Translations under genes and position numbers: made by a program
Source: Terricaulis silvestris
GTDB lineage: Bacteria; Pseudomonadota; Alphaproteobacteria; Caulobacterales; Aquidulcibacteraceae
Direction of reading: 5' to 3'
Length of the DNA stretch: 64,000 nucleotides
Assembly (NCBI RefSeq): GCF_009792355.1
Contig: NZ_CP047045.1
Span: forward strand, 620,001 to 684,000
Shown: piece after piece, positions 1-64,000 of the stretch
Layout of the letters: the number at the start of each line of letters is the position of its first letter
Numbering within the stretch: position 1 is the first letter of the stretch
Notes under the pieces: generated by a model
Database searches by the model: none
The model's input: the letters and a program-made list of their open reading frames with translations, nothing else
Told to the model about the DNA's origin: nothing

Positions 1-882
1 CGCGTAGGAGCGCACGCCGCTGCGGACTTCGTCGCCGGCGTCGGTGACATCGGCGACGTGGCAATCCTCGCAGAAGCGTGCCGCCACATCCTCCGCGGGA
101 GCGACCACGCCGGCCCACACGCTCGTCGCTGCGCCCTGTGGGATCGTCTTGAGCTCGAACGCCGGTTCGCCGCGCGCTTGCGCTTGGACGTTGAGCTGCG
201 TCACAATGGATTGAAGCGCACCTGGCGCCATGTGACGCGCGAGTTCGGTCTCGATGCCGCCCGGATGCACCGCAGTCGCACGCACGCCGCGCGCTTGGTG
301 GCGACGATCGAACTCTACTGCGAATAGGACGTTTGCGGTCTTCGAACGCCCGTAAGCGCCAAAGTCAGTGTATTCGGTGCGCTCGAAGTTCGGATCGTCC
401 AGGTTCACGTCCGAATAGCGATGCCCGGACGACGACAGGTTCACCAGCCGCGATCCCGGCGCGAACAGCGGCGCGATGCGGTTGATGAAGACGAAATGGC
501 CGAGGTGGTTTGTGCCGAACTGCGTTTCGAAACCATCCTCGGTCAGGGTCCGCGTCGGAATCGCCATTACGCCGGCGTTGGCGATGACCAGATCGAACTT
601 TTGGCCGTCGGCGTTGAGCTTGTCCGCGGCGGCTCGCACGCTCTTGAGCGAGGCGAGGTCCATCTCGATCAGCTCGATGCCGGGGATATGCGCCGTGGCG
701 CTCCTCGCCTTTTCGAGATTGCGCGCCGTACCGATGACGCTTGCGCCGTGCGCGGCAAGGGTGCGTGCCGTCTCGACGCCGAGACCCGCGGAAACACCGG
801 TGACGAGGACTCGCTTGCCTGTGATATCGACGCCTTCAAGCACGTCGTCGGTTGTGGACTTCGCTCCAAATGTCTTGGCCAC
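1..882 (-). CDS. SDR family oxidoreductase, 3' end cut by window edge
   Basis: Reads leftward from a GTG at 880-882 with AGGAG about 5 bases upstream, and is open to the window edge (294 codons). It is a classical short-chain dehydrogenase of the retinol-dehydrogenase-like type. The NAD(P) motif TGVSAGLG lies near residue 30, NAG follows in the middle of the protein, and YGRSK is the catalytic Tyr/Lys pair. The substrate is probably a small alcohol or ketone and cannot be told. It is divergent from the AraC regulator at 1045, which is the likeliest controller of the gene. The C-terminus lies outside the window. Confidence 0.85.
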   Translation of the reverse strand, partial: MAKTFGAKSTTDDVLEGVDITGKRVLVTGVSAGLGVETARTLAAHGASVIGTARNLEKARSATAHIPGIELIEMDLASLKSVRAAADKLNADGQKFDLVIANAGVMAIPTRTLTEDGFETQFGTNHLGHFVFINRIAPLFAPGSRLVNLSSSGHRYSDVNLDDPNFERTEYTDFGAYGRSKTANVLFAVEFDRRHQARGVRATAVHPGGIETELARHMAPGALQSIVTQLNVQAQARGEPAFELKTIPQGAATSVWAGVVAPAEDVAARFCEDCHVADVTDAGDEVRSGVRSYA

Positions 883-1044
883 GGGAGGGCTCCTTTGAGG
901 GTCGGGCGAAGCCGGAAGGGTTCGCCGCACGCCTTGCCTAAATGGCGCCCCAGGCGACCACGAGGGTACCTGATCAATGCGAATCCTTGCCTATTCCTCT
1001 CAAGAGTACGCGTCCACGCCTTGCCGGGGTCTCCGCGCTGGCCG

Positions 1045-1947
1045 ATGTTCAACGCTATGCAAGGGCACCTCGAAAATCTGCTCGCGTTAGCCTCCCGCCA
1101 CGCTGATGGCGCCGTTGAGGCCGCGATCCCTGGCATCGCTATCACCGTCGCGCGCCAGAAGACTCAGCCCACGGTCGGTATGTTCCAGCCGCGCTTCTGT
1201 CTGGTGCTGCAGGGCGCGAAGGAGGTGACGATCGGCGATCGGTGCATGCGCTACGATCCGACCAGGTATTTCATCGCATCTTTGGAGGTGCCCGCCACCG
1301 GCTGTATCATCGAGGCAGACGCGAACCATCCGTATGTCGGCCTCAGCATGGTGCTTGATCCGGAGGCGTTGGCAGCGCTTCTAGTCGAGACACCGGCTTC
1401 GACCGACGGTGATAAAGCAAGCTTCGCGGTGAGTCCGGTGACGGCGCAATTGTTGGACCCGTGCGTGCGGCTGATGGCCTTACTCGACACGCCTCGCGAC
1501 ATTCCTGTGCTCGCGCCGATGCTAAAGCGCGAAATCCTCTATCGCTTGCTGCAAGGTCCGCAAGGCGGCGCTCTTCGCCAAATTGCAAACGCCGACGGCC
1601 GCTTGGGGCAAGTGCGCCGCGCCATCGCTTGGATCCGCGAGCACTTCGATCAAAACCTGCGCGTCGAAACGCTTGCCGCGGTCGCCGGGATGAGCACAGC
1701 GTCTTTTCATCGTCACTTCAAGGCGGCCACTGCGATGAGTCCGTTGCAGTACCAAAAAAGTATACGCCTTCAACAGGCGCGCCTCATGCTAGCGACCAAG
1801 CGGGATGCGGCGCGCGTTGGTTATGCCGTTGGCTACGAGAGCGCATCCCAATTCAGCCGCGAGTATGCGCGTCAATTCGGCCTACCACCCGCGCGCGACG
1901 CCTTGCGCCTCCTCAGCGGTGCGGCCACCGCAGATGCGAGCGCCTGA
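1045..1947 (+). CDS. AraC family transcriptional regulator
   Basis: A 300-residue regulator. The N-terminal part (about residues 10-170) matches the AraC_N type effector domain, with the typical QPRFCLVLQGAKEV stretch. The C-terminal 100 residues hold two helix-turn-helix motifs, the second around GYESASQFSREYARQFG. The open frame extends upstream to 421, but that part is antisense to the divergent SDR, so the ATG at 1045 was chosen; a second ATG lies at 1057. Members of this subfamily usually sit divergently next to an SDR or oxidoreductase gene that they control, which fits the neighbour at 1-882. Confidence 0.87.
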   Translation: MFNAMQGHLENLLALASRHADGAVEAAIPGIAITVARQKTQPTVGMFQPRFCLVLQGAKEVTIGDRCMRYDPTRYFIASLEVPATGCIIEADANHPYVGLSMVLDPEALAALLVETPASTDGDKASFAVSPVTAQLLDPCVRLMALLDTPRDIPVLAPMLKREILYRLLQGPQGGALRQIANADGRLGQVRRAIAWIREHFDQNLRVETLAAVAGMSTASFHRHFKAATAMSPLQYQKSIRLQQARLMLATKRDAARVGYAVGYESASQFSREYARQFGLPPARDALRLLSGAATADASA

Positions 1948-1958
1948 GGCCCTCGTCT

Positions 1959-2543
1959 CTAGATTTTTTCCCAGGGATGCGAAAAGCCGACATCGGTGAA
2001 CACCACGCGTCTGGCGTTGTCGGTCTGCTGGAGCAGGGGAAGGCGCTGGGTCCTGCAGGGATGATAGACGGCGGCGACGCTGATCGAGAGGAACGGATCC
2101 CAAACTTCGTCATGTGGGTAGGCGTCCGCCGAGAACCATTGCGCGTCCAGCGCCTCGGGGGCGCCCGCGCGCAATGGCGTCGCTTTCTCCAACATTGCCA
2201 TCAAACAGATATGGACTTGGTTGAGGGCGGTGATGCTGATGACGCCATGCGTGAGCAGGTTCGAGGGCTCGATCAGCAGGCCGGTCTCTTCAAAGACTTC
2301 GCGCGAGCCCGCAGCCTCAACCGATTCACCCTTTTCGACGTAGCCACCGGGCGGCGCCCATTTCCCACGGTAGGGATCAACGCCACGTCGGATCATGAGC
2401 AATTTGTCTTCGGCGTAGACCGCCACAAGCGTGAGCAGTTGGGGCCCGTTGTTGTGAATGTTACCGCAGGACGAACAACGAAAGGACTCGCCTTGGTCGG
2501 CCGGCGGCTGGGGAACTCCACACTGCGCGCAGAACGGGGACAT
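1959..2543 (-). CDS. NUDIX hydrolase with N-terminal zinc ribbon
   Basis: 194 residues from the ATG that gives MSPFCAQCG. Two CxxC pairs at the N-terminus form a rubredoxin-like zinc ribbon. The NUDIX box is complete: GGYVEKG, then E, seven residues, then REVFEETGL. This fits a hydrolase of nucleoside-diphosphate-linked compounds, possibly an NADH-pyrophosphatase-like or house-cleaning enzyme; the substrate is unknown. An in-frame ATG at 2564 and a TTG at 2579 are alternative starts, neither with a clear ribosome site. It converges on the AraC gene and is divergent from the crotonase operon at 2694. Confidence 0.85.
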   Translation of the reverse strand: MSPFCAQCGVPQPPADQGESFRCSSCGNIHNNGPQLLTLVAVYAEDKLLMIRRGVDPYRGKWAPPGGYVEKGESVEAAGSREVFEETGLLIEPSNLLTHGVISITALNQVHICLMAMLEKATPLRAGAPEALDAQWFSADAYPHDEVWDPFLSISVAAVYHPCRTQRLPLLQQTDNARRVVFTDVGFSHPWEKI

Positions 2544-2621
2544 GCGTCGCGTTATGCGTCGCATTCCGTCCGAAAACAAACGCTTCGTGCGAGCGAGCTA
2601 GTTCGTCCCGAACCATAAATG

Positions 2622-2635
2622 AACGATGAGTCATT
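2622..2635. promoter_or_regulatory. weak copy of the recurring island operator
   Basis: AACG-ATGAGT-CATT lies in the divergent gap between the NUDIX gene and the crotonase operon. It resembles the AAC(A/G)-N5/6-TGTT repeat found before other operons of the island but has a poorer right arm. It could instead be an unrelated palindrome. Confidence 0.3.
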
Positions 2636-2693
2636 GCTCACTATGTGACGATGGTCTAGGTTGGGCGTTCTGCTGCCCCCGGGAGCCTGCGCC

Positions 2694-3488
2694 ATGGATT
2701 TCTCCACCTACCAAACCATCGTGTTCAGCCGCGAAGGCCGCGTGCTGACGATCACGCTGAACCGTCCCGACAAGCTCAACGCCACCGACGCCTTGATGCA
2801 CGAGGAACTCGCGCGCGTGTTTACGGAAGCGGCGCGCGACCCGGAATCCGACGTCATCATCTTCACCGGCGCAGGCCGCGCCTTTTGCGCCGGCGGCGAT
2901 ATTCGCTGGATGCAGGACATGATCGAGGATCAGTCCAAGTTCGAAAAGACCGGCCGCGAAGCCAAACAGATCGTCTTTTCCATCCTCGATTGCGAGAAGC
3001 CGATCATCGCCAAGGTCAATGGTCACGCCACCGGGCTTGGCTGCACCATGGCGCTCCTGTGCGACGTGATCTTCGTGTCGGACGCCGCCAAGCTGGGCGA
3101 TCCGCATGTCAGCGTGGGCTTCGTCGCTGGCGACGGCGGCGCGGTGATTTGGCCGCAGCTCATCGGTTATGCGCGGGCAAAAGAGCTGTTGATGACAGGC
3201 GACTTGATCACCGCAGAGCGCGCCGCCAGCATAGGTCTGGTCAACCACGCACTGCCCGCCGCCGAACTCGATGAAGCGGTTGCGGCCTTTGCGCGGCGTC
3301 TCACGCAGGGCGCAATCAAGGCGATCAGCTGGACCAAGGTCTCCGTCAACATCGGTTTGAAGCAATTAGCTCATTCCATCATGGATGCGTCGATTGCCTA
3401 CGAGGCGATGTCCAACCAGACCGCGGAGCACAAAGAGGCGGTGGCGGCGTTTCTCGAAAAGAGAAAACCCAACTTCACCGGCGCCTGA
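2694..3488 (+). CDS. Crotonase-fold (enoyl-CoA hydratase/isomerase family) protein, atypical active site
   Basis: 264 residues starting at an ATG with GGGAG eight bases upstream. The crotonase fold is clear: the oxyanion-hole segment GRAFCAGGD is at residues 61-69 and GHATGLGC at 110-117. The two glutamates of true hydratases (rat E144 and E164) are replaced by T118 and H138, and an Asp (D147) occupies the loop where isomerases carry Glu. Classical syn-hydration is therefore unlikely; isomerase, dehydratase or C-C hydrolase chemistry is possible. It is first in an operon with acyl-CoA dehydrogenase (one base gap) and TetR. Confidence 0.85.
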   Translation: MDFSTYQTIVFSREGRVLTITLNRPDKLNATDALMHEELARVFTEAARDPESDVIIFTGAGRAFCAGGDIRWMQDMIEDQSKFEKTGREAKQIVFSILDCEKPIIAKVNGHATGLGCTMALLCDVIFVSDAAKLGDPHVSVGFVAGDGGAVIWPQLIGYARAKELLMTGDLITAERAASIGLVNHALPAAELDEAVAAFARRLTQGAIKAISWTKVSVNIGLKQLAHSIMDASIAYEAMSNQTAEHKEAVAAFLEKRKPNFTGA

Positions 3489-3489
3489 C

Positions 3490-4653
3490 ATGGATTTCAC
3501 CGAATCCGAGGACATCCAGCAGCTGCGGGACACGCTGTCTCGTTTCGTCGAGAAGCGCATGCCGCGCGCGTCTGCCGCGCAATGGGACAAGGAAAACGCG
3601 TTCCCGCGTGAGGTGTTCAACGAACTGGCGCAGCTCGGCGTCATGGGCCTGACGGTGCCGGAGGAGTACGGCGGCGTAGGCCGCGATATTCTCGCAACCA
3701 TGATTACGGTCGAGGAATTGTCGCGGCGTAGCTTGGCTGTTTCGGTGCCATACATCATGGCCGCTTGTTACGCAGGTATGAACCTGGACGAATGTGCGAG
3801 CGAGGAACAGAAGCGAGAATTGTTGCCGCGGGTGGCCTCCGGCGATCTTCTCTTCGCTTACGGCTGGACCGAGCCCGATGTCGGCGCTGATGTGGCCAGC
3901 GTTAAGACGAAGGTGGTGAGGGACGGCGACGTACTTCGCGTCGACGGGCAAAAGCGCTTCTGTTCCGGCGCTGCGATTTGCGACTACATTTTCACGCTAG
4001 CGCGCAGCGGCCCGCCTGAGGATCGGCGTAACAATCTTTCGGTCGTTCTGGTGCCGCCGACCGCGCCTGGCGTCACGATCACGACGATCGAAGGGCTGGG
4101 CATGAAGGGCGCGGCAACCACGGACGTTGTGTTCGATGGTGTCGAAGTGCCCATTCAAAACCTGCTCGGCGGCGAGGAGGGCTGGAACCGCGGCTGGTCC
4201 ATGATCACGGGCTCCGGCTTGGACGTCGAAAAACTGGAGGTCGCCGCGATCGGTATTGGGATCGCCCGCGCCGCGCTTGAAGATGCGCTGGAGTACGTGC
4301 AGCAGCGCCAGCAATTCGGCAAACGGATCGGCTCTTATCAGTCGATCCAACACAAGCTCTCGGAAATGGCGACGCAACTGCATGCGGCGCGGCTCGTGCT
4401 CTACCATGCTGCGTGGCTGGCCGACCAGCACCTGCCATGCTCTCGGGAAACGTCCATGGCGAAGTTGTTCGCCACCGAAGCGGCGAAATCGATCGCGCTT
4501 GAGTGCCAGACCATTTTTGGGGCTTATGGCTACGTCAAAGGGTTTGACGTTGAGCGCTATGTCCGCGATGCGCTGCTGCTGCCAATCATTGGCGGCTCTA
4601 CGGCGATCCAGAAAAACAACATCTTCAAGACGATGGGTATCCGTCCAACCTAG
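3490..4653 (+). CDS. Acyl-CoA dehydrogenase
   Basis: 387-residue FAD acyl-CoA dehydrogenase introducing an alpha,beta double bond into an acyl-CoA. The ATG follows the crotonase stop after one base. The N-terminal helical domain, the FAD segment FAYGWTEPDVGAD and the C-terminal RYVRDALLL segment are present. The YEG glutamate used by short- and medium-chain enzymes is Gly (IIGGST). E247 in SGLDVEKLEV instead matches the catalytic Glu of isovaleryl-CoA and long-chain dehydrogenases. That suggests a branched or bulky acyl substrate. Electrons would go to ETF, which is not encoded here. Confidence 0.9.
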   Translation: MDFTESEDIQQLRDTLSRFVEKRMPRASAAQWDKENAFPREVFNELAQLGVMGLTVPEEYGGVGRDILATMITVEELSRRSLAVSVPYIMAACYAGMNLDECASEEQKRELLPRVASGDLLFAYGWTEPDVGADVASVKTKVVRDGDVLRVDGQKRFCSGAAICDYIFTLARSGPPEDRRNNLSVVLVPPTAPGVTITTIEGLGMKGAATTDVVFDGVEVPIQNLLGGEEGWNRGWSMITGSGLDVEKLEVAAIGIGIARAALEDALEYVQQRQQFGKRIGSYQSIQHKLSEMATQLHAARLVLYHAAWLADQHLPCSRETSMAKLFATEAAKSIALECQTIFGAYGYVKGFDVERYVRDALLLPIIGGSTAIQKNNIFKTMGIRPT

Positions 4654-4674
4654 GCCGTGGAAGGATCGAGGCCA

Positions 4675-5331
4675 ATGAAGGATGCTGCCGCCAAGTCCGC
4701 TGCTCCCGCGTCGCGAATGCGACGCGCGCGACCGGCGCCGAAACCAACGCGCGAGGAGAAAGCGGAGCTTTTGCGCGAAACCATCTTTCGCGCCGCAGCC
4801 GATATCGTGGGTGAACTCGGCTACGCCGAAGCCTCCATCGCCCGCATCACCGAACAAGCCGGAATCGCGCAGGGCACGTTTTATCTCTATTTCGAAAGCC
4901 GCCAGGCGCTGTTCGATGAGCTGTTGCCGCACGTCGGCCAGGACCTCGTTCGCTACATTCACGAGCGCGTGCAGGGTTTGAAGACTTACCTCGCGATCGA
5001 GGAGGAGGGGTTTCGCGCGTTCTTCGACTTCTGCCGCCGCAACACCGGATTTGTTCGCGTGTTGAACGAGGCCGAGATGGCAGCGCCTGCGGCGCATCGG
5101 GCGCACTTCAAGATCGTTCTTGAATCCTACGCGCGATCTTTGCGCCGTAGTATTGCGGCGGGCGAGATCCGAAAGTTCTCGGCGAAGGAAGTCGAAGCGC
5201 TTGCGTACGCTTTGATGGGCGCGCGCAGCTATCTCTATCTCGGCTACATTAAGTACGGCGACGGCAACAAGAAGCTGCCAGAGGACGTCGTGCAGACGTA
5301 CCTCAAACTCGTGCGCCTCGCTTTGGTCTAG
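4675..5331 (+). CDS. TetR family transcriptional regulator
   Basis: 218 residues from an ATG with AAGGA about ten bases upstream; a GTG at 4657 is an alternative start. The basic N-terminal tail is followed by a TetR_N helix-turn-helix (IARITEQAGIAQGTFYLYFESRQALFDE split over helices 2-4, about residues 55-85). The ligand domain is unassigned. It is third in the crotonase / acyl-CoA dehydrogenase operon, so it probably controls that operon, perhaps in response to an acyl-CoA. It is one of two candidates for the regulator that reads the recurring island repeat. Confidence 0.87.
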   Translation: MKDAAAKSAAPASRMRRARPAPKPTREEKAELLRETIFRAAADIVGELGYAEASIARITEQAGIAQGTFYLYFESRQALFDELLPHVGQDLVRYIHERVQGLKTYLAIEEEGFRAFFDFCRRNTGFVRVLNEAEMAAPAAHRAHFKIVLESYARSLRRSIAAGEIRKFSAKEVEALAYALMGARSYLYLGYIKYGDGNKKLPEDVVQTYLKLVRLALV

Positions 5332-6122
5332 CCGCCGGGCGCGGCCATCGCCGCCGAGAATCCTTGGTCGGCGAGAACGAGCGAACCCTGCAATGCGCGG
5401 GCGGCGTCCGAACACAAAAACAAAACGACCTGCGCGATGTCTTCCGGTTCCATCATGGCGTTGCCATACGGGCTCGGTGAGTTCGCGGTGCGCTTTGCCA
5501 TGGATACTTCCTGCTCCGGCGTCAGCTCGTCGCCCGCGAAGCCGAGCATGGGCGTTCGCACCGAACCCGGACCGACACTGTTGATGCGAATGCCGGTGCG
5601 GCGGAGTTCAGGTGCCATGGTTCGGGTGAAATGCACCAGCGCCGCCTTGCTAGCGGCGTAGACAGCGCAACCCTCGACCCCCAGCTGTGCGGCGGCCGAT
5701 GCGATGTTGACGATGGCGCCGCCGTCACCGCTCTTACGCATGAGCGGCAGCGCCGCCTGCACCATCGAGATCGCGCCGAGAGTGTTGACAGCGAACATCA
5801 GGTCGACGTGCTGCGTCGGCATTTCCTGCAGCGGCGCGCGAAAGAAAACGCCCGCGCAATTGACAAGGACGTCAAGCCGTTCGTGCGTTTTCTCGACGGC
5901 CAGAAGTGCCGCGGTGATCGAAGCTCTGTCGGTCACATCGCAGGTGAGGGCGGTTGCGTGGCCGCCACTCCCGGCGATGTCGGCGCAGACCGCCTGCATG
6001 GCGCTGGCTGGTTTTTCTGAGAGCACGAACACATGCGCGCCATTCTTCGCCAACAGCTTGGAAGTTGCGGCGCCGATGCCGCTGGCGCCGCCGGTGACGA
6101 TCGCGATCTTATCGTTCAGCAT
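5328..6122 (-). CDS. SDR family oxidoreductase
   Basis: 264-residue classical SDR: VTGGASGIG cofactor loop near residue 10, NCAG in the middle, SA in the catalytic Ser region, and YAASK as catalytic Tyr/Lys. It is an NAD(P)-dependent alcohol/ketone interconversion enzyme of unknown substrate. The ATG abuts the stop of the upstream OYE-type reductase with no gap, and the stop overlaps the TetR end by 4 bases. It is the last gene of the operon LLM - racemase-like - OYE - SDR, where it probably oxidises a hydroxyacyl intermediate. Confidence 0.87.
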   Translation of the reverse strand: MLNDKIAIVTGGASGIGAATSKLLAKNGAHVFVLSEKPASAMQAVCADIAGSGGHATALTCDVTDRASITAALLAVEKTHERLDVLVNCAGVFFRAPLQEMPTQHVDLMFAVNTLGAISMVQAALPLMRKSGDGGAIVNIASAAAQLGVEGCAVYAASKAALVHFTRTMAPELRRTGIRINSVGPGSVRTPMLGFAGDELTPEQEVSMAKRTANSPSPYGNAMMEPEDIAQVVLFLCSDAARALQGSLVLADQGFSAAMAAPGG

Positions 6123-8114
6123 TCAGGCGTCCTCCCGGATGCGGCCCGCCAGATGGCCCTCGCGTATGGCGATGAGCAGGTCGCGCGGCGCCTGTGCGTC
6201 GCCGATCAGGTGCAGCGCATATGCCGGTTTTTGGCGCAGCCCTCCGCCCAGCGCGCGATACAAGTCCGTTTGCGGTTCGTTGTAGGTGACGAGGACGACC
6301 GTGTCAGCGGGTTCGCGCCAGACTTGTTCGCCATCGATGTAGCCGACCTCGCAGGCGTCGGCGCCGATCGATACCAAGCGCGCGCGCACGTGCAGCGTAA
6401 AATCGCCTTGCCGTAGCCGGCCCAATGCAGGATCGCTGCGCACCATGGCCTCGATGTGGGGCGCGAAGGAGGAATGGCGCGTCACGAATGTGACTTTCAA
6501 ACCCTGTGTGATCAGATGCTCCGCCACCGCTATCGCTTCGTAGTGTCCGACATCGTCCAGCACGACGGCGCTCTTCCCAAGCGTGTCGCGCGGACGCTGA
6601 AACACGTCGTGCGAGGAGAGCACGTGGCCGCGGTCGAAGCCTGGCACTGGCCGTTCTGGACGCTGCACTTGGAAGCCGTCCATGCGGGGTAACGAGCCGG
6701 TGGCGATGATGACGACATCTGGCTTCTCTGCCAGCACGTCTTCCGCTTCGACATAGGTGGACAGCCGCACGTCGACACCAAGCGTGTAGATCTCTTGCTC
6801 GAGCCAATAGATGATGTCGCCGATAGTCTGCAGCTTCGGCGCTTGGCGCGCGATTTGAATGGCGCCGCCGAGCGCGGCCTGCGCTTCCAACAGCACCACC
6901 TTGTGACCGCTGAGCGCTGCAAGACGGGCGGCCTCCAGGCCGGCGGGACCGCCGCCGACAATGACGACTTTGCGCGGCGATTTCGCGGGCTTGATCAAAT
7001 CTTCCGAGAGCGTTGCCTCGAACCCGACGGCGGGATTGACGGTGCATAGCATGCGCTGCAGCGACGTGCGGATGCCGGCGACACAGCCTTGATTGCAGGC
7101 GATGCACGGGCGCACGCGGTCGGCTTTGCCGGCGACGGTCTTTGCGATCAGATCGGGCTCAGCGATCATGCCACGCACGAAGCTCACCATGTCGGCGCTG
7201 CCTTCGCGGATGGCTTGGTCGCCTTCTTCCAAGGTCCGGTAGCGCCCGGCGATCATCGTCGGCACCGTTGCGCGCGCGGCGATCGGACCGGCGGAGGAGA
7301 GCATGTAGCCCACGGGCATATCCATGGCGCCCAGCATCGAAGCGATGGAATAGGGGCTGCCCATGGAAGCGCTGACATAGTCAACGTGCCCTTCGGTGCA
7401 GAGCCGCGCGACGACTTCGCCGGCTTCCTCAAAGGTGAACCCGCCGGGGACGTTGTAGTCGGAAATGCGGATGCCGATCGGAAAATCGGGGCCGGCGGCT
7501 TTGCGGAGCGCGATCAGAATGTCGCGCGTGAGGCGCATCCGGTTTTCGAGCGAGCCACCGTATTCATCGTCGCGCTTGTTAGTGAGCGGGCATAGAAATT
7601 GGTGCAGCAGATAACCGTGCCCGGCGTGAAGTTCGACGCCATCGAGGCCAGCGGCTTGCACGCGCAACGCGGTCGCGACGAAGGCCTCGGTAATCTCCTC
7701 GATCTGATCGTGCGTCATCGCAAACGGCGTATTCACGGCGCCGAGCGGACACGGAACGGTTGACGCCGAGAGTGGCGCGCGCCCATCAGCGGGCGCCCAA
7801 CGGTGGCCGCCGTGCCAGAGTTGCACGAACATCCGCGCGCCGTGCTTGTGGTGTGCGTCCCCGAGCGCGGTGAACCCCGGAATAATGCTGTCATCCCACG
7901 CCGCCACGGTGTGCGTGTAGGACGACGGATGCACCACCGTGGCTTCGAGGATGTTGAGGCCAAGGCCCGCTTTTGCGCGCGCCTCGTGGTAGGCGATCAG
8001 ATCCTCGGTTATGCCGCCTTTGCCGTAGCTGGTGCCGTGGGCCGCGCGCGCGATGCGGTTCTTGACCTCAAGCTTGTTGATGCGGATAGGTTCGAGGATG
8101 TGAGTGAGCGCCAT
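6123..8114 (-). CDS. OYE-type reductase with 4Fe-4S and FAD/NAD(P) domains (2,4-dienoyl-CoA reductase-like)
   Basis: 663 residues, the length of the trimethylamine dehydrogenase / FadH / BaiCD class. Residues 1-330 form the FMN-binding TIM barrel, with HAGHGYLLHQFL near 163. Cys337, 340, 344 and 357 form the 4Fe-4S cluster, and residues 380-663 form a Rossmann FAD/NAD(P) domain with GGGPAG at 387-392. It would reduce an activated C=C bond of a dienoyl-CoA or enone, with electrons passing from NAD(P)H through FAD and FeS to FMN. It sits 11 bases after the racemase-like gene and directly before the SDR. Confidence 0.88.
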   Translation of the reverse strand: MALTHILEPIRINKLEVKNRIARAAHGTSYGKGGITEDLIAYHEARAKAGLGLNILEATVVHPSSYTHTVAAWDDSIIPGFTALGDAHHKHGARMFVQLWHGGHRWAPADGRAPLSASTVPCPLGAVNTPFAMTHDQIEEITEAFVATALRVQAAGLDGVELHAGHGYLLHQFLCPLTNKRDDEYGGSLENRMRLTRDILIALRKAAGPDFPIGIRISDYNVPGGFTFEEAGEVVARLCTEGHVDYVSASMGSPYSIASMLGAMDMPVGYMLSSAGPIAARATVPTMIAGRYRTLEEGDQAIREGSADMVSFVRGMIAEPDLIAKTVAGKADRVRPCIACNQGCVAGIRTSLQRMLCTVNPAVGFEATLSEDLIKPAKSPRKVVIVGGGPAGLEAARLAALSGHKVVLLEAQAALGGAIQIARQAPKLQTIGDIIYWLEQEIYTLGVDVRLSTYVEAEDVLAEKPDVVIIATGSLPRMDGFQVQRPERPVPGFDRGHVLSSHDVFQRPRDTLGKSAVVLDDVGHYEAIAVAEHLITQGLKVTFVTRHSSFAPHIEAMVRSDPALGRLRQGDFTLHVRARLVSIGADACEVGYIDGEQVWREPADTVVLVTYNEPQTDLYRALGGGLRQKPAYALHLIGDAQAPRDLLIAIREGHLAGRIREDA

Positions 8115-8125
8115 GATTTCGCGCC

Positions 8126-9277
8126 TCAGGCTGACCAGACGATCTTCTGCGAAAGGAGAGAGTCGATTTCCGCGGCGTCGAAACCAGCTTCCGCGAGGAG
8201 TTCGGTTGGACCAGCGTCGCCGATGGGGGAGAGGTTCACCAAGTCGGGATGGTTGGAGAGGCGCGGCGCCGGCGCGGATACCTTTGCGGCGCCCGACGTC
8301 TGCACGGTTCTGCGTTCGGCCAAATGCGGATCGTGCGGCAATTCATCGAAATCGAGCACCGGGGCGCCGCAGGCTTCAGCGTCGGCGAACAGCGCGGTCC
8401 ATTCCGCTTGCGTGCGCGTCTGGATGACAAGGGCGATGCGCTGCTTCAGCGCCGGCCACTTTGAATGATCCATCTGCGCGGGGACTGAGGAGTCGACATC
8501 GGTCAGCCCCAACACGTTCAGCATCGATGCGTAGAATTTCTGCTCGATAGCGCCGACCGAGAAATAGCGGCCATCCGCGCACCGATAGACCCCGTAGAAC
8601 GGCGCAGCGCCCGAGAGCAATTGATGGCGCTTGTCGCCGTCCCAAAGACCGAGCGCCATTTCACCGAACATGCCGTTGAGCATGTAGGCGGCGCCATCGG
8701 CAATGGCGGCGTCCACCACTTGGCCACGGCCCGTCGTCTCGCGCTCGTGCAGCGCCAACAACACGCCAATCACCAACGGATAGGAGCCATTGGCGAGATC
8801 GCCCAACAGAGCAGGCGGCGCAACCGGCGTCGTTTCGCCAATCGTGCCGAGCGCGCCTGAAATCGCGAGATAGTTGATGTCATGCCCAGCGCGACGCGCA
8901 TACGGGCCGGTTTGGCCCCAACCGGTGAGGCGGGCGTAGATCAGGCGCGGATTGGCCTCCAGCAACGCTTCGGGTCCAAGCCCCAGCCGTTCCATCACGC
9001 CGGGGCGAAAACCTTCGACCAACACGTCGCTGTGCTTTGCCAATCTGCGCGCGACGGCCTGTCCTTCCGCGCTGCGAAGATCCAGGCCGATCGATTGCTT
9101 GCCTCGCGCCATCGCCGCCGCGGGATCGAACGGCATGGGATCAGGACGGCGAATGCTCAGCACCTTTGCGCCGAAATCCGCGAGCATCATCGTTGCGAAG
9201 GGGGCTGGGCCCAATCCAGCCAAGTCGAGAACGCGTACGTCCTTGAGTGGGCCGCGCGAAGGCAGCGGCTTTGTCAC
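8126..9277 (-). CDS. Alpha-methylacyl-CoA racemase-like (CaiB/BaiF superfamily)
   Basis: 383 residues of the class III CoA-transferase fold. It resembles alpha-methylacyl-CoA racemase (AMACR/Mcr) rather than a transferase: GHDINYLA carries H132, D160 lies in LLGD, and E245 in VGAIEQKFY, matching the His/Asp/Glu catalytic set of Mcr. Racemising 2-methylacyl-CoA is needed before beta-oxidation of methyl-branched (isoprenoid or sterol side-chain) acids. The GTG start overlaps the LLM stop as GTGA, so the two are translationally coupled. Confidence 0.85.
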   Translation of the reverse strand: MTKPLPSRGPLKDVRVLDLAGLGPAPFATMMLADFGAKVLSIRRPDPMPFDPAAAMARGKQSIGLDLRSAEGQAVARRLAKHSDVLVEGFRPGVMERLGLGPEALLEANPRLIYARLTGWGQTGPYARRAGHDINYLAISGALGTIGETTPVAPPALLGDLANGSYPLVIGVLLALHERETTGRGQVVDAAIADGAAYMLNGMFGEMALGLWDGDKRHQLLSGAAPFYGVYRCADGRYFSVGAIEQKFYASMLNVLGLTDVDSSVPAQMDHSKWPALKQRIALVIQTRTQAEWTALFADAEACGAPVLDFDELPHDPHLAERRTVQTSGAAKVSAPAPRLSNHPDLVNLSPIGDAGPTELLAEAGFDAAEIDSLLSQKIVWSA

Positions 9278-10344
9278 GCGCGCGCCGCGCGCGGTTCAGG
9301 CGCATCGCTGACCAAAGGGATTACCTCGCGCCCGAGAATTTCGACCATCTCCACATATTCTTCGCGCCCCACGCCGCCCATGTCCATCTTGATCAGATTG
9401 AGGTCGCTGCCGACGAGGGCGGAGACCTCAAGCAGACGTTCCGCAAAGCGTTGTGGTCCGCCGACGATGGCGGGACCGGCGGACGTGAGGAAGTCGTAGT
9501 CGAACGCCGCCGTCAGATAGGCTGGCGGATTCGGGTTGACGCTCCGGATCACGCGCTGATTGAACGCATGATAACCTTCGTACCGTGGCTCGAACCGTTT
9601 GCGCGCAATGGCGTCGTTCTTTGCGACCCAGCCGTGCCAACAAGCGCCGACTTGAGCCGCGTGTTTATGCCCAGCGGCGGCGAACGCTTCGCGGTAGACG
9701 TCGGCCATGGGCGCGAACTTGTCGGGCCGGCCGAAGGCGCTCGGCAGCATGAGCTTTAAGCCAAGCCGGCCCGCGAGCTTGGCGGTGTCGGGCGACGAGC
9801 CGCCGCCAACCCAGAACGGCAGCTCACCTTGCTGCAACGGCGTCGGCTGCAGGCGTTGACCGTTGATCGGGGGCCGGAACGCGCCGATCCAATGCACCGG
9901 CTCACCTGGCCAGAGCTTGCACAGGAGCTCCATCGACTCGCTGAAACGGGCAGGAGAATCAGACACCGACTGGCCAAACAGTGTGTAGGTGCCCTCAAAG
10001 AAGTTGCCGCGGCCCGTGACGAGATCGAGCCGGCCGCCCGAAATAACGTCCACGGTGGCGTAGTCCTCGGCCAAGCGGAAAGGGTCGAGATTGGCGGCCA
10101 ACGCCACCGCTGTGCCGACGCGCAAATTGGTTGTCCGTTCGGCGATGGCGCTGAGCAGCACTGGTGGGGCGGAAAACGTGTAATCAATACCGTGGTGTTC
10201 GCCGATATAAATCCCGTGCAGGCCCACCCGGTCGCCAACTGCGGCGGCCTCGATCGTCATGCGGTACCGTTCTTGGGCTGAGAATGGGCGGCCCGTAACC
10301 GGGTCGTCCATGATGTCGCCCAAGGACATGAGGCTGACTTTCAT
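9274..10344 (-). CDS. LLM class flavin-dependent oxidoreductase (copy 1)
   Basis: 356-residue luciferase-like TIM-barrel protein with the group's typical segments: GEHHG near residue 49, AEDYATVDVISGGRL near 90, and GGGSSPDTAKLAGRLG near 178. Such enzymes use reduced FMN to monooxygenate substrates, including type II Baeyer-Villiger reactions on cyclic ketones. A matching FMN reductase is encoded at 41286. It is first gene of a four-gene operon, with the operator-like repeat 34 bases before its ATG. It is closely similar along its whole length to the LLM protein at 35665. Confidence 0.87.
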   Translation of the reverse strand: MKVSLMSLGDIMDDPVTGRPFSAQERYRMTIEAAAVGDRVGLHGIYIGEHHGIDYTFSAPPVLLSAIAERTTNLRVGTAVALAANLDPFRLAEDYATVDVISGGRLDLVTGRGNFFEGTYTLFGQSVSDSPARFSESMELLCKLWPGEPVHWIGAFRPPINGQRLQPTPLQQGELPFWVGGGSSPDTAKLAGRLGLKLMLPSAFGRPDKFAPMADVYREAFAAAGHKHAAQVGACWHGWVAKNDAIARKRFEPRYEGYHAFNQRVIRSVNPNPPAYLTAAFDYDFLTSAGPAIVGGPQRFAERLLEVSALVGSDLNLIKMDMGGVGREEYVEMVEILGREVIPLVSDAPEPRAARA

Positions 10345-10377
10345 ACCCGCCTTCCCGCGCTGTTACCCGCGATGTCT

Positions 10378-10390
10378 TACACTGTATGTT
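10378..10390. promoter_or_regulatory. island operator copy between LLM and VOC operons
   Basis: TACACTGTATGTT differs at one base from the reverse complement of the copy at 15560. It lies in the 195-base divergent gap between the LLM operon (minus) and the VOC/E1/E2 operon (plus), 34 bases before the LLM start. A weaker variant, TTCGTACGATGTT, is at 10478-10490, nearer the VOC gene. Confidence 0.55.
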
Positions 10391-10539
10391 TTATGGAGGC
10401 AACCACAGGCCATAAGGATTGGCGGGATGCCCGCCTCAACGGGTTCCTAGCCGCAATATTAGCCGTTGCCAGGCTAATTCGTACGATGTTAGTTTATCCA
10501 ACACGGTTTTGTTTCGCGGGCCGAGCAAAGGGAGCCGAA

Positions 10540-11103
10540 ATGATCCATCACTTCGCAATCGCCGTGAAGGATTTCGACACCTCACACCACTTCTACACCG
10601 AGGTCATGGGCTTCAAGCTTGTCGCCGGCGTGAAACGCATGGCGCCGGGCGGCGGCTGGACCAAGCACATGTTTTACGACATGGGCCGCGGCAAGTTCAT
10701 GGCCATCTGGGACCTGAAGGGCATCGAAGGCGTACAAGTGCAGCCTGACGAGTGGCGCAGCGCGATCTCCAAGGGCCTGGGCCTGCCCGGTTGGATCAAC
10801 CACTTCGCGTTTGAGTGTTCAGGCGAAGAGGAAATGCAAGAGCGTAAGCAACGTTGGCTCGACGCCGGCTATCACGTCTCGGAAACCGATCACGCCTTTA
10901 TCCGCTCAATCTACACCTACGATCCGGACGGCAATTGGATCGAGTGGACCTACGATACGCGGCCGGTCAACGAAGCTGACCGGATTGAAGCTGAGGAAAT
11001 CCTCGCGGACGATACGCCGTCAACGATCCCGGATTACGAGGGAACGTTCACGCGCTCGACGGCGCAAAAATACCGTGCGCCGCCGCGCCAACCGGCCAGA
11101 TGA
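10540..11103 (+). CDS. VOC family protein (glyoxalase/extradiol dioxygenase fold)
   Basis: 187 residues; the ATG has GGGAG eight bases upstream, and the longer open frame from 10372 crosses the promoter region and was rejected. Paired beta-alpha-beta-beta-beta units carry H4, H88 and E135 (GNWIEWT), consistent with a 2-His-1-Glu metal site. It may be a metal-dependent dioxygenase, isomerase or lyase; the sequence does not decide. Its stop overlaps the E1-alpha start (ATGA), so it is the first gene of the 2-oxoacid dehydrogenase operon and probably makes or processes that complex's substrate. Confidence 0.82.
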   Translation: MIHHFAIAVKDFDTSHHFYTEVMGFKLVAGVKRMAPGGGWTKHMFYDMGRGKFMAIWDLKGIEGVQVQPDEWRSAISKGLGLPGWINHFAFECSGEEEMQERKQRWLDAGYHVSETDHAFIRSIYTYDPDGNWIEWTYDTRPVNEADRIEAEEILADDTPSTIPDYEGTFTRSTAQKYRAPPRQPAR

Positions 11104-12092
11104 GCGTGACGAAGGCCGCCGAGAAGAAGGCGTCGTCGAATCGCCGAAGCGCGGAGTTGCTCGACCTTTACGAGCGCATGGTGCTCATCCGCGAAGCTGA
11201 GCGGATGTGCGGCGTGCTGTTTGCAGAAGGCGAAATTCCCGGCTTCATTCACTTAAGCGATGGGCAGGAAGCGGTCAGCGTCGGCGTCATGGCGTCGATG
11301 ACCGCGGAGGACACCATCTCGTCCACGCATCGTGGCCACGGTCACGCCTTGGCGAAGGGATTGGCGCTCGACTCCTTCTTCAAGGAGCTGATGGGAAAAG
11401 TTGACGGCGCCTGCAAGGGGCGGGGCGGCAGCATGCACGTCGCTGACTTGTCTGTCGGGATGTTGGGTGCGAACGGCATCGTGGGCGGCGGCGTTGCGAT
11501 CGCGGTTGGCAGCGGCCTGGCCCACAAGCTGCGTGGCGGAGACGCTATCGCGGCATCTTTCTTTGGCGACGGAGCGCTGGCGGAAGGCGTGTTCCACGAA
11601 TCCCTCAACATTGCTTCGTTGATGCAGATTCCGGTGCTGTTCGCGTGCGAGAATAATGGCTGGTCGGAGTTCAGCCCGACCAGCACGCAAATTGTGTTCT
11701 CGCTCGAAGATCTCGCGGCCGCGCACAAAATCGACTACCGCCGCGTCGACGGCAGCGACCTCGAAGAAGTCTCGGCGGTTGCATCGGAAATTATCGACGC
11801 CATGCGTCGTGACCGGCGCCCCAGAGTGCTTGAGTGCATTACGGTCCGCGCGCGCGGGCACTTCGAGGGCGACGCGCAACGCTATCGCGGCGCTGGACCG
11901 GCGCCCGTCGATCCGTTGGCAAAAACCCGCTTGTTGTTGGAGGAGGCCGGCGCGTCAGCCGGCGACCTCGATCAATTGAGCGAACGCGCACGCACCCAGG
12001 TCGCGGCTGCAATCGAGGCCGCGCGCCGCAGCGATGAGCCGACGCTGCAATCGGCGGCGGAAGAAGTTTACGCGCAAGGGGTGAAGCCATGA
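11100..12092 (+). CDS. 2-oxoacid/acetoin dehydrogenase E1 component, alpha subunit
   Basis: 330 residues of the thiamine-diphosphate-dependent dehydrogenase alpha family. The TPP/Mg motif runs from GDG at 156-158 to NN at 185-186, and the THRGHGH loop is near residue 76. It would decarboxylate a 2-oxoacid, or cleave acetoin, and hand the acyl group to lipoyl-E2. ATG overlaps the VOC stop and its own stop overlaps the E1-beta start, both as ATGA. The substrate (acetoin, pyruvate or a branched 2-oxoacid) is not fixed by the sequence; the compact length favours the acetoin-dehydrogenase group. Confidence 0.87.
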   Translation: MSVTKAAEKKASSNRRSAELLDLYERMVLIREAERMCGVLFAEGEIPGFIHLSDGQEAVSVGVMASMTAEDTISSTHRGHGHALAKGLALDSFFKELMGKVDGACKGRGGSMHVADLSVGMLGANGIVGGGVAIAVGSGLAHKLRGGDAIAASFFGDGALAEGVFHESLNIASLMQIPVLFACENNGWSEFSPTSTQIVFSLEDLAAAHKIDYRRVDGSDLEEVSAVASEIIDAMRRDRRPRVLECITVRARGHFEGDAQRYRGAGPAPVDPLAKTRLLLEEAGASAGDLDQLSERARTQVAAAIEAARRSDEPTLQSAAEEVYAQGVKP

Positions 12093-13069
12093 GCGCGAGC
12101 GCCGTTCGATTGGGCCACGTCATCAACCGGGCCTTGGATGATGCATTGGCCCGCGACTCGACCGTCGTGCTGATGGGCGAAGACATCGGCAAAGCCGGTG
12201 GTTCGTTTGCCGTGACGCGCGGCCTTCAGGAAAAGCACGGGCGTGCGCGCGTCATCGACATGCCAATTTCGGAGAACGCCATCGCGGGCATGGCCGTGGG
12301 TCTGGCGCTGAGCGGCTATCGGCCCGTTGTCGAAATCATGTTTATGGATTTCATCGCCCTGGCGATGGATGCCGTCGTCAACCAAGCCGCGAAACTGCAC
12401 TTCATGTTTGGCGGGCAGGGCGCGGTGCCGCTCGTCATCCGCACGCAACATGGCGGCGGCCTGAACGCCGGCCCACAGCATTCGCAGTGTCTGGAGGCGT
12501 GGTTCGCACACATACCCGGTTTGAAAGTTGTGTGCCCGGCGACTTTGGACGACGCGTATGCGCTCCTGCAGGCGTCGATCGATGATCCCAATCCCGTGAT
12601 CTTCATCGAGCACAAGTCGCTCTATGCGATGAAGGGCGAGTTGTCCGCGCCGCCGCCTGAGGCGCGGCTCGGCGTTGCGAACATCGTTCGCCCAGGGACG
12701 GATGTAACGATCGTGACCTACGGGGCCATGGTTCAAAAAGCACTGGCCGCGGCGGATCGGCTCGCGCAGGAGTCCATCGACGCGGAAGTGATCGACCTTC
12801 GCACTATCCAGCCATGGGACGAAGCGACCGTGTTGGAATCGCTTTCGCGCACGCATCGGCTTGTGGTGGCGCATGAGGCGGTCGAGGCGTTCGGCGTCGG
12901 TGCCGAGATCGCCGCGCGGATGGCGCACGTTGGTTTTGACGAACTCGACGGTCCGATCGTGCGCGTAGGCGGCGCCTTCATGCCGGTGCCTTTCGGGCGC
13001 GGGCTGGAAGCGGCGTATCTCCCCGGCGAAGCACAAATCGTTGAAGCCGCGCGGTCGACCTATGGATAG
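12089..13069 (+). CDS. 2-oxoacid/acetoin dehydrogenase E1 component, beta subunit
   Basis: 326 residues, pairing with E1-alpha in an alpha2-beta2 thiamine enzyme. It contains the conserved MGEDIG near residue 30, the ISENAIAG cofactor-contact segment near 60, and the C-terminal transketolase domain with DLRTIQPWD near 235. Length and segment order are normal for the family. It overlaps E1-alpha by 4 bases and E2 by 8, so the three subunits are translated in tight coupling. Confidence 0.88.
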   Translation: MSASAVRLGHVINRALDDALARDSTVVLMGEDIGKAGGSFAVTRGLQEKHGRARVIDMPISENAIAGMAVGLALSGYRPVVEIMFMDFIALAMDAVVNQAAKLHFMFGGQGAVPLVIRTQHGGGLNAGPQHSQCLEAWFAHIPGLKVVCPATLDDAYALLQASIDDPNPVIFIEHKSLYAMKGELSAPPPEARLGVANIVRPGTDVTIVTYGAMVQKALAAADRLAQESIDAEVIDLRTIQPWDEATVLESLSRTHRLVVAHEAVEAFGVGAEIAARMAHVGFDELDGPIVRVGGAFMPVPFGRGLEAAYLPGEAQIVEAARSTYG

Positions 13070-14282
13070 TGCGCAATCCTTGGATGCCGAGCTTCCCATC
13101 GTGATGCCCAAGCTGGGGCTGACGATGCAGGAAGGCGTGCTAGCGGAATGGCGCGTCGAGCCTGGCGACGAAGTCGTTGCGGGCCAGATCATATTCGTCG
13201 TCGAGACCGATAAGATCAGCAACGAGATCGAAGCGCCCGCGGCAGGACGCATTACGCGGCTGCTGGCGGAGACCGGCGCGACGATCGAGGTCGGCGCACC
13301 GGTTGCGCTTTGGACCGGGCAGGCGCAGCGCGCCGCCGATGCAAGCAGTGCGGCGGTGCAAGCTTCGCCGCGCACCGGCATTGAGCGCGCTCCGTTGCGT
13401 ACGGCCGCCGAATCCGGCGGGCGCTTGCTCTCGACACCGATTGCCCGGCGCATGGCCGCGCTGCACAACATCGCGTTGGCGAGTGTGACGGGCACAGGCC
13501 CGCGTGGGCGCATCCAGGCTCGCGATGTCGAATCCGCAATTGGTCAACGCGGCGCCATTGTGACCGCGCAGGTTGCACGCATTCGGCCCGATTTGACGCG
13601 CGAACAGGAGATGCGCCGCCTCATCGCTCAGCGTTTGTCGCGGAGTAAGGCGGAGATACCTCACTTCTATCTCTCGGCGGACGCCAAGTTCGATGCGTTG
13701 GCTGCGCTACGCGAGGATTTGGGAAGGGACCCGGCCGCGCCGAAACTGAGTGTGACGGCGCTTTTTGTCGCCGCCATCGCGCGGGCGTTGGCGGAACATC
13801 CTGATGCCAATGTCGTATGGCGCGGCGACATTGCCACGCCGCTGGCCGCGATCGGCGTGGGCGTTGCGGTCGAAACGCCGCTTGGCGTCATGGCGCCGGT
13901 GCTGCAAGACGCCGATAAGCTTGCGCCGCGCGAGCTCGCGGCGGCGATGGCGGGCGCGATCGAGCGCGCGAAGGCGGGAAAGATGCGCCCTGGCGATGCG
14001 GCGCCCGCCGCGATCAGCATTTCCAATGTCGGCATGTTTGGCGTGCGTTCCCTCACGCCGATCATCGATCCTGATCAGACCTACATTCTCGGCGTCGGCG
14101 CCCCGCAGCATGTTGTCCGGCCCGACGCGCGCGGAAAGCCAAGCGCCGTCCGCGAAATTACGCTGACACTCGCGTGCGATCACCGCGCCGTCGACGGCGC
14201 GCCCGCGGCGCGGCTGCTGTCGACAATCGTCAGCCTGATTGAAAGCCCGTCGCGTCTGCTCATTGCGCGCGCTGGCGCTTAG
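13062..14282 (+). CDS. Dihydrolipoamide acyltransferase (E2) of the 2-oxoacid dehydrogenase complex
   Basis: 406 residues from the ATG inside the E1-beta stop region (8-base overlap). Domain order: lipoyl domain (about 11-85, lipoylated lysine K51 in ETDKISNE), a linker rich in Ala, a peripheral-subunit-binding domain (about 127-165, STPIARRMAA), and a catalytic acyltransferase core ending in DHRAVDG with H374 and D378. It transfers the acyl group from lipoamide to CoA. No E3 gene lies nearby, so the complex must borrow a lipoamide dehydrogenase from elsewhere. It converges on the SnoaL gene with a 4-base overlap. Confidence 0.9.
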   Translation: MDSAQSLDAELPIVMPKLGLTMQEGVLAEWRVEPGDEVVAGQIIFVVETDKISNEIEAPAAGRITRLLAETGATIEVGAPVALWTGQAQRAADASSAAVQASPRTGIERAPLRTAAESGGRLLSTPIARRMAALHNIALASVTGTGPRGRIQARDVESAIGQRGAIVTAQVARIRPDLTREQEMRRLIAQRLSRSKAEIPHFYLSADAKFDALAALREDLGRDPAAPKLSVTALFVAAIARALAEHPDANVVWRGDIATPLAAIGVGVAVETPLGVMAPVLQDADKLAPRELAAAMAGAIERAKAGKMRPGDAAPAAISISNVGMFGVRSLTPIIDPDQTYILGVGAPQHVVRPDARGKPSAVREITLTLACDHRAVDGAPAARLLSTIVSLIESPSRLLIARAGA

Positions 14283-14809
14283 GGCTTGTCCGCGAACACC
14301 CAGTAGAGCGGATCCTCGGGCACGGAACCGCCTTGCGTCTTGATCTTGGCGTACGGACCATTGACCCAATCGGCAGTGCTCGGTCGCATCGAGTACATGT
14401 CGCACGTGAGCGTGCGCTCGATGATGCGCCATTCTTCGCCGCGCTTCTCGAAGCGGTCGAGATAGCGGCCGTGGATGATGAAATCCTCCCGCCCGGTCAC
14501 GACAGTGCGTTCGTGCGCCGCGATATAATAGGTTTCCGCGTGCGCCGCGCTCGGGCTCGCGAACTCCACAAGGATGTTGCCGAGCATGTGATGCGTGCGC
14601 ATGTCGGCGGTGAGCGCCAGAGAGAAATCGAAGAAGTCCGAGACCGGTCCTGAAAAGCTTAGGTGATTGTCAATGGCCTCAGGCCAGTAGGCGGTCGCTA
14701 GAATAGCCCGGTCGCGCCGATCCATGCCGCGCGAATAGCGCATGAGGCATTCGCGGATCGCTTCTTTGTCCAGCAATTGCTGCAGCGCGCTGTGCTCTTC
14801 GGTCGCCAT
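14279..14809 (-). CDS. SnoaL/NTF2-like protein
   Basis: 176 residues with the NTF2-like cone fold of the SnoaL_4 kind: an N-terminal helix with LLDKEAIRECLMRYSRGMDRRD, then mixed beta strands with HHMLGNILVEF and GRYLDRFEKRGEEWRI. Related proteins act as dehydratases, isomerases or small ring-hydroxylation partners; the function here is unknown. It lies 11 bases after the nitroreductase gene, in the same operon, and converges on the E2 gene. Confidence 0.8.
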   Translation of the reverse strand: MATEEHSALQQLLDKEAIRECLMRYSRGMDRRDRAILATAYWPEAIDNHLSFSGPVSDFFDFSLALTADMRTHHMLGNILVEFASPSAAHAETYYIAAHERTVVTGREDFIIHGRYLDRFEKRGEEWRIIERTLTCDMYSMRPSTADWVNGPYAKIKTQGGSVPEDPLYWVFADKP

Positions 14810-14820
14810 CTTATCCTCGA

Positions 14821-15552
14821 TTATTCGATGAACCGGACGACTTCGCTCAAATCCGTGCGCGTCGTGCGGAAGCTGTTGGCGGGATGATCGGGGTCTTCAT
14901 AGCCAAACGAGACTGCGCACACGATCTTTCGGTTGGCCTGAATGTCGAAATAGTCACGAACAAAATCCGCGCAACCCGCCAGTGCCGCTTGCGCAATCGT
15001 GGCCAAGCCAAGGCTCTGCGCGGTCAGCATCAGGTTGGCCAGATAACTTCCGCAATCGATGGCGCCGTAGATTCCCAAATCCTCCTCGGTGGTGAGAATC
15101 ATAACGTGCGGCGCGCCGAAGAGGCGGAAGTTTTCCAGGACCTGACGGCCCGAACCTTCGCGATCGCCCTGAACGACACCCACGCTGCGGTAGAGCGCCC
15201 AGCCGGTTTCGCGCTGACGCTCCTTGTAGACGCCGACATAACGAAGCGGGAATGGGAAGTCCGGTTCCTCGCGACGTTCGCGCTGATCGGCCCAGTTCGC
15301 TTGCGACGCGTGCGCGTAGAGCGCGTCGCGGAACGCGTTGGTGGCGTCGCCCTCGGTAACGATCACTTGCCAAGGCTGCGAGTTGCACCACGAAGCCGCG
15401 CCCTGGGCAGTGCGCAGCATCGTCTCGATCACCGCTCGCGGCACAGACTGCGGAAGGAAGCCACGGCAAGAGCGGCGCGCCGCGATGAGCTGCGCCAAGA
15501 CTTGCGCTTCCAGACCGTTAGCCGCGCGGTCGCTTGGGAGTGGCTCAATCAT
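14821..15552 (-). CDS. Nitroreductase family protein
   Basis: 243 residues from the ATG at 15550-15552; an ATG four codons upstream falls inside the repeat at 15560. The FMN-binding segments RRSCRGFLPQ (near residue 30) and WCNSQPWQVIV are typical of nitroreductase/BluB-like enzymes. Members reduce nitro groups, quinones or enones with NAD(P)H. The leader is very short because the operator-like repeat ends 8 bases before the start codon; no ribosome site is visible, so leaderless translation is possible. Confidence 0.8.
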   Translation of the reverse strand: MIEPLPSDRAANGLEAQVLAQLIAARRSCRGFLPQSVPRAVIETMLRTAQGAASWCNSQPWQVIVTEGDATNAFRDALYAHASQANWADQRERREEPDFPFPLRYVGVYKERQRETGWALYRSVGVVQGDREGSGRQVLENFRLFGAPHVMILTTEEDLGIYGAIDCGSYLANLMLTAQSLGLATIAQAALAGCADFVRDYFDIQANRKIVCAVSFGYEDPDHPANSFRTTRTDLSEVVRFIE

Positions 15553-15559
15553 ACCATAT

Positions 15560-15572
15560 AACATACAGTGTT
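15560..15572. promoter_or_regulatory. island operator copy between nitroreductase and TesB operons
   Basis: AACATACAGTGTT is an inverted repeat with four-base arms (AACA / TGTT) and a five-base centre. It is the best-formed copy of the repeat shared by the island's divergent promoters. It lies 8 bases before the nitroreductase start and 112 bases before the TesB start. Confidence 0.6.
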
Positions 15573-15683
15573 TGCGGCAACGGGCGATAGCGCAGCAACT
15601 ACTCCCGCACGGCCTGAAGCGTTGGAGGCGTTGATCAGCCTATCAGTGAGTGGTAACGGATTGAGGCGGAGGACTAGATCAAG

Positions 15684-16607
15684 TTGACGGCTGCAGGCGA
15701 CACTCCTCGCGAAACCTGCCGGGATGCGCGCCTCGGCATGCTGCGGCACGTCATCGAAGACCTTCTCAGCATTGAACCTGCGGGTGCGGATCGGTTTCGG
15801 GCGGCCAAGCAGTCGGACGTGTTCGATCGCGTCTATGGTGGCCAGATGCTCGCACAGGGGCTCAGGGCGGCGGCGGCCACCGTTGATGGCGCCCGCCCAC
15901 CAAACTCGGCGCACTGTTACTTCCTTCGCTTGGGCGACCCAACCGTCCCGCTTGAGTTTCATGTCGAGCGCGTGCGCGAGACGCGGACATTCTCCAACCG
16001 CTTGGTGCGCGCTCAACAGAATGACCACTGCGTGTGCCTGATGATGTTTTCGTTTTGCGCCGCGGGCGAGGGATTGGAGCATCAGTGGGCCATGCCGGAT
16101 GCGCCGGCGCCGGAGACGCTTGCGTCGCGTGATGAGCAGCTGATCGCGATCCACGGCGACGAACTGCCGTTGAACGCTGGCGTTCCTTGGCCGGTCGATA
16201 TTCGCCACGTCAATCGACGGCCATGGGATCCAGAGATTGGCGAGGGGCGCAATCTGCTCTGGATGCGCGCGGACGACGCGCTGCCAGACGATCCGCTCCT
16301 GCACGCGTGCCTGCTCCTCTATGCGAGCGACCTTACCATGGCCGAGGCCGCAACGGCGCGACATCCGATCCGTTGGGAGGATCTCATCGCCGGACGCGGC
16401 ATATTCGGGGCTTCGCTTGACCACAGTTTCTGGCTGCATCAGCCCGTCCGCTTCGACGACTGGCTGCTGCACGTGCAAGAATCTTCGCGGGGGGGCGGCG
16501 GGCGCGGTTTCACCACGGGCCGCTTCTTTGATCGCGGCGGTCGGCTCATAGCCTCCGTCGCGCAGGAAATCTTCATCAAGGAAACGACCGAAGGGAGTGG
16601 ACGATGA
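15684..16607 (+). CDS. Acyl-CoA thioesterase II (TesB family)
   Basis: 307-residue double-hotdog thioesterase; the start is a TTG preceded by GGAGGA with a 10-base spacer. An ATG at 15738 would give a length closer to E. coli TesB but lacks a ribosome site. The motifs VYGGQMLAQGL near residue 50 and the C-terminal ASLDHSFWLH and the dyad region are present. It hydrolyses acyl-CoA to free acid and CoA, probably to recycle CoA or release an intermediate. It overlaps the downstream acyl-CoA synthetase by 4 bases, an odd pairing of opposing activities. Confidence 0.87.
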   Translation: MTAAGDTPRETCRDARLGMLRHVIEDLLSIEPAGADRFRAAKQSDVFDRVYGGQMLAQGLRAAAATVDGARPPNSAHCYFLRLGDPTVPLEFHVERVRETRTFSNRLVRAQQNDHCVCLMMFSFCAAGEGLEHQWAMPDAPAPETLASRDEQLIAIHGDELPLNAGVPWPVDIRHVNRRPWDPEIGEGRNLLWMRADDALPDDPLLHACLLLYASDLTMAEAATARHPIRWEDLIAGRGIFGASLDHSFWLHQPVRFDDWLLHVQESSRGGGGRGFTTGRFFDRGGRLIASVAQEIFIKETTEGSGR

Positions 16608-18157
16608 GCGACAGCGTCCATGATTGGGTATCTTATCACGCAGGCCGCCGTCCGGACGCGCCGGCCGTCACGAGCGTGGAGCGTGGGCGCACCGCAACTT
16701 GGGGCGAGATGGAGGCGCGCGTGGCGCGCTTGGCCCATGTGCTGCGTCACGACATGGGGCTTGAGCGCGGTGACCGCGTCGCCACGATCGCAGAGAACGA
16801 CATCCGCACGTTCGAGCTGCAATTCGCGTGCATGCGCGCGGGGCTCATCTTGGTGCCATTGAACTGGCGTCTCGCTGTCGGCGAGCTGGTCACGTTGATG
16901 CACGACGCCGAGCCCTCCATCATCGTCTACGATGATACGTGGAGCACGACCGCCGAAGCAGTGGCGGAAGCGGCGGACATCCAGTTGCGCCTTTCATGGG
17001 GTGATGCATCGGACGTCAGCGAGTACGAGGCGCTGATGGACGCCGGCGACGCGGGGATGCCTGGTGGCGTGCATGACGAGGCCGAGATCACGCACATACT
17101 CTATACGTCGGGCACGACCGGCTTGCCGAAAGGCGCCATGTGCAGCCACTGCTCACTAAAGCAGCACGCGATCAATCTCGCACACGCATCGCGCCTCGCC
17201 GAACGCGGCAACAACCATCTCAATGTCGTACCGCTGTTCCACGCCGGTGGTCTCAATACCTACACCAATGCCACGCTGTTTTGGGGCGGGCAGGTCACCA
17301 CCGTGCGCCGGTTCGATCCCGCCGTCGCTTTGAAGCTGCTGACCGATCCGAAGGTCGGCATCACTCATATGTGCGGCGTGCTGCAAATGTACGAAATGAT
17401 CACCGCCTTGCCACAGTTCGCGGGCGCCATGTTTCCGGCTTTGAAAACGGCGCTGTTCGGGGGCTGGGGACCGCAAACGAAATGGGTGCATGAGACCTGG
17501 CGCGCGCGGGGATTTTTTCTGCAACTCTCGTACGGTTCGACGGAGTGCGGCCCGATCGTCAGCGTTCTCGAAGCGGGCGACGAGCTCGCGTCGAAGAATT
17601 GCTCTGGTTCGGTTGTGGCAGGCACGCAGGTGCGACTGGTTGATCGCGAAGGCGCCGATGTTGCCCAAGGCGAGGTGGGAGAAATTTGGGCGAAGGGCGG
17701 CGCTATCACGCCAGGCTATTGGCGGCGCCCGCGCGAGGACTACTTCAGCGGTGACTGGTTCAAGACGGGCGATTGCGCGCGCGCCGACGAAGCTGGCCGG
17801 CTCTACATCGTCGATCGCTTGCGCGAAGTGTATCGCTCCGGCGGCGAGAACGTTTACCCGGCGGAAGTGGAGCTTGTCCTGGCGCAGGCGCCGGGTGTGA
17901 AAGAGATCGCGGTCATCGCCGTGCCCGATCAGAAATGGGGCGAAGTTGGCCTTGCGGTGGTGCAGTCTCACGAGGGCGCGAGCGTGACGCTTGAGAGTTT
18001 GCTTGCGCATGCCGCCGACAAGCTGGCGCGCTACAAGCAGCCAAAATACCTGGTTACGATCGAAGAAATGCCGCGCAACGCGACGCTCAAGATCGATCGC
18101 ACTGCACTGAAGAACGCCCATGGCGGCGTGGCCGCCGTCGCGGCGCCCGCTAACTGA
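16604..18157 (+). CDS. Acyl-CoA synthetase (AMP-forming), copy 1
   Basis: 517-residue ANL-superfamily ligase activating a carboxylic acid to acyl-AMP and then acyl-CoA. YTSGTTGLPKG, the A3 phosphate loop, is at 167-177; SYGSTECGP forms the A5 motif; DWFKTGD and the hinge YIVDRLREVYRSGGENVYP follow; the C-terminal lysine lies in NATLKIDR. Length is normal. ATG overlaps the TesB stop, and the gene converges on the hydrolase at 18150. It is a paralog of the ligase at 38538, with the same HAGGLN segment; the acid activated is not identifiable. Confidence 0.9.
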   Translation: MSDSVHDWVSYHAGRRPDAPAVTSVERGRTATWGEMEARVARLAHVLRHDMGLERGDRVATIAENDIRTFELQFACMRAGLILVPLNWRLAVGELVTLMHDAEPSIIVYDDTWSTTAEAVAEAADIQLRLSWGDASDVSEYEALMDAGDAGMPGGVHDEAEITHILYTSGTTGLPKGAMCSHCSLKQHAINLAHASRLAERGNNHLNVVPLFHAGGLNTYTNATLFWGGQVTTVRRFDPAVALKLLTDPKVGITHMCGVLQMYEMITALPQFAGAMFPALKTALFGGWGPQTKWVHETWRARGFFLQLSYGSTECGPIVSVLEAGDELASKNCSGSVVAGTQVRLVDREGADVAQGEVGEIWAKGGAITPGYWRRPREDYFSGDWFKTGDCARADEAGRLYIVDRLREVYRSGGENVYPAEVELVLAQAPGVKEIAVIAVPDQKWGEVGLAVVQSHEGASVTLESLLAHAADKLARYKQPKYLVTIEEMPRNATLKIDRTALKNAHGGVAAVAAPAN

Positions 18158-18995
18158 GCACGCGCCGTAGGTAGGGCAACACCGCGCCGCTGAACGCATC
18201 ATTGCGGTCGCCTGCCACCATGTGGCCGGCCCGCGCGATCGAGGCGACTTCGGCGTGCGGCGCGTGGCGGCGGAATTCTTCGAGGCCGTCGGCGTCGACG
18301 ACATCGCTTTCGGCGCCTCGCACCAGCAGTGTGGGCAGCGACGCCGGCAGGCGAGACAAGGCGTCGGTCAGGGCGTCTCCCACGGCGTGCGTCGGCGCCG
18401 CGTTCATGATCGCTGGATCCCAATGCCAGCGGAGGCGGCCATCATCGCCGCTACGAAGATTCTTCATTAGGCCGGCGGGATCGGCGGGGCGTGTACGACC
18501 GGGATTGTACGCGCTCACGGCGGCGGCGACTTCGTCAAGCGTCGCAAAGCCCTGCGGATGACTTTGCATGAAGGTGCGAATGCGCTCGACGCCTTGCGGA
18601 GAGAAACGCGGCACAATGTCGACCAGCACCAACGCGCTGAGCAGCTCTGGCGCTTCCGCCGCGGTCAATAGTCCGCTGACGCCGCCCATTGAGGCGCCCA
18701 CGACCGCCACTGGTTTTCCAAATGTGCGGAGCACGGCTTGAAGATCGCGCGCGTGAGTGGTCAGTTCGTAATCGCCTTGATCGGACCAGGCGCTGTCGCC
18801 GTGACCGCGCGCGTCATACGTCATGGCGCGAAAGCCGGCGGTGGCAAGTTGTGTGGCGACACCGGTCCACGCGTGTCGTGTTTGGCCGCCGCCGTGCAGC
18901 AGCGCGACGAGCGCTCCATCGGCGGGGCCGCGTATCTCGCCGGCGAGGGACAGCCCGTCCGGCGTCGCAAATGGGATCAGTTCGCTCTCGCTCAT
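18150..18995 (-). CDS. Alpha/beta hydrolase
   Basis: 281 residues from the ATG giving MSESEL; the longer frame overlaps the preceding crotonase gene. The oxyanion motif HGGGQTRHAW is at 34-43, the nucleophile is S102 in GASMGG, and the C-terminal catalytic His lies in RAGHMV. The fold suits hydrolysis of an ester, lactone, or carbon-carbon bond of a vinylogous diketone. It is last of a four-gene operon (SDR, SDR, crotonase, hydrolase), 10 bases after the crotonase. Its stop overlaps the synthetase stop region by 8 bases. Confidence 0.87.
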   Translation of the reverse strand: MSESELIPFATPDGLSLAGEIRGPADGALVALLHGGGQTRHAWTGVATQLATAGFRAMTYDARGHGDSAWSDQGDYELTTHARDLQAVLRTFGKPVAVVGASMGGVSGLLTAAEAPELLSALVLVDIVPRFSPQGVERIRTFMQSHPQGFATLDEVAAAVSAYNPGRTRPADPAGLMKNLRSGDDGRLRWHWDPAIMNAAPTHAVGDALTDALSRLPASLPTLLVRGAESDVVDADGLEEFRRHAPHAEVASIARAGHMVAGDRNDAFSGAVLPYLRRVLS

Positions 18996-19005
18996 TGGGC
19001 CGCGT

Positions 19006-19758
19006 TCAGCCTTTTCGACGCGCGGCGAAGGCGGCGAACGCTGCGCTTGCTTCGGGCGAGGCCAGTTGCGCGATGAAAGCGTCGCGCTCGCTGGCAATGG
19101 AAGCGGCGATGGCGCCCGCGTCGCGCATCAGCGCTTTCGTGGCCGCGATCGCGGCCGGTGGCTTCTTCGCCAAAGCGTGAGCGGCGCTCAGGGCTTTCTC
19201 GTTCACCTGGTCGGCGGGGACGGCGGCGTTGGCCAGCCCGAGAGCAGCGGCTTCCGCGCCGCTCATCGCTTCGCCGAACGCGAATAGCGCGAAAGCGCGC
19301 GCGTGCCCGATGCGCGCCGGCATCAAGCGCGCCGATCCCGCCTCGGGCACAAGCCCCAGATCGATAAACGGGAGCCGGAGCGCGGCGTCGTCGGCGACAT
19401 ACACAAGATCGCAATGCAGCAGCATCGTTGTGCCGATACCGATGGCTTTGCCGCGCACGGCGGCGACCAGCGGCTTTGGGAACGTGCTGATCGCTTTGAG
19501 GAAGGGCGAGGTGTTCGATTGCGAAATGTCGGCACCGGCAGCGACCGTGTCGACGAACATGCCGATATCGTTGCCGGCGCAAAAATCGGGGCCATCGGCG
19601 TTGATGAGCGCGACATGGATATCGCCGTCCTCCGCCGCGCGCTTCAACGCATCGGCGAAATCGCCGTACATCGCATCCGTGATCGCGTTCTTTTTGTGTG
19701 CGCGATTGAGCGTGATGACCATCACGTGATCTGAGGTCTGGACTTGAATGTCGCTCAT
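19006..19758 (-). CDS. Enoyl-CoA isomerase-like crotonase
   Basis: 250 residues from an ATG with GGAG eight bases upstream. The crotonase segments are GPDFCAGND (56-64) and KAIGIGTTM (104-112). Hydratase glutamates are absent, but LPFIDLGLVPEAGS puts E139 where delta3,delta2-enoyl-CoA isomerases (PECI type) carry their catalytic Glu. It probably moves a 3-enoyl double bond to the 2-position so that beta-oxidation can continue. It lies between the dienoyl-reductase-like SDR and the hydrolase, in line with a route for unsaturated acyl chains. Confidence 0.85.
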   Translation of the reverse strand: MSDIQVQTSDHVMVITLNRAHKKNAITDAMYGDFADALKRAAEDGDIHVALINADGPDFCAGNDIGMFVDTVAAGADISQSNTSPFLKAISTFPKPLVAAVRGKAIGIGTTMLLHCDLVYVADDAALRLPFIDLGLVPEAGSARLMPARIGHARAFALFAFGEAMSGAEAAALGLANAAVPADQVNEKALSAAHALAKKPPAAIAATKALMRDAGAIAASIASERDAFIAQLASPEASAAFAAFAARRKG

Positions 19759-19775
19759 GCGTTGCTCCGGGAGAC

Positions 19776-20582
19776 TTAGCGAGGCGGCAGGGTTGGCGCT
19801 TCGACGATCGCGCCGCGCGAGAGGGAGGAGCCGCCGTCGCAATCATAGATCGCGCCCGTGATGTAACGTGCGCTGTCGCTGCTCAAGAAAACGGAGAGGT
19901 CGGCGATGTCGCGCTTGGTCCCGTAGTCTCCGAGCGGAATGGTGCGCTTCAGGGCGGCGACAGATTCTGGTGTTGGCGTCAGACGCGACATCCCCTCGGT
20001 TTCCGCGATCGGGCCCGGCGATATGGCGTTCACGCGCACGCCGGCAGCGCCCCATTCCATGGCCAGACACTTGGTCAGCATGTTGATGCCGGCCTTGGCT
20101 GCGCACACGTGCGACTGAAAGAGAGAAGGGTGCACGGCTTGGCCAGCGGTGATGGAGATCACCGACGCGCCGGGCTTGCGCAAGAATTCGTAGCTGGCGC
20201 GCAAGACGTGGAACGTGCCGATCAAATCGATATCGACGACTGTGCGAAAGGCGTTGGGCGACATGCCGATGGCGGGCGCCATGAAGTTGCCGGCCGCGCC
20301 GGAAATGACGATGTCGATGGCGCCGTGTGTTTCGTGCGCGCTGCGCAGCGCTTGCTCCACAGCGGGATAGTCGCGCACGTCGGCTGCTGCGCCTGCCGCT
20401 TCATATCCAACGGCGCGCAGCTCGGCGACCGCAGCGTCGACCTTCTCGGCCTTGCGGCTGATGATGAAAAGGCGCGCGCCGGCTTCGCCCAATCCGTGCG
20501 CGATGCCCAGATTGATGCCGCTCGAACCGCCCGCGATGAAGGCGTTTTTTCCTTTCAGCACACCTTTGGCGAACGTGCTCAT
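19776..20582 (-). CDS. SDR related to peroxisomal-type 2,4-dienoyl-CoA reductase
   Basis: 268 residues. The N-terminal IAGGSSGINLG binds NADP. The usual YxxxK is replaced by SHVCAAK: the Tyr is missing and the Lys kept, followed by LAMEWGAAGVRVN and PGPIAETEG, all as in the peroxisomal DECR2 group. It probably reduces a 2,4-dienoyl-CoA to the 3-enoyl-CoA, which the isomerase-like crotonase 17 bases downstream could then use. The ATG overlaps the upstream SDR stop by 4 bases. Confidence 0.82.
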   Translation of the reverse strand: MSTFAKGVLKGKNAFIAGGSSGINLGIAHGLGEAGARLFIISRKAEKVDAAVAELRAVGYEAAGAAADVRDYPAVEQALRSAHETHGAIDIVISGAAGNFMAPAIGMSPNAFRTVVDIDLIGTFHVLRASYEFLRKPGASVISITAGQAVHPSLFQSHVCAAKAGINMLTKCLAMEWGAAGVRVNAISPGPIAETEGMSRLTPTPESVAALKRTIPLGDYGTKRDIADLSVFLSSDSARYITGAIYDCDGGSSLSRGAIVEAPTLPPR

Positions 20583-21532
20583 CGGTGGTCTCCTCCTGTT
20601 GCGCGGCGCTTCTCTGCTTCCTCGAACACCGCGCGCGCCCGTGAAGCGGAATCGGGTGCGCGAATGACTGGTCCGTCGGCGCGCATGGCGGCGACGCCGC
20701 TAGCGATCGTTTCTGGCGTGGGCGCCATGTTCCAAAAGCCGTCCAGCTCGCCGATGACACTGCGGCTGACGCGGCCACCATAGGCCTGGAAGATTTCCCC
20801 GTTCTCCGTGCAGCTCCCGTGGCAAAGCCAGAGCGCGACAGGGGCGGCGAGGTCGGGATCGAGATTACGCTGGAGCATTGAGACAAAAGCGGGTTCGCGC
20901 GTGTCGTCTTCAAGCATACGCGTGTAGCCGCCTGGACTGATGGCGTTGGCGCCAACGCCTGTGCCGCGCACGGCGGCGGCGATGGAAAGTGTCAGGCCTT
21001 GCACCGCGCCCTTGGCCGACGCGTAAGCCGCGCTCGTCGCCGCGCCATAGAGACCTTGGATGGAGCAGGTGTTGACGATCCTGCCCGCGTTCGCGGCGAG
21101 CATGGACGGCAGCACGGCTTTGCAGATGTTGTAGGCGCCGCCGCAATGATTGCGCCAGACGCGCTCGAATTCCTCAAGCGTTGTGTCCGCGAACGCCTTC
21201 GGCGGAAGGAAGATACCGGCATTGTTGATGACCGCGTCGACGCGTCCGTACTCCCGCAGCGCGTCGTCGATCAGGGCCGACGCTTCCTCCGGCGATGCGA
21301 CGTCCGATACGTCAGGCGAGGCAGCGCCGCCTTCGGCGATGATTTCATCGACCACGGCCTGCGCTGGCTCTTTCGAGCGGCCCTTACCTTCGCGGTCGAC
21401 GCCCAGATCGTTGACCAGCACGTGCGCGCCGCGGCGGGCGAGTTGAAATGCATAGGCGCGGCCAAGCCCGCGCCCAGCGCCCGTCACGAGCACGACCTTC
21501 CCGTCGAACCGGATCCGAGCGCTCAAAACCAT
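20579..21532 (-). CDS. SDR similar to the dehydrogenase domain of MFE-2 (17beta-HSD4 type)
   Basis: 317 residues, longer than a plain SDR. The cofactor loop VTGAGRGLGRAYA and the insert VNDLGVDREGKG match the (3R)-hydroxyacyl-CoA dehydrogenase part of multifunctional enzyme 2; NNAGIF and YASAK complete the active site. Probable role: oxidation of 3-hydroxyacyl-CoA. GGGAGG sits only 2 bases before the ATG at 21532, so a TTG three codons in could be the true start. First gene of a four-gene operon with the operator-like repeat 37 bases upstream. Confidence 0.85.
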   Translation of the reverse strand: MVLSARIRFDGKVVLVTGAGRGLGRAYAFQLARRGAHVLVNDLGVDREGKGRSKEPAQAVVDEIIAEGGAASPDVSDVASPEEASALIDDALREYGRVDAVINNAGIFLPPKAFADTTLEEFERVWRNHCGGAYNICKAVLPSMLAANAGRIVNTCSIQGLYGAATSAAYASAKGAVQGLTLSIAAAVRGTGVGANAISPGGYTRMLEDDTREPAFVSMLQRNLDPDLAAPVALWLCHGSCTENGEIFQAYGGRVSRSVIGELDGFWNMAPTPETIASGVAAMRADGPVIRAPDSASRARAVFEEAEKRRATGGDHR

Positions 21533-21569
21533 CCTCCCGGAGCCCTGGGCGGCGCTCCTTGACGACGAT

Positions 21570-21583
21570 AACAGTACAGCGTT
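21570..21583. promoter_or_regulatory. island operator copy between SDR operon and SRPBCC gene
   Basis: AACAGTACAGCGTT has arms AACA/CGTT and a six-base centre. It lies in the 77-base divergent gap, 38 bases from the SDR start and 27 bases from the SRPBCC start. Its CAGCGTTAG core is shared with the copies at 29134 and 49813. Confidence 0.55.
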
Positions 21584-21609
21584 AGGTTGGCTAGTGTTTG
21601 GAGGGCTTC

Positions 21610-22053
21610 ATGCCCGCTGAAGAAGCGCGGATCGAGTACGCGCGCGTAGTCGCGGAACTGGATTATCCGCTCGAAGCGGTCTGGCGCGTCGTTTCCGCCT
21701 TCGGGGGCGTCGAGCGCTGGATTGCTGGCGTCGATAGCTGCGCGGTGGAGGGAAGCGGCGTCGGTGCGGTGCGCGTTGTCGGCTTAGCCGGCCGCACCGT
21801 TGGCGAACGCCTGGATCGCCTGGATCAGGCTGAGCATACGATCGTCTATTCGGTGCTTCCCCCGCACGCGATGCCCGCGGAGAACGTGCGCGGCACGATC
21901 CAGTTGCGCGCCGTCTCGCCGGGAACGACAGCCGTCACCTGGCGCTCGGACGCAACGCGCATCGACGGCAATCCTGCGGCACTCAGTGCGCGGATCGAAG
22001 CTTTCTACCGCGCTTCGATAGAAGGTCTTCGGCGGCTTCTCGCGGAAGGCTGA
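21610..22053 (+). CDS. SRPBCC (START/Bet v1-like) family protein
   Basis: 147 residues from the ATG with GGAGGG seven bases upstream. It has the polyketide-cyclase/dehydrase-like helix-grip fold: an N-terminal strand, LDYPLEAVWRVVSAFGGVERW as the first helix pair, and a C-terminal amphipathic helix IEAFYRASIEGLRRLL. Such proteins bind hydrophobic ligands; an enzymatic role is not demonstrable. It is a single gene facing the beta-oxidation-like operon across the shared operator, and it converges on the SDR at 22059. Confidence 0.8.
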   Translation: MPAEEARIEYARVVAELDYPLEAVWRVVSAFGGVERWIAGVDSCAVEGSGVGAVRVVGLAGRTVGERLDRLDQAEHTIVYSVLPPHAMPAENVRGTIQLRAVSPGTTAVTWRSDATRIDGNPAALSARIEAFYRASIEGLRRLLAEG

Positions 22054-22058
22054 CGCCG

Positions 22059-22823
22059 TCACTGATCGCGGATGCGAAAACCGCCATCGATGTTGAACGC
22101 GGCGCCGGTGACGAAGCTTGCCTCGTCCGACGCGAGAAAGACCGCAGCTGCCGCGATTTCCTCTGGCGTTCCGATCCGGTTCATGACTTGCAGGCCGCTG
22201 AGGCGCAGAAGCGCTTCGTCCTCGCCGCCCAATGCGGCAAAGCCGCTGCGTAGCAACGGAGTGTCGACAACGCCGGGGCAGATCGCGTTGCATCGGATGG
22301 GGAGATTTTGCTCCCCGCAATAGAGCGCGACGCTTTCGGTGAGATTGAGGACGAGCGCCTTTGAGGAGCAATAGGCGACCTGTCCCGATGATGGGCGTTG
22401 GCCGCGCACCGAAGCGACGTTGACGATCGCGCCGCCGCTCGCCCGCATGCGCCGCACAGCGTGCTGGCAACCAAGAAATGGCCCGAGGCCGTTGACCTCG
22501 TGAACGCGCCGCCAATCCTCCTCGCGCGCGTCCGCGATTGAGCCGGGGACATTGATTCCGGCGTTATTGACCAGCACCGCGAGTGGTCCGTGCCGCCGTT
22601 CCAGTTCGTCGATGGCGCCGCCCCAATCGGCGTCGCGCGTGACGTCGAGGCGAACGTGAAAGGCCGCGCCACCGAGCTCTGCTTCAAGGTTGCTCGCGGC
22701 AGCGGTGTCGATATCGGCGATAGCGACGTGCGCGCCTTCGGCGGCGAAACGTTCCACGATGGCGCGCCCGATGCCGCATGCTCCGCCTGTCACCAGCGCC
22801 GCCTTTCCAGCGAGACGCTTCAT
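22059..22823 (-). CDS. SDR family oxidoreductase
   Basis: 254-residue classical SDR: VTGGACGIG at about residue 12, NNAGIN, catalytic YCSSK, and the C-terminal INIDGG-like segment of the 3-oxoacyl reductase group (NIDGGFR). It directly follows the P450 gene with a one-base overlap (TGATG), so it probably oxidises the alcohol formed by that P450 to a ketone or aldehyde. The substrate itself is unknown. Confidence 0.87.
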   Translation of the reverse strand: MKRLAGKAALVTGGACGIGRAIVERFAAEGAHVAIADIDTAAASNLEAELGGAAFHVRLDVTRDADWGGAIDELERRHGPLAVLVNNAGINVPGSIADAREEDWRRVHEVNGLGPFLGCQHAVRRMRASGGAIVNVASVRGQRPSSGQVAYCSSKALVLNLTESVALYCGEQNLPIRCNAICPGVVDTPLLRSGFAALGGEDEALLRLSGLQVMNRIGTPEEIAAAAVFLASDEASFVTGAAFNIDGGFRIRDQ

Positions 22824-24067
22824 CAGCGCGGCGTGAATCGCACGCGCAACTCGCGATACCCGTAGAAAATATAGCTCGGCGCCATGTCAAAATTTTCTTG
22901 CAGGATCTCAATATTGAAGCGCTGGAACGCACGCTTGAAGAATTCCGAGAGTTCGGTGCGCGCGAGGATGTGGCCGATGCAGAAGTGCATCCCAGGGCCG
23001 AAGGCGAACGAGTCGCGCAAATTGGGGCGATCGACGTCGCTCCGGTAAGGGTCGGCGAAGACGCTGCTATCGATGTTGGCGCCGACATTCATGATCCACA
23101 CAAGGTCGCCTTTGCGAATGGTTTGGCCGTGCAGTTCGATGTCTTCCTTGGCGAAACGCGTCATGCATTTCACCGTGCCTGGATAGCGCAACAACTCCGT
23201 CACCAAGTTGAATGCGGCATCGGGATCAGAGCGCAGCCGTTCCTGCAATTCCGGATGCTTGACAATGTGAACGAGCTGCGTGCCGAGAGAATTGGCGGTA
23301 GTTTCGGCGCCGGCGACGACAAGGCCGTGAAGCTGCGCCAGCGTTTCATCATGATCGAGTTTGTGTAGCCCGTCGCGGGCATGCACTAGCATGGAAATTA
23401 GATCGTCGCCGAGGTGCTTTTCGCGCACAGCGATCAATTCGTTGAAGACTTCGTTCAGCGTACGGATGGAACGCTCGAGTTTTAACAAGAGCTCTGGCGT
23501 GACTTTGGCCGCTGCGCTCGCACTGGTGAAGTCCGACGCCAAGCTGAAAAGGAGCGGGCGATACTCGTCCGGAAGATCAAACATCCGCTGCATGATCGTC
23601 GTCGGCAGAACTGCGCCTACGACCTTGGCGAAGTCGAACTCGCGTTCCGCTTCGCAGGTGTCGAGCACACGATCGACGACCTCGCCGATGAAGCTCTCCA
23701 TTTTCTTGACCGAACCGCGGTCGAACGCCTTCAGCATCAGGGACCGAATCCGCATGTGTTGTTCGCCGTCGAGCCGGTTGACGAGCAGGCCGGTGTATTT
23801 GCGCACGCCCTCCAACTGGGCGACGACCTCGGGAGGCATGTCGCGAAACAATTGGCTGACGCGGGCGGCCGAAAAGCGCGGGTCGGCGTAAGCGGCCTTG
23901 ACGTCGGCATGGCGCGAGATGATCCAGCCGCGCTGGTTTTCGCTCCAATAAACCGGCGCTTCTGTTTGAAGGCGCGCAATGTTGCGCCATGGGTCGGCGA
24001 GAAAGGCTGGGTCGGCGAAGCTGACGTCGCGCACGCCGTCCTGGGTGTTGAGGGTCTCAACGGCCAT
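22823..24067 (-). CDS. Cytochrome P450 (copy 1)
   Basis: 414-residue soluble bacterial P450. The I-helix oxygen-binding motif AGAETT is at 252-257, the ExxR salt-bridge ELLR at 291-294, and the heme loop FGPGMHFCIG carries Cys363. The start is the ATG six bases after GGGAG; the much longer open frame reaches into the divergent promoter and neighbouring gene. It hydroxylates an unknown lipophilic substrate and needs a ferredoxin, with the one at 52111 a candidate partner. It forms an operon with the SDR at 22059. Confidence 0.9.
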   Translation of the reverse strand: MAVETLNTQDGVRDVSFADPAFLADPWRNIARLQTEAPVYWSENQRGWIISRHADVKAAYADPRFSAARVSQLFRDMPPEVVAQLEGVRKYTGLLVNRLDGEQHMRIRSLMLKAFDRGSVKKMESFIGEVVDRVLDTCEAEREFDFAKVVGAVLPTTIMQRMFDLPDEYRPLLFSLASDFTSASAAAKVTPELLLKLERSIRTLNEVFNELIAVREKHLGDDLISMLVHARDGLHKLDHDETLAQLHGLVVAGAETTANSLGTQLVHIVKHPELQERLRSDPDAAFNLVTELLRYPGTVKCMTRFAKEDIELHGQTIRKGDLVWIMNVGANIDSSVFADPYRSDVDRPNLRDSFAFGPGMHFCIGHILARTELSEFFKRAFQRFNIEILQENFDMAPSYIFYGYRELRVRFTPR

Positions 24068-24228
24068 TGTCATCTCCCATTGCCGCCGCCGGTCTTCGCC
24101 GGGCGGTTGGCCAGCCCCGTCCGCTGGGGCGGCTGGGAGCCGTACAGTGATAGATAAACCCGCCTCGCAGGCGTTTGCAATGGATTCCTCAGCGTCGGCG
24201 CGGAATTGACAGCCCCAAGAACGGGACA

Positions 24229-24242
24229 TACCGTACAACGTA
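24229..24242. promoter_or_regulatory. island operator copy between P450 and AttH-like operons
   Basis: TACCGTACAACGTA matches 10 of 14 positions of the copy at 21570 and is itself part of a wider near-palindrome (24229-24247, with CGTAC on both sides of the centre). It lies in the 210-base divergent gap, 36 bases before the start at 24278. Confidence 0.45.
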
Positions 24243-24277
24243 CGATAAGTGACACGCCAACAGGCGCGGGGAGAGAT

Positions 24278-25261
24278 ATGAGCGGAAGCGAAAAGCCCCG
24301 AGTATTCCCCGCCAGCGATGAGGTGCCGCACGACATTGGCGAGCATCCGTTCTGGCAGGAAAGCGTCTTCTTCACCTGGGGCGACCACGAACGTGGCGTC
24401 TACGGCTATCATCGCATTGGCCAGGAGCCCAACGCGAATGACGGCAAGGGCTATGTAACTTCGTGGAACGGCATCGCGACACGCGAGGGCTCCCGCTATT
24501 GCCGCTACCTCTTGGCGCCGATGCGCGCGCAGGACCGTCACGCGAAGGGCTTTCTCGCCACCGATGCGTTCAAGATGGACTACGAAGACGGCAAGACGCG
24601 CTGGCGCATCGAAGATGCGGATTGCTCGTTGGATCTACACGCCACCGATTTCACACCGCGGTTCGACTTATACAAGGACGGCGGCACCGTCGTGAACGAT
24701 TACGCTCAGGGGCACATCGAAGTCGCCGGGCCCGTGCGCGGTACCGTACGGCTGGGCAAAGAGCACTTCGACATCGATGGCCTGGTCTACCGCGATCATA
24801 GCTGGGGCAAGCGTATTCGCGGCACCTTGCTGAGCCACCGCTGGATCGCCGGCACGATCGGCCCGGAGCTGACGTTCAACGCAACATCATGGCACGGCAT
24901 CGATGGCAGTTTGCTGACTTACGGCATCGTGTGCCGCAACGGCGAAATCACTTATGCGCGCGAGGTCGACATTCTCGTTCACATGGAGATCGACGCTTAC
25001 ACCCATCGCGGCGGCATGCTGCGTATGGTGCTGGAGGACGGCGACGTGATCGAACTTCATCCCAAGATCGTCGACGGTTTTCTCACCGAACACCATCAAT
25101 CCGCGGTCATCGACGCCATGTGTGAAGTTACGTGGAACGGGCGCAAAGGCTTCTGCGACCTAGAAATCACCACCAATCCACGGGGCGGCGAGCGGCCTGT
25201 CAGCGCGCTGGTGCGGGCGACAAAAACGCAAGGTCTGTCGAAACGGGATTGGACCCTTTAG
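24278..25261 (+). CDS. AttH/CrtC-like lipocalin-fold protein (DUF7064/7065 type)
   Basis: 327 residues starting at an ATG after GGGGAGAG. The sequence is beta-rich with many Trp, Gly and His residues (FFTWGDHERGVYGYHRIGQ, YRDHSWGKRIRG), the pattern of tandem lipocalin-like domains seen in AttH and hydroxyneurosporene-synthase-like proteins. Related genes sit in catabolic clusters of sterol and terpenoid degraders next to APH-like kinases, as here; this context is from memory. A role in binding or hydrating a hydrophobic substrate is possible. No signal peptide is seen. First gene of a four-gene operon. Confidence 0.65.
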   Translation: MSGSEKPRVFPASDEVPHDIGEHPFWQESVFFTWGDHERGVYGYHRIGQEPNANDGKGYVTSWNGIATREGSRYCRYLLAPMRAQDRHAKGFLATDAFKMDYEDGKTRWRIEDADCSLDLHATDFTPRFDLYKDGGTVVNDYAQGHIEVAGPVRGTVRLGKEHFDIDGLVYRDHSWGKRIRGTLLSHRWIAGTIGPELTFNATSWHGIDGSLLTYGIVCRNGEITYAREVDILVHMEIDAYTHRGGMLRMVLEDGDVIELHPKIVDGFLTEHHQSAVIDAMCEVTWNGRKGFCDLEITTNPRGGERPVSALVRATKTQGLSKRDWTL

Positions 25262-25286
25262 AACAGCGGCGCCGGGAGGCCCACCA

Positions 25287-26621
25287 ATGGGGAACGACGC
25301 TGATCGTCCGGGCGATGCATCGCAGGCACGCTACATCGACGGCGTCTTGTCCGAGCTTGACCGCTGGGTGTGGCCCGAACTGAAGAGCGATCAGAGTCTT
25401 TTCTATTATCGGTCGATCCGCCGCGTGCTCGCGGCGTTCATGGCCGAGGCGCCGGCCCAGCCAACAGTGTTCGAAGCGCCGATCGAACCCTTCCACGATG
25501 ACGTGACGAAGCTCTCGGATCGCGCGCTCCATGCGGCGGCGCGCGAGGAAGGGGAGCGCCTGGACGCGGCGCTTGCGCGTGTGGACGCGCGCTTGGCGAA
25601 AGTGGACGCTGCCGAAGACGGCATCACCATCACGCAGGAGGCGCTGCAGGCATGCCTGCGCGCGATCGGCTATCCGCAGGCGCGTATTGAGCGCATGCGG
25701 GTCGTAACCGGCGGGCGCTCCAAACAAACCATCCTGTTCAGCGCCGAAGGGCTTGCCGGCTTGCCGCGCGACCTCGTCATGCGGCGCGATATTCAGACGG
25801 GCACACTCGGCACGGCCGTTGTCGATGAGTACGCGCTTCTGAAAGCGCTTCACGCCAATGGCGTGAACGTGCCCGAGCCGTTCGTTTGCGTGGAAGATCG
25901 GTCGCTGATCGGCACGCCCTTCTTGCTGATGCGCGCGGTGACGGGCGCGACGGCAGGCGAGGCCGTCATCGCGCCATCCGATCCGGCGCAAGTGCTCGCG
26001 GCCGCCCGCGCACTGGCGCGCATTCATCACGTGCCGCTGAGTGAAGTGCAGGCGCTGCCGATTTTCGCCCGCGCTGCGACGTCTAGCGATCCTTTGCAAG
26101 AAGCGCGATCGCTCTACGATGTTTGGCGAAACCAGGCGCGCGGCCAATCGCCGATCGCGGAAGCAGCATTCCGCTGGCTCTTGGCCAATGCCCCGCACGT
26201 CAGCGCCCGACGCGCGCTCGTGCACGGCGACTACAATTTTCACAACCTTCTCTACGATGGCGCCGAACTCAGCGCGGTGCTGGATTGGGAGCTCTCCCAT
26301 CTCGGCCATCCAGCGGAAGATATTGGCTACATCAAACAATGCGCCGAGCAGACCGTGTCGTGGGATGCCTTCATGGCCGCGTATCGTGAAGCTGGCGGCT
26401 TCGAGGTGTTGGAGCGCGACATCAAGGTGTTCGCGTTGCTCACAACGCTGCGGCTAATGACGTACATTTTGCGCAGCCGGGCATTCTTCGAGGCGGGCAA
26501 CACTGACAGCATCCAGAAAGCTGAAGTTAGTGTCCACTTCATGCCGCGTTTGCTGCAGCAGCTCTCGATCGAATTGCGCGACCTTATGGGTGGCGCGGCG
26601 AAAGAGGAGGGGCGCCCGTGA
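25287..26621 (+). CDS. Aminoglycoside-phosphotransferase-like kinase (APH family)
   Basis: 444 residues. The N-terminal 115 residues form a helical, charged extension; the remainder is a protein-kinase-like fold with the Brenner motif LVHGDYNFHNLL and the metal-binding VLDWELSHLG. It resembles the kinase part of ACAD10/11-like proteins, which phosphorylate hydroxyacyl groups, more than true antibiotic kinases. In this operon with an epoxide-hydrolase-like enzyme, phosphorylation of a hydroxylated intermediate is a plausible inference. Overlaps the next gene as GTGA. Confidence 0.82.
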   Translation: MGNDADRPGDASQARYIDGVLSELDRWVWPELKSDQSLFYYRSIRRVLAAFMAEAPAQPTVFEAPIEPFHDDVTKLSDRALHAAAREEGERLDAALARVDARLAKVDAAEDGITITQEALQACLRAIGYPQARIERMRVVTGGRSKQTILFSAEGLAGLPRDLVMRRDIQTGTLGTAVVDEYALLKALHANGVNVPEPFVCVEDRSLIGTPFLLMRAVTGATAGEAVIAPSDPAQVLAAARALARIHHVPLSEVQALPIFARAATSSDPLQEARSLYDVWRNQARGQSPIAEAAFRWLLANAPHVSARRALVHGDYNFHNLLYDGAELSAVLDWELSHLGHPAEDIGYIKQCAEQTVSWDAFMAAYREAGGFEVLERDIKVFALLTTLRLMTYILRSRAFFEAGNTDSIQKAEVSVHFMPRLLQQLSIELRDLMGGAAKEEGRP

Positions 26622-26980
26622 GCCCGACGCAAGTGGTGCTGGCCTTCGTCGATGCGTGGAACAGGCTCGATTTCGCCGAGATCTACCGGCTCATGGCCGA
26701 CGACATCTTTTACCACAACATCCCACTCTCACCTTGTGTCGGGCGCCAAGCGGTCAAAGCCTACATGGACGCTTGGCCTGTCGATCAGTGCGAATGGGTC
26801 GTACATCACATTGCCGCGAACGGTCCGGTGGTGCTGACCGAGCGCACCGACACGTTCGTCAAAGACGGAAAGCAGATCGTCGTTCCAGTCATGGGCGCTT
26901 TCGAGATCGAAGATGGCGTGATCAAAAGTTGGCGTGACTATTTCGACCTCCGCGCGATCAAACCAAAGGCTGGCACATGA
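26618..26980 (+). CDS. Limonene-1,2-epoxide hydrolase-like protein
   Basis: 120-residue NTF2-like protein from a GTG inside the kinase stop. All five active-site residues of the Rhodococcus limonene-1,2-epoxide hydrolase have counterparts in the right order: Y32 and N34 in YHN, R76 and D78 in ERTD, and D107 in WRDYFD. It is shorter than that enzyme, which has an extra N-terminal helix. It probably opens an epoxide or enol-ether-like group by direct water attack; whether the substrate is a terpene is open. It overlaps the MFS gene by 4 bases. Confidence 0.8.
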   Translation: MSPTQVVLAFVDAWNRLDFAEIYRLMADDIFYHNIPLSPCVGRQAVKAYMDAWPVDQCEWVVHHIAANGPVVLTERTDTFVKDGKQIVVPVMGAFEIEDGVIKSWRDYFDLRAIKPKAGT

Positions 26981-28314
26981 GCGACGCGACAGCCCTCGGC
27001 GCGCCGCTTGCCGCGCGCGATATCACCGCGGGCGCCTACAAATGGTATGTCGCGGCGACGTTGTGTGCGGCGCACGCCGTGTCGATGGTCGACCGCTTCG
27101 TCATGGTCCTGGTGACGGAGCCGGTGCGCGCCGCGCTTCTGCTGTCGGACACCCAACTGGGTCTGCTGCAGGGCACCGGTTTCGCCATTCTCTATTGCGC
27201 CTTCGCCATTCCGCTGGGCTGGGCGGCCGACCTTACCAACCGGAGAAACTTGATCGCCGCCGGCATCACGCTCTGGAGCGGCGCAACCATCGCAGCGGCC
27301 TTCGCCAATTCCTTTGAAATGCTGTTTGCGGCGCGGCTGGTGGTGGGCTTCGGCGAAGCTTGCCTCATCCCAGCCGGCATGTCGTTGCTGGTGGCGTATT
27401 TCCCGCGCGAGAGCTTGGGGCGCGGCGTTGCCGTCTTTGGGTTGGGCGTTAATATCGGCCTAGGCCTCGCCTTCATCGGCGGCGGCGCATTGTTGGCGTT
27501 GTTGTACGCCAATGGCGGCCTGACGGTTCCGGGCCTCGGCGCCCTCACGCCTTGGCAAGGCATCTTCTTCATTGCCGGCGCATCGGCGGCGCCCGTGTTG
27601 CTCATGCTGCTTTGGCTGCGCGAACCGGCGCGCGCGGACGACGGCGCGCGGGGCCTCGGGGAGAGCTTCGCCAACCTTCGCGACGGCGCCGCGCACCTGT
27701 GGCGCAACATCGACGCCTATGGCCCGTTTTTCATTGTCGGCGCCTGCACATCCACGATGGGATACGCGGTGACCAGCTGGTCCTCGAGCGTGCTGGTACG
27801 GCTTCACGACCAGGCGCCCGCGGACGCCGGCATGATCGTCGGCCTGGTGAGCGTCGTCGGCGGGCCGATTGGCACGCTGACCGGCGGGTGGGTGCTCGAT
27901 GCGTTGAGCGCGCGCCGCGTTGTAGGGGCACCGCTCGTGCTGATGGCGGCCGGCGCGCTTCTGTGTTTTACGGCCGTGATCGGTTTCAGTACGGCGCCCA
28001 GTCTGACGTTGGCCTGCGCGTCGCTGCTGCTTTATTCGTTTGCCACAACGGGCGTCTTGCCGGGACTTTATGTTGGCATGCAGATGCTGACGCCTGACCG
28101 TTTTCGCGGCGTGGCTGCTTCGCTCAACATGATGCTTTACACCTTCATGGGGCTTGGCGTGGGCCCGACCGCGATTGGGTTGCTGAGTGACCGCATGGGG
28201 GGCGACGGCGCCGCACTGGGCACGGCGCTCGTTATTGTGGCCGCCGCACTTGCCGTGGTCATCGTCGGGACGGCGTTCGCGACCCGCAAGGCGTTTCACG
28301 CCAAAGTGCTCTAG
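26977..28314 (+). CDS. MFS transporter (Spinster-like)
   Basis: 445 residues with about 12 hydrophobic helices. GWAADLTNRRNLIAAG after helix 2 is the MFS A-motif loop, and GFGEACLIPAGMSLLVAYFP in helices 4-5 is typical of the Spinster/sugar-phosphate-like branch. The ATG overlaps the preceding stop. It probably imports the island's substrate or a breakdown product across the inner membrane after TonB-dependent uptake; direction is inferred from context only. Confidence 0.87.
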   Translation: MSDATALGAPLAARDITAGAYKWYVAATLCAAHAVSMVDRFVMVLVTEPVRAALLLSDTQLGLLQGTGFAILYCAFAIPLGWAADLTNRRNLIAAGITLWSGATIAAAFANSFEMLFAARLVVGFGEACLIPAGMSLLVAYFPRESLGRGVAVFGLGVNIGLGLAFIGGGALLALLYANGGLTVPGLGALTPWQGIFFIAGASAAPVLLMLLWLREPARADDGARGLGESFANLRDGAAHLWRNIDAYGPFFIVGACTSTMGYAVTSWSSSVLVRLHDQAPADAGMIVGLVSVVGGPIGTLTGGWVLDALSARRVVGAPLVLMAAGALLCFTAVIGFSTAPSLTLACASLLLYSFATTGVLPGLYVGMQMLTPDRFRGVAASLNMMLYTFMGLGVGPTAIGLLSDRMGGDGAALGTALVIVAAALAVVIVGTAFATRKAFHAKVL

Positions 28315-28817
28315 CTGGATTTTTCAAACGCCATCAGCATTGACCGGCTGTGATCGACGAACTGCATCTCGTCAGCAGTGGCGTCGCGCGCGACTTCCGG
28401 ACTGGCGCGCGTTGCGTGCATTTGTTCCAGCGACTCGAACATGACACATCCGACGCCGTCATACGCGTTGACGCTGGTGAGCCCGCTGCTCTGTAGCACG
28501 GCAACGATCTCCGCAGGCGCATCAGCGTGCAGCTGCTGGTATCCGGGCGCGGCGATGCGGCGCCCGAAGGGCGCGTGACCGATGCGCCATCGCTCCGCGA
28601 AGGCCGCCTTTGACAGCGCTGCGTGACGCTTGACCAGCATGGTGACGATCACCGGCCCAGAGTCCGGCTTTATGATGTGTTCGGCGCCGGCGATCGCAAC
28701 GGATGCGTTCAAATCCAGCGCGGGTGCGAGCCGCGTGATCAGCGCCGCGAACTCCTGCGCGATGCGTTCGAACCCGCCGCGAAGAACGATGAGCGCCACG
28801 TGCGGTGAAGGCGCCAA
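28311..28817 (-). CDS. EthD-like protein, true N-terminus uncertain
   Basis: 168 residues from a TTG with no clear ribosome site. The C-terminal half (VKRHAALSKAAFAERWRIGHAPFGRR, then a Y..DGVGCVMFESLEQM stretch) matches the EthD/dimeric ferredoxin-like fold found beside P450s. The same frame stays open and coding-like upstream to 29042 but contains no ATG, GTG or TTG there. A GTT at 29016-29018, one base from GTG, would give a 235-residue protein. The gene may have lost its start codon or may use a rare one. It converges on the MFS gene. Confidence 0.6.
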   Translation of the reverse strand: MAPSPHVALIVLRGGFERIAQEFAALITRLAPALDLNASVAIAGAEHIIKPDSGPVIVTMLVKRHAALSKAAFAERWRIGHAPFGRRIAAPGYQQLHADAPAEIVAVLQSSGLTSVNAYDGVGCVMFESLEQMHATRASPEVARDATADEMQFVDHSRSMLMAFEKSS

Positions 28818-29108
28818 CGGCAGCGCGCCCGTGCCGTCCGGCGTGGGTTTGGGAAGCTGAAGCGCGAGGCGAGCGGCCGTTTCGACAGACGAAGGCCGAG
28901 CCTCACGACGCCAATTCGCCAGAGCGGCGAAAATGTCATCCGTCGCATCTTGCGATCTGGGCGCCGCGAAAAGCGTCGCTAAGGGCTGATCCGCGACGAG
29001 AGGGGTCGTAGCAGAAACCTTACGTTGAACTGCAAAGCTGAATTAATCTGTGATGGCACCTACTTAACGGCGTTATGAGGCCAAAACACTGCGATTCAAA
29101 GCCATTCT

Positions 29109-29146
29109 AACGAAAATGTTGACCATGTTACAAAACAGCGTTAGTT
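29109..29146. promoter_or_regulatory. two island operator copies upstream of TonB receptor 1
   Basis: AACGAAAATGTT (29109-29120) and AACAGCGTTAGTT (29134-29146) lie in tandem, 82 bases or more before the receptor start. The second copy has arms AACA/AGTT inside a wider AAAAC...GTTTT inverted repeat. The gap 28818-29227 otherwise holds only the possible EthD N-terminus. Confidence 0.5.
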
Positions 29147-29227
29147 TTACCCTTCAGAGCACGCGCGGATTGGCTGGTGGCGACACATGCCGGCCGAAAG
29201 AAATGACGTGCCGGGGAGGGAAGCAGA

Positions 29228-31390
29228 ATGCGAAACGGTGTGAGGTTTTGCGCGCCTGGTGCGCTGCTGGCGACAACGGCGCTGTTTACGGTGTGCGGTG
29301 CGCCGACGGCATTGGCGCAGGAGACGCCGACGGAAACGACGACGACCGAAGGCGACATCGTCGTCACCGCCCAGCGACGCAATGAACGTTTGCAAGACGT
29401 CCCGATTGCGGTCACTGCGCTCAACGCCGAACAGATCGAGAGCCAAGGGCTCCTCTCCACACACGATCTCGCGCAAGCCGTCACCGGTTTGACCATTACG
29501 GAGAGCGGCGCCTACGTGCAGCCGTTCATTCGAGGTGTCGGATCCACGGTCACCAATCTCGGCGAACAGGGTAGTACGGCGACCTACGTTGATGGCGTCT
29601 ACATGCCTGCCGTGCACGGCCAGTGGTACGACATGGCCAACGTCGAATCGATCCAGGTGCTGAAGGGTCCGCAAGGCACGCTGTTCGGCCGCAACGCCAA
29701 CACCGGCGCCATCATCATCACCACGCGCGCGCCGCAGCATGAGTTCGAAGGTGCGGCCGACGTTAGCTACGGCAACTACAATTCGTTCGGCTTCCGCGGC
29801 TTCCTCACTGGTCCCATCTCGGAAACGACGGCGTGGTCGCTCTCAGCGAACTTCGACTCTCACGATGGCTGGATTCGAAACCTTTTCCGTGACGGTGAAA
29901 CCATTGGCGGCGGCCAGCGTTACGCGGTTCGCGGCAACCTGCTGATTGAGCCTACGCCCAATGTCGACATTCTTCTCTCGGCCGACACGATGCGTCAGCA
30001 AGATCCAACGCCGATCCTGATTCAGCCCATCAATGGCTATCAAGGCTACGTTCCGGGCGATCCCGGCATTGCAGGTCTCACGCCCGAAGGTCCTTACGAC
30101 TTTATCGGCAACGAGAATGTCGATTTCATCAGCGAACAGGACGGTATTTCCGCGCGCGTCATTTGGGACATTGACTCTGTCACGCTGCAATCCATCACCG
30201 CGTTCCGCACGTATGGCTCCCGGTCCATCGAATATGATTCCGACACGACGCCGTTCCGCTACAGCGCAATCAACAGCACCGACGAAGGGGACAATTTCAC
30301 CCAAGAGTTCCAACTTAATTCGAACGGGACAGGCCCGTTGAACTGGGTCGTCGGCGCGTTCTACATGAAGCAAAACGCCAACTACGATCCGCTGCTCATT
30401 CGTTCCGGTGTTGTGAACACCTTCATCACCGCCCAGCAAGTCACCGAAGCCAGCGCTCTCTTCGCCGACGGGACATACGATTGGGGAACGTTCGAATTGA
30501 CGCTCGGCCTCAGATACAGCACCGAGGACAAGTCCTATGACGGACAGCGCAATGGTGTTCAGCTGGTGACTGATGCGTCAGCGTCATGGGAGGCGACAAC
30601 GCCACGCGTGGTTCTCGCATATCACCCGAATGACGATTTCCTGCTCTACGCTAGCTATTCGCAAGGGTTCAAGAGCGGCTCATTCAACGCGAACGGCCTG
30701 TCTACGCTTCGCGTCAATCCGGAAACCGTGGATGCCTACGAGATCGGCCTGAAGATGAATCCTATGCCAGGGTTCACGTTCAATACGTCGATCTTCAGCT
30801 ACCAGGCGATCGACATGCAGGTTCAGGCGCTTGATCCAAATACCAACCTCATCCGCATCACCAATGCCGCTGAAATGGAATCCTACGGCGCCGATATCGA
30901 AATCGGCTGGCGCCCGATTGACCCTCTGTCGCTGAGACTTGGCGTCTCGTATCTGCACACAGAATTTACGGATTTCCCGAACGCTCAAATTTTCGTGCCC
31001 AACCCCGGCTTCACTGACGGGCGCAACATGCCGATCCTTGCCGACGTCACAGGAAATGAGAATGTGCGCTCGCCGGAGTTCACGATCAACTTGGCTGCAG
31101 ATTACACGTTTGATCTCGCGAGCGGCGGCAGCGTGGTGCCGTCCTTCAATATCTACCACTCGTCTTCGTTCTTCTGGGAAGTCGGCAATCGGATCGAGGA
31201 GCCTGCCTACACTTTGATCAATGCGCAGGTGACTTGGAACTTGCCGGGCGATCAAGTCGCGCTTTCGGCTTGGGGACGCAATCTGACCGACGAAGTGCAC
31301 TTCCGGAACGTGGCCGCAGCAGCGCAAGCTGACCGTCAAGCCGCTGACGAGCCGATGATGTATGGCGTGAGCGCGGGCTTCCGCTTCTAA
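29228..31390 (+). CDS. TonB-dependent receptor 1
   Basis: 720 residues from an ATG after GGGAGG. The signal peptide ends near ALA-Q (about residue 30). The TonB box is in DIVVTAQRR, the plug domain spans about 45-165 with VLKGPQGTLFGRNA, and a 22-strand-type barrel ends in Phe (VSAGFRF). It is an outer-membrane importer energised by TonB/ExbBD. The IPVTA-type plug belongs to the group abundant in sphingomonads and caulobacters for hydrophobic or plant-derived substrates. It is monocistronic and followed by a hairpin. Confidence 0.92.
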   Translation: MRNGVRFCAPGALLATTALFTVCGAPTALAQETPTETTTTEGDIVVTAQRRNERLQDVPIAVTALNAEQIESQGLLSTHDLAQAVTGLTITESGAYVQPFIRGVGSTVTNLGEQGSTATYVDGVYMPAVHGQWYDMANVESIQVLKGPQGTLFGRNANTGAIIITTRAPQHEFEGAADVSYGNYNSFGFRGFLTGPISETTAWSLSANFDSHDGWIRNLFRDGETIGGGQRYAVRGNLLIEPTPNVDILLSADTMRQQDPTPILIQPINGYQGYVPGDPGIAGLTPEGPYDFIGNENVDFISEQDGISARVIWDIDSVTLQSITAFRTYGSRSIEYDSDTTPFRYSAINSTDEGDNFTQEFQLNSNGTGPLNWVVGAFYMKQNANYDPLLIRSGVVNTFITAQQVTEASALFADGTYDWGTFELTLGLRYSTEDKSYDGQRNGVQLVTDASASWEATTPRVVLAYHPNDDFLLYASYSQGFKSGSFNANGLSTLRVNPETVDAYEIGLKMNPMPGFTFNTSIFSYQAIDMQVQALDPNTNLIRITNAAEMESYGADIEIGWRPIDPLSLRLGVSYLHTEFTDFPNAQIFVPNPGFTDGRNMPILADVTGNENVRSPEFTINLAADYTFDLASGGSVVPSFNIYHSSSFFWEVGNRIEEPAYTLINAQVTWNLPGDQVALSAWGRNLTDEVHFRNVAAAAQADRQAADEPMMYGVSAGFRF

Positions 31391-31397
31391 CTACGCT

Positions 31398-31427
31398 GCG
31401 GGCGTCGCCGGCTTCGGCGTCGCCCGC
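31398..31427. terminator. hairpin between TonB receptor 1 and LeuD
   Basis: Seven-base arms GCGGGCG / CGCCCGC enclose a second stem CGCCG / CGGCG around a GCTT loop. There is no clear U tract on either strand. Placed between two convergent genes, it probably serves as a shared transcription stop. Confidence 0.55.
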
Positions 31428-31430
31428 GCT

Positions 31431-32075
31431 TTAGCGCTCAGCCGTGTTGCGCCACGCAAGCAGGCCGGTCTGCACCAGCCAAGGCATCTCCCGCCGTGCG
31501 CGTTCTTCGTGAGCGCTGATCGCCGCTTCATGGTGCAAGCTGTTGGCGATATCATCGATGCCTTCAAGCAGGCGCGTGCGCCGCTGTTCATCGACAGCGA
31601 ATGGAATCTCTCGGTCGCCGGTCGTGATCGTGAGCGCCTCAAGATCCACCGTGAATGTCGCTCGCGCGGGATCGCGCGCTCGCTCCATCAGATCTTCAAC
31701 AATGGCCCGATCGAGTTCGATCGGGAGGATGCCATTCTTGCAACAATTGCTGTGAAAGATGTCGGCGAAACTCGGTGCAATGATGCAACGGATGCCGAAA
31801 TCGAGAAGCGCCCAGGGCGCATGTTCGCGGCTTGAGCCGCAGCCGAAATTCTCAAGCGTGATGAGAATCTTCGCTTCGCGCCATGGCGCACGGTTGATCA
31901 CAAAGTCCAGCCGTTCTTGGCCGAGCTCGTCAAAGCGCTGATTGTGAAAGAGGGCGCCGCCTAAGCCTTGCCGCGACACAGTCTTGAGGAACGGCGCCGG
32001 CACGAGCATGTCCGTGTCGATGTTGGCGATGGGGAGGGGCGCGGCGATGCCCGTCAAGCGCACGAACGGCGTCAT
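31431..32075 (-). CDS. leuD: 3-isopropylmalate dehydratase small subunit-like (LeuD family)
   Basis: 214 residues from the ATG that overlaps the LeuC stop by one base; the longer open frame is antisense noise. It has the aconitase-swivel domain signature GSSREHAPWALLDFGIRCIIAPSFADIFHSN split at GCGSSREHAPW. With LeuC it forms a hydro-lyase. The operon context (LLM, CoA-transferase, HMG-CoA-lyase-like) points to a degradative hydratase rather than leucine synthesis, for instance hydration of a methylated unsaturated dicarboxylate. That role is inference. Confidence 0.87.
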   Translation of the reverse strand: MTPFVRLTGIAAPLPIANIDTDMLVPAPFLKTVSRQGLGGALFHNQRFDELGQERLDFVINRAPWREAKILITLENFGCGSSREHAPWALLDFGIRCIIAPSFADIFHSNCCKNGILPIELDRAIVEDLMERARDPARATFTVDLEALTITTGDREIPFAVDEQRRTRLLEGIDDIANSLHHEAAISAHEERARREMPWLVQTGLLAWRNTAER

Positions 32076-33490
32076 CACGCAAGCTCCCGCACATCGGTGA
32101 GGCGCCCGCGAATGGCCGCGGCTGCCGCCATCGCCGGTGAGACCAGATGCGTGCGCCCGCCGGGGCCTTGGCGTCCTTCGAAGTTTCGGTTGGACGTCGA
32201 TGCACACCGTTGACCAGGCGCCAAGCGGTCGGGGTTGAGGCCGAGGCACATCGAACAGCCCGCATCGCGCCATTCGAATCCGGCCTCGACGAAGATGCGA
32301 TCCAATCCTTCTTCTTCGCCTTGCGCCTTCACGGCGGCTGAGCCGGGCACAACCAACGCGCGCACGCCGTCGGCGACATGGCGGCCCTTCGCGATCGCGG
32401 CGGCCGCGCGCAGATCCTCGATGCGGCTATTGGTGCAGCTGCCGATGAACACAACGTCGATCGGCAAACCGTTCAAGGGTTGCTTCGCTTCAAGGCCCAT
32501 GTACGCGAGCATGCGCTGGATTTGCGCGCGGCGCGCGGGATCCTGCTCCATGGCTGGGTCCGGCGTTTGCCCGGCGATCGTGGTCACCGCTTCCGGGCTG
32601 GTGCCCCACGTCACCATTGGCGCGATGTCGGCGGCCGCTAGCGAGACGGTACGATCGAAGACGGCGCCGCGATCGGACGGCAACGTCCGCCAATATGCCT
32701 TGGCTTGATCGAACGCCGCCCCATGCGGCGCGCAGGGTCGGCCCTCGATCCAAGCAAATGCTTTTTCGTCCGGCGCGATCATGCCTGCGCGGGCGCCGGC
32801 TTCGATCGACATATTGCAGATCGTCATCCGCCCAGCCATGTCGAGCGCGGTGATCGCTTCGCCCGCGTACTCGATCACGCATCCAGTCGCGCCCGCGGTG
32901 CCGATCTTTCCGATGATTGCGAGGATGATGTCCTTTGCCGTGACGCTGGCGCCGAGCGCGCCGTCGATCCGAATGAGCATGGTCTGCGATCGCTTTTGGA
33001 TCAGCGTCTGGGTCGCCAGCACGTGCTCGGCTTCCGATGTGCCGATACCGAAGGCCAAAGCGCCGAACGCGCCGTGCGTTGAGGTGTGGCTGTCGCCGCA
33101 GACGATGGTGGCGCCAGGGAGGGTAAGACCCTGTTCGGGGCCAATGATATGAACGATGCCGTGGCGTGCGCTAGTGAGGCCGGCGTAGGGAAGGCCGAAG
33201 TCGCGCGCGTTGCGCTCCAGCGTCTCGACTTGAAGGCGGCTGGCGGAATCGTCTATGGCGCCGAGGCCACCGGCGCGATTTTGCGTTGGCACGTTGTGAT
33301 CGGCGACGGCAAGCGTGAGATCGGGACGGCGGACACTGCGATGAGACGCGCGCAATCCGTCAAATGCCTGAGGGCTCGTCACTTCATAGAGCAGATGCCT
33401 GTCGACATAGAGTAGCCACTCGCCGCCGCCGAGATTCGCGACGGCGTGCGCGTCCCATACTTTCTCGTAAAGTGTACGCGGTCGTAACAT
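32075..33490 (-). CDS. leuC: 3-isopropylmalate dehydratase large subunit-like (LeuC family)
   Basis: 471 residues from the ATG giving [12 protein letters not shown], matching normal LeuC length; the ORF upstream of that ATG is antisense to the lyase gene. The three 4Fe-4S cysteines are C352 (GSCTNSR), C412 and C415 (CSMC); GDSHTSTHG is near 132. It is the catalytic subunit of an aconitase-type isomerase/hydratase. It overlaps neighbours by one base on each side. The position in a catabolic operon suggests a 2-alkylmalate or citraconate-type substrate. Confidence 0.88.
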
Positions 33491-34407
33491 CAGCCCGTTT
33501 CCCGCGCTTGCGCCATGAGCACGGCTTGGCGCACGCGCCCGCCCGAGCAAGCGTCCGGAAGTGCTGCGCCATCCCGCGCGACCGAAATGAGCGCCGCAAC
33601 GTCGATGCCGGTGCGGACGCCCATTTGTTCGAATGTCCAGACGACGTCTTCTGTCGCGACGTTGCCGGTTGCGCCCGGCGCAAACGGGCATCCGCCGAGG
33701 CCAGCGAACGAGGCGTCGAAGACGCGCACGCCGGCATCGTAAGCCGCCAGCACATTCGCCACCCCCAGTCCGTACGTGTCGTGCCCATGAAAGGCCCATC
33801 GCGAAACGAGCGGCAATCGCGTCATCGCAGTTTCGAACAGCGAGCGCACCCGATCGGGCGTGACGCGACCGGTCGTGTCGCACAGCGCAACTTCAGCGTC
33901 CGGGCTGCTCTCGACCAAGTGCTCCAGCAAAGCAAGTGTCTGTTCGGGCGCGAGCGGGCCGTCGAAGGGGCAGTCGAACGCCGTCGCGACGTTGAGGCGA
34001 ATGCGAGTCTGATCGCCGACAGTCTTCGCTAGCGTGGCATATTCCGCCGCGGAGTCCGCAGGGAGGCGCCGGACATTGTTGAGATTGTGCTTTTCGCTTA
34101 CCGAAAGCACGAACGCGATATGGCGCGCGCCGGCGCCGATGGCTTTCTCGGCATAGCGTACATTCGGTGTGAGCACCTGTACGTCCAAGCCCGGCAGATC
34201 GCGGGACGCCGCCAGTATCTCCGCTGCGTCCGCCATTTGCGGCACGGCTTTGTCGCTGACGAAGGCGGTGGCCTCGACACGCCGCACGCCCGCGGCGTGG
34301 AGCCTGGCGATCATATCGATCTTGGTCGCGGTGGGAATAAAGGCCGCGATCGCTTGAAAGCCGTCGCGCGGTCCAACGTCGACGATCGAAACGGCGCGCT
34401 CGCTCAT
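33490..34407 (-). CDS. HMG-CoA lyase-like (HMGL/DRE-TIM family) lyase
   Basis: 305 residues. R14 and D15 in VGPRDGFQ, H207 and H209 in FHGHDTYG, and the flexible-loop C240 in [14 protein letters not shown] match hydroxymethylglutaryl-CoA lyase. It would cleave a 3-hydroxy-3-methylacyl-CoA or citramalyl-type CoA ester into acetyl-CoA plus a keto acid. The ATG start overlaps the CaiB stop (TGATG); a GTG one codon upstream is possible. With CaiB upstream and LeuCD downstream it forms a plausible activation-hydration-cleavage set. Confidence 0.87.
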
Positions 34408-35630
34408 CACACCACTCCGTCCGCGCGCAGGGCGTCGATTGCCGCGTCGTTCATAGCCAGCAATTCATGTAGCACTTCGCGTGTATGCGCACCGAGCGGC
34501 GGGCCAGGCCACCGCACGCCGTTCTCTCCGTCGATGCGCGGGACGATCCCCACATGCGTTACGGGTCCGTCAAACGCTGGATCGTCGACGCTCTGAATCA
34601 TGCCGCGATGCAGGTACTGAGGATCAGAGGCGCAATCCGCGGCAGTGTAGACTTTCGAGTTCGGAATATCTGCCTGCGTGAGTTTGTCGATCAACGCAGA
34701 TGTACCGTAACTGCGCGTCCAGTCCGCGATCAGCGCATCCATGGCCGCGACATTTTCAACGCGCTCCTGATTGCCGCGAAAACCTTGCGCGCCAACGAGC
34801 TCCTCGCGGCCCATCAAGCCCATCAACTTCGCAAACAATGGTTCGGAATTGGCGGCGATCAAAACCCAGCCGCCATCGGCGGTCGGATAGGCGTCAGAGG
34901 GCGCAGCCGTCGCGATGCCGCCGCCGGTCGGTTGCTTGATCTTTGCGAGCGCGCCGTACTCGGGCAGCATGCCTTCCATCAAGCTGAGCACACTTTCAGT
35001 GAGCGCGACGTCGATTGTGTGCGCGCTACGATCGCCATCGCGGCCCTCTCGGCGCCAGAGCGCAGCCAGAATGCCGATTACGGCGTAAAGCCCAGAGATT
35101 GAATCGCCGATACTGACGCCAGCGCGAACAGGGGGGAGGTCGCTCGCGCCGGGGCGATGGTTGGTGAGATGGCGGAGCCCACCGATTGCTTCGCCGATCG
35201 CGCCGAACGCCGCGCGGTCGCGGTAGGGGCCGCTTTGTCCGTATCCGGAAATGTGCGCGATGATGAGATCTGGACGGTCGCGTCGCAGTGTCTCTGGGCT
35301 TAATCCCAGTTTGTCGATTTGGCCGGGACGGAAGTTTTCGATCAACACGTCGCATTGCGCGGCGAGCGCGTGAACGATGCTCTGCGCCCGCTCTGTTTTC
35401 AGGTTGAGCGTGATGCAGCGCTTGTTACGGCCGTGGACGGACCACCACAGCGACTTGCCGTCGATTTGCTCACCCCATTGGCGGACGGGGTCGCCTCCGG
35501 GCGGTTCAACCTTGATCACGTCGGCGCCGAGGTCGGCCAAAATTCGCGCAGCGAAGGGCGCGGCTACAAAATGCCCGATCTCCAGGACTCGCACGCCGTG
35601 CAACACGCCCAGTCGCCGGTTGATGGTCAT
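34407..35630 (-). CDS. Class III CoA-transferase (CaiB/BaiF)
   Basis: 407 residues from the ATG giving MTINRRLG. The N-terminal VRVLEIGHFVAAPFAARILADLGADVIKVE split across the CoA-binding Rossmann part, RNKRCITLNLK, and D176 in GVSIGDSISG (the aspartate that forms the acyl anhydride) fit true CoA-transferases, unlike the racemase-like relative at 8126. It probably moves CoA from succinyl-CoA or similar to a carboxylic intermediate. It lies 34 bases after the LLM gene and overlaps the lyase gene. Confidence 0.88.
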   Translation of the reverse strand: MTINRRLGVLHGVRVLEIGHFVAAPFAARILADLGADVIKVEPPGGDPVRQWGEQIDGKSLWWSVHGRNKRCITLNLKTERAQSIVHALAAQCDVLIENFRPGQIDKLGLSPETLRRDRPDLIIAHISGYGQSGPYRDRAAFGAIGEAIGGLRHLTNHRPGASDLPPVRAGVSIGDSISGLYAVIGILAALWRREGRDGDRSAHTIDVALTESVLSLMEGMLPEYGALAKIKQPTGGGIATAAPSDAYPTADGGWVLIAANSEPLFAKLMGLMGREELVGAQGFRGNQERVENVAAMDALIADWTRSYGTSALIDKLTQADIPNSKVYTAADCASDPQYLHRGMIQSVDDPAFDGPVTHVGIVPRIDGENGVRWPGPPLGAHTREVLHELLAMNDAAIDALRADGVV

Positions 35631-35664
35631 GTCCGAACCTGCCCAGAGGTTATCATCGAAGCGT

Positions 35665-36714
35665 TCAAGCGATATTGGCCAGCTGGGGCACAACTTCGGC
35701 GCCAGCCAATTCCACCATCGCAACATATTCCTCGCGCGGCACGCCGCCCATATCCATCTTGATGATATTCAAATCCGCGCCGAGCACAGCGTGGAGACCT
35801 GCAAGGCGATCGACGAACTGGGCTGGGCTGCCAACGATTGCGGGCCCCTCGGTCGTGAGCAATTCATAGTCGAAAGCCGCTTTGGCGAAAGCCGGCGGAT
35901 CGGGATTGACCTTGTGCAGCATGTCTTGGTTGAACGTGTGATAGGCGCGGTAACGCGGCTCGAACCTTTTGTGCGCTTCGGCGCTGGTGGGAGCGACCCA
36001 GCCGTGCCAGCAGGCGCCCACTTCCGGCTTGTGCTTGTGACCCGCCGCCGCGAACGCCTCGCGGTACATATCGGCGACGCGTACGAAGTTTGATGGTTTT
36101 CCGAACGCGCTTGGCAGCATCAGCTTGACGCCGAGACGCCCGGCCAATTGCGCGGTCTCAGGCGAACTGCCGCCGCCGATCCAGAACGGCAGACTATCCT
36201 TCTGCACCGGCGTCGGCTGCAATTGCTCGCCGGTAATTGGCGGGCGGTATGATCCCTCCCAGTGCAGCGGCTTGCCGCACCACAGTTTGCAGAGCAGCTC
36301 CATGGCTTCGGCGAAACGCGCGGCGGATTCCTCGAGCGGCTGTCCCATCAACTCGTAGGTCTTGGTGAAGAAGGTGCCGCGTCCGGTGGCGATCTCAACG
36401 CGCCCGTTGGAGATCACGTCCACGGTTGCGTAGTCCTCCGCGATGCGGAGCGGATCGAGATTGGCAGCAAGTGCGACGCCAGGCGTGAGCCGCAAGCGCT
36501 TAGTGCGCGCTGCGATCGCCGCTAGCAAAACCGGCGGCGCTGAGAACGTGTACCCAATGCCGTGATGTTCGCCGATGCTGATGCTGTGGAAGCCGGTCCT
36601 GTCGGCTGCTTCGCAAGCCTCGATCGTCATGGCGTAGCGTTCGGGTGCGGAGAATTTCCTCCCCGTGATCGGGTCATCGACAATATCGCCGAGCGACAGA
36701 AGACCGAGTTTCAT
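35665..36714 (-). CDS. LLM class flavin-dependent oxidoreductase (copy 2)
   Basis: 349 residues from the ATG giving MKLGLLSLGD, with GGAGAG upstream. It is collinear with the protein at 9274 over the full length, sharing GEHHG, AEDYATVDVIS, GGGSSP and IKMDMGGV. A reduced-FMN-dependent monooxygenase, perhaps of the type II Baeyer-Villiger kind, is expected. It leads the operon LLM - CaiB - HMGL - LeuC - LeuD. The operator-like repeat ends 16 bases before the start codon. Confidence 0.87.
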   Translation of the reverse strand: MKLGLLSLGDIVDDPITGRKFSAPERYAMTIEACEAADRTGFHSISIGEHHGIGYTFSAPPVLLAAIAARTKRLRLTPGVALAANLDPLRIAEDYATVDVISNGRVEIATGRGTFFTKTYELMGQPLEESAARFAEAMELLCKLWCGKPLHWEGSYRPPITGEQLQPTPVQKDSLPFWIGGGSSPETAQLAGRLGVKLMLPSAFGKPSNFVRVADMYREAFAAAGHKHKPEVGACWHGWVAPTSAEAHKRFEPRYRAYHTFNQDMLHKVNPDPPAFAKAAFDYELLTTEGPAIVGSPAQFVDRLAGLHAVLGADLNIIKMDMGGVPREEYVAMVELAGAEVVPQLANIA

Positions 36715-36729
36715 GCCGCGCTCTCCATA

Positions 36730-36742
36730 AACAGACACCGTT
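36730..36742. promoter_or_regulatory. island operator copy upstream of LLM-CaiB-HMGL-LeuCD
   Basis: AACAGACACCGTT has arms AACA/CGTT with a five-base centre. It lies in the 123-base divergent gap between LLM copy 2 (minus) and the crotonase at 36838 (plus). Confidence 0.5.
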
Positions 36743-36837
36743 AGATAACCTGAAAAGGTTGGTGCCGTCAAGCGGACCGCCGGCGGCAGTGGGCAGAGAA
36801 GGGCGTCGGTTGTCTGGATTACGAAACGGAGTTAGGT

Positions 36838-37677
36838 TTGTGTTTTGGTGTTGAGCAGGAAGCCACCCCTTTGTTCTCGCAGAAACTCCACGCCGACGGC
36901 GTTCTCGAGGTCGTCATCGACCGGCCGCCGGTCAACGCCTTCAACATCGGGATTGCTCACGACTTGGCGCTGTGCCTCGAAGGCGTGGCGGGGCGGGATG
37001 ATGTGCGCGTCGTCGTGTTGCGCAGCGATGGCAGGGGCTTTTGCGGTGGCGGCGATGTCAAGGAAGTCGAGTCTCTCAGTGGCTTCGAGGGCATTCTCGG
37101 CCAGTCCTCGGGATCTTTGCGGCTGAGCCTTGCCATATTGATGTGCGCGACACCTGTGGTGTGCGGCGTACACAATTATTGCGTCGGCATCGGCGTGCTG
37201 GCGGCTGGCGCGAGCGATGTTCTTGTGGCCTCTCGCGGTACGCGGTTCGTCCTGGCTGAAGTGGACAACGGCGCGACGGCGGGCGCTGTGCAAGCCTTGA
37301 AGTTGATGCCCGAAAAGCGAGTGCGCGCTGCCATGATGACGGCCGAGTCGGTGCTTGCTGAGGAACTGCAGGCGCTCGGTTCGATCTACAGTCTCGTTGA
37401 GGCGCACACGGACGTCGCCGATGAAGCGCGGGCGATCGCGTCGCGGATCGCGCAGAAGAATCCAGCCACGATGCGCCGGCTTAAGCGGTCGCTCAACAAT
37501 ACGACCAAGGCTCACGAGCTGGAGGCGGCCTATCGGGCTGAGATGAGCTACACTTACGAACTGAACATCATGGGTGTGGCGTCAGAGGGTCGAACAGCCT
37601 TTATTAAAGGCGATCGGGCCAGTTATGGGGCAGACGCCCCGCATCCGCCGTCGCGCAAAGACGGCGGTAAGCAATAG
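36838..37677 (+). CDS. Enoyl-CoA hydratase/isomerase family protein
   Basis: 279 residues from a TTG with ACGGAG six bases upstream; no ATG or better start exists before the conserved core. Crotonase segments RPPVNAFN, GRGFCGGGD and VGIGVLA are present. The first catalytic Glu is replaced by Val, while the Glu in LAEVDNG aligns with the second (rat E164). Hydratase or isomerase activity with one carboxylate is possible. The C-terminal tail (DAPHPPSRKDGGK) is charged and longer than usual. It converges on the TetR gene two bases away. Confidence 0.82.
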   Translation: MCFGVEQEATPLFSQKLHADGVLEVVIDRPPVNAFNIGIAHDLALCLEGVAGRDDVRVVVLRSDGRGFCGGGDVKEVESLSGFEGILGQSSGSLRLSLAILMCATPVVCGVHNYCVGIGVLAAGASDVLVASRGTRFVLAEVDNGATAGAVQALKLMPEKRVRAAMMTAESVLAEELQALGSIYSLVEAHTDVADEARAIASRIAQKNPATMRRLKRSLNNTTKAHELEAAYRAEMSYTYELNIMGVASEGRTAFIKGDRASYGADAPHPPSRKDGGKQ

Positions 37678-37679
37678 CA

Positions 37680-38345
37680 TCAATCGCGGGTTTTCGTGTC
37701 CTTCTTAGGTTTTGGTGGCGGCGCGCTTTTGCCGGTAACCGCCTCATATTCGGCTAGGATGGCGTCAAGCGCGGCGCGCGCCATCACTTCGAACACGCGT
37801 GCGCGGCTGATGTCGCGGTGTTGGCTGACGTGAAACAAGAACGGATACTGCGTTTTCCAATTGTCGGTGCCTTCGTCGGCCTCGACCGCCGATTCATAGA
37901 TGGCGCACCCAAGCGGAAGCGCCTCAAGGCCTTCGAGGATCGGCATGATCGCGCCCGGCGGAACCCCTTGCACCGCGAGAAGGCCGGCCGTCGCGTTGTG
38001 TTCGGCGAGGCCAATGCGCAGAGGGTGACGGCGCATCAGGACGGGGATCAGATTGGGATGCGCGAGCAGGGCTCGCCAGTAGGAGATCGCGTTCTTGATG
38101 AACCACTCACGCCAGTCCGTGTCGGTCGTGTTGGGCGTGCGGATATCCGAGAGCGCCAGCTCGCACACGCCGACAAGGATGTGTTCCTTGCTTTTGAAGT
38201 GGTGATAGAGCGAAATGCCGCGCACGTTCAGCTCGTCTCCAAGGCGGCGAATGCTCAGCGCTTCGAGGCCTTCCTCGTCAATAATGCGCAGCGCCACTTC
38301 GAGGGTTCTGCGCCGTGAGATGAGCGCCTGTTTTGGCCGGCCCAT
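37680..38345 (-). CDS. TetR family transcriptional regulator
   Basis: 221 residues. The N-terminal MGRPKQALISRRR leads into a helix-turn-helix with SIRRLGDELNVRGISLYHHF (about residues 31-50), the pattern of TetR-class proteins that carry a TetR_C-like ligand domain. The C-terminus is Pro/Lys-rich. It is divergent from the seven-gene operon at 38538, with a well-formed copy of the recurring repeat (38453-38465) between them. That makes it the best local candidate for the regulator reading that repeat; the ligand may be an acyl-CoA or terpenoid. Confidence 0.87.
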   Translation of the reverse strand: MGRPKQALISRRRTLEVALRIIDEEGLEALSIRRLGDELNVRGISLYHHFKSKEHILVGVCELALSDIRTPNTTDTDWREWFIKNAISYWRALLAHPNLIPVLMRRHPLRIGLAEHNATAGLLAVQGVPPGAIMPILEGLEALPLGCAIYESAVEADEGTDNWKTQYPFLFHVSQHRDISRARVFEVMARAALDAILAEYEAVTGKSAPPPKPKKDTKTRD

Positions 38346-38452
38346 AATGTCTCCTTGTCGACATCCGCGAGGTCTAAATCAACGGCCGCTAGGTTTAATA
38401 CCAAATGGTTTGCAAGGAAAGTGGCAACGCCTTGAACGCTGTTGCAATAGAA

Positions 38453-38465
38453 AACAACCACTGTT
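38453..38465. promoter_or_regulatory. island operator copy between TetR and acyl-CoA synthetase operon
   Basis: AACAACCACTGTT has perfect AACA/TGTT arms and a five-base centre. A half-like AACGCTGTT is at 38435-38443. The site is 107 bases from the TetR start and 72 from the synthetase start, the usual layout for an autoregulated TetR with a divergent target. Confidence 0.6.
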
Positions 38466-38537
38466 AGGATTAAGCCCACTACCAGCGTGGCTGGGTGTGT
38501 GTTTTCAGTTTGGCGCGCTCTCCAAGGGAGGCAGGCG

Positions 38538-40082
38538 TTGCGTACGGACCGCAGGAGAGACGCGGCAGCCGATTGGCCCGCTCACTACGGCAGGACCAAG
38601 CCGCAGGCGATCGCCTTGCGCAATCATGAGTCGAATGAGACTCGCACCTGGGCGCAACTCGATAAGCGCGTCGGCAAGCTCGCGCACGTGCTGCGTAACG
38701 ACCTTGGCCTCAAGCCCGGCGATCGCGTCGTCAATCTCTCAAACGGCGATATTCGCCATTTCGAATTGCAGTTCGCCTGCGCGCGCGCGGGCCTGATCTG
38801 GGCGCCGCTGAACTTTCGGCTCACCACGACTGAACTCGCCGGGCTCTGTGAAGACTTGCAGCCGGGCCTGATGGTGACCGATGACGCGTGGAGCGCCGCG
38901 GCGCGCGAAGCGTCGAAGATGGCTGACGTGCCGCGCACGCTGACCTGGGGCCCAAACCGCGAATTGGATGAGATGGTCGAACGCGCGCCCGTGTTCGCCG
39001 AGCATGAGGAGATCGACCCCGAAGCCCCGTTGCTGATTCTGTTTACATCCGGCACGACTGGAACACCAAAGGCCGCCGTCATCACTGTGGGCGGGCTCGT
39101 TTGGCAGGCGTTGAACCAGGCGCAATTCTGCGGCAACGCCGAGAGCGGCAGTCACGTATTCCTGCCGCTGCCCCTCTTTCACGCCGGCGGTTTGAACAGC
39201 CAGGCCAATCCGATTCTCTATTTCGGCGGCCAGGTCACCGTCGCGCCGCGTTTCGATCCGGACGTCGTCGTCAAGTTTGCGGGCGATCCCGCCAACAAAG
39301 TCACCCATCTCGGCCTCGTGCCGATCATGTATAAAATGATGTCGGAGAGCCCGGCGTTCGCTGGTGCTGATTTTCGTTGCGTACGCAATTTACTGGTTGC
39401 CGGCGGACGGCTTCCCGACGCGCTGCGCGAAACGTACGCGGCGAAAGACGTTCAGTTCATGTCGCAGTATGGCGGCACAGAAACTGGTCCGACGATCACA
39501 TCGCTGGATGGCGCGCGCGTCGACAAACTGCGCGCCGGCTCCTGCGGACAACGCGCGATCCACGTGCAAATGCGCCTAGTCGACGAAACGGGCAACGACG
39601 TCGAGCAAGGCGAACCCGGCGAGGTGTGGGTCAAAGGGCCCGCCGTCATCAAACGCTATTACGGCCGCGACCCCGAGAAGGATTTTCCGGAGGGGTGGTT
39701 TCACACCGGCGATGTCGCGTGGGAAGATGACGAAGGCTTCCTGTACATCGTCGATCGCGTGAAGGACATGTACAAGTCCGGCGGCGAGAACGTCTATCCG
39801 GCGGAAGTTGAGCTCGTGCTCGCGTCGCATCCGGCCGTCGCCGAAATCTCTGTCATCGGCGTGAGCGACGAGCAATGGGGCGAAGTCGGCCTCGCTGTCG
39901 CGGTCGCGCGGCAGGGGCACACGCTGACTTTGGAATCCTTGTGTGCGGTCTGCGAGGGCCGCTTGGCGCGATTCAAGCGGCCAAAGCACTTGGTCGTGGT
40001 CGAGGAATTGCCCCGTAATGTCACCGGCAAAGTCGCCAAGCACATGCTGCGAGAGATGTTTCGCGGCAGTCGCAGCGCTTAG
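38538..40082 (+). CDS. Acyl-CoA synthetase (AMP-forming), copy 2
   Basis: 514 residues from a TTG six bases after GGGAGG; the upstream GTG at 38487 has no ribosome site. It is an ANL-superfamily acid:CoA ligase. The phosphate loop reads LFTSGTTGTPKAA, with Ala where Gly is usual after the Lys. SQYGGTETGP, GWFHTGDVAW and the hinge YIVDRVKDMYKSGGENVYP follow, with the C-terminal lysine in NVTGKVAKH. It is paralogous to the ligase at 16604. First gene of the operon to 46045. Confidence 0.9.
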   Translation: MRTDRRRDAAADWPAHYGRTKPQAIALRNHESNETRTWAQLDKRVGKLAHVLRNDLGLKPGDRVVNLSNGDIRHFELQFACARAGLIWAPLNFRLTTTELAGLCEDLQPGLMVTDDAWSAAAREASKMADVPRTLTWGPNRELDEMVERAPVFAEHEEIDPEAPLLILFTSGTTGTPKAAVITVGGLVWQALNQAQFCGNAESGSHVFLPLPLFHAGGLNSQANPILYFGGQVTVAPRFDPDVVVKFAGDPANKVTHLGLVPIMYKMMSESPAFAGADFRCVRNLLVAGGRLPDALRETYAAKDVQFMSQYGGTETGPTITSLDGARVDKLRAGSCGQRAIHVQMRLVDETGNDVEQGEPGEVWVKGPAVIKRYYGRDPEKDFPEGWFHTGDVAWEDDEGFLYIVDRVKDMYKSGGENVYPAEVELVLASHPAVAEISVIGVSDEQWGEVGLAVAVARQGHTLTLESLCAVCEGRLARFKRPKHLVVVEELPRNVTGKVAKHMLREMFRGSRSA

Positions 40083-40099
40083 ACGGCGAGGGAGAACTA

Positions 40100-41272
40100 A
40101 TGTCTGAAGCCGTCCGTTACAGCCGCAAACCGTACCTCATTGTTCATCGTGAGGAGCGTGTCCGCAAGGACGTCTACGGGTCGATCGACGACGCGGTCGT
40201 ATTGCAAGCGCAACTCATGCGCGGCGAGGCGCCATCGAAGACGGTGCTGATCGCGATGCACCCGATTGGCGCGCCTGCCTATCTGCCGATCTTTCCGCAA
40301 CTGGCGCGCGCCGGCCACCACGTCATTGCTTGCGCGTCCCGATATTCCAACGGCGACGCCGCGCTTGAGATGGAAAACGTCGTGCTCGATCTCGCCGCGT
40401 GCGTGCGCGATGCGCGCGAGCGGTTGGAGTACGAAAACGTCGTGTTGATCGGCTGGAGCGGCGGCGGTTCGCTCATGGCCGGCTTCCAGGCCGAAGCGCA
40501 AAAACCGGTAATCAAGGCGACGGCTTCGGGTGAGTCCACGCCGCTCGCCAACGCCAAGCTACTGGCCGGTGACGCGCTCGTGCTGGTCGCTTCGCACAGG
40601 AGTCGGCACCATCTTCTGACCGGTCAGCTCGACGCCTCGATCATCGACGAGTTCAATCCGGACAAGAAAGATCGCGCTCTCGATCTCTACGACGCCGCGA
40701 ACCCCGCGCAGCCGCCTTACTCGAAGGACTTTCTCGCGACCTACCGCGACGCGCAATTGCGGCGCAACCGTCGCATCACGTCGTGGGTGAAGGAAAAGTT
40801 GGCCTCGCTGAAGACGGCTGGACGTCCGCACGACGAGCATTGCTTCGTTGTGCACGGCACGATGGCGGATCCACGGTGGATCGATCCTACTGTCGATCCG
40901 AACGGACGGCGCCCGAATTGGACATACCTCGGCGATCCACGCGTCGTGAACAACAGCGCCGCGGGGCTTGGCCGCTACTCATCCTTGCGGAGCTGGCTCT
41001 CGCAGTGGAGCTTTGACGATGCTCAGTTCGACTCCGTCGGCTCCGGTCCGCGCATCACGGTTCCAAGTCTTGTGCTGACCGCCAGCGCCGACGACGCGTG
41101 TCCGCCCGCGCATACGGACGCGATGTTCGACGCGCTCGGCGCCAAGGACAAGCAGAAGCATCAGATCGATGCGGCGAACCACTATTTCTCTGGGCCTGAT
41201 GGCCGCTCACAGCTCGGCGAGGCCGTCGAGTTTATTTCCGCGTGGCTGGAGAAGCGCGGCTTCGGTATTTAG
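40100..41272 (+). CDS. Alpha/beta hydrolase
   Basis: 390 residues, longer than a minimal hydrolase. A nucleophile elbow GWSGGG places S120 as catalytic Ser, a C-terminal ASADDACPP segment supplies an acid, and NHYFSG supplies His. The middle (residues 150-290) is a helical cap with many Arg and Lys. Candidate roles are ester, lactone or ring-cleavage hydrolysis after Baeyer-Villiger oxidation. It starts 17 bases after the synthetase in the same operon. Confidence 0.82.
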   Translation: MSEAVRYSRKPYLIVHREERVRKDVYGSIDDAVVLQAQLMRGEAPSKTVLIAMHPIGAPAYLPIFPQLARAGHHVIACASRYSNGDAALEMENVVLDLAACVRDARERLEYENVVLIGWSGGGSLMAGFQAEAQKPVIKATASGESTPLANAKLLAGDALVLVASHRSRHHLLTGQLDASIIDEFNPDKKDRALDLYDAANPAQPPYSKDFLATYRDAQLRRNRRITSWVKEKLASLKTAGRPHDEHCFVVHGTMADPRWIDPTVDPNGRRPNWTYLGDPRVVNNSAAGLGRYSSLRSWLSQWSFDDAQFDSVGSGPRITVPSLVLTASADDACPPAHTDAMFDALGAKDKQKHQIDAANHYFSGPDGRSQLGEAVEFISAWLEKRGFGI

Positions 41273-41285
41273 CAGGCGATTGGTT

Positions 41286-41897
41286 ATGAAAAACACGTTC
41301 ATAGTCGGCATTGGCGGCACGCTACGCTCGGATTCATCGAGCGAGCGCGCGCTGCGTTTCTGTCTGGATAAAGCCGCCGGCGCGGGCGCTCGCACGGCGA
41401 TGTTCTCGGGCGAAGACTTGCGCGCGCCGTTGTTTGAGCCGGGGCAAGCAATAGCCGACGGATCGATGCGCCGTCTGGTGGATGCATTGCGGCAGGCGGA
41501 TGGCGTCATCATCGCGTCGCCCGGCTATCACGGCAGCATCTCTGGATCGCTCAAGAATGTTCTCGACTACACCGAGGAAATGGCGCGCGACGAGCGTCCT
41601 TATTTCGAGGGCCGCGCCGTCGGCTGCATCGTGTCCGCCGGTGGTTGGCAAGCCGCCGCCGCCACGTTGGCGGCGCTTCGCGCGATCGTGCATGCGCTGC
41701 GCGGTTGGCCGACGCCGCTGGGTGTGCTGCTCAATTCTGCGGAGCCCGTATTTGAGGCTGACGGCCGTTGCCGGTCCGCCGAGACGGCCGGCGCGCTCGG
41801 CATCATGACCCAACAAGTGCTCGACTTTGCGTCGACCCGCCGCGCTGTGTTTCCTGACGCGCGTGTTGTCGCGAAACGCGTAGCGACAGCCGGCTAG
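41286..41897 (+). CDS. NADPH-dependent FMN reductase family protein
   Basis: 203 residues from the ATG giving MKNTFIVGIGG; the longer frame starts inside the hydrolase gene. The flavodoxin-like fold has the phosphate-binding segment GGTLRSDSSSERAL, ASPGYHGSISGSLKNVLDY in the middle, and the GGWQAAAA loop. It probably supplies reduced FMN to the two LLM flavoenzymes of the island (9274 and 35665), as FMN reductases do for diketocamphane monooxygenases; that pairing is inference. Confidence 0.85.
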   Translation: MKNTFIVGIGGTLRSDSSSERALRFCLDKAAGAGARTAMFSGEDLRAPLFEPGQAIADGSMRRLVDALRQADGVIIASPGYHGSISGSLKNVLDYTEEMARDERPYFEGRAVGCIVSAGGWQAAAATLAALRAIVHALRGWPTPLGVLLNSAEPVFEADGRCRSAETAGALGIMTQQVLDFASTRRAVFPDARVVAKRVATAG

Positions 41898-41915
41898 GCG
41901 GGTGAGGAGCGCTCC

Positions 41916-42677
41916 GTGACGGATCTGCGCGGCAAGGTAGCCTTCGTCACCGGCGCTTCGAGCGGGTTGGGCGCAAGATTCTGTGAAGTGCTTGCGAAGG
42001 CCGGCGCGCGCGTTGCACTCGCGGCGCGCCGGGCCGACCGGCTTACGGATTTGGTTCAGAGCATAACCTCGCAAGGCGGCCATGCCGTAGCGGTCCCACT
42101 TGATGTCGCTGACGTGTCGGCCATTGGCCCCGCCCTCGACGTTGCCGAGAAGGCGTTAGGCCCGCTCTCGATCATCGTGAACAACGCAGGCGTTGGCGGC
42201 GCCGGCTTAGCGCTCGACATTCCGGTGGAGACCTTCGACGAAACATTCGCGGTGAATGTGCGCGGCGTTTATTTCGGCGCGCGAGAGGCGGCCAAGCGCA
42301 TGCTCGCCAATGGCGTGGCCGAAGCCGGACAAGCGCGCATCATCAACGTAGCGTCGATCGGCGCCTTCGCCAATCTCGGCGCGCTCACGACCTACTGCGC
42401 CAGCAAGGCGGCGGTGGCGTCGTTGACCAAGGGCTTGGCGCGTGAGTGGGGACCGAAGGGGATCGCCGTGAACGCGCTGTGTCCCGGCTTCATCGAAACT
42501 GAATTGAATAGCGCCTGGATCCCGACAGAGGCGGGTCAGAGGACGGTCAATCGCTTCCTCCGCAAGCGCGTGATGGAACTTCAGTCCTTGGACGAAGCGT
42601 TGCTGCTCTTGGCCGGCCCCGCGGCCGCGGCAATCACCGGAACCTTGCTGACCGTCGATGACGGCCAATCACTTTGA
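41916..42677 (+). CDS. SDR family oxidoreductase
   Basis: 253-residue classical SDR from a GTG with GTGAGGAG upstream. VTGASSGLG cofactor loop, NNAGVGG, VASIG catalytic Ser region, YCASK, and NALCPGFIETELN are typical of the 3-oxoacyl reductase / 2-deoxygluconate dehydrogenase type. It would interconvert a hydroxy and keto group on a pathway intermediate. Fourth gene of the operon beginning at 38538. Confidence 0.87.
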   Translation: MTDLRGKVAFVTGASSGLGARFCEVLAKAGARVALAARRADRLTDLVQSITSQGGHAVAVPLDVADVSAIGPALDVAEKALGPLSIIVNNAGVGGAGLALDIPVETFDETFAVNVRGVYFGAREAAKRMLANGVAEAGQARIINVASIGAFANLGALTTYCASKAAVASLTKGLAREWGPKGIAVNALCPGFIETELNSAWIPTEAGQRTVNRFLRKRVMELQSLDEALLLLAGPAAAAITGTLLTVDDGQSL

Positions 42678-42686
42678 GGCGTTGCG

Positions 42687-43289
42687 ATGAATGTCGTCAT
42701 CATTGGCGCTACCGGCAAAGCCGCAGCGCGGCTCATCTCTGAATTGACGCGCCGCGCGCACGCCGTCCGCGGGCTGGCGCGCCATGTTGAAGGCGCCGAC
42801 ATCGGTATTCCACTCTTGCAAGTGGACGCGAATGACCGTGCCGCGCTTGCGCACGCCGTGCGGGGCGCCGATGCCGTGTTTCTCTCTGCGCGTTTCGTTT
42901 CGGTGCAGTCGGCACCAGTGATTGGCGCGATGCAAGATGCGGGTGTCCGGCGCTTGCTCGTGGTTGGCGGCGCGGGCTCGCTCGAAGTGTCGCCCGGCGT
43001 ACAGCTGCTGGACACGCCAACGTTTCCAGATGTGGCGCGGCCAGAATCCCAGGCGGGCCGCACGTTTCTTGCCGCGCTCAAGGCCAGCGACCTCGATTGG
43101 ACCTTCCTTTCGCCGCCGCTGTCGTTCGGACCCGGTGATCGCACCGGCACATATCGTTTGGGAGGCGATCAACTGATGCGCGACGACAGCGGCGCGAGCG
43201 CGATGTCGTACGAGGATTTCGCCAAGGCGCTCGTCGATGAACTCGAAACATCCGCGCACACGCGCCGGCGTTTTACCATCGCCTACTAG
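42687..43289 (+). CDS. NAD(P)-binding NmrA-like/SDR-atypical protein
   Basis: 200 residues with the atypical-SDR Rossmann start IIGATGKAAARL and GADAVFLSA; LLVVGGAGSLEV follows. Members act as NAD(P)H-dependent reductases or redox sensors with no fixed reaction. It lies 9 bases after the SDR and 9 before the FAD-dependent dehydrogenase in one operon. Confidence 0.8.
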   Translation: MNVVIIGATGKAAARLISELTRRAHAVRGLARHVEGADIGIPLLQVDANDRAALAHAVRGADAVFLSARFVSVQSAPVIGAMQDAGVRRLLVVGGAGSLEVSPGVQLLDTPTFPDVARPESQAGRTFLAALKASDLDWTFLSPPLSFGPGDRTGTYRLGGDQLMRDDSGASAMSYEDFAKALVDELETSAHTRRRFTIAY

Positions 43290-43298
43290 GAGGCTCGT

Positions 43299-44969
43299 TT
43301 GACGCCCATCACTGTCGGCGCCGCCGAAGACGTTGACTGGGACGATTCGGCGGACGTCGTTATCGTCGGCTATGGCGGAGCGGGCGCGTGTGCCGCGCTA
43401 TCGGCGCGGGAGAACGGCGCAGACGTCCTGATCGTCGATCGCTTCGGGGGCGGCGGAACGACGGCATTCAGCGGCGGCGTGATCTATGCGGGTGGCACGC
43501 GGTTTCAGCGCGAAGCCGGTTATGAGGACAACGCCCAGCAGCTCCGCGATTATCTGGCGATTGAAGTCGGGCAGGTGGTGAAGCCTGAAACACTGGCGCG
43601 ATTCTGCGAAGGCAGCGCCGCCGACGTTGAATGGCTCGTGAGCCACGGCGTCGAATACGCCTCCGATGTCTTCCTCGAAAAGACGACGTTCCCGCCCGAG
43701 GGCAAGTATCTCTACTTTTCCGGCAACGAAAAAACGCCGGCCAACGCAGTGCGTACACCGCCAATACCACGCGGACATCGCGCTGTCGGCGCGGGCTACG
43801 GCGGTCAGTATTATTTTGCGGCGCTTTCCAAAGCGGTGGATCGCTCAGGCGTGCGCGTGCGGCGTCACGAGAAAGCGAGCAGCCTTGTCGTCGATCGCGC
43901 CGGGCGCGTGGTGGGGGTCGAAGTGATGAGTGTGCCGGAGGCGCATCGCGCTGAGCACCAGGCGCTGCACGCGAAAGCGAGCCCGTCGCTGCCGCATAAC
44001 AACAAGGCGGTCGAGCGTTTGCGCCAAGCCGCCATCGCGCTGGAAGAGAAAGTGGTCGAGCCCAAGCGCATCCGCGCGCGCCGCGGCGTGGTGCTGACAA
44101 CCGGCGGGTTCACGTTCAACCAGGACATGTTGCGCGGCGTCGATCCGAGTTTTGCCCGGCATTACCTCAAACTGCATAATCTCGCCACGCTCGGCAATGA
44201 CGGCGCGGGTGTGGCTCTCGGCCAATCCGCCGGCGGCGCCATCGGGCGGATGGATCAGCTCTACATCGCCCGCAACATCGCCCCGCCGGAAGCAGCGGTC
44301 GAAGGCGTAATGGTGAACCAAGAAGGCCGGCGTTTTGTCAACGAAGACGCGTACACCTCCGCTGTTGGTGGCGCGATCGCCAAGCAGAGTGATTGCCGTG
44401 CGTGGCTGATCCTGTCGCCGAAAAGCTTCTGGACCGCCGTGCGTCAGGCGATGTTCTGCGGCTGGCATCGGTTCAAATTCTTCGGCTTGCCGAGCCTGAT
44501 CAATTTCGCGCTCGGCGGCACCAAACGCGCTTCAAGCATCCGGGGCATCGCACGCGCTTGCGGCGTCAACGAAGCGGCACTGCGCGCGACACTCTCGGCG
44601 CACGATCGCGCGATTGCCGAACAGCGCACCGATCCCGGCGGCAAGAACGAGGCATACTGCGCACCAATGGGTGAGGGGCCGTTCTATGCGATTAGTATGT
44701 CGCTTTCGAACGGCTTTGCGCTGACGCCATTCATGACGCTCGGCGGACTGAAGGTCGATGAAGAGACTGGCGCCGTGGTGCGCGAAGACGGCGCCCCAGT
44801 CGCTGGACTCTACGCCGCGGGGCTCTGCGCCGTTGGGCTGCATTCCAACGGCTACATCAGCGGTATTTCGCTGGCTGACGGCGTGTTCTCTGGCCGCCGC
44901 GCGGGCCGCTCCTGTGCACTAAGCCCATCACGCGCGGGGCATCCGTTGCCCGAAACGCTACCATTGTGA
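43299..44969 (+). CDS. FAD-dependent dehydrogenase (fumarate reductase / 3-ketosteroid delta1-dehydrogenase family)
   Basis: 556 residues from a TTG directly after AGGAGG. It has the N-terminal FAD dinucleotide motif VIVGYGGAGACAAL (about 20-34) and the C-terminal GLYAAGLCAVGLHSNGYISG segment of the FAD_binding_2 family. The size and soluble form fit delta1-dehydrogenases and related ene-reductases acting on ring ketones; the catalytic residues of KstD are not clearly conserved, so the substrate is open. It overlaps the OYE gene by 4 bases, suggesting opposing or sequential C-C bond redox steps. Confidence 0.82.
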   Translation: MTPITVGAAEDVDWDDSADVVIVGYGGAGACAALSARENGADVLIVDRFGGGGTTAFSGGVIYAGGTRFQREAGYEDNAQQLRDYLAIEVGQVVKPETLARFCEGSAADVEWLVSHGVEYASDVFLEKTTFPPEGKYLYFSGNEKTPANAVRTPPIPRGHRAVGAGYGGQYYFAALSKAVDRSGVRVRRHEKASSLVVDRAGRVVGVEVMSVPEAHRAEHQALHAKASPSLPHNNKAVERLRQAAIALEEKVVEPKRIRARRGVVLTTGGFTFNQDMLRGVDPSFARHYLKLHNLATLGNDGAGVALGQSAGGAIGRMDQLYIARNIAPPEAAVEGVMVNQEGRRFVNEDAYTSAVGGAIAKQSDCRAWLILSPKSFWTAVRQAMFCGWHRFKFFGLPSLINFALGGTKRASSIRGIARACGVNEAALRATLSAHDRAIAEQRTDPGGKNEAYCAPMGEGPFYAISMSLSNGFALTPFMTLGGLKVDEETGAVVREDGAPVAGLYAAGLCAVGLHSNGYISGISLADGVFSGRRAGRSCALSPSRAGHPLPETLPL

Positions 44970-46045
44970 CCGACACGTTATTCGCACCGCTGTCGCTCCG
45001 GCACGGCCGTCCATTGCGGCACCGACTGTGGTTGGCGCCACTCACCAATCTACAAAGCAACGATGACGGCACGTTATCGGATGACGAGCTTCGTTGGCTG
45101 ACCTTGCGCGCGAGCGGCGGCTTTGCGTTGGCGTTGACATGCGCCTCACACGTGCAAGCAATCGGCAAAGGCTTCCCTGGGCAGTTGGGCGTGTTCTCCG
45201 ATGCGCACCTGCCTGGGCTTTCCCGACTGGCGCGCGCCATCTCCGCGGAGGGTGGACTTTCCGCAGTTCAGTTGCAGCATTCGGGCATGCGCGCGCCGAG
45301 AGGACTTATCGGAGGCGCGCCTGTCGGCGCGTTCGACGACGCGAAAACCGGAACGCGCGCACTCTCAACCGGTGAGGTCGAGCAAGTCGTAGAGGACTTC
45401 ATTGTCGCCGGTCTTCGCGCCCAGTGCGCGGGTTTTGACGGCGTGGAAATCCATGGCGCCCACGGCTATCTGCTTTGCCAATTTCTTGATCTCGGGCGCA
45501 ACACCCGTGCGGATAAGTACGGCGGGTCTCCGGAAAACCGCGCGCGCATGTTATTTGAGATCATAAGCGGACTACGCGGCCGTGCGGGCGCTGACTTTCA
45601 GATTGGCGTGCGGATCTCGCCGGAACGCTACGGCGTCGATTTTCACGAAGCGCGTGCGTTGGCGGCGAGGCTTATGGCGAACGACGCCGTGGACTATATT
45701 GACTTGTCGATGTGGGATGTACGCAAGGCGCCCTCCGACGCCGCCTCTCAAGTCAAGCCCCTGCTTGACTACTTCATCGACCTCGAGCGCCATGGTTGCC
45801 GTTTGTGCGTCGCCGGCAAGATCATGGGCGCGGCCGATGCGCGATGGTGCCTGGAGCAGGGCGTGGACGCGGTTCTGATCGGGCGCGGCGCAGTGCTGCA
45901 TCACGATCTTCCTCGCCGCATCGAGAGCGATCCGACCTTTGTCGCCGCGCCTAGACCAGTTACGCGCGACTACCTTCGCGCCGAGGGCTTGGGCGAACGC
46001 TTCGTGGACTACATGGCCAGTTGGAAAGGCTTCGTAGCCGATTGA
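44966..46045 (+). CDS. NADH:flavin oxidoreductase (old yellow enzyme family)
   Basis: 359-residue single-domain FMN TIM barrel from a GTG overlapping the previous stop. GFDGVEIHGAHGYLLCQFLD and NTRADKYGGSPENRARM are hallmark segments; the substrate-binding pair is in the HGAHG region. It reduces an activated C=C bond with NAD(P)H. Unlike the protein at 6123 it has no FeS or FAD domain. Last gene of the seven-gene operon; it converges on the PQQ dehydrogenase. Confidence 0.87.
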   Translation: MTDTLFAPLSLRHGRPLRHRLWLAPLTNLQSNDDGTLSDDELRWLTLRASGGFALALTCASHVQAIGKGFPGQLGVFSDAHLPGLSRLARAISAEGGLSAVQLQHSGMRAPRGLIGGAPVGAFDDAKTGTRALSTGEVEQVVEDFIVAGLRAQCAGFDGVEIHGAHGYLLCQFLDLGRNTRADKYGGSPENRARMLFEIISGLRGRAGADFQIGVRISPERYGVDFHEARALAARLMANDAVDYIDLSMWDVRKAPSDAASQVKPLLDYFIDLERHGCRLCVAGKIMGAADARWCLEQGVDAVLIGRGAVLHHDLPRRIESDPTFVAAPRPVTRDYLRAEGLGERFVDYMASWKGFVAD

Positions 46046-46060
46046 TCGCCGCGCGAGAAG

Positions 46061-48106
46061 TTATTCCTCGCCGCGCCGTTGCGATTGCCGTGCGTGCCGC
46101 AGGACGTAGGCGCGGATGTTTTCCGCCTCGCGCGGTGTCAGCACATCTCTGAACGCGATCATACCGTTGTCTTCTAGCGCGCCATCAATGACGACAGAGC
46201 GCCAGAGTTCTTCGCTGCGCAGCGCGCCAGAGCGGCGGAGGTCAGCGTTGTAGGCAACCGACGCATTGCCGCCGTGGCACGTCGCGCACGTGCGATTGTA
46301 TTCGGCCATGCCCAAGTCCGCGTTACCTCTGCTGGTAATGCCGGTGACATCGATCGGTGCGGACGGCGGCGGATCATAGGCCGGCGCCTCTGCTGTGCCG
46401 CCAAGGCGGAACACTAAGAGGCGGCCCGGCATACGTGGGCGGTCGGGGACAACGCGTCCGACGATGGCTCCAGCGCCGCCGAAGCCAACCATAATCGCGA
46501 TGTATTGCTGGCCATTGATCCGATAGCTGATCGGGGGCGCGATGATGCCGGTACCTGCGTCGTAGGACCAAACTTGCTCACCGTTCGTTGCGTCATACGC
46601 CACCAGGTGACCTTCGGCGTTGCCCTGAAACACGAGATCGCCGGCGGTGACGAGCGTACCACCGTTCAAGAAGTATGGATGCTCGACTGTCCAGCGCGCG
46701 CGGCCGGCCACCGGATCCCAGGCCACTAATTGCCCCGTTGTCGCCGCGCGAATGGCCGCGAGTTGATCTTGCGGGAATTCCGGCAGCTGGATCGCCACGT
46801 TTTGTCCGACCGGCCGGCGCTGGAAGTTCGGATCGCGCGCATATCCGCCGCCCATCAATTGCACCGGAATGTACACGAGCCCAGTGCGCGGGCTGAATGA
46901 CATGGCCTGCCAGGAATGCGCGCCGAATGGCCCCGGCTGCAGCAACGCCGTGCCGGTTTGGTAATGCGCATTCTCCGCCAAAATCGGACGGCCGGTTTCC
47001 ATGTCAACGCCAGTGGACCATGTGACGGGCGCATAGGGCGTCGCGGAGAGGAGTTCGCCGGTTCGCCGGTCGAGAACATAAAAATAGCCGTTCTTCGGCG
47101 CTTGCATGAGCACGTCGCGCTCTTGGCCGTTGATGGTCAGCCGCGTCGCAATCATGTGCTGCGTGGCCGTGTAGTCCCACGAATCTGACGGCGATGTCTG
47201 GTAGTGCCAGACGTAGGCTCCGGTGTCCGGATTGACGGCGACGATCGACGACAAGAACAGATTGTCGCCTTGACCGCCCGAGCGGCGATAAAAGTCGAAC
47301 GGACTTCCGTTGCCGGCGCCAATGAAGAGCAGGTTGGTGTCGGGATCGTACGTCATCGAATCCCACGCGGTGCCGCCGCCGCCGCTGATCGTCCATTCGC
47401 CGGGGGACCAGGTCTGCTGCACGACGTCGCGCATGACGTCGTCAGACGCCGCGCCGTCGGCGCGCCCTTCCGGGTTCGGCGTCAGATAGAAGCGCCAAGC
47501 TTGCTCCCCGGACGCCGCGTCATATGCGGTCACGTAGCCGCGCACGCCGAACTCAGCGCCGGCATTGCCGATGACAATTTTGTCCTTCACGACGCGTGGC
47601 GCGCCAGTAATCGTGTAATGCCGTCCCGGCACGCTATGATCGACGGTGTCGACCGACCAAACCAACTCGCCCGTGCGCGAATTCAGTGCGATGAGACGCC
47701 CATCCAGCGTACCGACAAAGACGCGATCCCTTCGCAGGGCCACGCCACGATTGACCGCGTCGCAACACGCGTCCGCCAACGCCTCGCGCGGCACCTGCGG
47801 ATCATAGCTCCACAACAACTCGCCGGTTTCGGCGTCCAGGGCGTAGACGACGGACCATGCAACACTTGTGTAAATCACGCCGTCCGCTTGGATCGGGGTC
47901 GCTTCCTGCCCGCGGTCGCTCTCGAACTGGTAGTGCCACGCAAGCCCAAGCTGGGCGACATTCTCGCGATTGATCTGATCGAGCGGACTGTAGCGTTGCT
48001 CTTGATGATCGCGGCCGTGTAGAGCCCACTCATCAGTCGAAGCTTGTCCGCACGAGGCGAGGATAAGCGCCGTGCTGGCCAGTACCGCCGCCGCAAGTTT
48101 CTTCAT
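46061..48106 (-). CDS. PQQ-dependent quinohemoprotein alcohol dehydrogenase, predicted lipoprotein
   Basis: 681 residues from the ATG that lies six bases after GGGGG. The N-terminal signal MKKLAAAVLASTALILASC ends in a lipobox LASC (C19). An eight-bladed PQQ propeller carries the vicinal Cys114-Cys115 pair and WDYTATQ; a C-terminal cytochrome c domain has CATCH (607-611) and probable axial M649. It oxidises a primary or secondary alcohol in the periplasm, passing electrons to a cytochrome. No PQQ synthesis genes are in the window. It lies 18 bases after the aldehyde dehydrogenase. Confidence 0.9.
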   Translation of the reverse strand: MKKLAAAVLASTALILASCGQASTDEWALHGRDHQEQRYSPLDQINRENVAQLGLAWHYQFESDRGQEATPIQADGVIYTSVAWSVVYALDAETGELLWSYDPQVPREALADACCDAVNRGVALRRDRVFVGTLDGRLIALNSRTGELVWSVDTVDHSVPGRHYTITGAPRVVKDKIVIGNAGAEFGVRGYVTAYDAASGEQAWRFYLTPNPEGRADGAASDDVMRDVVQQTWSPGEWTISGGGGTAWDSMTYDPDTNLLFIGAGNGSPFDFYRRSGGQGDNLFLSSIVAVNPDTGAYVWHYQTSPSDSWDYTATQHMIATRLTINGQERDVLMQAPKNGYFYVLDRRTGELLSATPYAPVTWSTGVDMETGRPILAENAHYQTGTALLQPGPFGAHSWQAMSFSPRTGLVYIPVQLMGGGYARDPNFQRRPVGQNVAIQLPEFPQDQLAAIRAATTGQLVAWDPVAGRARWTVEHPYFLNGGTLVTAGDLVFQGNAEGHLVAYDATNGEQVWSYDAGTGIIAPPISYRINGQQYIAIMVGFGGAGAIVGRVVPDRPRMPGRLLVFRLGGTAEAPAYDPPPSAPIDVTGITSRGNADLGMAEYNRTCATCHGGNASVAYNADLRRSGALRSEELWRSVVIDGALEDNGMIAFRDVLTPREAENIRAYVLRHARQSQRRGEE

Positions 48107-48124
48107 GACCATCCCCCGGGCGGT

Positions 48125-49606
48125 TCAGATTGGCGCTGTGGGCTCTTCGTTGAGAATAACGGTCTTGCTTTCGAGATAAGGAAGCAGGCCAGATCGACCG
48201 CCCTCTCGCCCGATGCCAGAGCGCTTGAAGCCGCCGAAGGCGATGCCGAAGTCGCTGCGAAAGCCGTTGTGCCCCACAGTGCCGGACCGCAATTGGCGCG
48301 CGACTTTCATCGCTCGATTCACGTCCGCGGTGAACACCGAGTTGTTGAGCCCGAAGTCAGTATCGTTAGCGATGGCGATGGCGTGATCCTCGTCGCGCGC
48401 CGGAATTACGCAGATCACCGGGCCGAAAATTTCCTCGCGCGCGACCTTGGCCTCGTGCGGGACATTGGCGAAGAGAGTCGGTTGCACGTAATAGCCGCGG
48501 TTCAGGCCTGGCGGGCGCGCGCCGCCTGTGGCGAGCGTCAGTCCTTCGTCCTTGCCGCTGGCGATATAGCCTTCGACACGATCAAGCTGCCGGCGCATTG
48601 CCAGCGGTCCCATCTGCGTTTCAGGGTCGAGCGGATCGCCGACGCGAATCTTCTTCATTGCCGAGACGAGTCCGTCGACCAATTCGTCATGCCGACGCTG
48701 TGGGATCACGACGCGGCTCAGGGCCGAGCAGAATTGCATGGAAAGCGAGCTGAGTTGCGGAACGATCGACTCGATCACGATATCGAGCGGAGAATCGTCC
48801 AAGACCACCGCCGCCGATTTGCCGCCGAGCTCCAAAGTGGCGCGCGCCATGCGCGACCCGCAAATAGAGGCGACACGCTGGCCAACCGCGCTTGAGCCGG
48901 TGAAGCTGATCTTATCGACATCGGGATGGCGCACCAACGATTCAGATTCCTCGCGGTCGGCCATCAGCAAATTGACGACGCCTGGCGGCAAGCCAACTTC
49001 CTCGAAGATCTCGCCCAAAAGTGTCGCGGCGAGCGGCGCCTCCGGCGACATCTTCGCCACCACCGTGCAGCCGGCGAGCAGAGCCGGGGCGATTTTTGAG
49101 CCAAGCATCATAAGCGGCGCGTTCCACGGGATGATCGCGCCAACGACGCCCACGGGCTCGTGAATGAGAAGGCCGACCGCGCCGCCGGCGGTTGGCGTGT
49201 GGCGCTCCACAAACTGGAATGTGGAGGCGAGATTGGCGTAGTCGCGGAAGAGCGTGGCGCCGACTATGCCCATAAACAAACCGTGCGCCGCGAGACCGCC
49301 GACCTCGTGAGTCCAGATCGAGCCGAATAACTCTTTCTCTGCTTCGATCTTGTCGGCGATTTTGTGTAGGTAGGCAGCGCGTTCGGCGTGGGAAAGTCGC
49401 GGCCATTCGCCGTGATCGAACGCCTCGCGGGCCGCGGCGACCGCGTCGTCGATGTCCTGCTCCGTCGCGCAGGGGACAGTCGCGTACACGCTCTCGTCCG
49501 AGGGCGTAATGATGTCGAACATCCGCCGGCCGACGGGCGTCACCCACTTGCCGCCAATGAAGAAGCGGCCCTGCTTGATCCGATTGAGCCTGCTGCCGAC
49601 GCTCAT
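48125..49606 (-). CDS. Aldehyde dehydrogenase family protein
   Basis: 493 residues, standard ALDH length. Catalytic residues: N162 in IPWNAPL, E259 in LELGGKS, and C293 in SMQFCSALSR. The cofactor-lysine segment is VAKMSPE, with Met-Ser in place of the usual Pro-Ala. It oxidises an aldehyde to an acid with NAD(P). First gene of a two-gene operon with the PQQ alcohol dehydrogenase, so the pair would convert an alcohol to a carboxylate ready for CoA ligation. Confidence 0.92.
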   Translation of the reverse strand: MSVGSRLNRIKQGRFFIGGKWVTPVGRRMFDIITPSDESVYATVPCATEQDIDDAVAAAREAFDHGEWPRLSHAERAAYLHKIADKIEAEKELFGSIWTHEVGGLAAHGLFMGIVGATLFRDYANLASTFQFVERHTPTAGGAVGLLIHEPVGVVGAIIPWNAPLMMLGSKIAPALLAGCTVVAKMSPEAPLAATLLGEIFEEVGLPPGVVNLLMADREESESLVRHPDVDKISFTGSSAVGQRVASICGSRMARATLELGGKSAAVVLDDSPLDIVIESIVPQLSSLSMQFCSALSRVVIPQRRHDELVDGLVSAMKKIRVGDPLDPETQMGPLAMRRQLDRVEGYIASGKDEGLTLATGGARPPGLNRGYYVQPTLFANVPHEAKVAREEIFGPVICVIPARDEDHAIAIANDTDFGLNNSVFTADVNRAMKVARQLRSGTVGHNGFRSDFGIAFGGFKRSGIGREGGRSGLLPYLESKTVILNEEPTAPI

Positions 49607-49812
49607 GAGGCCTCCCTGGTCCTCCGACTTAGGGAGGAGCTCAATTTGCGGGAGAAACTAACGGCGTATTGTTCTTGTAGCAAGACTCATTTGTATTCCG
49701 AGCACCTCGCTGCGGTGTAGTTTGCCTTACAATCAGCGACACGCTTCAAATCACTCCGGTAAAGCGCGCCGCGCCTGCCTTCCGGTCCCCGAGGAATTCG
49801 GTTCACAAGCCT

Positions 49813-49825
49813 AACGCTGTATGAT
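49813..49825. promoter_or_regulatory. island operator copy between ALDH and TonB receptor 2 operons
   Basis: AACGCTGTATGAT (arms AACG/TGAT) shares the CTAACGCTGTA core with the reverse complements of the 21570 and 29134 copies. It lies in the 304-base divergent gap 49607-49910, 86 bases before the receptor start. I see nothing else recognisable in that gap, and no gene. Confidence 0.5.
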
Positions 49826-49910
49826 AATAATCTCGCATCAAGACGTCGGGGAGGCGTCTGGGCGGGCGCGAAAGGCCTGCCTGAGAACAAAAACCGGGAG
49901 GGAAAGTGTT

Positions 49911-52052
49911 ATGGGTTTCAAGGGGATGATGCTCATCGGAGCAGCCAGTTTCTGCCTCGCTTCACCTTCGTTCGCGCAAACAGCTCCGGCTGCTCCAGAA
50001 GACCCGGGCGGCCTCGAAGACATCGTCGTAACCGCACAGCGTCAGTCGCAGTCGCTGCAAGACGTGCCAATCGCGGTCACCGCGGTCACCGCCGACGAAT
50101 TGGAATCGCGCGGCATGACCGACACGCTCTCGGTGGCGATGTCGGTGCCCAATCTGTCGCTCCCGGAAAACGGCGTCTCGGTGACGCCCTTCCTTCGTGG
50201 CGTCGGATCGAACCAATCCAATCCGAACGACGAGCCGTCGGTCGCCACCTACGTAGACGGCGTCTACATTGCTTCCCCGACGGGCAACATCTTCAGCTTC
50301 AACAACATCGAACGGATTGAAGTTCTGAAGGGCCCGCAAGGCACCCTGTTCGGACGCAACGCAACGGGCGGCGTCATTCAAATCGTCACGCGCGATCCGC
50401 AACAAGAACCGCTGTTCGACGCTAGCGTCGGCTATGGCGACTACGACACGACGGAAGCTTCGCTTTACGCTTCAACGGGTTTGGCGCCGAACTTCGCGGT
50501 CGACTTCGCCGTCCTCTACAACAACAACAATGAAGGTTACGGCCGCGACATCAACCGTGACGCCGATATCATGATGCGCGACGAATTGGCCGCGCGGACC
50601 AAGTTTTTGTGGACGCCGGGCGAAAACACAGAATTCCGCCTCGCACTCGATTACAGCCGGCTCGATTCCACCGGCACCGATTATCAACTCGCGCAGGGCG
50701 TGATCGGCGCCGACACCGTGTCGACCTACCCAGGCGAACGCCGTACGTCTACGGATTTTGCCAATACTGGCGACAACGAAGTGTACGGCGCGTCACTCCG
50801 TTTCGACCAAGACTTGAATTTTGCGCGTTTCGTCAGCATCAGCGGGTATCGCCATGTCGTCGGCGATTTTCACCTCGATCAGGATGCGTCGCCTACGCCG
50901 ATCGTCCAGGCGTACATCAATCAGTTCGCGGAAAACTATTCGCAGGAATTCCAACTCCTGTCTCCGGAAGGATCGACGATCGATTGGTTGCTCGGCGCCT
51001 ATTACTTCGATGCTGACTTCGCCTACACGCCGTTGGCGATCGAAGGTTTTGCGGCGGCGCCGTTCACGCGAGTGGAACTGTTCGGCTCGCAAAACACGGA
51101 ATCGCAATCCGTCTACGGGCAAGTGACTGCACCGATCATGGCGGATACCAACCTGACGGTCGGCTTGCGCTACACGATGGAAGATCAGTCAACCGACGCA
51201 TCGGTTGTCGGCGACGGCGGGACAGTCCTGCCTTGGGGCGTTCTTGCGCAATCACAAGACTTCGAAAAACTTACGTGGCGGATCTCACTCGATCATCAGT
51301 TCTCACCGACCATGATGGGCTACGTCTCGTACAATCGCGGTATCAAGAGCGGTGGTTTCAACATGATCAACGCCGGCACGCCCGGCTATGACCCGGAAAT
51401 CCTGGACGCCTATGAAGTCGGGCTCAAGAACGAGTTCTTTAACGACACTGTTCGGCTGAACATGGCGGCGTTCTTCTACGACTATGCCGACATCCAGATT
51501 TTCAATATCACCGGTGGCGGTGCGGTGCTCACGCAAAACGCGGCCGCGGCGGAATTGTATGGCTTTGACGCCGATCTGGATTGGCTTGTGAACGACCGGT
51601 TGACGCTATCGGCCGGACTTGGGCTCTTGCACAGCGAGTATACGAGCTTCCCGGACGCCACCTTCACACCGCCGTCGCCGCTTGACGGTCCGCAAACGAC
51701 GGGTGATGCGACCGGCAATGAGCTCGTCAACGCCCCGGGCATCAGCGCCAATCTGTCGGCGGACTACGTGATCCCGACCAACAGCGGAGAGTTCCGTCTT
51801 GTCGGCGCCGTTTCCTATCGCGATGACACGTACGTTTCGCCGGACAACCGCCTGACGATCCCCGCTTTCACCGTGGTCAACGCCACTTTGGGCTGGACTG
51901 CGCCGAGCGGGCGCTGGGGCGCGCAACTCTGGGCAAGAAACCTGTTCGACGAAGCGTATTACGCGAACCGGACAGAGCAGGCGCTTGGCGACATCCAATA
52001 TCTCGCCCCGCCGCGCACTGTCGGCGTCACGCTCAACGTGCACCTCGAATAG
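49911..52052 (+). CDS. TonB-dependent receptor 2
   Basis: 713 residues from an ATG nine bases after GGGAGGG. The signal peptide ends around SFAQ (residue 23), the TonB box is in DIVVTAQRQ, the plug contains VLKGPQGTLFGRNATGG, and the barrel ends LNVHLE rather than in Phe. It is an outer-membrane active importer. It heads an operon with ferredoxin, P450 and RibB, so its cargo may be the substrate of that P450. It is similar to receptors 1 and 3 in the plug but diverges in the barrel. Confidence 0.92.
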   Translation: MGFKGMMLIGAASFCLASPSFAQTAPAAPEDPGGLEDIVVTAQRQSQSLQDVPIAVTAVTADELESRGMTDTLSVAMSVPNLSLPENGVSVTPFLRGVGSNQSNPNDEPSVATYVDGVYIASPTGNIFSFNNIERIEVLKGPQGTLFGRNATGGVIQIVTRDPQQEPLFDASVGYGDYDTTEASLYASTGLAPNFAVDFAVLYNNNNEGYGRDINRDADIMMRDELAARTKFLWTPGENTEFRLALDYSRLDSTGTDYQLAQGVIGADTVSTYPGERRTSTDFANTGDNEVYGASLRFDQDLNFARFVSISGYRHVVGDFHLDQDASPTPIVQAYINQFAENYSQEFQLLSPEGSTIDWLLGAYYFDADFAYTPLAIEGFAAAPFTRVELFGSQNTESQSVYGQVTAPIMADTNLTVGLRYTMEDQSTDASVVGDGGTVLPWGVLAQSQDFEKLTWRISLDHQFSPTMMGYVSYNRGIKSGGFNMINAGTPGYDPEILDAYEVGLKNEFFNDTVRLNMAAFFYDYADIQIFNITGGGAVLTQNAAAAELYGFDADLDWLVNDRLTLSAGLGLLHSEYTSFPDATFTPPSPLDGPQTTGDATGNELVNAPGISANLSADYVIPTNSGEFRLVGAVSYRDDTYVSPDNRLTIPAFTVVNATLGWTAPSGRWGAQLWARNLFDEAYYANRTEQALGDIQYLAPPRTVGVTLNVHLE

Positions 52053-52061
52053 TTGTCTGAG

Positions 52062-52089
52062 ACCGGCGTCGAAGGTGTTCGGCGCCGGT
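52062..52089. terminator. hairpin between TonB receptor 2 and ferredoxin
   Basis: ACCGGCG / CGCCGGT arms enclose a second stem CGAA / TTCG with a GGTG loop. No U tract follows and the next gene starts 21 bases later in the same direction. It is more likely a partial terminator or mRNA-stability element that sets receptor output above that of the downstream genes. Confidence 0.5.
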
Positions 52090-52110
52090 CGCAGCGAGAG
52101 ATTGTGAACG

Positions 52111-52431
52111 ATGGTCAAAGTCACTTACGTTGAGCACGACGGCGTTCGCCACGAAGTCGAAGCACGGCCGGGCCTGACACTGAGAGAGGTCGCGATTCAA
52201 GGCGGCATCAATGCGATTGAAGGCGAGTGCGGCGGCGCCTGCGCGTGTGCGACGTGTCATATCTACGTTCCTGCTGATTGGCAGCCGCTCACGGGATCCG
52301 CGTCAGCGAATGAACTCGCTATGCTCGAGTGCGCCAATGATCCGGACGACCGTAGCCGGCTTGGGTGCCAGATCACGTTGACGGCGGAGATGGACGGGCT
52401 GACGGTTTTGACCCCGCGCAGCCAGAGGTAA
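52111..52431 (+). CDS. 2Fe-2S ferredoxin (adrenodoxin/putidaredoxin type)
   Basis: 106 residues with the cluster pattern C40-x5-C46-x2-C49-x36-C86 and the segment ECGGACACATCHIYV typical of vertebrate-type ferredoxins that serve bacterial class I P450s. It passes electrons one at a time from a ferredoxin reductase to the P450 encoded 25 bases downstream, and perhaps also to the P450 at 22823. No ferredoxin reductase gene is present in the window. Confidence 0.92.
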   Translation: MVKVTYVEHDGVRHEVEARPGLTLREVAIQGGINAIEGECGGACACATCHIYVPADWQPLTGSASANELAMLECANDPDDRSRLGCQITLTAEMDGLTVLTPRSQR

Positions 52432-52456
52432 GATCAGTCGATCGGAGAACGCAAAG

Positions 52457-53647
52457 ATGACCGGATCGAAGGTGACCGAGACAAACTACAGCCATCACGA
52501 TCCGGAGTTCGCCCAGGATCCGTATCAGGTCTTTGCCGAGGTTCGCGGCAAATGTCCTCTAGGGCACTCCGAGCAGCTCGGAGGTTTTTATTTTCCGACA
52601 ACATACGATGGCGTGAAGCGCGTCTTCTCCGAATATCAGACCTTCAGTTCAGCGGAGGGCGCCGGTCTGCCGCCGCAAGTCGTGAAGTTCTTTCCAGTCG
52701 ATCTCGATCCTCCGGTCCATACGCGCTGGCGGCGCGTGCTCAATCGATTTTTCACGCAGGAGGCCGCCGAAGCGGATCGTCCTCGCATACAAGGTATTGC
52801 CGATCATTTGATCAGCGCCTTCGCGGCGCGTGGCTCAGCGGATTTCGTCAATGAGCTGACGCGGCCATTTCTTGCAATGACGACGCTTCCGGTCGTCGGC
52901 GTGCCCGACAAAGACAGACCGATGCTTTCGGAAAAGCTGTTGTGGATGGTGCACAACCGCCTGTTCGACTTCGAAGGGTGGGTGAAGCGATACGGCGAGA
53001 TCGAGGCTTATTTGACGGGCTTGATGGGCGAGCGCCGTTCCGCGCCTGCGAGGAACGACCTGCTGCAATGCCTAGTCGATGAAGAGTTCGATGGCCGCAG
53101 GCTGACAGATTTCGAAGGCTATCAGGTTTTGATCCTGACTCTGTTCGGCGCGCTCGATTCCACCAGTTCGGCGATGAGCGGCGCGCTCTATCACCTTGGC
53201 GTTCATCCCCAGGACAGAGCACGTCTGCTCTCCGGCGAAGTGCCGTGGAGTGTCGCGATCGAAGAATTCTTGCGTTTCACGACGCCGATTCAGGCTCTGC
53301 GTCGAACCGTGACGGTGGAGGAAACTGAACTCGACGGAGGCGTGGTCAAGAAGGGTGACTTCGTGTTGGCGCTCAACGGCGCGGCCAATCGCGATCCGGC
53401 CAAATTCTCCGATCCAGATCAGTGCATCATTTCTCGCGATGCGCGCGAGCACATGTCGTTCGGTAGCGGCGCTCACGTTTGCATCGGCCGACACTATGCG
53501 CGTGTGATGATCGAAGTTTGTCTCAAGACCGTCTTGGGCCGCATCGGGGACTATAAAATTACCGATGGGTTCGTCCCAGACTACACCTCGAGTGAGGCGC
53601 GCGCGCTCAAGACGCTGCCGGTGAGCTTCACGCCGCGGCCGGCATAA
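52457..53647 (+). CDS. Cytochrome P450 (copy 2)
   Basis: 396 residues. The I-helix reads LFGALDSTSS (230-239), keeping the Asp and Thr of the oxygen-activation motif but with Leu and Ser variants; ExxR is E270-R273; the heme loop MSFGSGAHVCIG carries Cys342. It resembles monoterpene-hydroxylating P450s such as P450cam in length and layout, with weak evidence for that substrate class. It sits in the operon receptor - ferredoxin - P450 - RibB and overlaps RibB by one base. Confidence 0.9.
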   Translation: MTGSKVTETNYSHHDPEFAQDPYQVFAEVRGKCPLGHSEQLGGFYFPTTYDGVKRVFSEYQTFSSAEGAGLPPQVVKFFPVDLDPPVHTRWRRVLNRFFTQEAAEADRPRIQGIADHLISAFAARGSADFVNELTRPFLAMTTLPVVGVPDKDRPMLSEKLLWMVHNRLFDFEGWVKRYGEIEAYLTGLMGERRSAPARNDLLQCLVDEEFDGRRLTDFEGYQVLILTLFGALDSTSSAMSGALYHLGVHPQDRARLLSGEVPWSVAIEEFLRFTTPIQALRRTVTVEETELDGGVVKKGDFVLALNGAANRDPAKFSDPDQCIISRDAREHMSFGSGAHVCIGRHYARVMIEVCLKTVLGRIGDYKITDGFVPDYTSSEARALKTLPVSFTPRPA

Positions 53648-54795
53648 TGACTGACCGCACTGCTGCCACGCTGAGGGAAGGCGGCGCGTTGGGCCACAAG
53701 CTATCCCCAATCGAAGAGATCGTAGACGAGGCCCGCAACGGGCGCATGTTCATCCTGGTCGACGATGAGAGCCGCGAGAATGAGGGCGACCTTGTCATTC
53801 CCGCGCAGATGGCGACGCCTCACGCCATCAATTTCATGGCGAAGCACGGGCGCGGGCTGATTTGCCTCGCATTGGCGAAGCCCCGTGTGGAGCAACTTGG
53901 CCTTGCCCTCATGACGCAAGACAATCGCTCTCTGCATGAGACCGCGTTCACCGTATCGATCGAAGCAAAGCACGGTGTTTCAACCGGCATCTCCGCGGTC
54001 GACCGGGCGCGCACCATCGCTGTCGCGATCGATGCCTCTCAAGGCGCGGAAGCTATCGTCACGCCGGGGCACATTTTCCCGCTCGTGGCGCGCGACGGTG
54101 GCGTGCTGGTGCGCGCTGGGCATACCGAAGCGGCCGTCGATATTTCCCGGCTCGCCGGACTCAACGCTTCCGGCGTGATCTGCGAAATCATGAAGGACGA
54201 TGGCTCGATGGCGCGAATGGCCGACATCGTGCCGTTCGCTCGCCAACACGACCTCAAGATCGGCGCGATCCGCGACCTCATCTCGTTCCGCCTGAAGCGT
54301 GACCACAACGTGGAGAGGGTGGCGGAGGCGAAATTTGAAAGCCGGTACGGCGGCGAATGGCGGGCGATCACGTTTCGCAACAAGGCCATCAACACCGAGA
54401 TGCTCGCGCTGGTGAAGGGACGCGTCGATCCCACGCGACCGACCCTTGTCCGGATGCACGTGCTGGATGTCTTCACTGACATGCTGGGCGCAGAAGGGCC
54501 TCGCACCGATCTTCTGCATCGTGCAATGGACGAGATCGGCAAGGCGGGCGCGGGAGTTGTAGTGCTCATCACCCAGCAGATGCCGAACCTTTTGACGCTG
54601 TTTGTGCGCGGAAAGGCCAACGGTGAGAAAGCGAGCGCCGACTTGCAGGCGTTGCGGGACTACGGCGCGGGTGCGCAAGTGCTTGCGGAGCTTGGCGTCC
54701 ACGACATGATCTTGCTCACCAATTCGCCGCAAACACTGATCGCGCTGCGAGGGTTCGGACTTAACATCGTCGAACATCGGCGCGTAAGCGTGTGA
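53647..54795 (+). CDS. ribB: 3,4-dihydroxy-2-butanone-4-phosphate synthase with degenerate GTP cyclohydrolase II domain
   Basis: 382 residues, RibBA length. Residues 20-215 are a complete RibB domain: DDESRENEGDL (39-49), HGVSTGISAVDR, TPGHIFPL (139-146) and RAGHTEA. Residues 225-382 align with RibA, but the zinc-binding cysteines and surrounding motif are gone; the segment near 270-295 has no Cys. It therefore makes the four-carbon riboflavin precursor from ribulose 5-phosphate but probably not the GTP-derived one. Placement after a P450 suggests flavin supply for the island's many flavoenzymes. Confidence 0.88.
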   Translation: MTDRTAATLREGGALGHKLSPIEEIVDEARNGRMFILVDDESRENEGDLVIPAQMATPHAINFMAKHGRGLICLALAKPRVEQLGLALMTQDNRSLHETAFTVSIEAKHGVSTGISAVDRARTIAVAIDASQGAEAIVTPGHIFPLVARDGGVLVRAGHTEAAVDISRLAGLNASGVICEIMKDDGSMARMADIVPFARQHDLKIGAIRDLISFRLKRDHNVERVAEAKFESRYGGEWRAITFRNKAINTEMLALVKGRVDPTRPTLVRMHVLDVFTDMLGAEGPRTDLLHRAMDEIGKAGAGVVVLITQQMPNLLTLFVRGKANGEKASADLQALRDYGAGAQVLAELGVHDMILLTNSPQTLIALRGFGLNIVEHRRVSV

Positions 54796-54863
54796 TCAGG
54801 TCTGACAGATTGTTGGAGGGCCCATCGCCTCAAGCATCGGCGCGAGTGTCGCCAACTGCAGTC

Positions 54864-55235
54864 TTAGATTGCGGAAGACGCCAGTATGCTGTTCGCAAGC
54901 TTGCGCGCGTCGTTCTGAGAGAGGACGAAGTTCAGCGGCAGGCCGTCCGCAATGTCGAAGTTCAATATGATCTGACTTTCATACGCTGCAACTCCCATGC
55001 GCTCGGGGATGATCGCTTGCGCTGGGGTAGCTTTCGCTGCCTGCAGTCTTCCCGCGGCCACAAGAGCTGTTGAAATGAGTTTAGTCAGCAAGTGAGCCTC
55101 GAAGGTCAGTGTTGTAAGCTCAGTTCCGCTGCTCAGCTCCATTACAAGTCGCCGTGCATCAAGATCGATAGCGGCTCGATTGATGGCTTCGGCGTGGAAG
55201 GTGTCTACGGAAGATATATGATCCACATCGGTCAC
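54864..55235 (-). CDS. Hypothetical protein
   Basis: 123 residues from a GTG (or TTG one codon earlier), with no good ribosome site. I recognise no family. It reads as an alpha/beta protein with moderate hydrophobicity (AAIDLDARRLVMELSSG, HLLTKLISTALVAAGRL, LPLNFVLSQNDARKLANSIL) and no membrane segment. Base composition is somewhat less GC-rich than its neighbours. It is flanked by RibB (convergent) and the OhrR-type gene (same strand, 89 bases upstream). It may be real, but the evidence is limited to length and plausible composition. Confidence 0.5.
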   Translation of the reverse strand: MTDVDHISSVDTFHAEAINRAAIDLDARRLVMELSSGTELTTLTFEAHLLTKLISTALVAAGRLQAAKATPAQAIIPERMGVAAYESQIILNFDIADGLPLNFVLSQNDARKLANSILASSAI

Positions 55236-55324
55236 CAACTGCCCGGAGAAGCGGGCGAACGCGTATTCAACATAGCACCGCTGCCGTCCGTCGCCAGCAG
55301 GATCAGCGACAGTAGTGGAACGCG

Positions 55325-55792
55325 CTACTTTGCCGATGCCTTCAGCAGATTGCCGCGCAGCGTCAGCAGATCGCTCTGCAACCGCACGAACGTGTCGTAG
55401 TCGAGCCCCGTCGCTTCGATCACGCGCTCACGGCCGCAGAAGGCTTTCTCGAAGATCGCCTTGCCTTCCTTAGTCAGCGCGATCCGCACTTGGCGTTCAT
55501 CCACGGTGTCGCGCGTCCGCGTGACATAGCCCACCGCTTCCAACCGCTTCAGCAGCGGCGTCAGCGTGCTCGATTCTAGGAACAGCTTCTCGCCCAGCTG
55601 GCTCACGGTCTGGTCGCTCTCTTCGTTGAGCGCGATCAGCGTGACGTATTGCGGGTAGGTGATGCCGAGTTCATCAAACAACGGCTTATAGGCCCGCCCA
55701 AACGCTAGGTTTGTCGAGTAGACTGCAAAGCACAGGAAGTCGGTCAGCGAGCCCGCCAACGCCTCTTTCGGCTGTTTTGCCTTACCAGTCAT
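55325..55792 (-). CDS. MarR family regulator of the OhrR (peroxide-sensing) type
   Basis: 155 residues. The winged helix-turn-helix is centred on SQLGEKLFLESSTLTPLLKR (about 64-83) with the wing RDTVDERQVRIALT. C21, Y25, Y35 and Y46 fall at the exact spacing of the reactive Cys15 and its Tyr19/29/40 partners in Bacillus OhrR, so one-cysteine sensing of organic peroxide is probable. It is divergent from the hydrolase at 55941, with a strong inverted repeat between. It may guard against peroxides formed by the flavin and P450 oxygenases. Confidence 0.87.
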   Translation of the reverse strand: MTGKAKQPKEALAGSLTDFLCFAVYSTNLAFGRAYKPLFDELGITYPQYVTLIALNEESDQTVSQLGEKLFLESSTLTPLLKRLEAVGYVTRTRDTVDERQVRIALTKEGKAIFEKAFCGRERVIEATGLDYDTFVRLQSDLLTLRGNLLKASAK

Positions 55793-55849
55793 AGACTTAA
55801 GTCCTTACCGCGGCCCGGTGCGCCGCTTCCTGTAGATAAGTCGCGAACA

Positions 55850-55912
55850 ATTTAATCGCAAGCGATTGACATGCGGCTAATGGCTCGCTAATTAGATCGT
55901 ACGCGATTAAAT
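55850..55912. promoter_or_regulatory. inverted-repeat operator region of the OhrR-type regulator
   Basis: ATTTAATCGC at 55850-55859 and its exact complement GCGATTAAAT at 55903-55912 face each other across the divergent gap. The first arm is also part of a tighter palindrome, AATCGC-AA-GCGATT (55854-55867). Two regulator dimers could bind, one for each promoter. Confidence 0.6.
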
Positions 55913-55940
55913 CGTGGGATAATCAAATGGAGATGGTGAA

Positions 55941-56633
55941 ATGTCACGCAGCCAAGACTTCAACGTCGTTCTGGTTCATGGCGGCTTCGTCGACGGCTCC
56001 GGTTGGGCCGGCGTCTACAAACAGCTGCGCAAGGAAGGCTTCAAGGTCTCGATCGTGCAGAACCCGACCACGTCGCTCGCCGACGATGTCGCCGCCACCA
56101 AGCTGATCCTCGACGCGCAAGATAAGCCCGTGATCCTCGTCGGCCATTCCTACGGCGGCGTTGTTATCAGCGAAGCCGGCAATCACCCGAACGTCGCGCG
56201 CCTCGTCTACATCGCCGCGTTCGCGCCCGATAAAGGCGAATCCGTCGCCAAGCTGATCGCCAACCCGCCACCCGGCGCGCCGGTGCCGCCGATTCTGCCG
56301 CCGCGCGAAGGCTTCCTCTTCCTTGATCGCGACAAATTCCACACGTCCTTCGCCGCGGACGTTGAACCGGCGGAAGCGGAATTCATGGCCGACAGCCAAG
56401 TGCCGTGGGGCGTCGACGCGCTCGGCGGTGAAGTCACCACGCCAGCATGGGCCTCGAAGCCCAGCTTCTATCTCGTCGCCACCGACGACCGCATGATCCC
56501 GCCCGACGCGCAACGCTTCATGTCGAAGCGCGCCGGCGCCAAGGTCGTCGAAAAGCGCGGCAGCCACGCCATCTACGTGTCGCTGCCCAAAGTGGTCGCG
56601 GAAATCATCGCTGACGCGGCAAAGGCCGTTTAA
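55941..56633 (+). CDS. Alpha/beta hydrolase (salicylate-esterase-like)
   Basis: 230 residues. VLVHGGFVDGSGW at 10-22 forms the oxyanion hole, the nucleophile is S70 in VGHSYGG, and GSHAIYVS carries the C-terminal His. It belongs to the short plant-esterase-like group, and the bacterial relatives are often annotated as alpha/beta hydrolases of unknown substrate. It is probably under the OhrR-type repressor across the shared intergenic repeat, in the place where Ohr peroxidase usually sits. Followed by a strong hairpin. Confidence 0.87.
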   Translation: MSRSQDFNVVLVHGGFVDGSGWAGVYKQLRKEGFKVSIVQNPTTSLADDVAATKLILDAQDKPVILVGHSYGGVVISEAGNHPNVARLVYIAAFAPDKGESVAKLIANPPPGAPVPPILPPREGFLFLDRDKFHTSFAADVEPAEAEFMADSQVPWGVDALGGEVTTPAWASKPSFYLVATDDRMIPPDAQRFMSKRAGAKVVEKRGSHAIYVSLPKVVAEIIADAAKAV

Positions 56634-56654
56634 GCCGCAAACCAACATGAGAGC

Positions 56655-56683
56655 GCGCGGCGAGCCTTTGCGGATCGCCGCGC
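56655..56683 (+). terminator. hairpin after the alpha/beta hydrolase
   Basis: Nine-base perfect arms GCGCGGCGA / TCGCCGCGC with an 11-base loop, 22 bases after the hydrolase stop, followed by ATCTTCGTTC. It is a likely terminator with a weak U-rich tail. Confidence 0.6.
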
Positions 56684-56718
56684 ATCTTCGTTCCCCGGAT
56701 TGGTGCCGCGTTATCAAA

Positions 56719-56733
56719 TTGACATAGTGTCAA
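56719..56733. promoter_or_regulatory. operator upstream of TonB receptor 3 (TTGACA-TAG-TGTCAA)
   Basis: A perfect 15-base inverted repeat whose left arm is also a consensus -35 box; 17 bases on lies TACGTC as a weak -10. The related TTGACGCTTTGTCAG stands before the TetR gene at 61507. A second small palindrome, GACGATACGTC, follows at 56737-56747. Repressor binding here would block RNA polymerase directly. Confidence 0.6.
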
Positions 56734-56792
56734 AATGACGATACGTCGGTTAATAAGGGCGCGTTAAAGCGCTAAGGATCAAGGGGAGGATC

Positions 56793-58931
56793 ATGGCCAA
56801 GTATGGAGCCCTCGCGGGCGCGCTTTTGTTCAGCGTTTCACCGCTGGCCATGTCGGCTTACGCCCAGGAGGCTGGTGTCGAAGAGGAAATCGTCGTCACG
56901 GCGCAACGCCGTGACGAGAACATCCAGGACGTTCCGATCGCCGTTAGCGTCGTTGACGCCGATCGGCTCGAAGCCATCGGCGCGACCGACCTTACGGGGC
57001 TGAACCAGCTCGCGCCGGGTCTGCACGTCCAGAACATCAACGGCTTTTTCATCCCGCGCATTCGCGGTCTTGGCACGGTGGCGGTGGCGCCAGGTCTTGA
57101 AAACTCGGTCGCAGTCTATGTCGACGGCGTCTACTACGCGTCGCAGCCTGGGGCGCTGCTCTCACTCAACAACCTTGACCACACCGAAGTGCTGAAGGGC
57201 CCGCAAGGGACCCTGTTCGGCCGCAACGCGACCGGCGGGCTCATCAACGTCATCACCCGTTCGCCGTCGCAAGATTTGACCGGATCGCTCAGCGCCTCTT
57301 ACGGCAATTACGACACCACGACGTTGAGCGGCTACATTACGGGCGGGATCTTGCCGGACGCAGCTGCTGATCTCGCCGTGCGCTATTCATCGCAGGGCGA
57401 TGGGTACGGCACAAATCTCACCACCGGCAACGACGTCAACCGTCTCATCAACGACTATGCGTTGCGCTCGCGCCTTCAAGTGACGCCAACCGACGCCACC
57501 ACCATCACGCTGAGCGCAGACTATTTCTATCGCGAGACCAGCAGCATTGGCGGCCATCCCATTCCCGGTACGACGCCGTTTCTCGGGATGGGCGGATCAC
57601 CCTACGCGGGCGGTCCATACGACATGCAGCAAAACGTCGATCCGTATTCCGAGTTGGAGGGCGGTGGCGCCAGCCTGACCGTTGCGCAGGACTTGGGTTG
57701 GGCGCGGCTCACGTCAATTTCGGCGTACCGGACCGACAGTTTCCTCATCGTGTTCGATCAGGACGCGACCGACGGGCATTTCCAAGAGCTCAACCACGGC
57801 ATGCAGCGCGACGAGCAATTCTCTCAAGAAGTGATGCTGCAATCGAACGAGGACGCCCACATTCAGTGGACGCTCGGCGCCTATTATTTGAAACTCAACG
57901 GCCAACTTGATCCGTTCGAGCAATACTTCGCGTTCTTCCCCAATCCATCGGGCATCGCGATCACCGAATCCGATCTCACAGCCGAGTCAGCCGCGCTCTA
58001 TGGACAAGCGACATTGCCCCTCTCCGACCGCACGAATCTTACAGTGGGTGCGCGTTACATGGATGAGAGCGTGGAGGATTCGGCGCAAACCAACTTTGTC
58101 GGCTTTCCGCCTTCTCCGCTTGTTTCCGCCGAGCGCGACGACAGCGCCTGGGCTTGGCGCATCTCGCTCGACCACCAGCTGACAGACGACATTCTGCTCT
58201 ACGCGTCCTACAATCGCGGCTACAAATCCGGTGGCATCAATTCGCCGTCGCCGACAGACTTCTATCTGCCTGAAGAAGTCGACGCCTACGAGGTCGGTTT
58301 CAAGTCACAATTCTTCGACCGTCGCGCCATCTTCAATGCCGCTTTCTACTATTATGACTTCCAAAATCTGCAGGTCTTCAATTTCGCGACCGCGCCGCCA
58401 ACGATTATCAACGCGGCCGGCGCGGAAATGTATGGTGCCGATTTCGACTTCTCGTGGCGCGCAACCAACAATCTCTCACTGTCGGCAGGTTTGAGTCTCA
58501 TCCACCACGAGTTCACCGATTTCCCGGGCGCGCCGTCCTTCGTGCCCAGCACCATCCCGCCTTTCGGCAACACGGTGTCGCTCATCGATGCGAGCGGCAA
58601 CAAACTGCCATTCACGCCGAATGGCACACTCAATCTGGGCGCACACTACGAGATTCCAACCAGCGGAGGGAACTGGTTCGCCGATGTCGACTATTACTAT
58701 AACGACGGCTGGTTCGGCGCGCACGACAACGTCTTTGAGCAGGATGCGTATTCGCTAGTGAATGCCGGTGTTGGCTGGCGCTCGGCTAACGATCGTTGGG
58801 GCGTCCGGCTCTGGGGCGCTAATCTTGGCGATGAGGAAGTGGCCACCGCCCTGCAAGCCAATGCGTTCTCGACGCTGACCAATACGAGCGCGCCGCAGAC
58901 CTATGGGATCACGCTCGACACCCGATTCTGA
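56793..58931 (+). CDS. TonB-dependent receptor 3
   Basis: 712 residues from an ATG after GGGGAGG. The signal peptide ends near SAYA-Q (residue 24), the TonB box is in EIVVTAQRR, the plug has VLKGPQGTLFGRNATGG, and the barrel ends in Phe (ITLDTRF), the usual outer-membrane insertion signal. It is an outer-membrane importer for the second module. Directly upstream is the palindromic operator shared with the TetR at 60794, so its expression is probably released by the module's own substrate. Confidence 0.92.
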   Translation: MAKYGALAGALLFSVSPLAMSAYAQEAGVEEEIVVTAQRRDENIQDVPIAVSVVDADRLEAIGATDLTGLNQLAPGLHVQNINGFFIPRIRGLGTVAVAPGLENSVAVYVDGVYYASQPGALLSLNNLDHTEVLKGPQGTLFGRNATGGLINVITRSPSQDLTGSLSASYGNYDTTTLSGYITGGILPDAAADLAVRYSSQGDGYGTNLTTGNDVNRLINDYALRSRLQVTPTDATTITLSADYFYRETSSIGGHPIPGTTPFLGMGGSPYAGGPYDMQQNVDPYSELEGGGASLTVAQDLGWARLTSISAYRTDSFLIVFDQDATDGHFQELNHGMQRDEQFSQEVMLQSNEDAHIQWTLGAYYLKLNGQLDPFEQYFAFFPNPSGIAITESDLTAESAALYGQATLPLSDRTNLTVGARYMDESVEDSAQTNFVGFPPSPLVSAERDDSAWAWRISLDHQLTDDILLYASYNRGYKSGGINSPSPTDFYLPEEVDAYEVGFKSQFFDRRAIFNAAFYYYDFQNLQVFNFATAPPTIINAAGAEMYGADFDFSWRATNNLSLSAGLSLIHHEFTDFPGAPSFVPSTIPPFGNTVSLIDASGNKLPFTPNGTLNLGAHYEIPTSGGNWFADVDYYYNDGWFGAHDNVFEQDAYSLVNAGVGWRSANDRWGVRLWGANLGDEEVATALQANAFSTLTNTSAPQTYGITLDTRF

Positions 58932-58950
58932 CGGAAGAGGGCTCAACCAC

Positions 58951-59898
58951 ATGGTGACCCCAAAGCTCGACGCGGAATTTGTCCGTCTTCACCGCATGCC
59001 AGATCCCGATCTGGCCAAGGTGAAGACGGCGCGAAGGATGATGGCAATAGCTGCTCGCATGCGTGGGCGCCGCCGCTCAAGCGAGGTCACGTTCAACGAT
59101 CAAGCGATCGAGGTCGGAGCGCGTAGGATCAACGTGCGCATCTATCGTGCGAACGGCGCCGAGCGGCCGGGCGTTCTTGTCTACTTCCATGGCGGAGGCT
59201 TTATTGTCGGCGATCTCGAGACCGAGCATGAGGTCTGCTTGAATCATGCTCGCGACGGACGCTGCGTTGTGGTGTCCGTCGACTATCGGTTGGCGCCGGA
59301 GTTTCCTTTTCCCGCTGCACACGACGATGGCTGGGAAGTGATGAACTGGGTGCGCAACAATGGTGCGCTCTTGAATGCCGACGTCGCTCGACTGGCGGTC
59401 GGTGGTGGAAGTGCAGGTGCGTCGATCGCAGCGGGTCTGGCGTTACGCGCGCGCGACGAAGGCTTTGCCCTTTCGCTCGTACTGTTGCAGCAGCCCGTCG
59501 TCGATAATCTAGGCCAGCACCGTTCGGCGCGAGAGTTCAATGACACGCCGTTCCTCAAAGCCAAGCACATCCCGATGGCGTGGGACGCTTATTTTGGCGC
59601 AACGACGCCAGAGGGTAGGGCGCTGACCTATGCCGCGGCGTTCGCCGCTGAGAACGTCGCCGGCCTGGCTGACACGCTCATTATCGCGGGCAATTGCGAC
59701 CCCGCACGCGACGAGGCGATCGCCTATGCGCGGCGCCTCACGGATGCGGGCGTCAATGTTGACCTCCATCTCTTTGCGGGCGCGCCGCATGGCTTTGATC
59801 TGGTCGAGACAGCACCCGCCGCACGCGCTGCGATTGCGATCCGGGGCAAGGCGCTCGCCCGCGCGATTGGGGGCGCCGCTGAGGCGCGCGCGGCGTGA
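58951..59898 (+). CDS. Alpha/beta hydrolase of the hormone-sensitive-lipase family
   Basis: 315 residues from the ATG 19 bases after the receptor stop. The HSL signature HGGGF is at 80-84, the nucleophile is S154 in GGGSAG, the acid is D250 in CDPARDEA, and the base is H280 in APHGFD. It is a cytoplasmic carboxylesterase or lactonase for short acyl or aryl esters. It overlaps the next gene as GTGA; the two proteins are homologous, with catalysis kept only here. The PaaK-like ligase and aromatic-acid transporter downstream suggest an aromatic ester substrate. Confidence 0.9.
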   Translation: MVTPKLDAEFVRLHRMPDPDLAKVKTARRMMAIAARMRGRRRSSEVTFNDQAIEVGARRINVRIYRANGAERPGVLVYFHGGGFIVGDLETEHEVCLNHARDGRCVVVSVDYRLAPEFPFPAAHDDGWEVMNWVRNNGALLNADVARLAVGGGSAGASIAAGLALRARDEGFALSLVLLQQPVVDNLGQHRSAREFNDTPFLKAKHIPMAWDAYFGATTPEGRALTYAAAFAAENVAGLADTLIIAGNCDPARDEAIAYARRLTDAGVNVDLHLFAGAPHGFDLVETAPAARAAIAIRGKALARAIGGAAEARAA

Positions 59899-60773
59899 CC
59901 ATGGACGGGGCTGTCGCAGACATGAAAGCAGAGAACACTGGGGGCGGTGAACGCGGACAACCGCGTGACGCGACGCGCGGCGCACGCAATCAAGCGGACG
60001 CCGCGCGCCGTGTCGAAGACCGCACGCTTACCATCGACGGCGCCAGCATCGCCATCGGTCTCTATCGTTCACGCGGGCGCGGGAAGACGGGTGTGCTCGT
60101 CTATCTCGGCGGAGACGATGCTGAACTGGCCGGGTTGGCGAGCGAGGCTCATTGCCTTGTGGTCTCTTTTCAAACAGGCGCCGGCCACACTATCGATGAC
60201 GGGCGGCGCGTCCTTGATTGGGTGCGTGCGAACGCGCGCAAGCTCGGCGCGGATGCGTCGCGCCTCGCCTTAGGCGCGACGGGCGTCGATGCCGGCGACG
60301 CGATCGCGATTGCGCAGACGCAAACGGCGGGCTCGCTGACGCTGCTGCTGCTGCGATCCCCGCGTCTTGATCTTGCGACCGTGGAGCCGGCGCTGTTGCC
60401 CTCGACCTTTGTGCAAACAGGAGAGAATGATGCCAATCCAATCTTTGACTTTGCAACGGCCGTTCTTGCCGCCGATGTCGAGCTTGAACTTCACATGGCT
60501 TCGCCGGCGATCAACCGATCTCAGACGCCGAACGGCGCTAAAGCGCCGGATGTGGCGCTAGCTGTCGGTGCGCTCAAACGTGCGCTGAAACTGGCGGCAA
60601 AGCGCATGAGCGTAATCCCGCTGGTTGTCACGGTGCTTGGATCGTTCTTCGCCTTTGCGGTTTCAACCTATCTCGGCGCTGATCTGCCTGCCGCTCTGGG
60701 GCAGGCGGCGATGGCTCTTGTCGTTCCGCTGACATTACAGGCGCTTTGGGCTCGTTGGCGTGGGCGGGGCTGA
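59895..60773 (+). CDS. Catalytically degenerate HSL-type hydrolase with C-terminal membrane anchor
   Basis: 292 residues from a GTG inside the previous stop (an ATG at 59901 is the alternative). The first 45 residues are charged and disordered. Residues 45-215 retain the upstream esterase's layout (GVLVYLGG against GVLVYFHGG, DDGRRVLDWVRANARKLGADASRLALG against its equivalent), but HGGG has become GGDD and the serine elbow GGGSAG has become GATGVDAG. Two hydrophobic segments at about 236-258 and 262-285 anchor the C-terminus. It is a probable pseudoenzyme, perhaps a membrane dock or regulator for the active esterase. Confidence 0.75.
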   Translation: MTMDGAVADMKAENTGGGERGQPRDATRGARNQADAARRVEDRTLTIDGASIAIGLYRSRGRGKTGVLVYLGGDDAELAGLASEAHCLVVSFQTGAGHTIDDGRRVLDWVRANARKLGADASRLALGATGVDAGDAIAIAQTQTAGSLTLLLLRSPRLDLATVEPALLPSTFVQTGENDANPIFDFATAVLAADVELELHMASPAINRSQTPNGAKAPDVALAVGALKRALKLAAKRMSVIPLVVTVLGSFFAFAVSTYLGADLPAALGQAAMALVVPLTLQALWARWRGRG

Positions 60774-60793
60774 TGCACGTGCGCTTGGCACAC

Positions 60794-61507
60794 TCACGGC
60801 GCCGGAGCGCTGATAATGGCGCCGCGCAATGGCAAGGCAGGCATCGCCGGCAACGGCTTCCTGACAATGCGAACGGCCTTTGCTTCTTCGACGCCCAGCG
60901 CGCGCAGGAACATGAGACCAGCGGCGCGAAGATCGTCGGCGCTAAGATTTCCTTGCAGCGACCGGTGCAGCATCATGGTGGCGACACCATAGCCAAAATC
61001 AAGCGCGATGTCGGGAGAGGGCGTCTTGACCGCGCCGCTATCGATGGCGCGGGCGAGATCTCTGTCGGCCCGCTCACGCATCGTGTCGCTGATCGGCCCA
61101 ACGAGAGGAATGATGCGCACCAGGATTTCAGCGCACGGCCGGTCGCTCGCGACCCGCAGAATTGCGTAGCGGAGATTGCTCCAGGTCCGCTCGGCCAGAT
61201 CGGGGACCGCGTCGTAGTAGACCGATTGCTCGTGGGTGATCTGGCGCGCGATCAGCCGCGCCATTTCCTTCAAAAGGTCTTCGTAGGTGGCGAAGTAATT
61301 GTAGAACGACCCGCGTGCGAGACCAGCGGCCGTGCGAATGTCGTCGACGGTAACTTTCTCAATGCCGCGCGCGTCGAAGAGGTCAAAGGCGGCGGTGAGG
61401 ATCTTAGACCGCGTGCGTGCACGCCGGGCCTGACCGGTGCGGGTGCGAAAATCGGCGGCTTCGTCTTGGGACAAGGATCCTGCTCTGATTGCGTCGGCGA
61501 GTTTCAC
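60794..61507 (-). CDS. TetR family transcriptional regulator
   Basis: 237 residues from a GTG at 61505-61507. The longer frame from a TTG at 61552 would run through the operator-like repeat at 61517, so the shorter start was preferred; neither has a clear ribosome site. The helix-turn-helix is KVTVDDIRTAAGLARGSFYNYF split over helices 2-3 (about residues 50-70). It is divergent from the PaaK-like gene. Copies of its presumed operator stand here and before TonB receptor 3, so it probably represses both transcripts. Confidence 0.85.
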   Translation of the reverse strand: MKLADAIRAGSLSQDEAADFRTRTGQARRARTRSKILTAAFDLFDARGIEKVTVDDIRTAAGLARGSFYNYFATYEDLLKEMARLIARQITHEQSVYYDAVPDLAERTWSNLRYAILRVASDRPCAEILVRIIPLVGPISDTMRERADRDLARAIDSGAVKTPSPDIALDFGYGVATMMLHRSLQGNLSADDLRAAGLMFLRALGVEEAKAVRIVRKPLPAMPALPLRGAIISAPAP

Positions 61508-61516
61508 AGGATTATA

Positions 61517-61531
61517 TTGACGCTTTGTCAG
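61517..61531. promoter_or_regulatory. operator between TetR and PaaK-like gene (TTGAC-GCTTT-GTCAG)
   Basis: A near-perfect inverted repeat with the same arms and spacing as the site at 56719. It lies 10 bases before the TetR start and 61 before the ligase start, fitting autoregulation plus control of the ligase. Confidence 0.6.
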
Positions 61532-61591
61532 TTTGCGAGCGCAAATCCCCAATTCGCTGCATTGCCCGCCCGGCGCGCGAGAGGACGCTAA

Positions 61592-62863
61592 ATGGCAAAG
61601 TCAGTGAAAGGCTTCGACGCCATTGAAACTGCAAGCCGCGATAAGATTGCGTCGCTGCAACTCGCGCGCCTGCGCAAGACGTTGGCCCGCGTCTATGAGC
61701 GTGTTCCGTTTTATCGCGAAGCGTTCAAGCGGGCAGGCGTTCACCCGAGAGACCTGCGCGATCTCGGCGACCTCCGGCGTTTTCCCTTCACTATAAAGGA
61801 CGATCTTCGGCAGAACTACCCATTCGGGCTGCTGGCGACGCCGCGGACGGACGTCGTCCGCGTTCACGCCTCGAGCGGCACCACAGGCACGCCGACGGTC
61901 GTCGCCTACACACGCGCCGATATCGCCACCTGGTCCGACCTCGTTGCGCGTTCGATCTATGCCGCGGGCGGGAGGCAGGGCGACATCGTCCATGTCGCGT
62001 ACGGCTATGGGCTCTTTACCGGCGGACTTGGCGCCCATTATGGCGCCGAGCGCCTGGGCTGCACCGTCATTCCGATGTCTGGCGGGCAAACCGAAAAGCA
62101 AGCGAAGTTCATCACTGATTTGAAGCCTGACATCATCATGGTGACGCCGTCCTACATGGTAGCGCTGGGCGAAACGTTCCGCCGCCAGGGTGTTGATCCC
62201 AGAGAAACCAGCTTGCGCATTGGCATTCATGGCGCGGAGCCCTGGAGCAACGAAATGCGCCGCGAGATCGAATCCATGTTTGGTATCGACGCCGTCGACA
62301 TTTACGGCCTCTCCGAAGTGATGGGGCCGGGCGTCGCCTCCGAATGCGTTGAAAGCAAAGATGGCCCAACGATCTGGGAGGATCATTTCTATCCAGAGAT
62401 CGTCGATCCGGTTTCGGGTGAGCCATTGCCTGACGGGTCGTTCGGCGAACTTGTCTTCACGTCGCTCACGAAAGAGGCGTTGCCGATCATCCGTTATCGT
62501 ACGCGCGACTTGACCCGGCTCTTGCCCGGCACCGCGCGTACCATGCGCCGGATGGATCGGATATCGGGACGCACCGACGACATGATGATCATTCGCGGCG
62601 TCAACGTGTTCCCGACCCAAATTGAGGAGCTGATCTGCCAGGATGAGCGACTGTCGCCGCATTATGAACTCCATCTCTCGCGCGAAAGGGCGCTCGATGA
62701 ATTGCTTGTGCGGGTCGAAGGCGAGGCGCCCGAGGCCGCCGACGATTTGAGCGCGCGCATCAAGGATCTGATCGGGGTCAGCGCCAAAATCGAACTTATG
62801 CCCACAGGCAGCCTCGCCCGCAGTGAAGGCAAGGCCAAGCGCGTATTCGATCACCGCAACTAG
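61592..62863 (+). CDS. Phenylacetate-CoA ligase family protein (PaaK-like)
   Basis: 423 residues of the PaaK branch of the ANL superfamily. The phosphate loop ASSGTTGTPTVV is near residue 93, YGLSEVMGPGVASEC forms the A5 region, YRTRDLTRLL and SGRTDDMMIIRGVNVFPTQIEE form the hinge, and the C-terminal lysine is in SEGKAKRV. It activates an arylacetic or benzoic acid to its CoA thioester with ATP. No other phenylacetate-pathway gene (paaABCDE) is in the window, so the aromatic substrate may differ. Confidence 0.9.
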   Translation: MAKSVKGFDAIETASRDKIASLQLARLRKTLARVYERVPFYREAFKRAGVHPRDLRDLGDLRRFPFTIKDDLRQNYPFGLLATPRTDVVRVHASSGTTGTPTVVAYTRADIATWSDLVARSIYAAGGRQGDIVHVAYGYGLFTGGLGAHYGAERLGCTVIPMSGGQTEKQAKFITDLKPDIIMVTPSYMVALGETFRRQGVDPRETSLRIGIHGAEPWSNEMRREIESMFGIDAVDIYGLSEVMGPGVASECVESKDGPTIWEDHFYPEIVDPVSGEPLPDGSFGELVFTSLTKEALPIIRYRTRDLTRLLPGTARTMRRMDRISGRTDDMMIIRGVNVFPTQIEELICQDERLSPHYELHLSRERALDELLVRVEGEAPEAADDLSARIKDLIGVSAKIELMPTGSLARSEGKAKRVFDHRN

Positions 62864-62966
62864 CCGGCCTGCGGGCAGTGCCAGCGGGCGTCTTGCGTCC
62901 TGGCGGCATTTTGCATATTGTCGACCAGATGGGCGGACGCAGAGCCGCTTCGAGGGGAGATGCGCG

Positions 62967-64000
62967 ATGCCCTATACGAGCGGACCGACTAGACCCCCGC
63001 GTTTTGCGCCCAGCTCCTATCAGTGGCTCATTTACGCGATCACCTTCCTCATCGTTTTGATCGACGGCTACGACACCCAGGCGGTGTCGTTCGCAGCGCC
63101 CGCGCTTCGCGAAGAAATTGGCGGCGATCACGCAGCGCTTGGCGCCTTGTTCAGCGCCGGTTTGTTCGGCGGGCTCGTCGGTGGGCTCGTTTTCGGTCCA
63201 CTGGGCGACCGGATCGGGCGCAAACCCATTCTCTTAATCTCGCTTGCGATCATGGCGGCAGGCTCGTTCGCCACCGCGTTCGCCAACGGCGTCGATCAGC
63301 TGTCGCTTCTGCGCTTCTTGACCGGAATCGGCCTAGGCGGCGCCATTCCCGGCGTTATCGCAACGGCCGCCGAATATGCCCCGCGCGGCCGGCGCTCTCT
63401 TGTGGTGGCGCTTGTGTTCAGCGGCTTTCCGTTGGGCGCAGTTGCGGGCTCGATCACAAGTGCGCTCGTTCTTGCCGAACACGGCTGGCGCTTGATCTTC
63501 ATCATTGGCGCGATCGCGCCGGCGCTTTTGTTATTGGCGACCGCGCTTTGGCTGCCGGAATCCCTCGCTCTGCTTGAACGCGGCGGCGACGCAGCACGCG
63601 CGCGCGCGCTGCGTGTGCGTGAGCGTTTAGGCGCGCGGGGCGGCGACTTGGAGGGCGCGGAAGAGGCGCGCCACTACGGCCCGCGCGGATCAGTACTGCA
63701 ACTCTTCACGGAAGGCCGCGCCGCTGGAACGGCGCTTATTTGGACGATCTGTTTCCTCAGCCTGCTTTGCACCTACGGCATTGTCAGTTGGATCCCAACC
63801 TTGGTGCGTGAAGCGGGCCTGCCGATTGAGATCGCCGTCTTGTCTTCAGGCGCGCTCAATATCGGCTCCATCTTTGGTAACCTGATGCTGGCGCGGCTTG
63901 GCGATCGCATTCCACCGTTCACCGCAATGGCGACAGCCTATTTCATCGGCGCACTGTTTGTTGGCGCAATCGGATTTGCCAGTACTTCATCGACGACGAT
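62967..64000 (+). CDS. MFS transporter, aromatic acid:H+ symporter (AAHS) type, truncated by window edge
   Basis: The first 344 residues are in the window; the ATG follows GAGGGGAG after seven bases. Helix 1 carries DGYDTQAVSFAAPAL, the D-GYD signature of PcaK/BenK-type AAHS carriers, and the loop after helix 2 is GPLGDRIGRKPILL, the MFS A-motif. The helix 4-5 loop GIGLGGAIPGVIATAAEYAP is also typical. It probably imports an aromatic carboxylate that the PaaK-like ligase, 103 bases upstream, converts to its CoA ester. That gap contains no further recognisable element. Confidence 0.9.
   Translation, partial: MPYTSGPTRPPRFAPSSYQWLIYAITFLIVLIDGYDTQAVSFAAPALREEIGGDHAALGALFSAGLFGGLVGGLVFGPLGDRIGRKPILLISLAIMAAGSFATAFANGVDQLSLLRFLTGIGLGGAIPGVIATAAEYAPRGRRSLVVALVFSGFPLGAVAGSITSALVLAEHGWRLIFIIGAIAPALLLLATALWLPESLALLERGGDAARARALRVRERLGARGGDLEGAEEARHYGPRGSVLQLFTEGRAAGTALIWTICFLSLLCTYGIVSWIPTLVREAGLPIEIAVLSSGALNIGSIFGNLMLARLGDRIPPFTAMATAYFIGALFVGAIGFASTSSTT

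Follow-up and report, generated by a model that had tools for sequence, protein, structure and literature searches.

A recurrent imperfect palindrome in the promoter gaps of a catabolic island of Terricaulis silvestris is the predicted operator of a TetR-family regulator

The window analyzed here, a 64,000-nucleotide stretch of the T. silvestris genome, carries operons for uptake and breakdown enzymes and the gene for a TetR-family protein, TetR1 (Table 1). A paralog, TetR2, 62% identical to TetR1, is encoded at -8.0 to -7.3 kb, to the left of the window, where it adjoins another ligase gene.

Table 1. Predicted operators, operons, and regulator of the island. Scores are leave-one-out matrix scores unless marked; the last column gives site scores at orthologous positions in relatives.
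Feature	Coordinates	Strand	16-mer start	Genes or context (strand)	Score	Relatives
Predicted operator	10373..10391	-	10376	LLM-type monooxygenase operon (minus) / glyoxalase-2-oxoacid dehydrogenase operon (plus); TTG 18 bp upstream of overlapping -10	22.6	22.4 in Y57, Root720, G626
Weaker candidate second site, same gap	10498..10513	-		Precedes glyoxalase gene if start is 10540	12.3 (matrix)	
Predicted operator	15559..15577	+	15559	Nitroreductase (minus) / thioesterase (plus)	19.6	16.4 in Y57
Predicted operator	21570..21588	+	21570	SDR operon (minus) / polyketide-cyclase-like gene (plus)	20.6	15.8 in Y57, 15.7 in G626
Weaker predicted operator	24138..24156	+	24138	P450 (minus) / DUF7064/7065 gene (plus)	12.2	13.3 upstream of orthologous P450 in Y57
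Weaker second predicted operator, same gap	24229..24247	+	24229	Copy named in the preliminary description	10.5	
Predicted operator	29129..29147	+	29129	Precedes TonB-dependent receptor 29228	19.9	Only 10.6 in L042, L044
Predicted operator	36729..36747	+	36729	LLM/CoA-transferase/LeuCD-like operon (minus) / enoyl-CoA hydratase 36871 (plus)	18.0	16.0 in Y57, 14.2 in Root720, 12.5 in G626 (hydratase)
Weak candidate second site, same gap	36820..36838	+	36820	TTG at -35 distance	9.3 (score)	
Predicted operator	38452..38470	+	38452	TetR1 (minus) / acyl-CoA ligase operon (plus)	15.6	Equivalent position occupied in Y57, Root720, L042, L043, G626
Predicted operator 2	49655..49673	-	49658	Aldehyde dehydrogenase/TonB gap	17.3 (score)	Two sites in this gap also in Root720, L043
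Predicted operator 1	49808..49826	-	49811	Aldehyde and PQQ-alcohol dehydrogenases (minus) / TonB receptor-P450-RibBA genes (plus)	20.4	
TetR1, predicted operator reader	37680..38345	-		PF00440, PF02909, TetR-like model		
Predicted regulated operon	5328..10344	-		SDR, OYE-type reductase, CoA-transferase III, LLM monooxygenase		
Predicted regulated operon	10540..14282	+		Glyoxalase, E1 alpha, E1 beta, E2 of 2-oxoacid dehydrogenase		
Predicted regulated operon	14279..15564	-		SnoaL-like protein, nitroreductase		
Predicted regulated operon	15738..18157	+		Thioesterase, acyl-CoA ligase		
Predicted regulated operon	18150..21532	-		Hydrolase, enoyl-CoA hydratase, two SDRs		
Predicted regulated operon	22059..24067	-		SDR, P450		
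Predicted regulated operon	24278..28314	+		DUF7064/7065, APH-type kinase, limonene-epoxide-hydrolase-like, MFS		
Predicted regulated operon	31431..36714	-		LeuD- and LeuC-like dehydratase, HMG-CoA-lyase-like, CoA-transferase III, LLM		
Predicted regulated operon	38538..46045	+		Acyl-CoA ligase, hydrolase, FMN reductase, SDR, NAD(P)-binding, FAD dehydrogenase, OYE		
Predicted regulated operon	46061..49606	-		PQQ alcohol dehydrogenase, aldehyde dehydrogenase		
Predicted regulated operon	49821..54795	+		TonB receptor, small ORF, P450, RibBA		

A preliminary description of this DNA had proposed, by eye, that one inverted repeat recurs in eight intergenic gaps of the island. Unsupervised EM of width 16, applied to the 11 promoter gaps between 5 and 55 kb, recovered the motif AAccAtACAgcGTTAG with a log-likelihood of 68.4. 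Of 28 null sets, the 14 dinucleotide shuffles did not exceed 53.6, and the 14 samples of 11 gaps drawn from the rest of the genome peaked at 54.6. With a width of 12, the motif reached 46.8, and the two kinds of null set stayed at or below 42.1 and 43.3, respectively. When each named gap was left out of matrix construction in turn, all eight scored between 11.7 and 22.3, each above every one of 92 background gaps sampled elsewhere in the genome; the weakest was the 24-kb gap, at 11.7 versus a background maximum of 10.7. The motif is real, and all eight gaps contain it.

As the preliminary description had anticipated for a regulatory site, matches scoring at least 11 were concentrated between genes: 11 intergenic and 2 coding matches were found at 5 to 55 kb, as opposed to 2 and 4, respectively, in 240 kb of sampled background. 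Nine of the sites had gone into training the matrix used for this count, so the clean figures are those from the leave-out analysis. A degenerate consensus had eight exact matches genome-wide, seven of them inside the island, a count that is partly circular because the pattern was derived from these same sites. The outlier, at 3763827, falls within a parB gene and is thus a chance match; around ACAGCGTTAG at 3314171, no matrix match of at least 9 was found in the surrounding 20 kb.

Several details of the first description could be refined. The copies at 10378 and 15560 are indeed alike at 12 of 13 bases in opposite orientation, and CAGCGTTAG is common to 21570, 29134, and 49813. Two further copies, at 29109 and 2622, were not sites, the best matrix scores in their regions being -3.6 and -3.4. 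The divergent layout of the named gaps was borne out, and the exception made for 29109/29134 was unwarranted: the 29.1-kb gap is bounded by an EthD-domain gene (28311-28799) on the minus strand, which makes every one of the eight gaps divergent. The site starting at 49658 on the minus strand, absent from the earlier list, scored 17.3 with a matrix built without it. Within the window, the 52.0- to 52.5-kb gap had no site of its own (best matrix score 6.7), and the ECH/ACAD operon at 2694 had no good site (7.5), unlike its Sphingomonas orthologs, which lie downstream of the TetR1 site.

The axis of symmetry lies at motif position 10, around which 50%, 56%, and 63% of pairs are complementary in the T. 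silvestris, sphingomonad, and actinobacterial sites, respectively. Around position 8, the dyad center of the 13-mer described earlier and 2 bp from the true axis, these values were only 32%, 36%, and 40%. The predicted operator is a 19-bp imperfect palindrome, AAYCnnACAnYGTnnGRTT. In 8 of the 14 T. silvestris sites, a TTG was found 17 to 18 bp upstream of an overlapping -10 element, and 5 of 17 sites in sphingomonad relatives had a TTG at 17 bp, versus a mean of about 0.3 per position. Instead of being a regulator's operator, the motif might be a signature of core promoters in this genome, and the TTG at -35 distance together with a GTTAG overlapping the -10 element does account for part of its right half. 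However, none of the 92 sampled promoter gaps matched the scores of the island gaps, and a core-promoter motif was rejected as the whole explanation. The symmetry about position 10 and the recurrence beside actinobacterial TetR orthologs would also be unexpected, and we regard the probability of this explanation as close to negligible.

The N-terminal helix-turn-helix of TetR1 was recognized by PF00440 (38.8 bits; cut-off, 24), and PF02909 scored 22.7 bits (cut-off, 21). The structure model (pLDDT 83.7) has a TetR-like, all-helical fold with a C-terminal ligand domain; the best Foldseek match was 6rxb_D (E 2e-6; TM 0.64 by query length). The tetracycline repressors of classes A, B, D, and G belong to the same family and fold and were among the best PDB matches by both sequence and fold, but TetR1 scored 66.4 bits versus the curated NF010319 cut-off of 265. 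ActR, SimR, and other Streptomyces TetR-family repressors also ranked high by both measures. ActR and SimR guard antibiotic export, whereas TetR1 lies in a catabolic island.

The half-site of tetO is TGATAG. That of the predicted TetR1 operator is TG(T/A)T(A/T)G, which resembles it, the main change being at +3, and both systems share a divergent arrangement of regulator and target. The T. silvestris sites agreed with the tetO 13-mer at a mean of 7.1 of 12 positions and the sites of two relatives at 11 of the 12, compared with a background mean of 2.8; because a related motif had been used to select the sites, these figures describe the likeness and do not test it. The repressors can be compared residue by residue. 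TetR residues Arg28, Tyr42, His44, and Lys48 are kept in TetR1 as Arg33, Tyr47, His49, and Lys53, whereas Gln38 and Pro39 are replaced by Gly43 and Ile44. Passages of PMC7102968 assign recognition of the +2 G to Arg28 and of the +3 base to Gln38; PMC2723105 and PMC4575469 were also consulted on TetR contacts. In the predicted TetR1 operators, the +2 G is 97 to 100% conserved, and +3 is mostly T, unlike in tetO. Among 11 TetR1 orthologs, the helix-turn-helix residues were nearly invariant and the C-terminal half was variable. No report of the TetR1-operator pair was found among the titles and abstract openings searched.

Conservation in other genomes points to the same regulator. Despite rearranged gene order, seven of the eight gaps had an orthologous gap carrying a site of at least 11 in at least one relative, in line with the conservation proposed earlier; only the 29.1-kb gap fell short, at 10.6. 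In Sphingomonas, Nocardia, and Amycolatopsis, the TetR1 orthologs lie among copies of this operator; the actinobacterial proteins are 42 to 47% identical to TetR1. The cleanest test was G626, a 5.9-Mb genome that was not used in building the pattern. All four of its exact genome-wide pattern matches lay no more than 27 kb from the gene for the TetR1 ortholog. Its 18 matrix matches of at least 11 (16 distinct places; 4 called coding) all fell at 1112 to 1160 kb; the remaining 52 kb of this stretch and a further 100 kb of background contained none. Because a simple script called the genes and put some on the wrong strand in the GC-rich relatives, coding and intergenic labels there are approximate.

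Exact matches to a looser pattern lay beside TetR in 5 of 5 cases in Amycolatopsis and 6 of 8 in Nocardia nova. This pattern was set after those loci had been seen, so only matches outside the ±10-kb loci are independent; examples are five in Nocardia, three in Y57, and two in Root720. Genome-wide, pattern matches clustered near TetR1 orthologs in several carrier genomes but not in all. In Novosphingobium nzgw533, none of seven matches, as far as they could be placed, was on the TetR-carrying fragment, and in two RYN assemblies only two of six and one of six were; a reversed control pattern had four to nine matches in these three assemblies, about as many as the real one. The nearest sites upstream of TetR were about 1 kb away in N. 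nova, and the nearest upstream match at the Novosphingobium locus (10.0) was about 1.3 kb away. Forty relatives had zero to eight pattern matches per genome, which, among the matches listed, appeared scattered by eye.

Other regulators within the window could in principle read the motif: a second TetR (4771; named earlier, at 4675, as the runner-up), an AraC at 1045, and a MarR at 55325. This is very unlikely. Their upstream gaps contain no site of at least 9 (843-1084, -2.5; 4614-4810, 0.8; 55753-55980, 1.3), the MarR gap has inverted repeats of its own, and the motif accompanies TetR1 orthologs in other genomes. The second TetR is only 16 to 18% identical to TetR1. The first choice of the preliminary description, the TetR at 37680, is supported as the probable reader of an island-wide regulon by its orthologs sitting among the same operator elsewhere. 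The predicted regulon extends beyond the 5.3 to 54.8 kb described earlier, to about -11.6 kb outside the window on the left, where sites were found at -11555 (14.2), -7223 (10.9), and -242 (15.7).

These left-flank sites raise the possibility, which we consider doubtful, that TetR1 and TetR2 read different subsets and form two linked regulons, with TetR2 owning the left flank. The sites near TetR2 are weaker variants (10.9 to 15.7; the one between TetR2 and its ligase scores 10.9), and the recognition helix regions differ at R42/S and I44/F. Yet most recognition residues are common to both proteins, and one matrix finds both groups of sites.

We consider it highly probable, on sequence grounds, that the motif is the operator of TetR1, and probably also of TetR2. 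A TetR1 dimer would bind the 19-bp palindrome, which at many sites overlaps the spacer and -10 element of a sigma70-like promoter, so that bound repressor would keep RNA polymerase off. This overlap makes it likely that repression is steric and is relieved by a ligand from the pathway. The molecule that frees the DNA of TetR1 would be a small pathway product, which might be an acyl-CoA or the substrate. TonB receptors for uptake, ligases for activation, and the enzymes of breakdown would then be switched on together, as presumably would TetR1 itself. Six of the 14 T. silvestris sites have no clear -35 element at the expected distance, as might be the case if the protein were an activator or dual regulator, but the overlap with the spacer and -10 favors steric repression, and we consider activation unlikely.

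The closest functional parallels are KstR and KstR2, which repress the steroid-catabolic regulons of actinobacteria through many operators and are released by a pathway CoA thioester. As predicted for TetR1, one TetR-family protein there controls many operators over a catabolic cluster. TetR1 differs from both: it scored 20.9 bits versus the NF033703 (KstR) cut-off of 280, KstR2 was a weak PDB match (E 9e-5), and their operator letters differ from the TetR1 motif. The tetracycline system, for its part, controls one resistance gene pair, whereas the predicted TetR1 operators are numerous and spread over catabolic genes spanning about 60 kb. Family searches and the literature yielded no name for the substrate of the island; to suggest a cyclic isoprenoid- or steroid-like compound is no more than a guess.

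Since the switch precedes nearly every gene set and recurs with the repressor in other bacteria, the approximately 60-kb island has the appearance of one co-regulated unit. Tentatively, TetR1 may represent a catabolic branch near the tetracycline repressors, in which a tetO-like operator code remained almost unaltered across two phyla even as the regulated genes and ligand domain changed, and the island may travel as a self-contained regulon that brings both repressor and operators into hosts whose relatives are without the regulator. TetR1 and its predicted operator offer a natural comparison with TetR and tetO, one where a change at residue 38 is accompanied by another at operator base +3. 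For T. silvestris, about fifty unannotated catabolic genes become a single predicted regulon for which the regulator is named and the predicted operators are located exactly, and the regulon offers a handle on the substrate of the island, because the ligand should be a compound of the pathway.

Unsupervised EM motif discovery in 11 promoter gaps at 5-55 kb returned AAccAtACAgcGTTAG with a score of 68.4, above the null maxima of 53.6 (14 shuffles) and 54.6 (14 sets of real gaps). The preliminary description had proposed a shared motif in eight promoter gaps, and this was borne out: when single gaps were left out of training, each of the eight scored higher than all 92 background gaps. Left-out scores were 15.6-22.6 for seven sites, and both sites of the 24-kb gap were weaker (12.2 and 10.5). 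Further copies proposed at 29109 and 2622 failed as motif sites. To the right of the island (55-64 kb), the matrix scan gave no intergenic matches even down to a score of 6. Neither the ECH/ACAD operon at 2694 (best 7.5) nor the P450/RibBA stretch at 52.4 kb (best 6.7) had a good site of its own.

Sites and neighboring features. The window is C1:620001-684000 of the 3.86-Mb genome; negative positions lie to its left
Feature	Position	Score	Remark
Site	49658	17.3	matrix without this site in training
Left-flank site	-242	15.7	precedes LLM gene
Left-flank site	-7223	10.9	between TetR2 and ligase
Left-flank site	-11555	14.2	precedes TonB receptor
LLM-type monooxygenase	9274-10344		
LLM-type monooxygenase	35665-36714		
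LLM-type monooxygenase	-1344 to -274		
FMN reductase	41286		
RibBA	53647		
TetR2	C1:611971-612669 (L006:11971-12669)		62% identical to TetR1; divergent from second acyl-CoA ligase
MarR family	55325-55980	56.7 bits (PF01047)	divergent from hydrolase
11-nt inverted repeat	56714-56738		82% complementary; TCAAATTGACA/TGTCAAAATGA; precedes third TonB receptor (56793)

A degenerate consensus matched the 3.86-Mb genome exactly eight times, seven times in the island and once within parB; since this pattern was drawn from the sites, the exact matches show specificity rather than discovery. Permitting one mismatch added 37 matches, including intergenic island sites at 619758 and 669658 and a coding match at 670030. 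The reversed control then gave more matches in total than the pattern (63 versus 45), and the concentration is therefore a property of exact matches and not of the total.

A simple codon model, which also set the gene starts, was used to call genes across 560-744 kb and in twelve 20-kb stretches from other parts of the genome. The content of about 5-55 kb is that of a large catabolic island: TonB receptors, acyl-CoA ligases, CoA-transferases, enoyl-CoA hydratases, OYE-type reductases, two LLM-type monooxygenases, FMN reductase, RibBA, P450s, PQQ-alcohol and aldehyde dehydrogenases and a LeuCD-like dehydratase. A third LLM-type monooxygenase lies at -1.3 kb, outside the window. The three LLM paralogs share the island with FMN reductase and RibBA, suggesting a heavy need for reduced FMN. 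TetR2 and the second ligase look as if a regulator-ligase pair had been duplicated. In the MarR/hydrolase gap, AATCGC-2-GCGATT and further short inverted repeats likely form a separate MarR operator. The repeat at 56714-56738 is no copy of the island motif.

When public genomes were scanned with TetR1, the predicted reader of the operator, and its paralog TetR2, 17 loci emerged: five in sphingomonads (61-80% identity, best segment), four in actinobacteria (44-54%) and a further eight that are distant. Many island genes have orthologs in the sphingomonad loci, where their order varies, and the new junction gaps there hold sites by the window-trained matrix. Site conservation in relatives, a check named in the preliminary description, was found for seven of the eight gaps, each having an orthologous gap with a site scoring at least 11. 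The nitroreductase, SDR/cyclase and P450 gaps had such sites in Sphingomonas Y57 and carrier genome G626; the LLM/glyoxalase and enoyl-CoA hydratase gaps in Y57, Sphingomonas Root720 and G626; and the TetR/ligase gap in Y57, Root720, G626 and loci L042 and L043. The aldehyde dehydrogenase/TonB gap held two sites, as in the window, in Root720 and L043. The 29.1-kb gap was the sole one without an orthologous site of at least 11 (10.6 in L042 and L044). A 60-kb stretch of Root720 contained 10 intergenic rows (9 distinct) and 2 coding at this threshold; 100 kb of its background contained none and 1, respectively.

In whole carrier genomes, we counted exact matches to a looser pattern, fixed after the loci were seen, that lay beside TetR on its contig: 5/5 in Amycolatopsis, 6/8 in Nocardia nova, 2/3 in Pseudonocardia, 1/2 in Rhodococcus triatomae, 6/9 in Y57, 5/11 in Root720, 2/6 and 1/6 in two RYN assemblies and 0/7 in Novosphingobium nzgw533. 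With the reversed pattern, the four actinobacteria had no matches and the five sphingomonads had 3-9. G626, found after the pattern was set, shows the clustering round TetR most cleanly. All four of its matches lay within 27 kb of TetR, and all 18 matrix rows fell within 1112-1160 kb; the remainder of that 100-kb stretch contained none, and neither did 100 kb of background.

A plasmid of Mycobacterium avium carries a TetR1 ortholog (45% identical) together with an AMP-ligase and a gene of the enoyl-CoA hydratase family; 3 bp separate the hydratase-family gene from the end of the ortholog, as in the window. The top site (18.6) precedes a gene with 57% identity to the 40100 hydrolase; the remaining places scoring at least 11 comprise one in a gap and one within a gene. 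Several TetR/AcrR genes, P450s, LLM and limonene-epoxide-hydrolase-family genes surround the ortholog (L078:4373-34898). Genes of the actinobacterial clusters under the same operator (L048-L050, L059-L064) mostly differ, examples being a KshA-like Rieske oxygenase, thiolase, epoxide hydrolase and lactonase; sphingomonad-island homologs are few, e.g., a thiolase-family protein at about 52%.

Symmetry was evaluated in 13 own, 17 sphingomonad and 10 actinobacterial sites, hand-picked from matrix hits, mostly intergenic and scoring at least 11. The dyad center originally proposed, position 8, gave only 32, 36 and 40% complementary pairs, respectively, and the axis was relocated to position 10 (50, 56 and 63%). 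Actinobacterial sites show the fuller palindrome most clearly.

TTG begins 9 or 10 bases upstream of the motif in 8 of the 14 own sites (ten main, three left-flank and the weak 36820), which puts a -35 box at a distance of 17-18 bp from the -10 made of the motif's TAGnnT end; TTG stands at 17 in 5 of 17 sphingomonad sites. A repressor sitting on the operator would keep polymerase blocked. In an alignment of TetR with TetR1, Arg28, Gln38, Pro39 and Thr40 correspond to Arg33, Gly43, Ile44 and Ser45, and Tyr42, Trp43, His44 and Lys48 to Tyr47, His48, His49 and Lys53. Half-sites conserve G at +2 (97-100%). At +3, T occurs in 85, 79 and 50% of own, sphingomonad and actinobacterial half-sites; tetO has A there, and the equivalent of Gln38 is Gly43. 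TetR Arg28 and Gln38 are reported to hydrogen-bond tetO +2 G and +3 A (PMC7102968). Residue 38/43 and operator +3 may have co-varied relative to TetR/tetO.

Among 397 further genomes sampled from the order of the host, none had a TetR1 match above 39% identity. Homologs of the hydrolase at 40100 (44-56% identity) occur in 69 of these genomes (70/398 including the host); thus, parts of the pathway occur without TetR1. Among 397 genomes of the Sphingomonas family sampled round Root720, three had TetR1 at E 1e-40 or better. TetR1 is a rare, patchy regulator among the genomes sampled, a distribution consistent with the island having spread horizontally.
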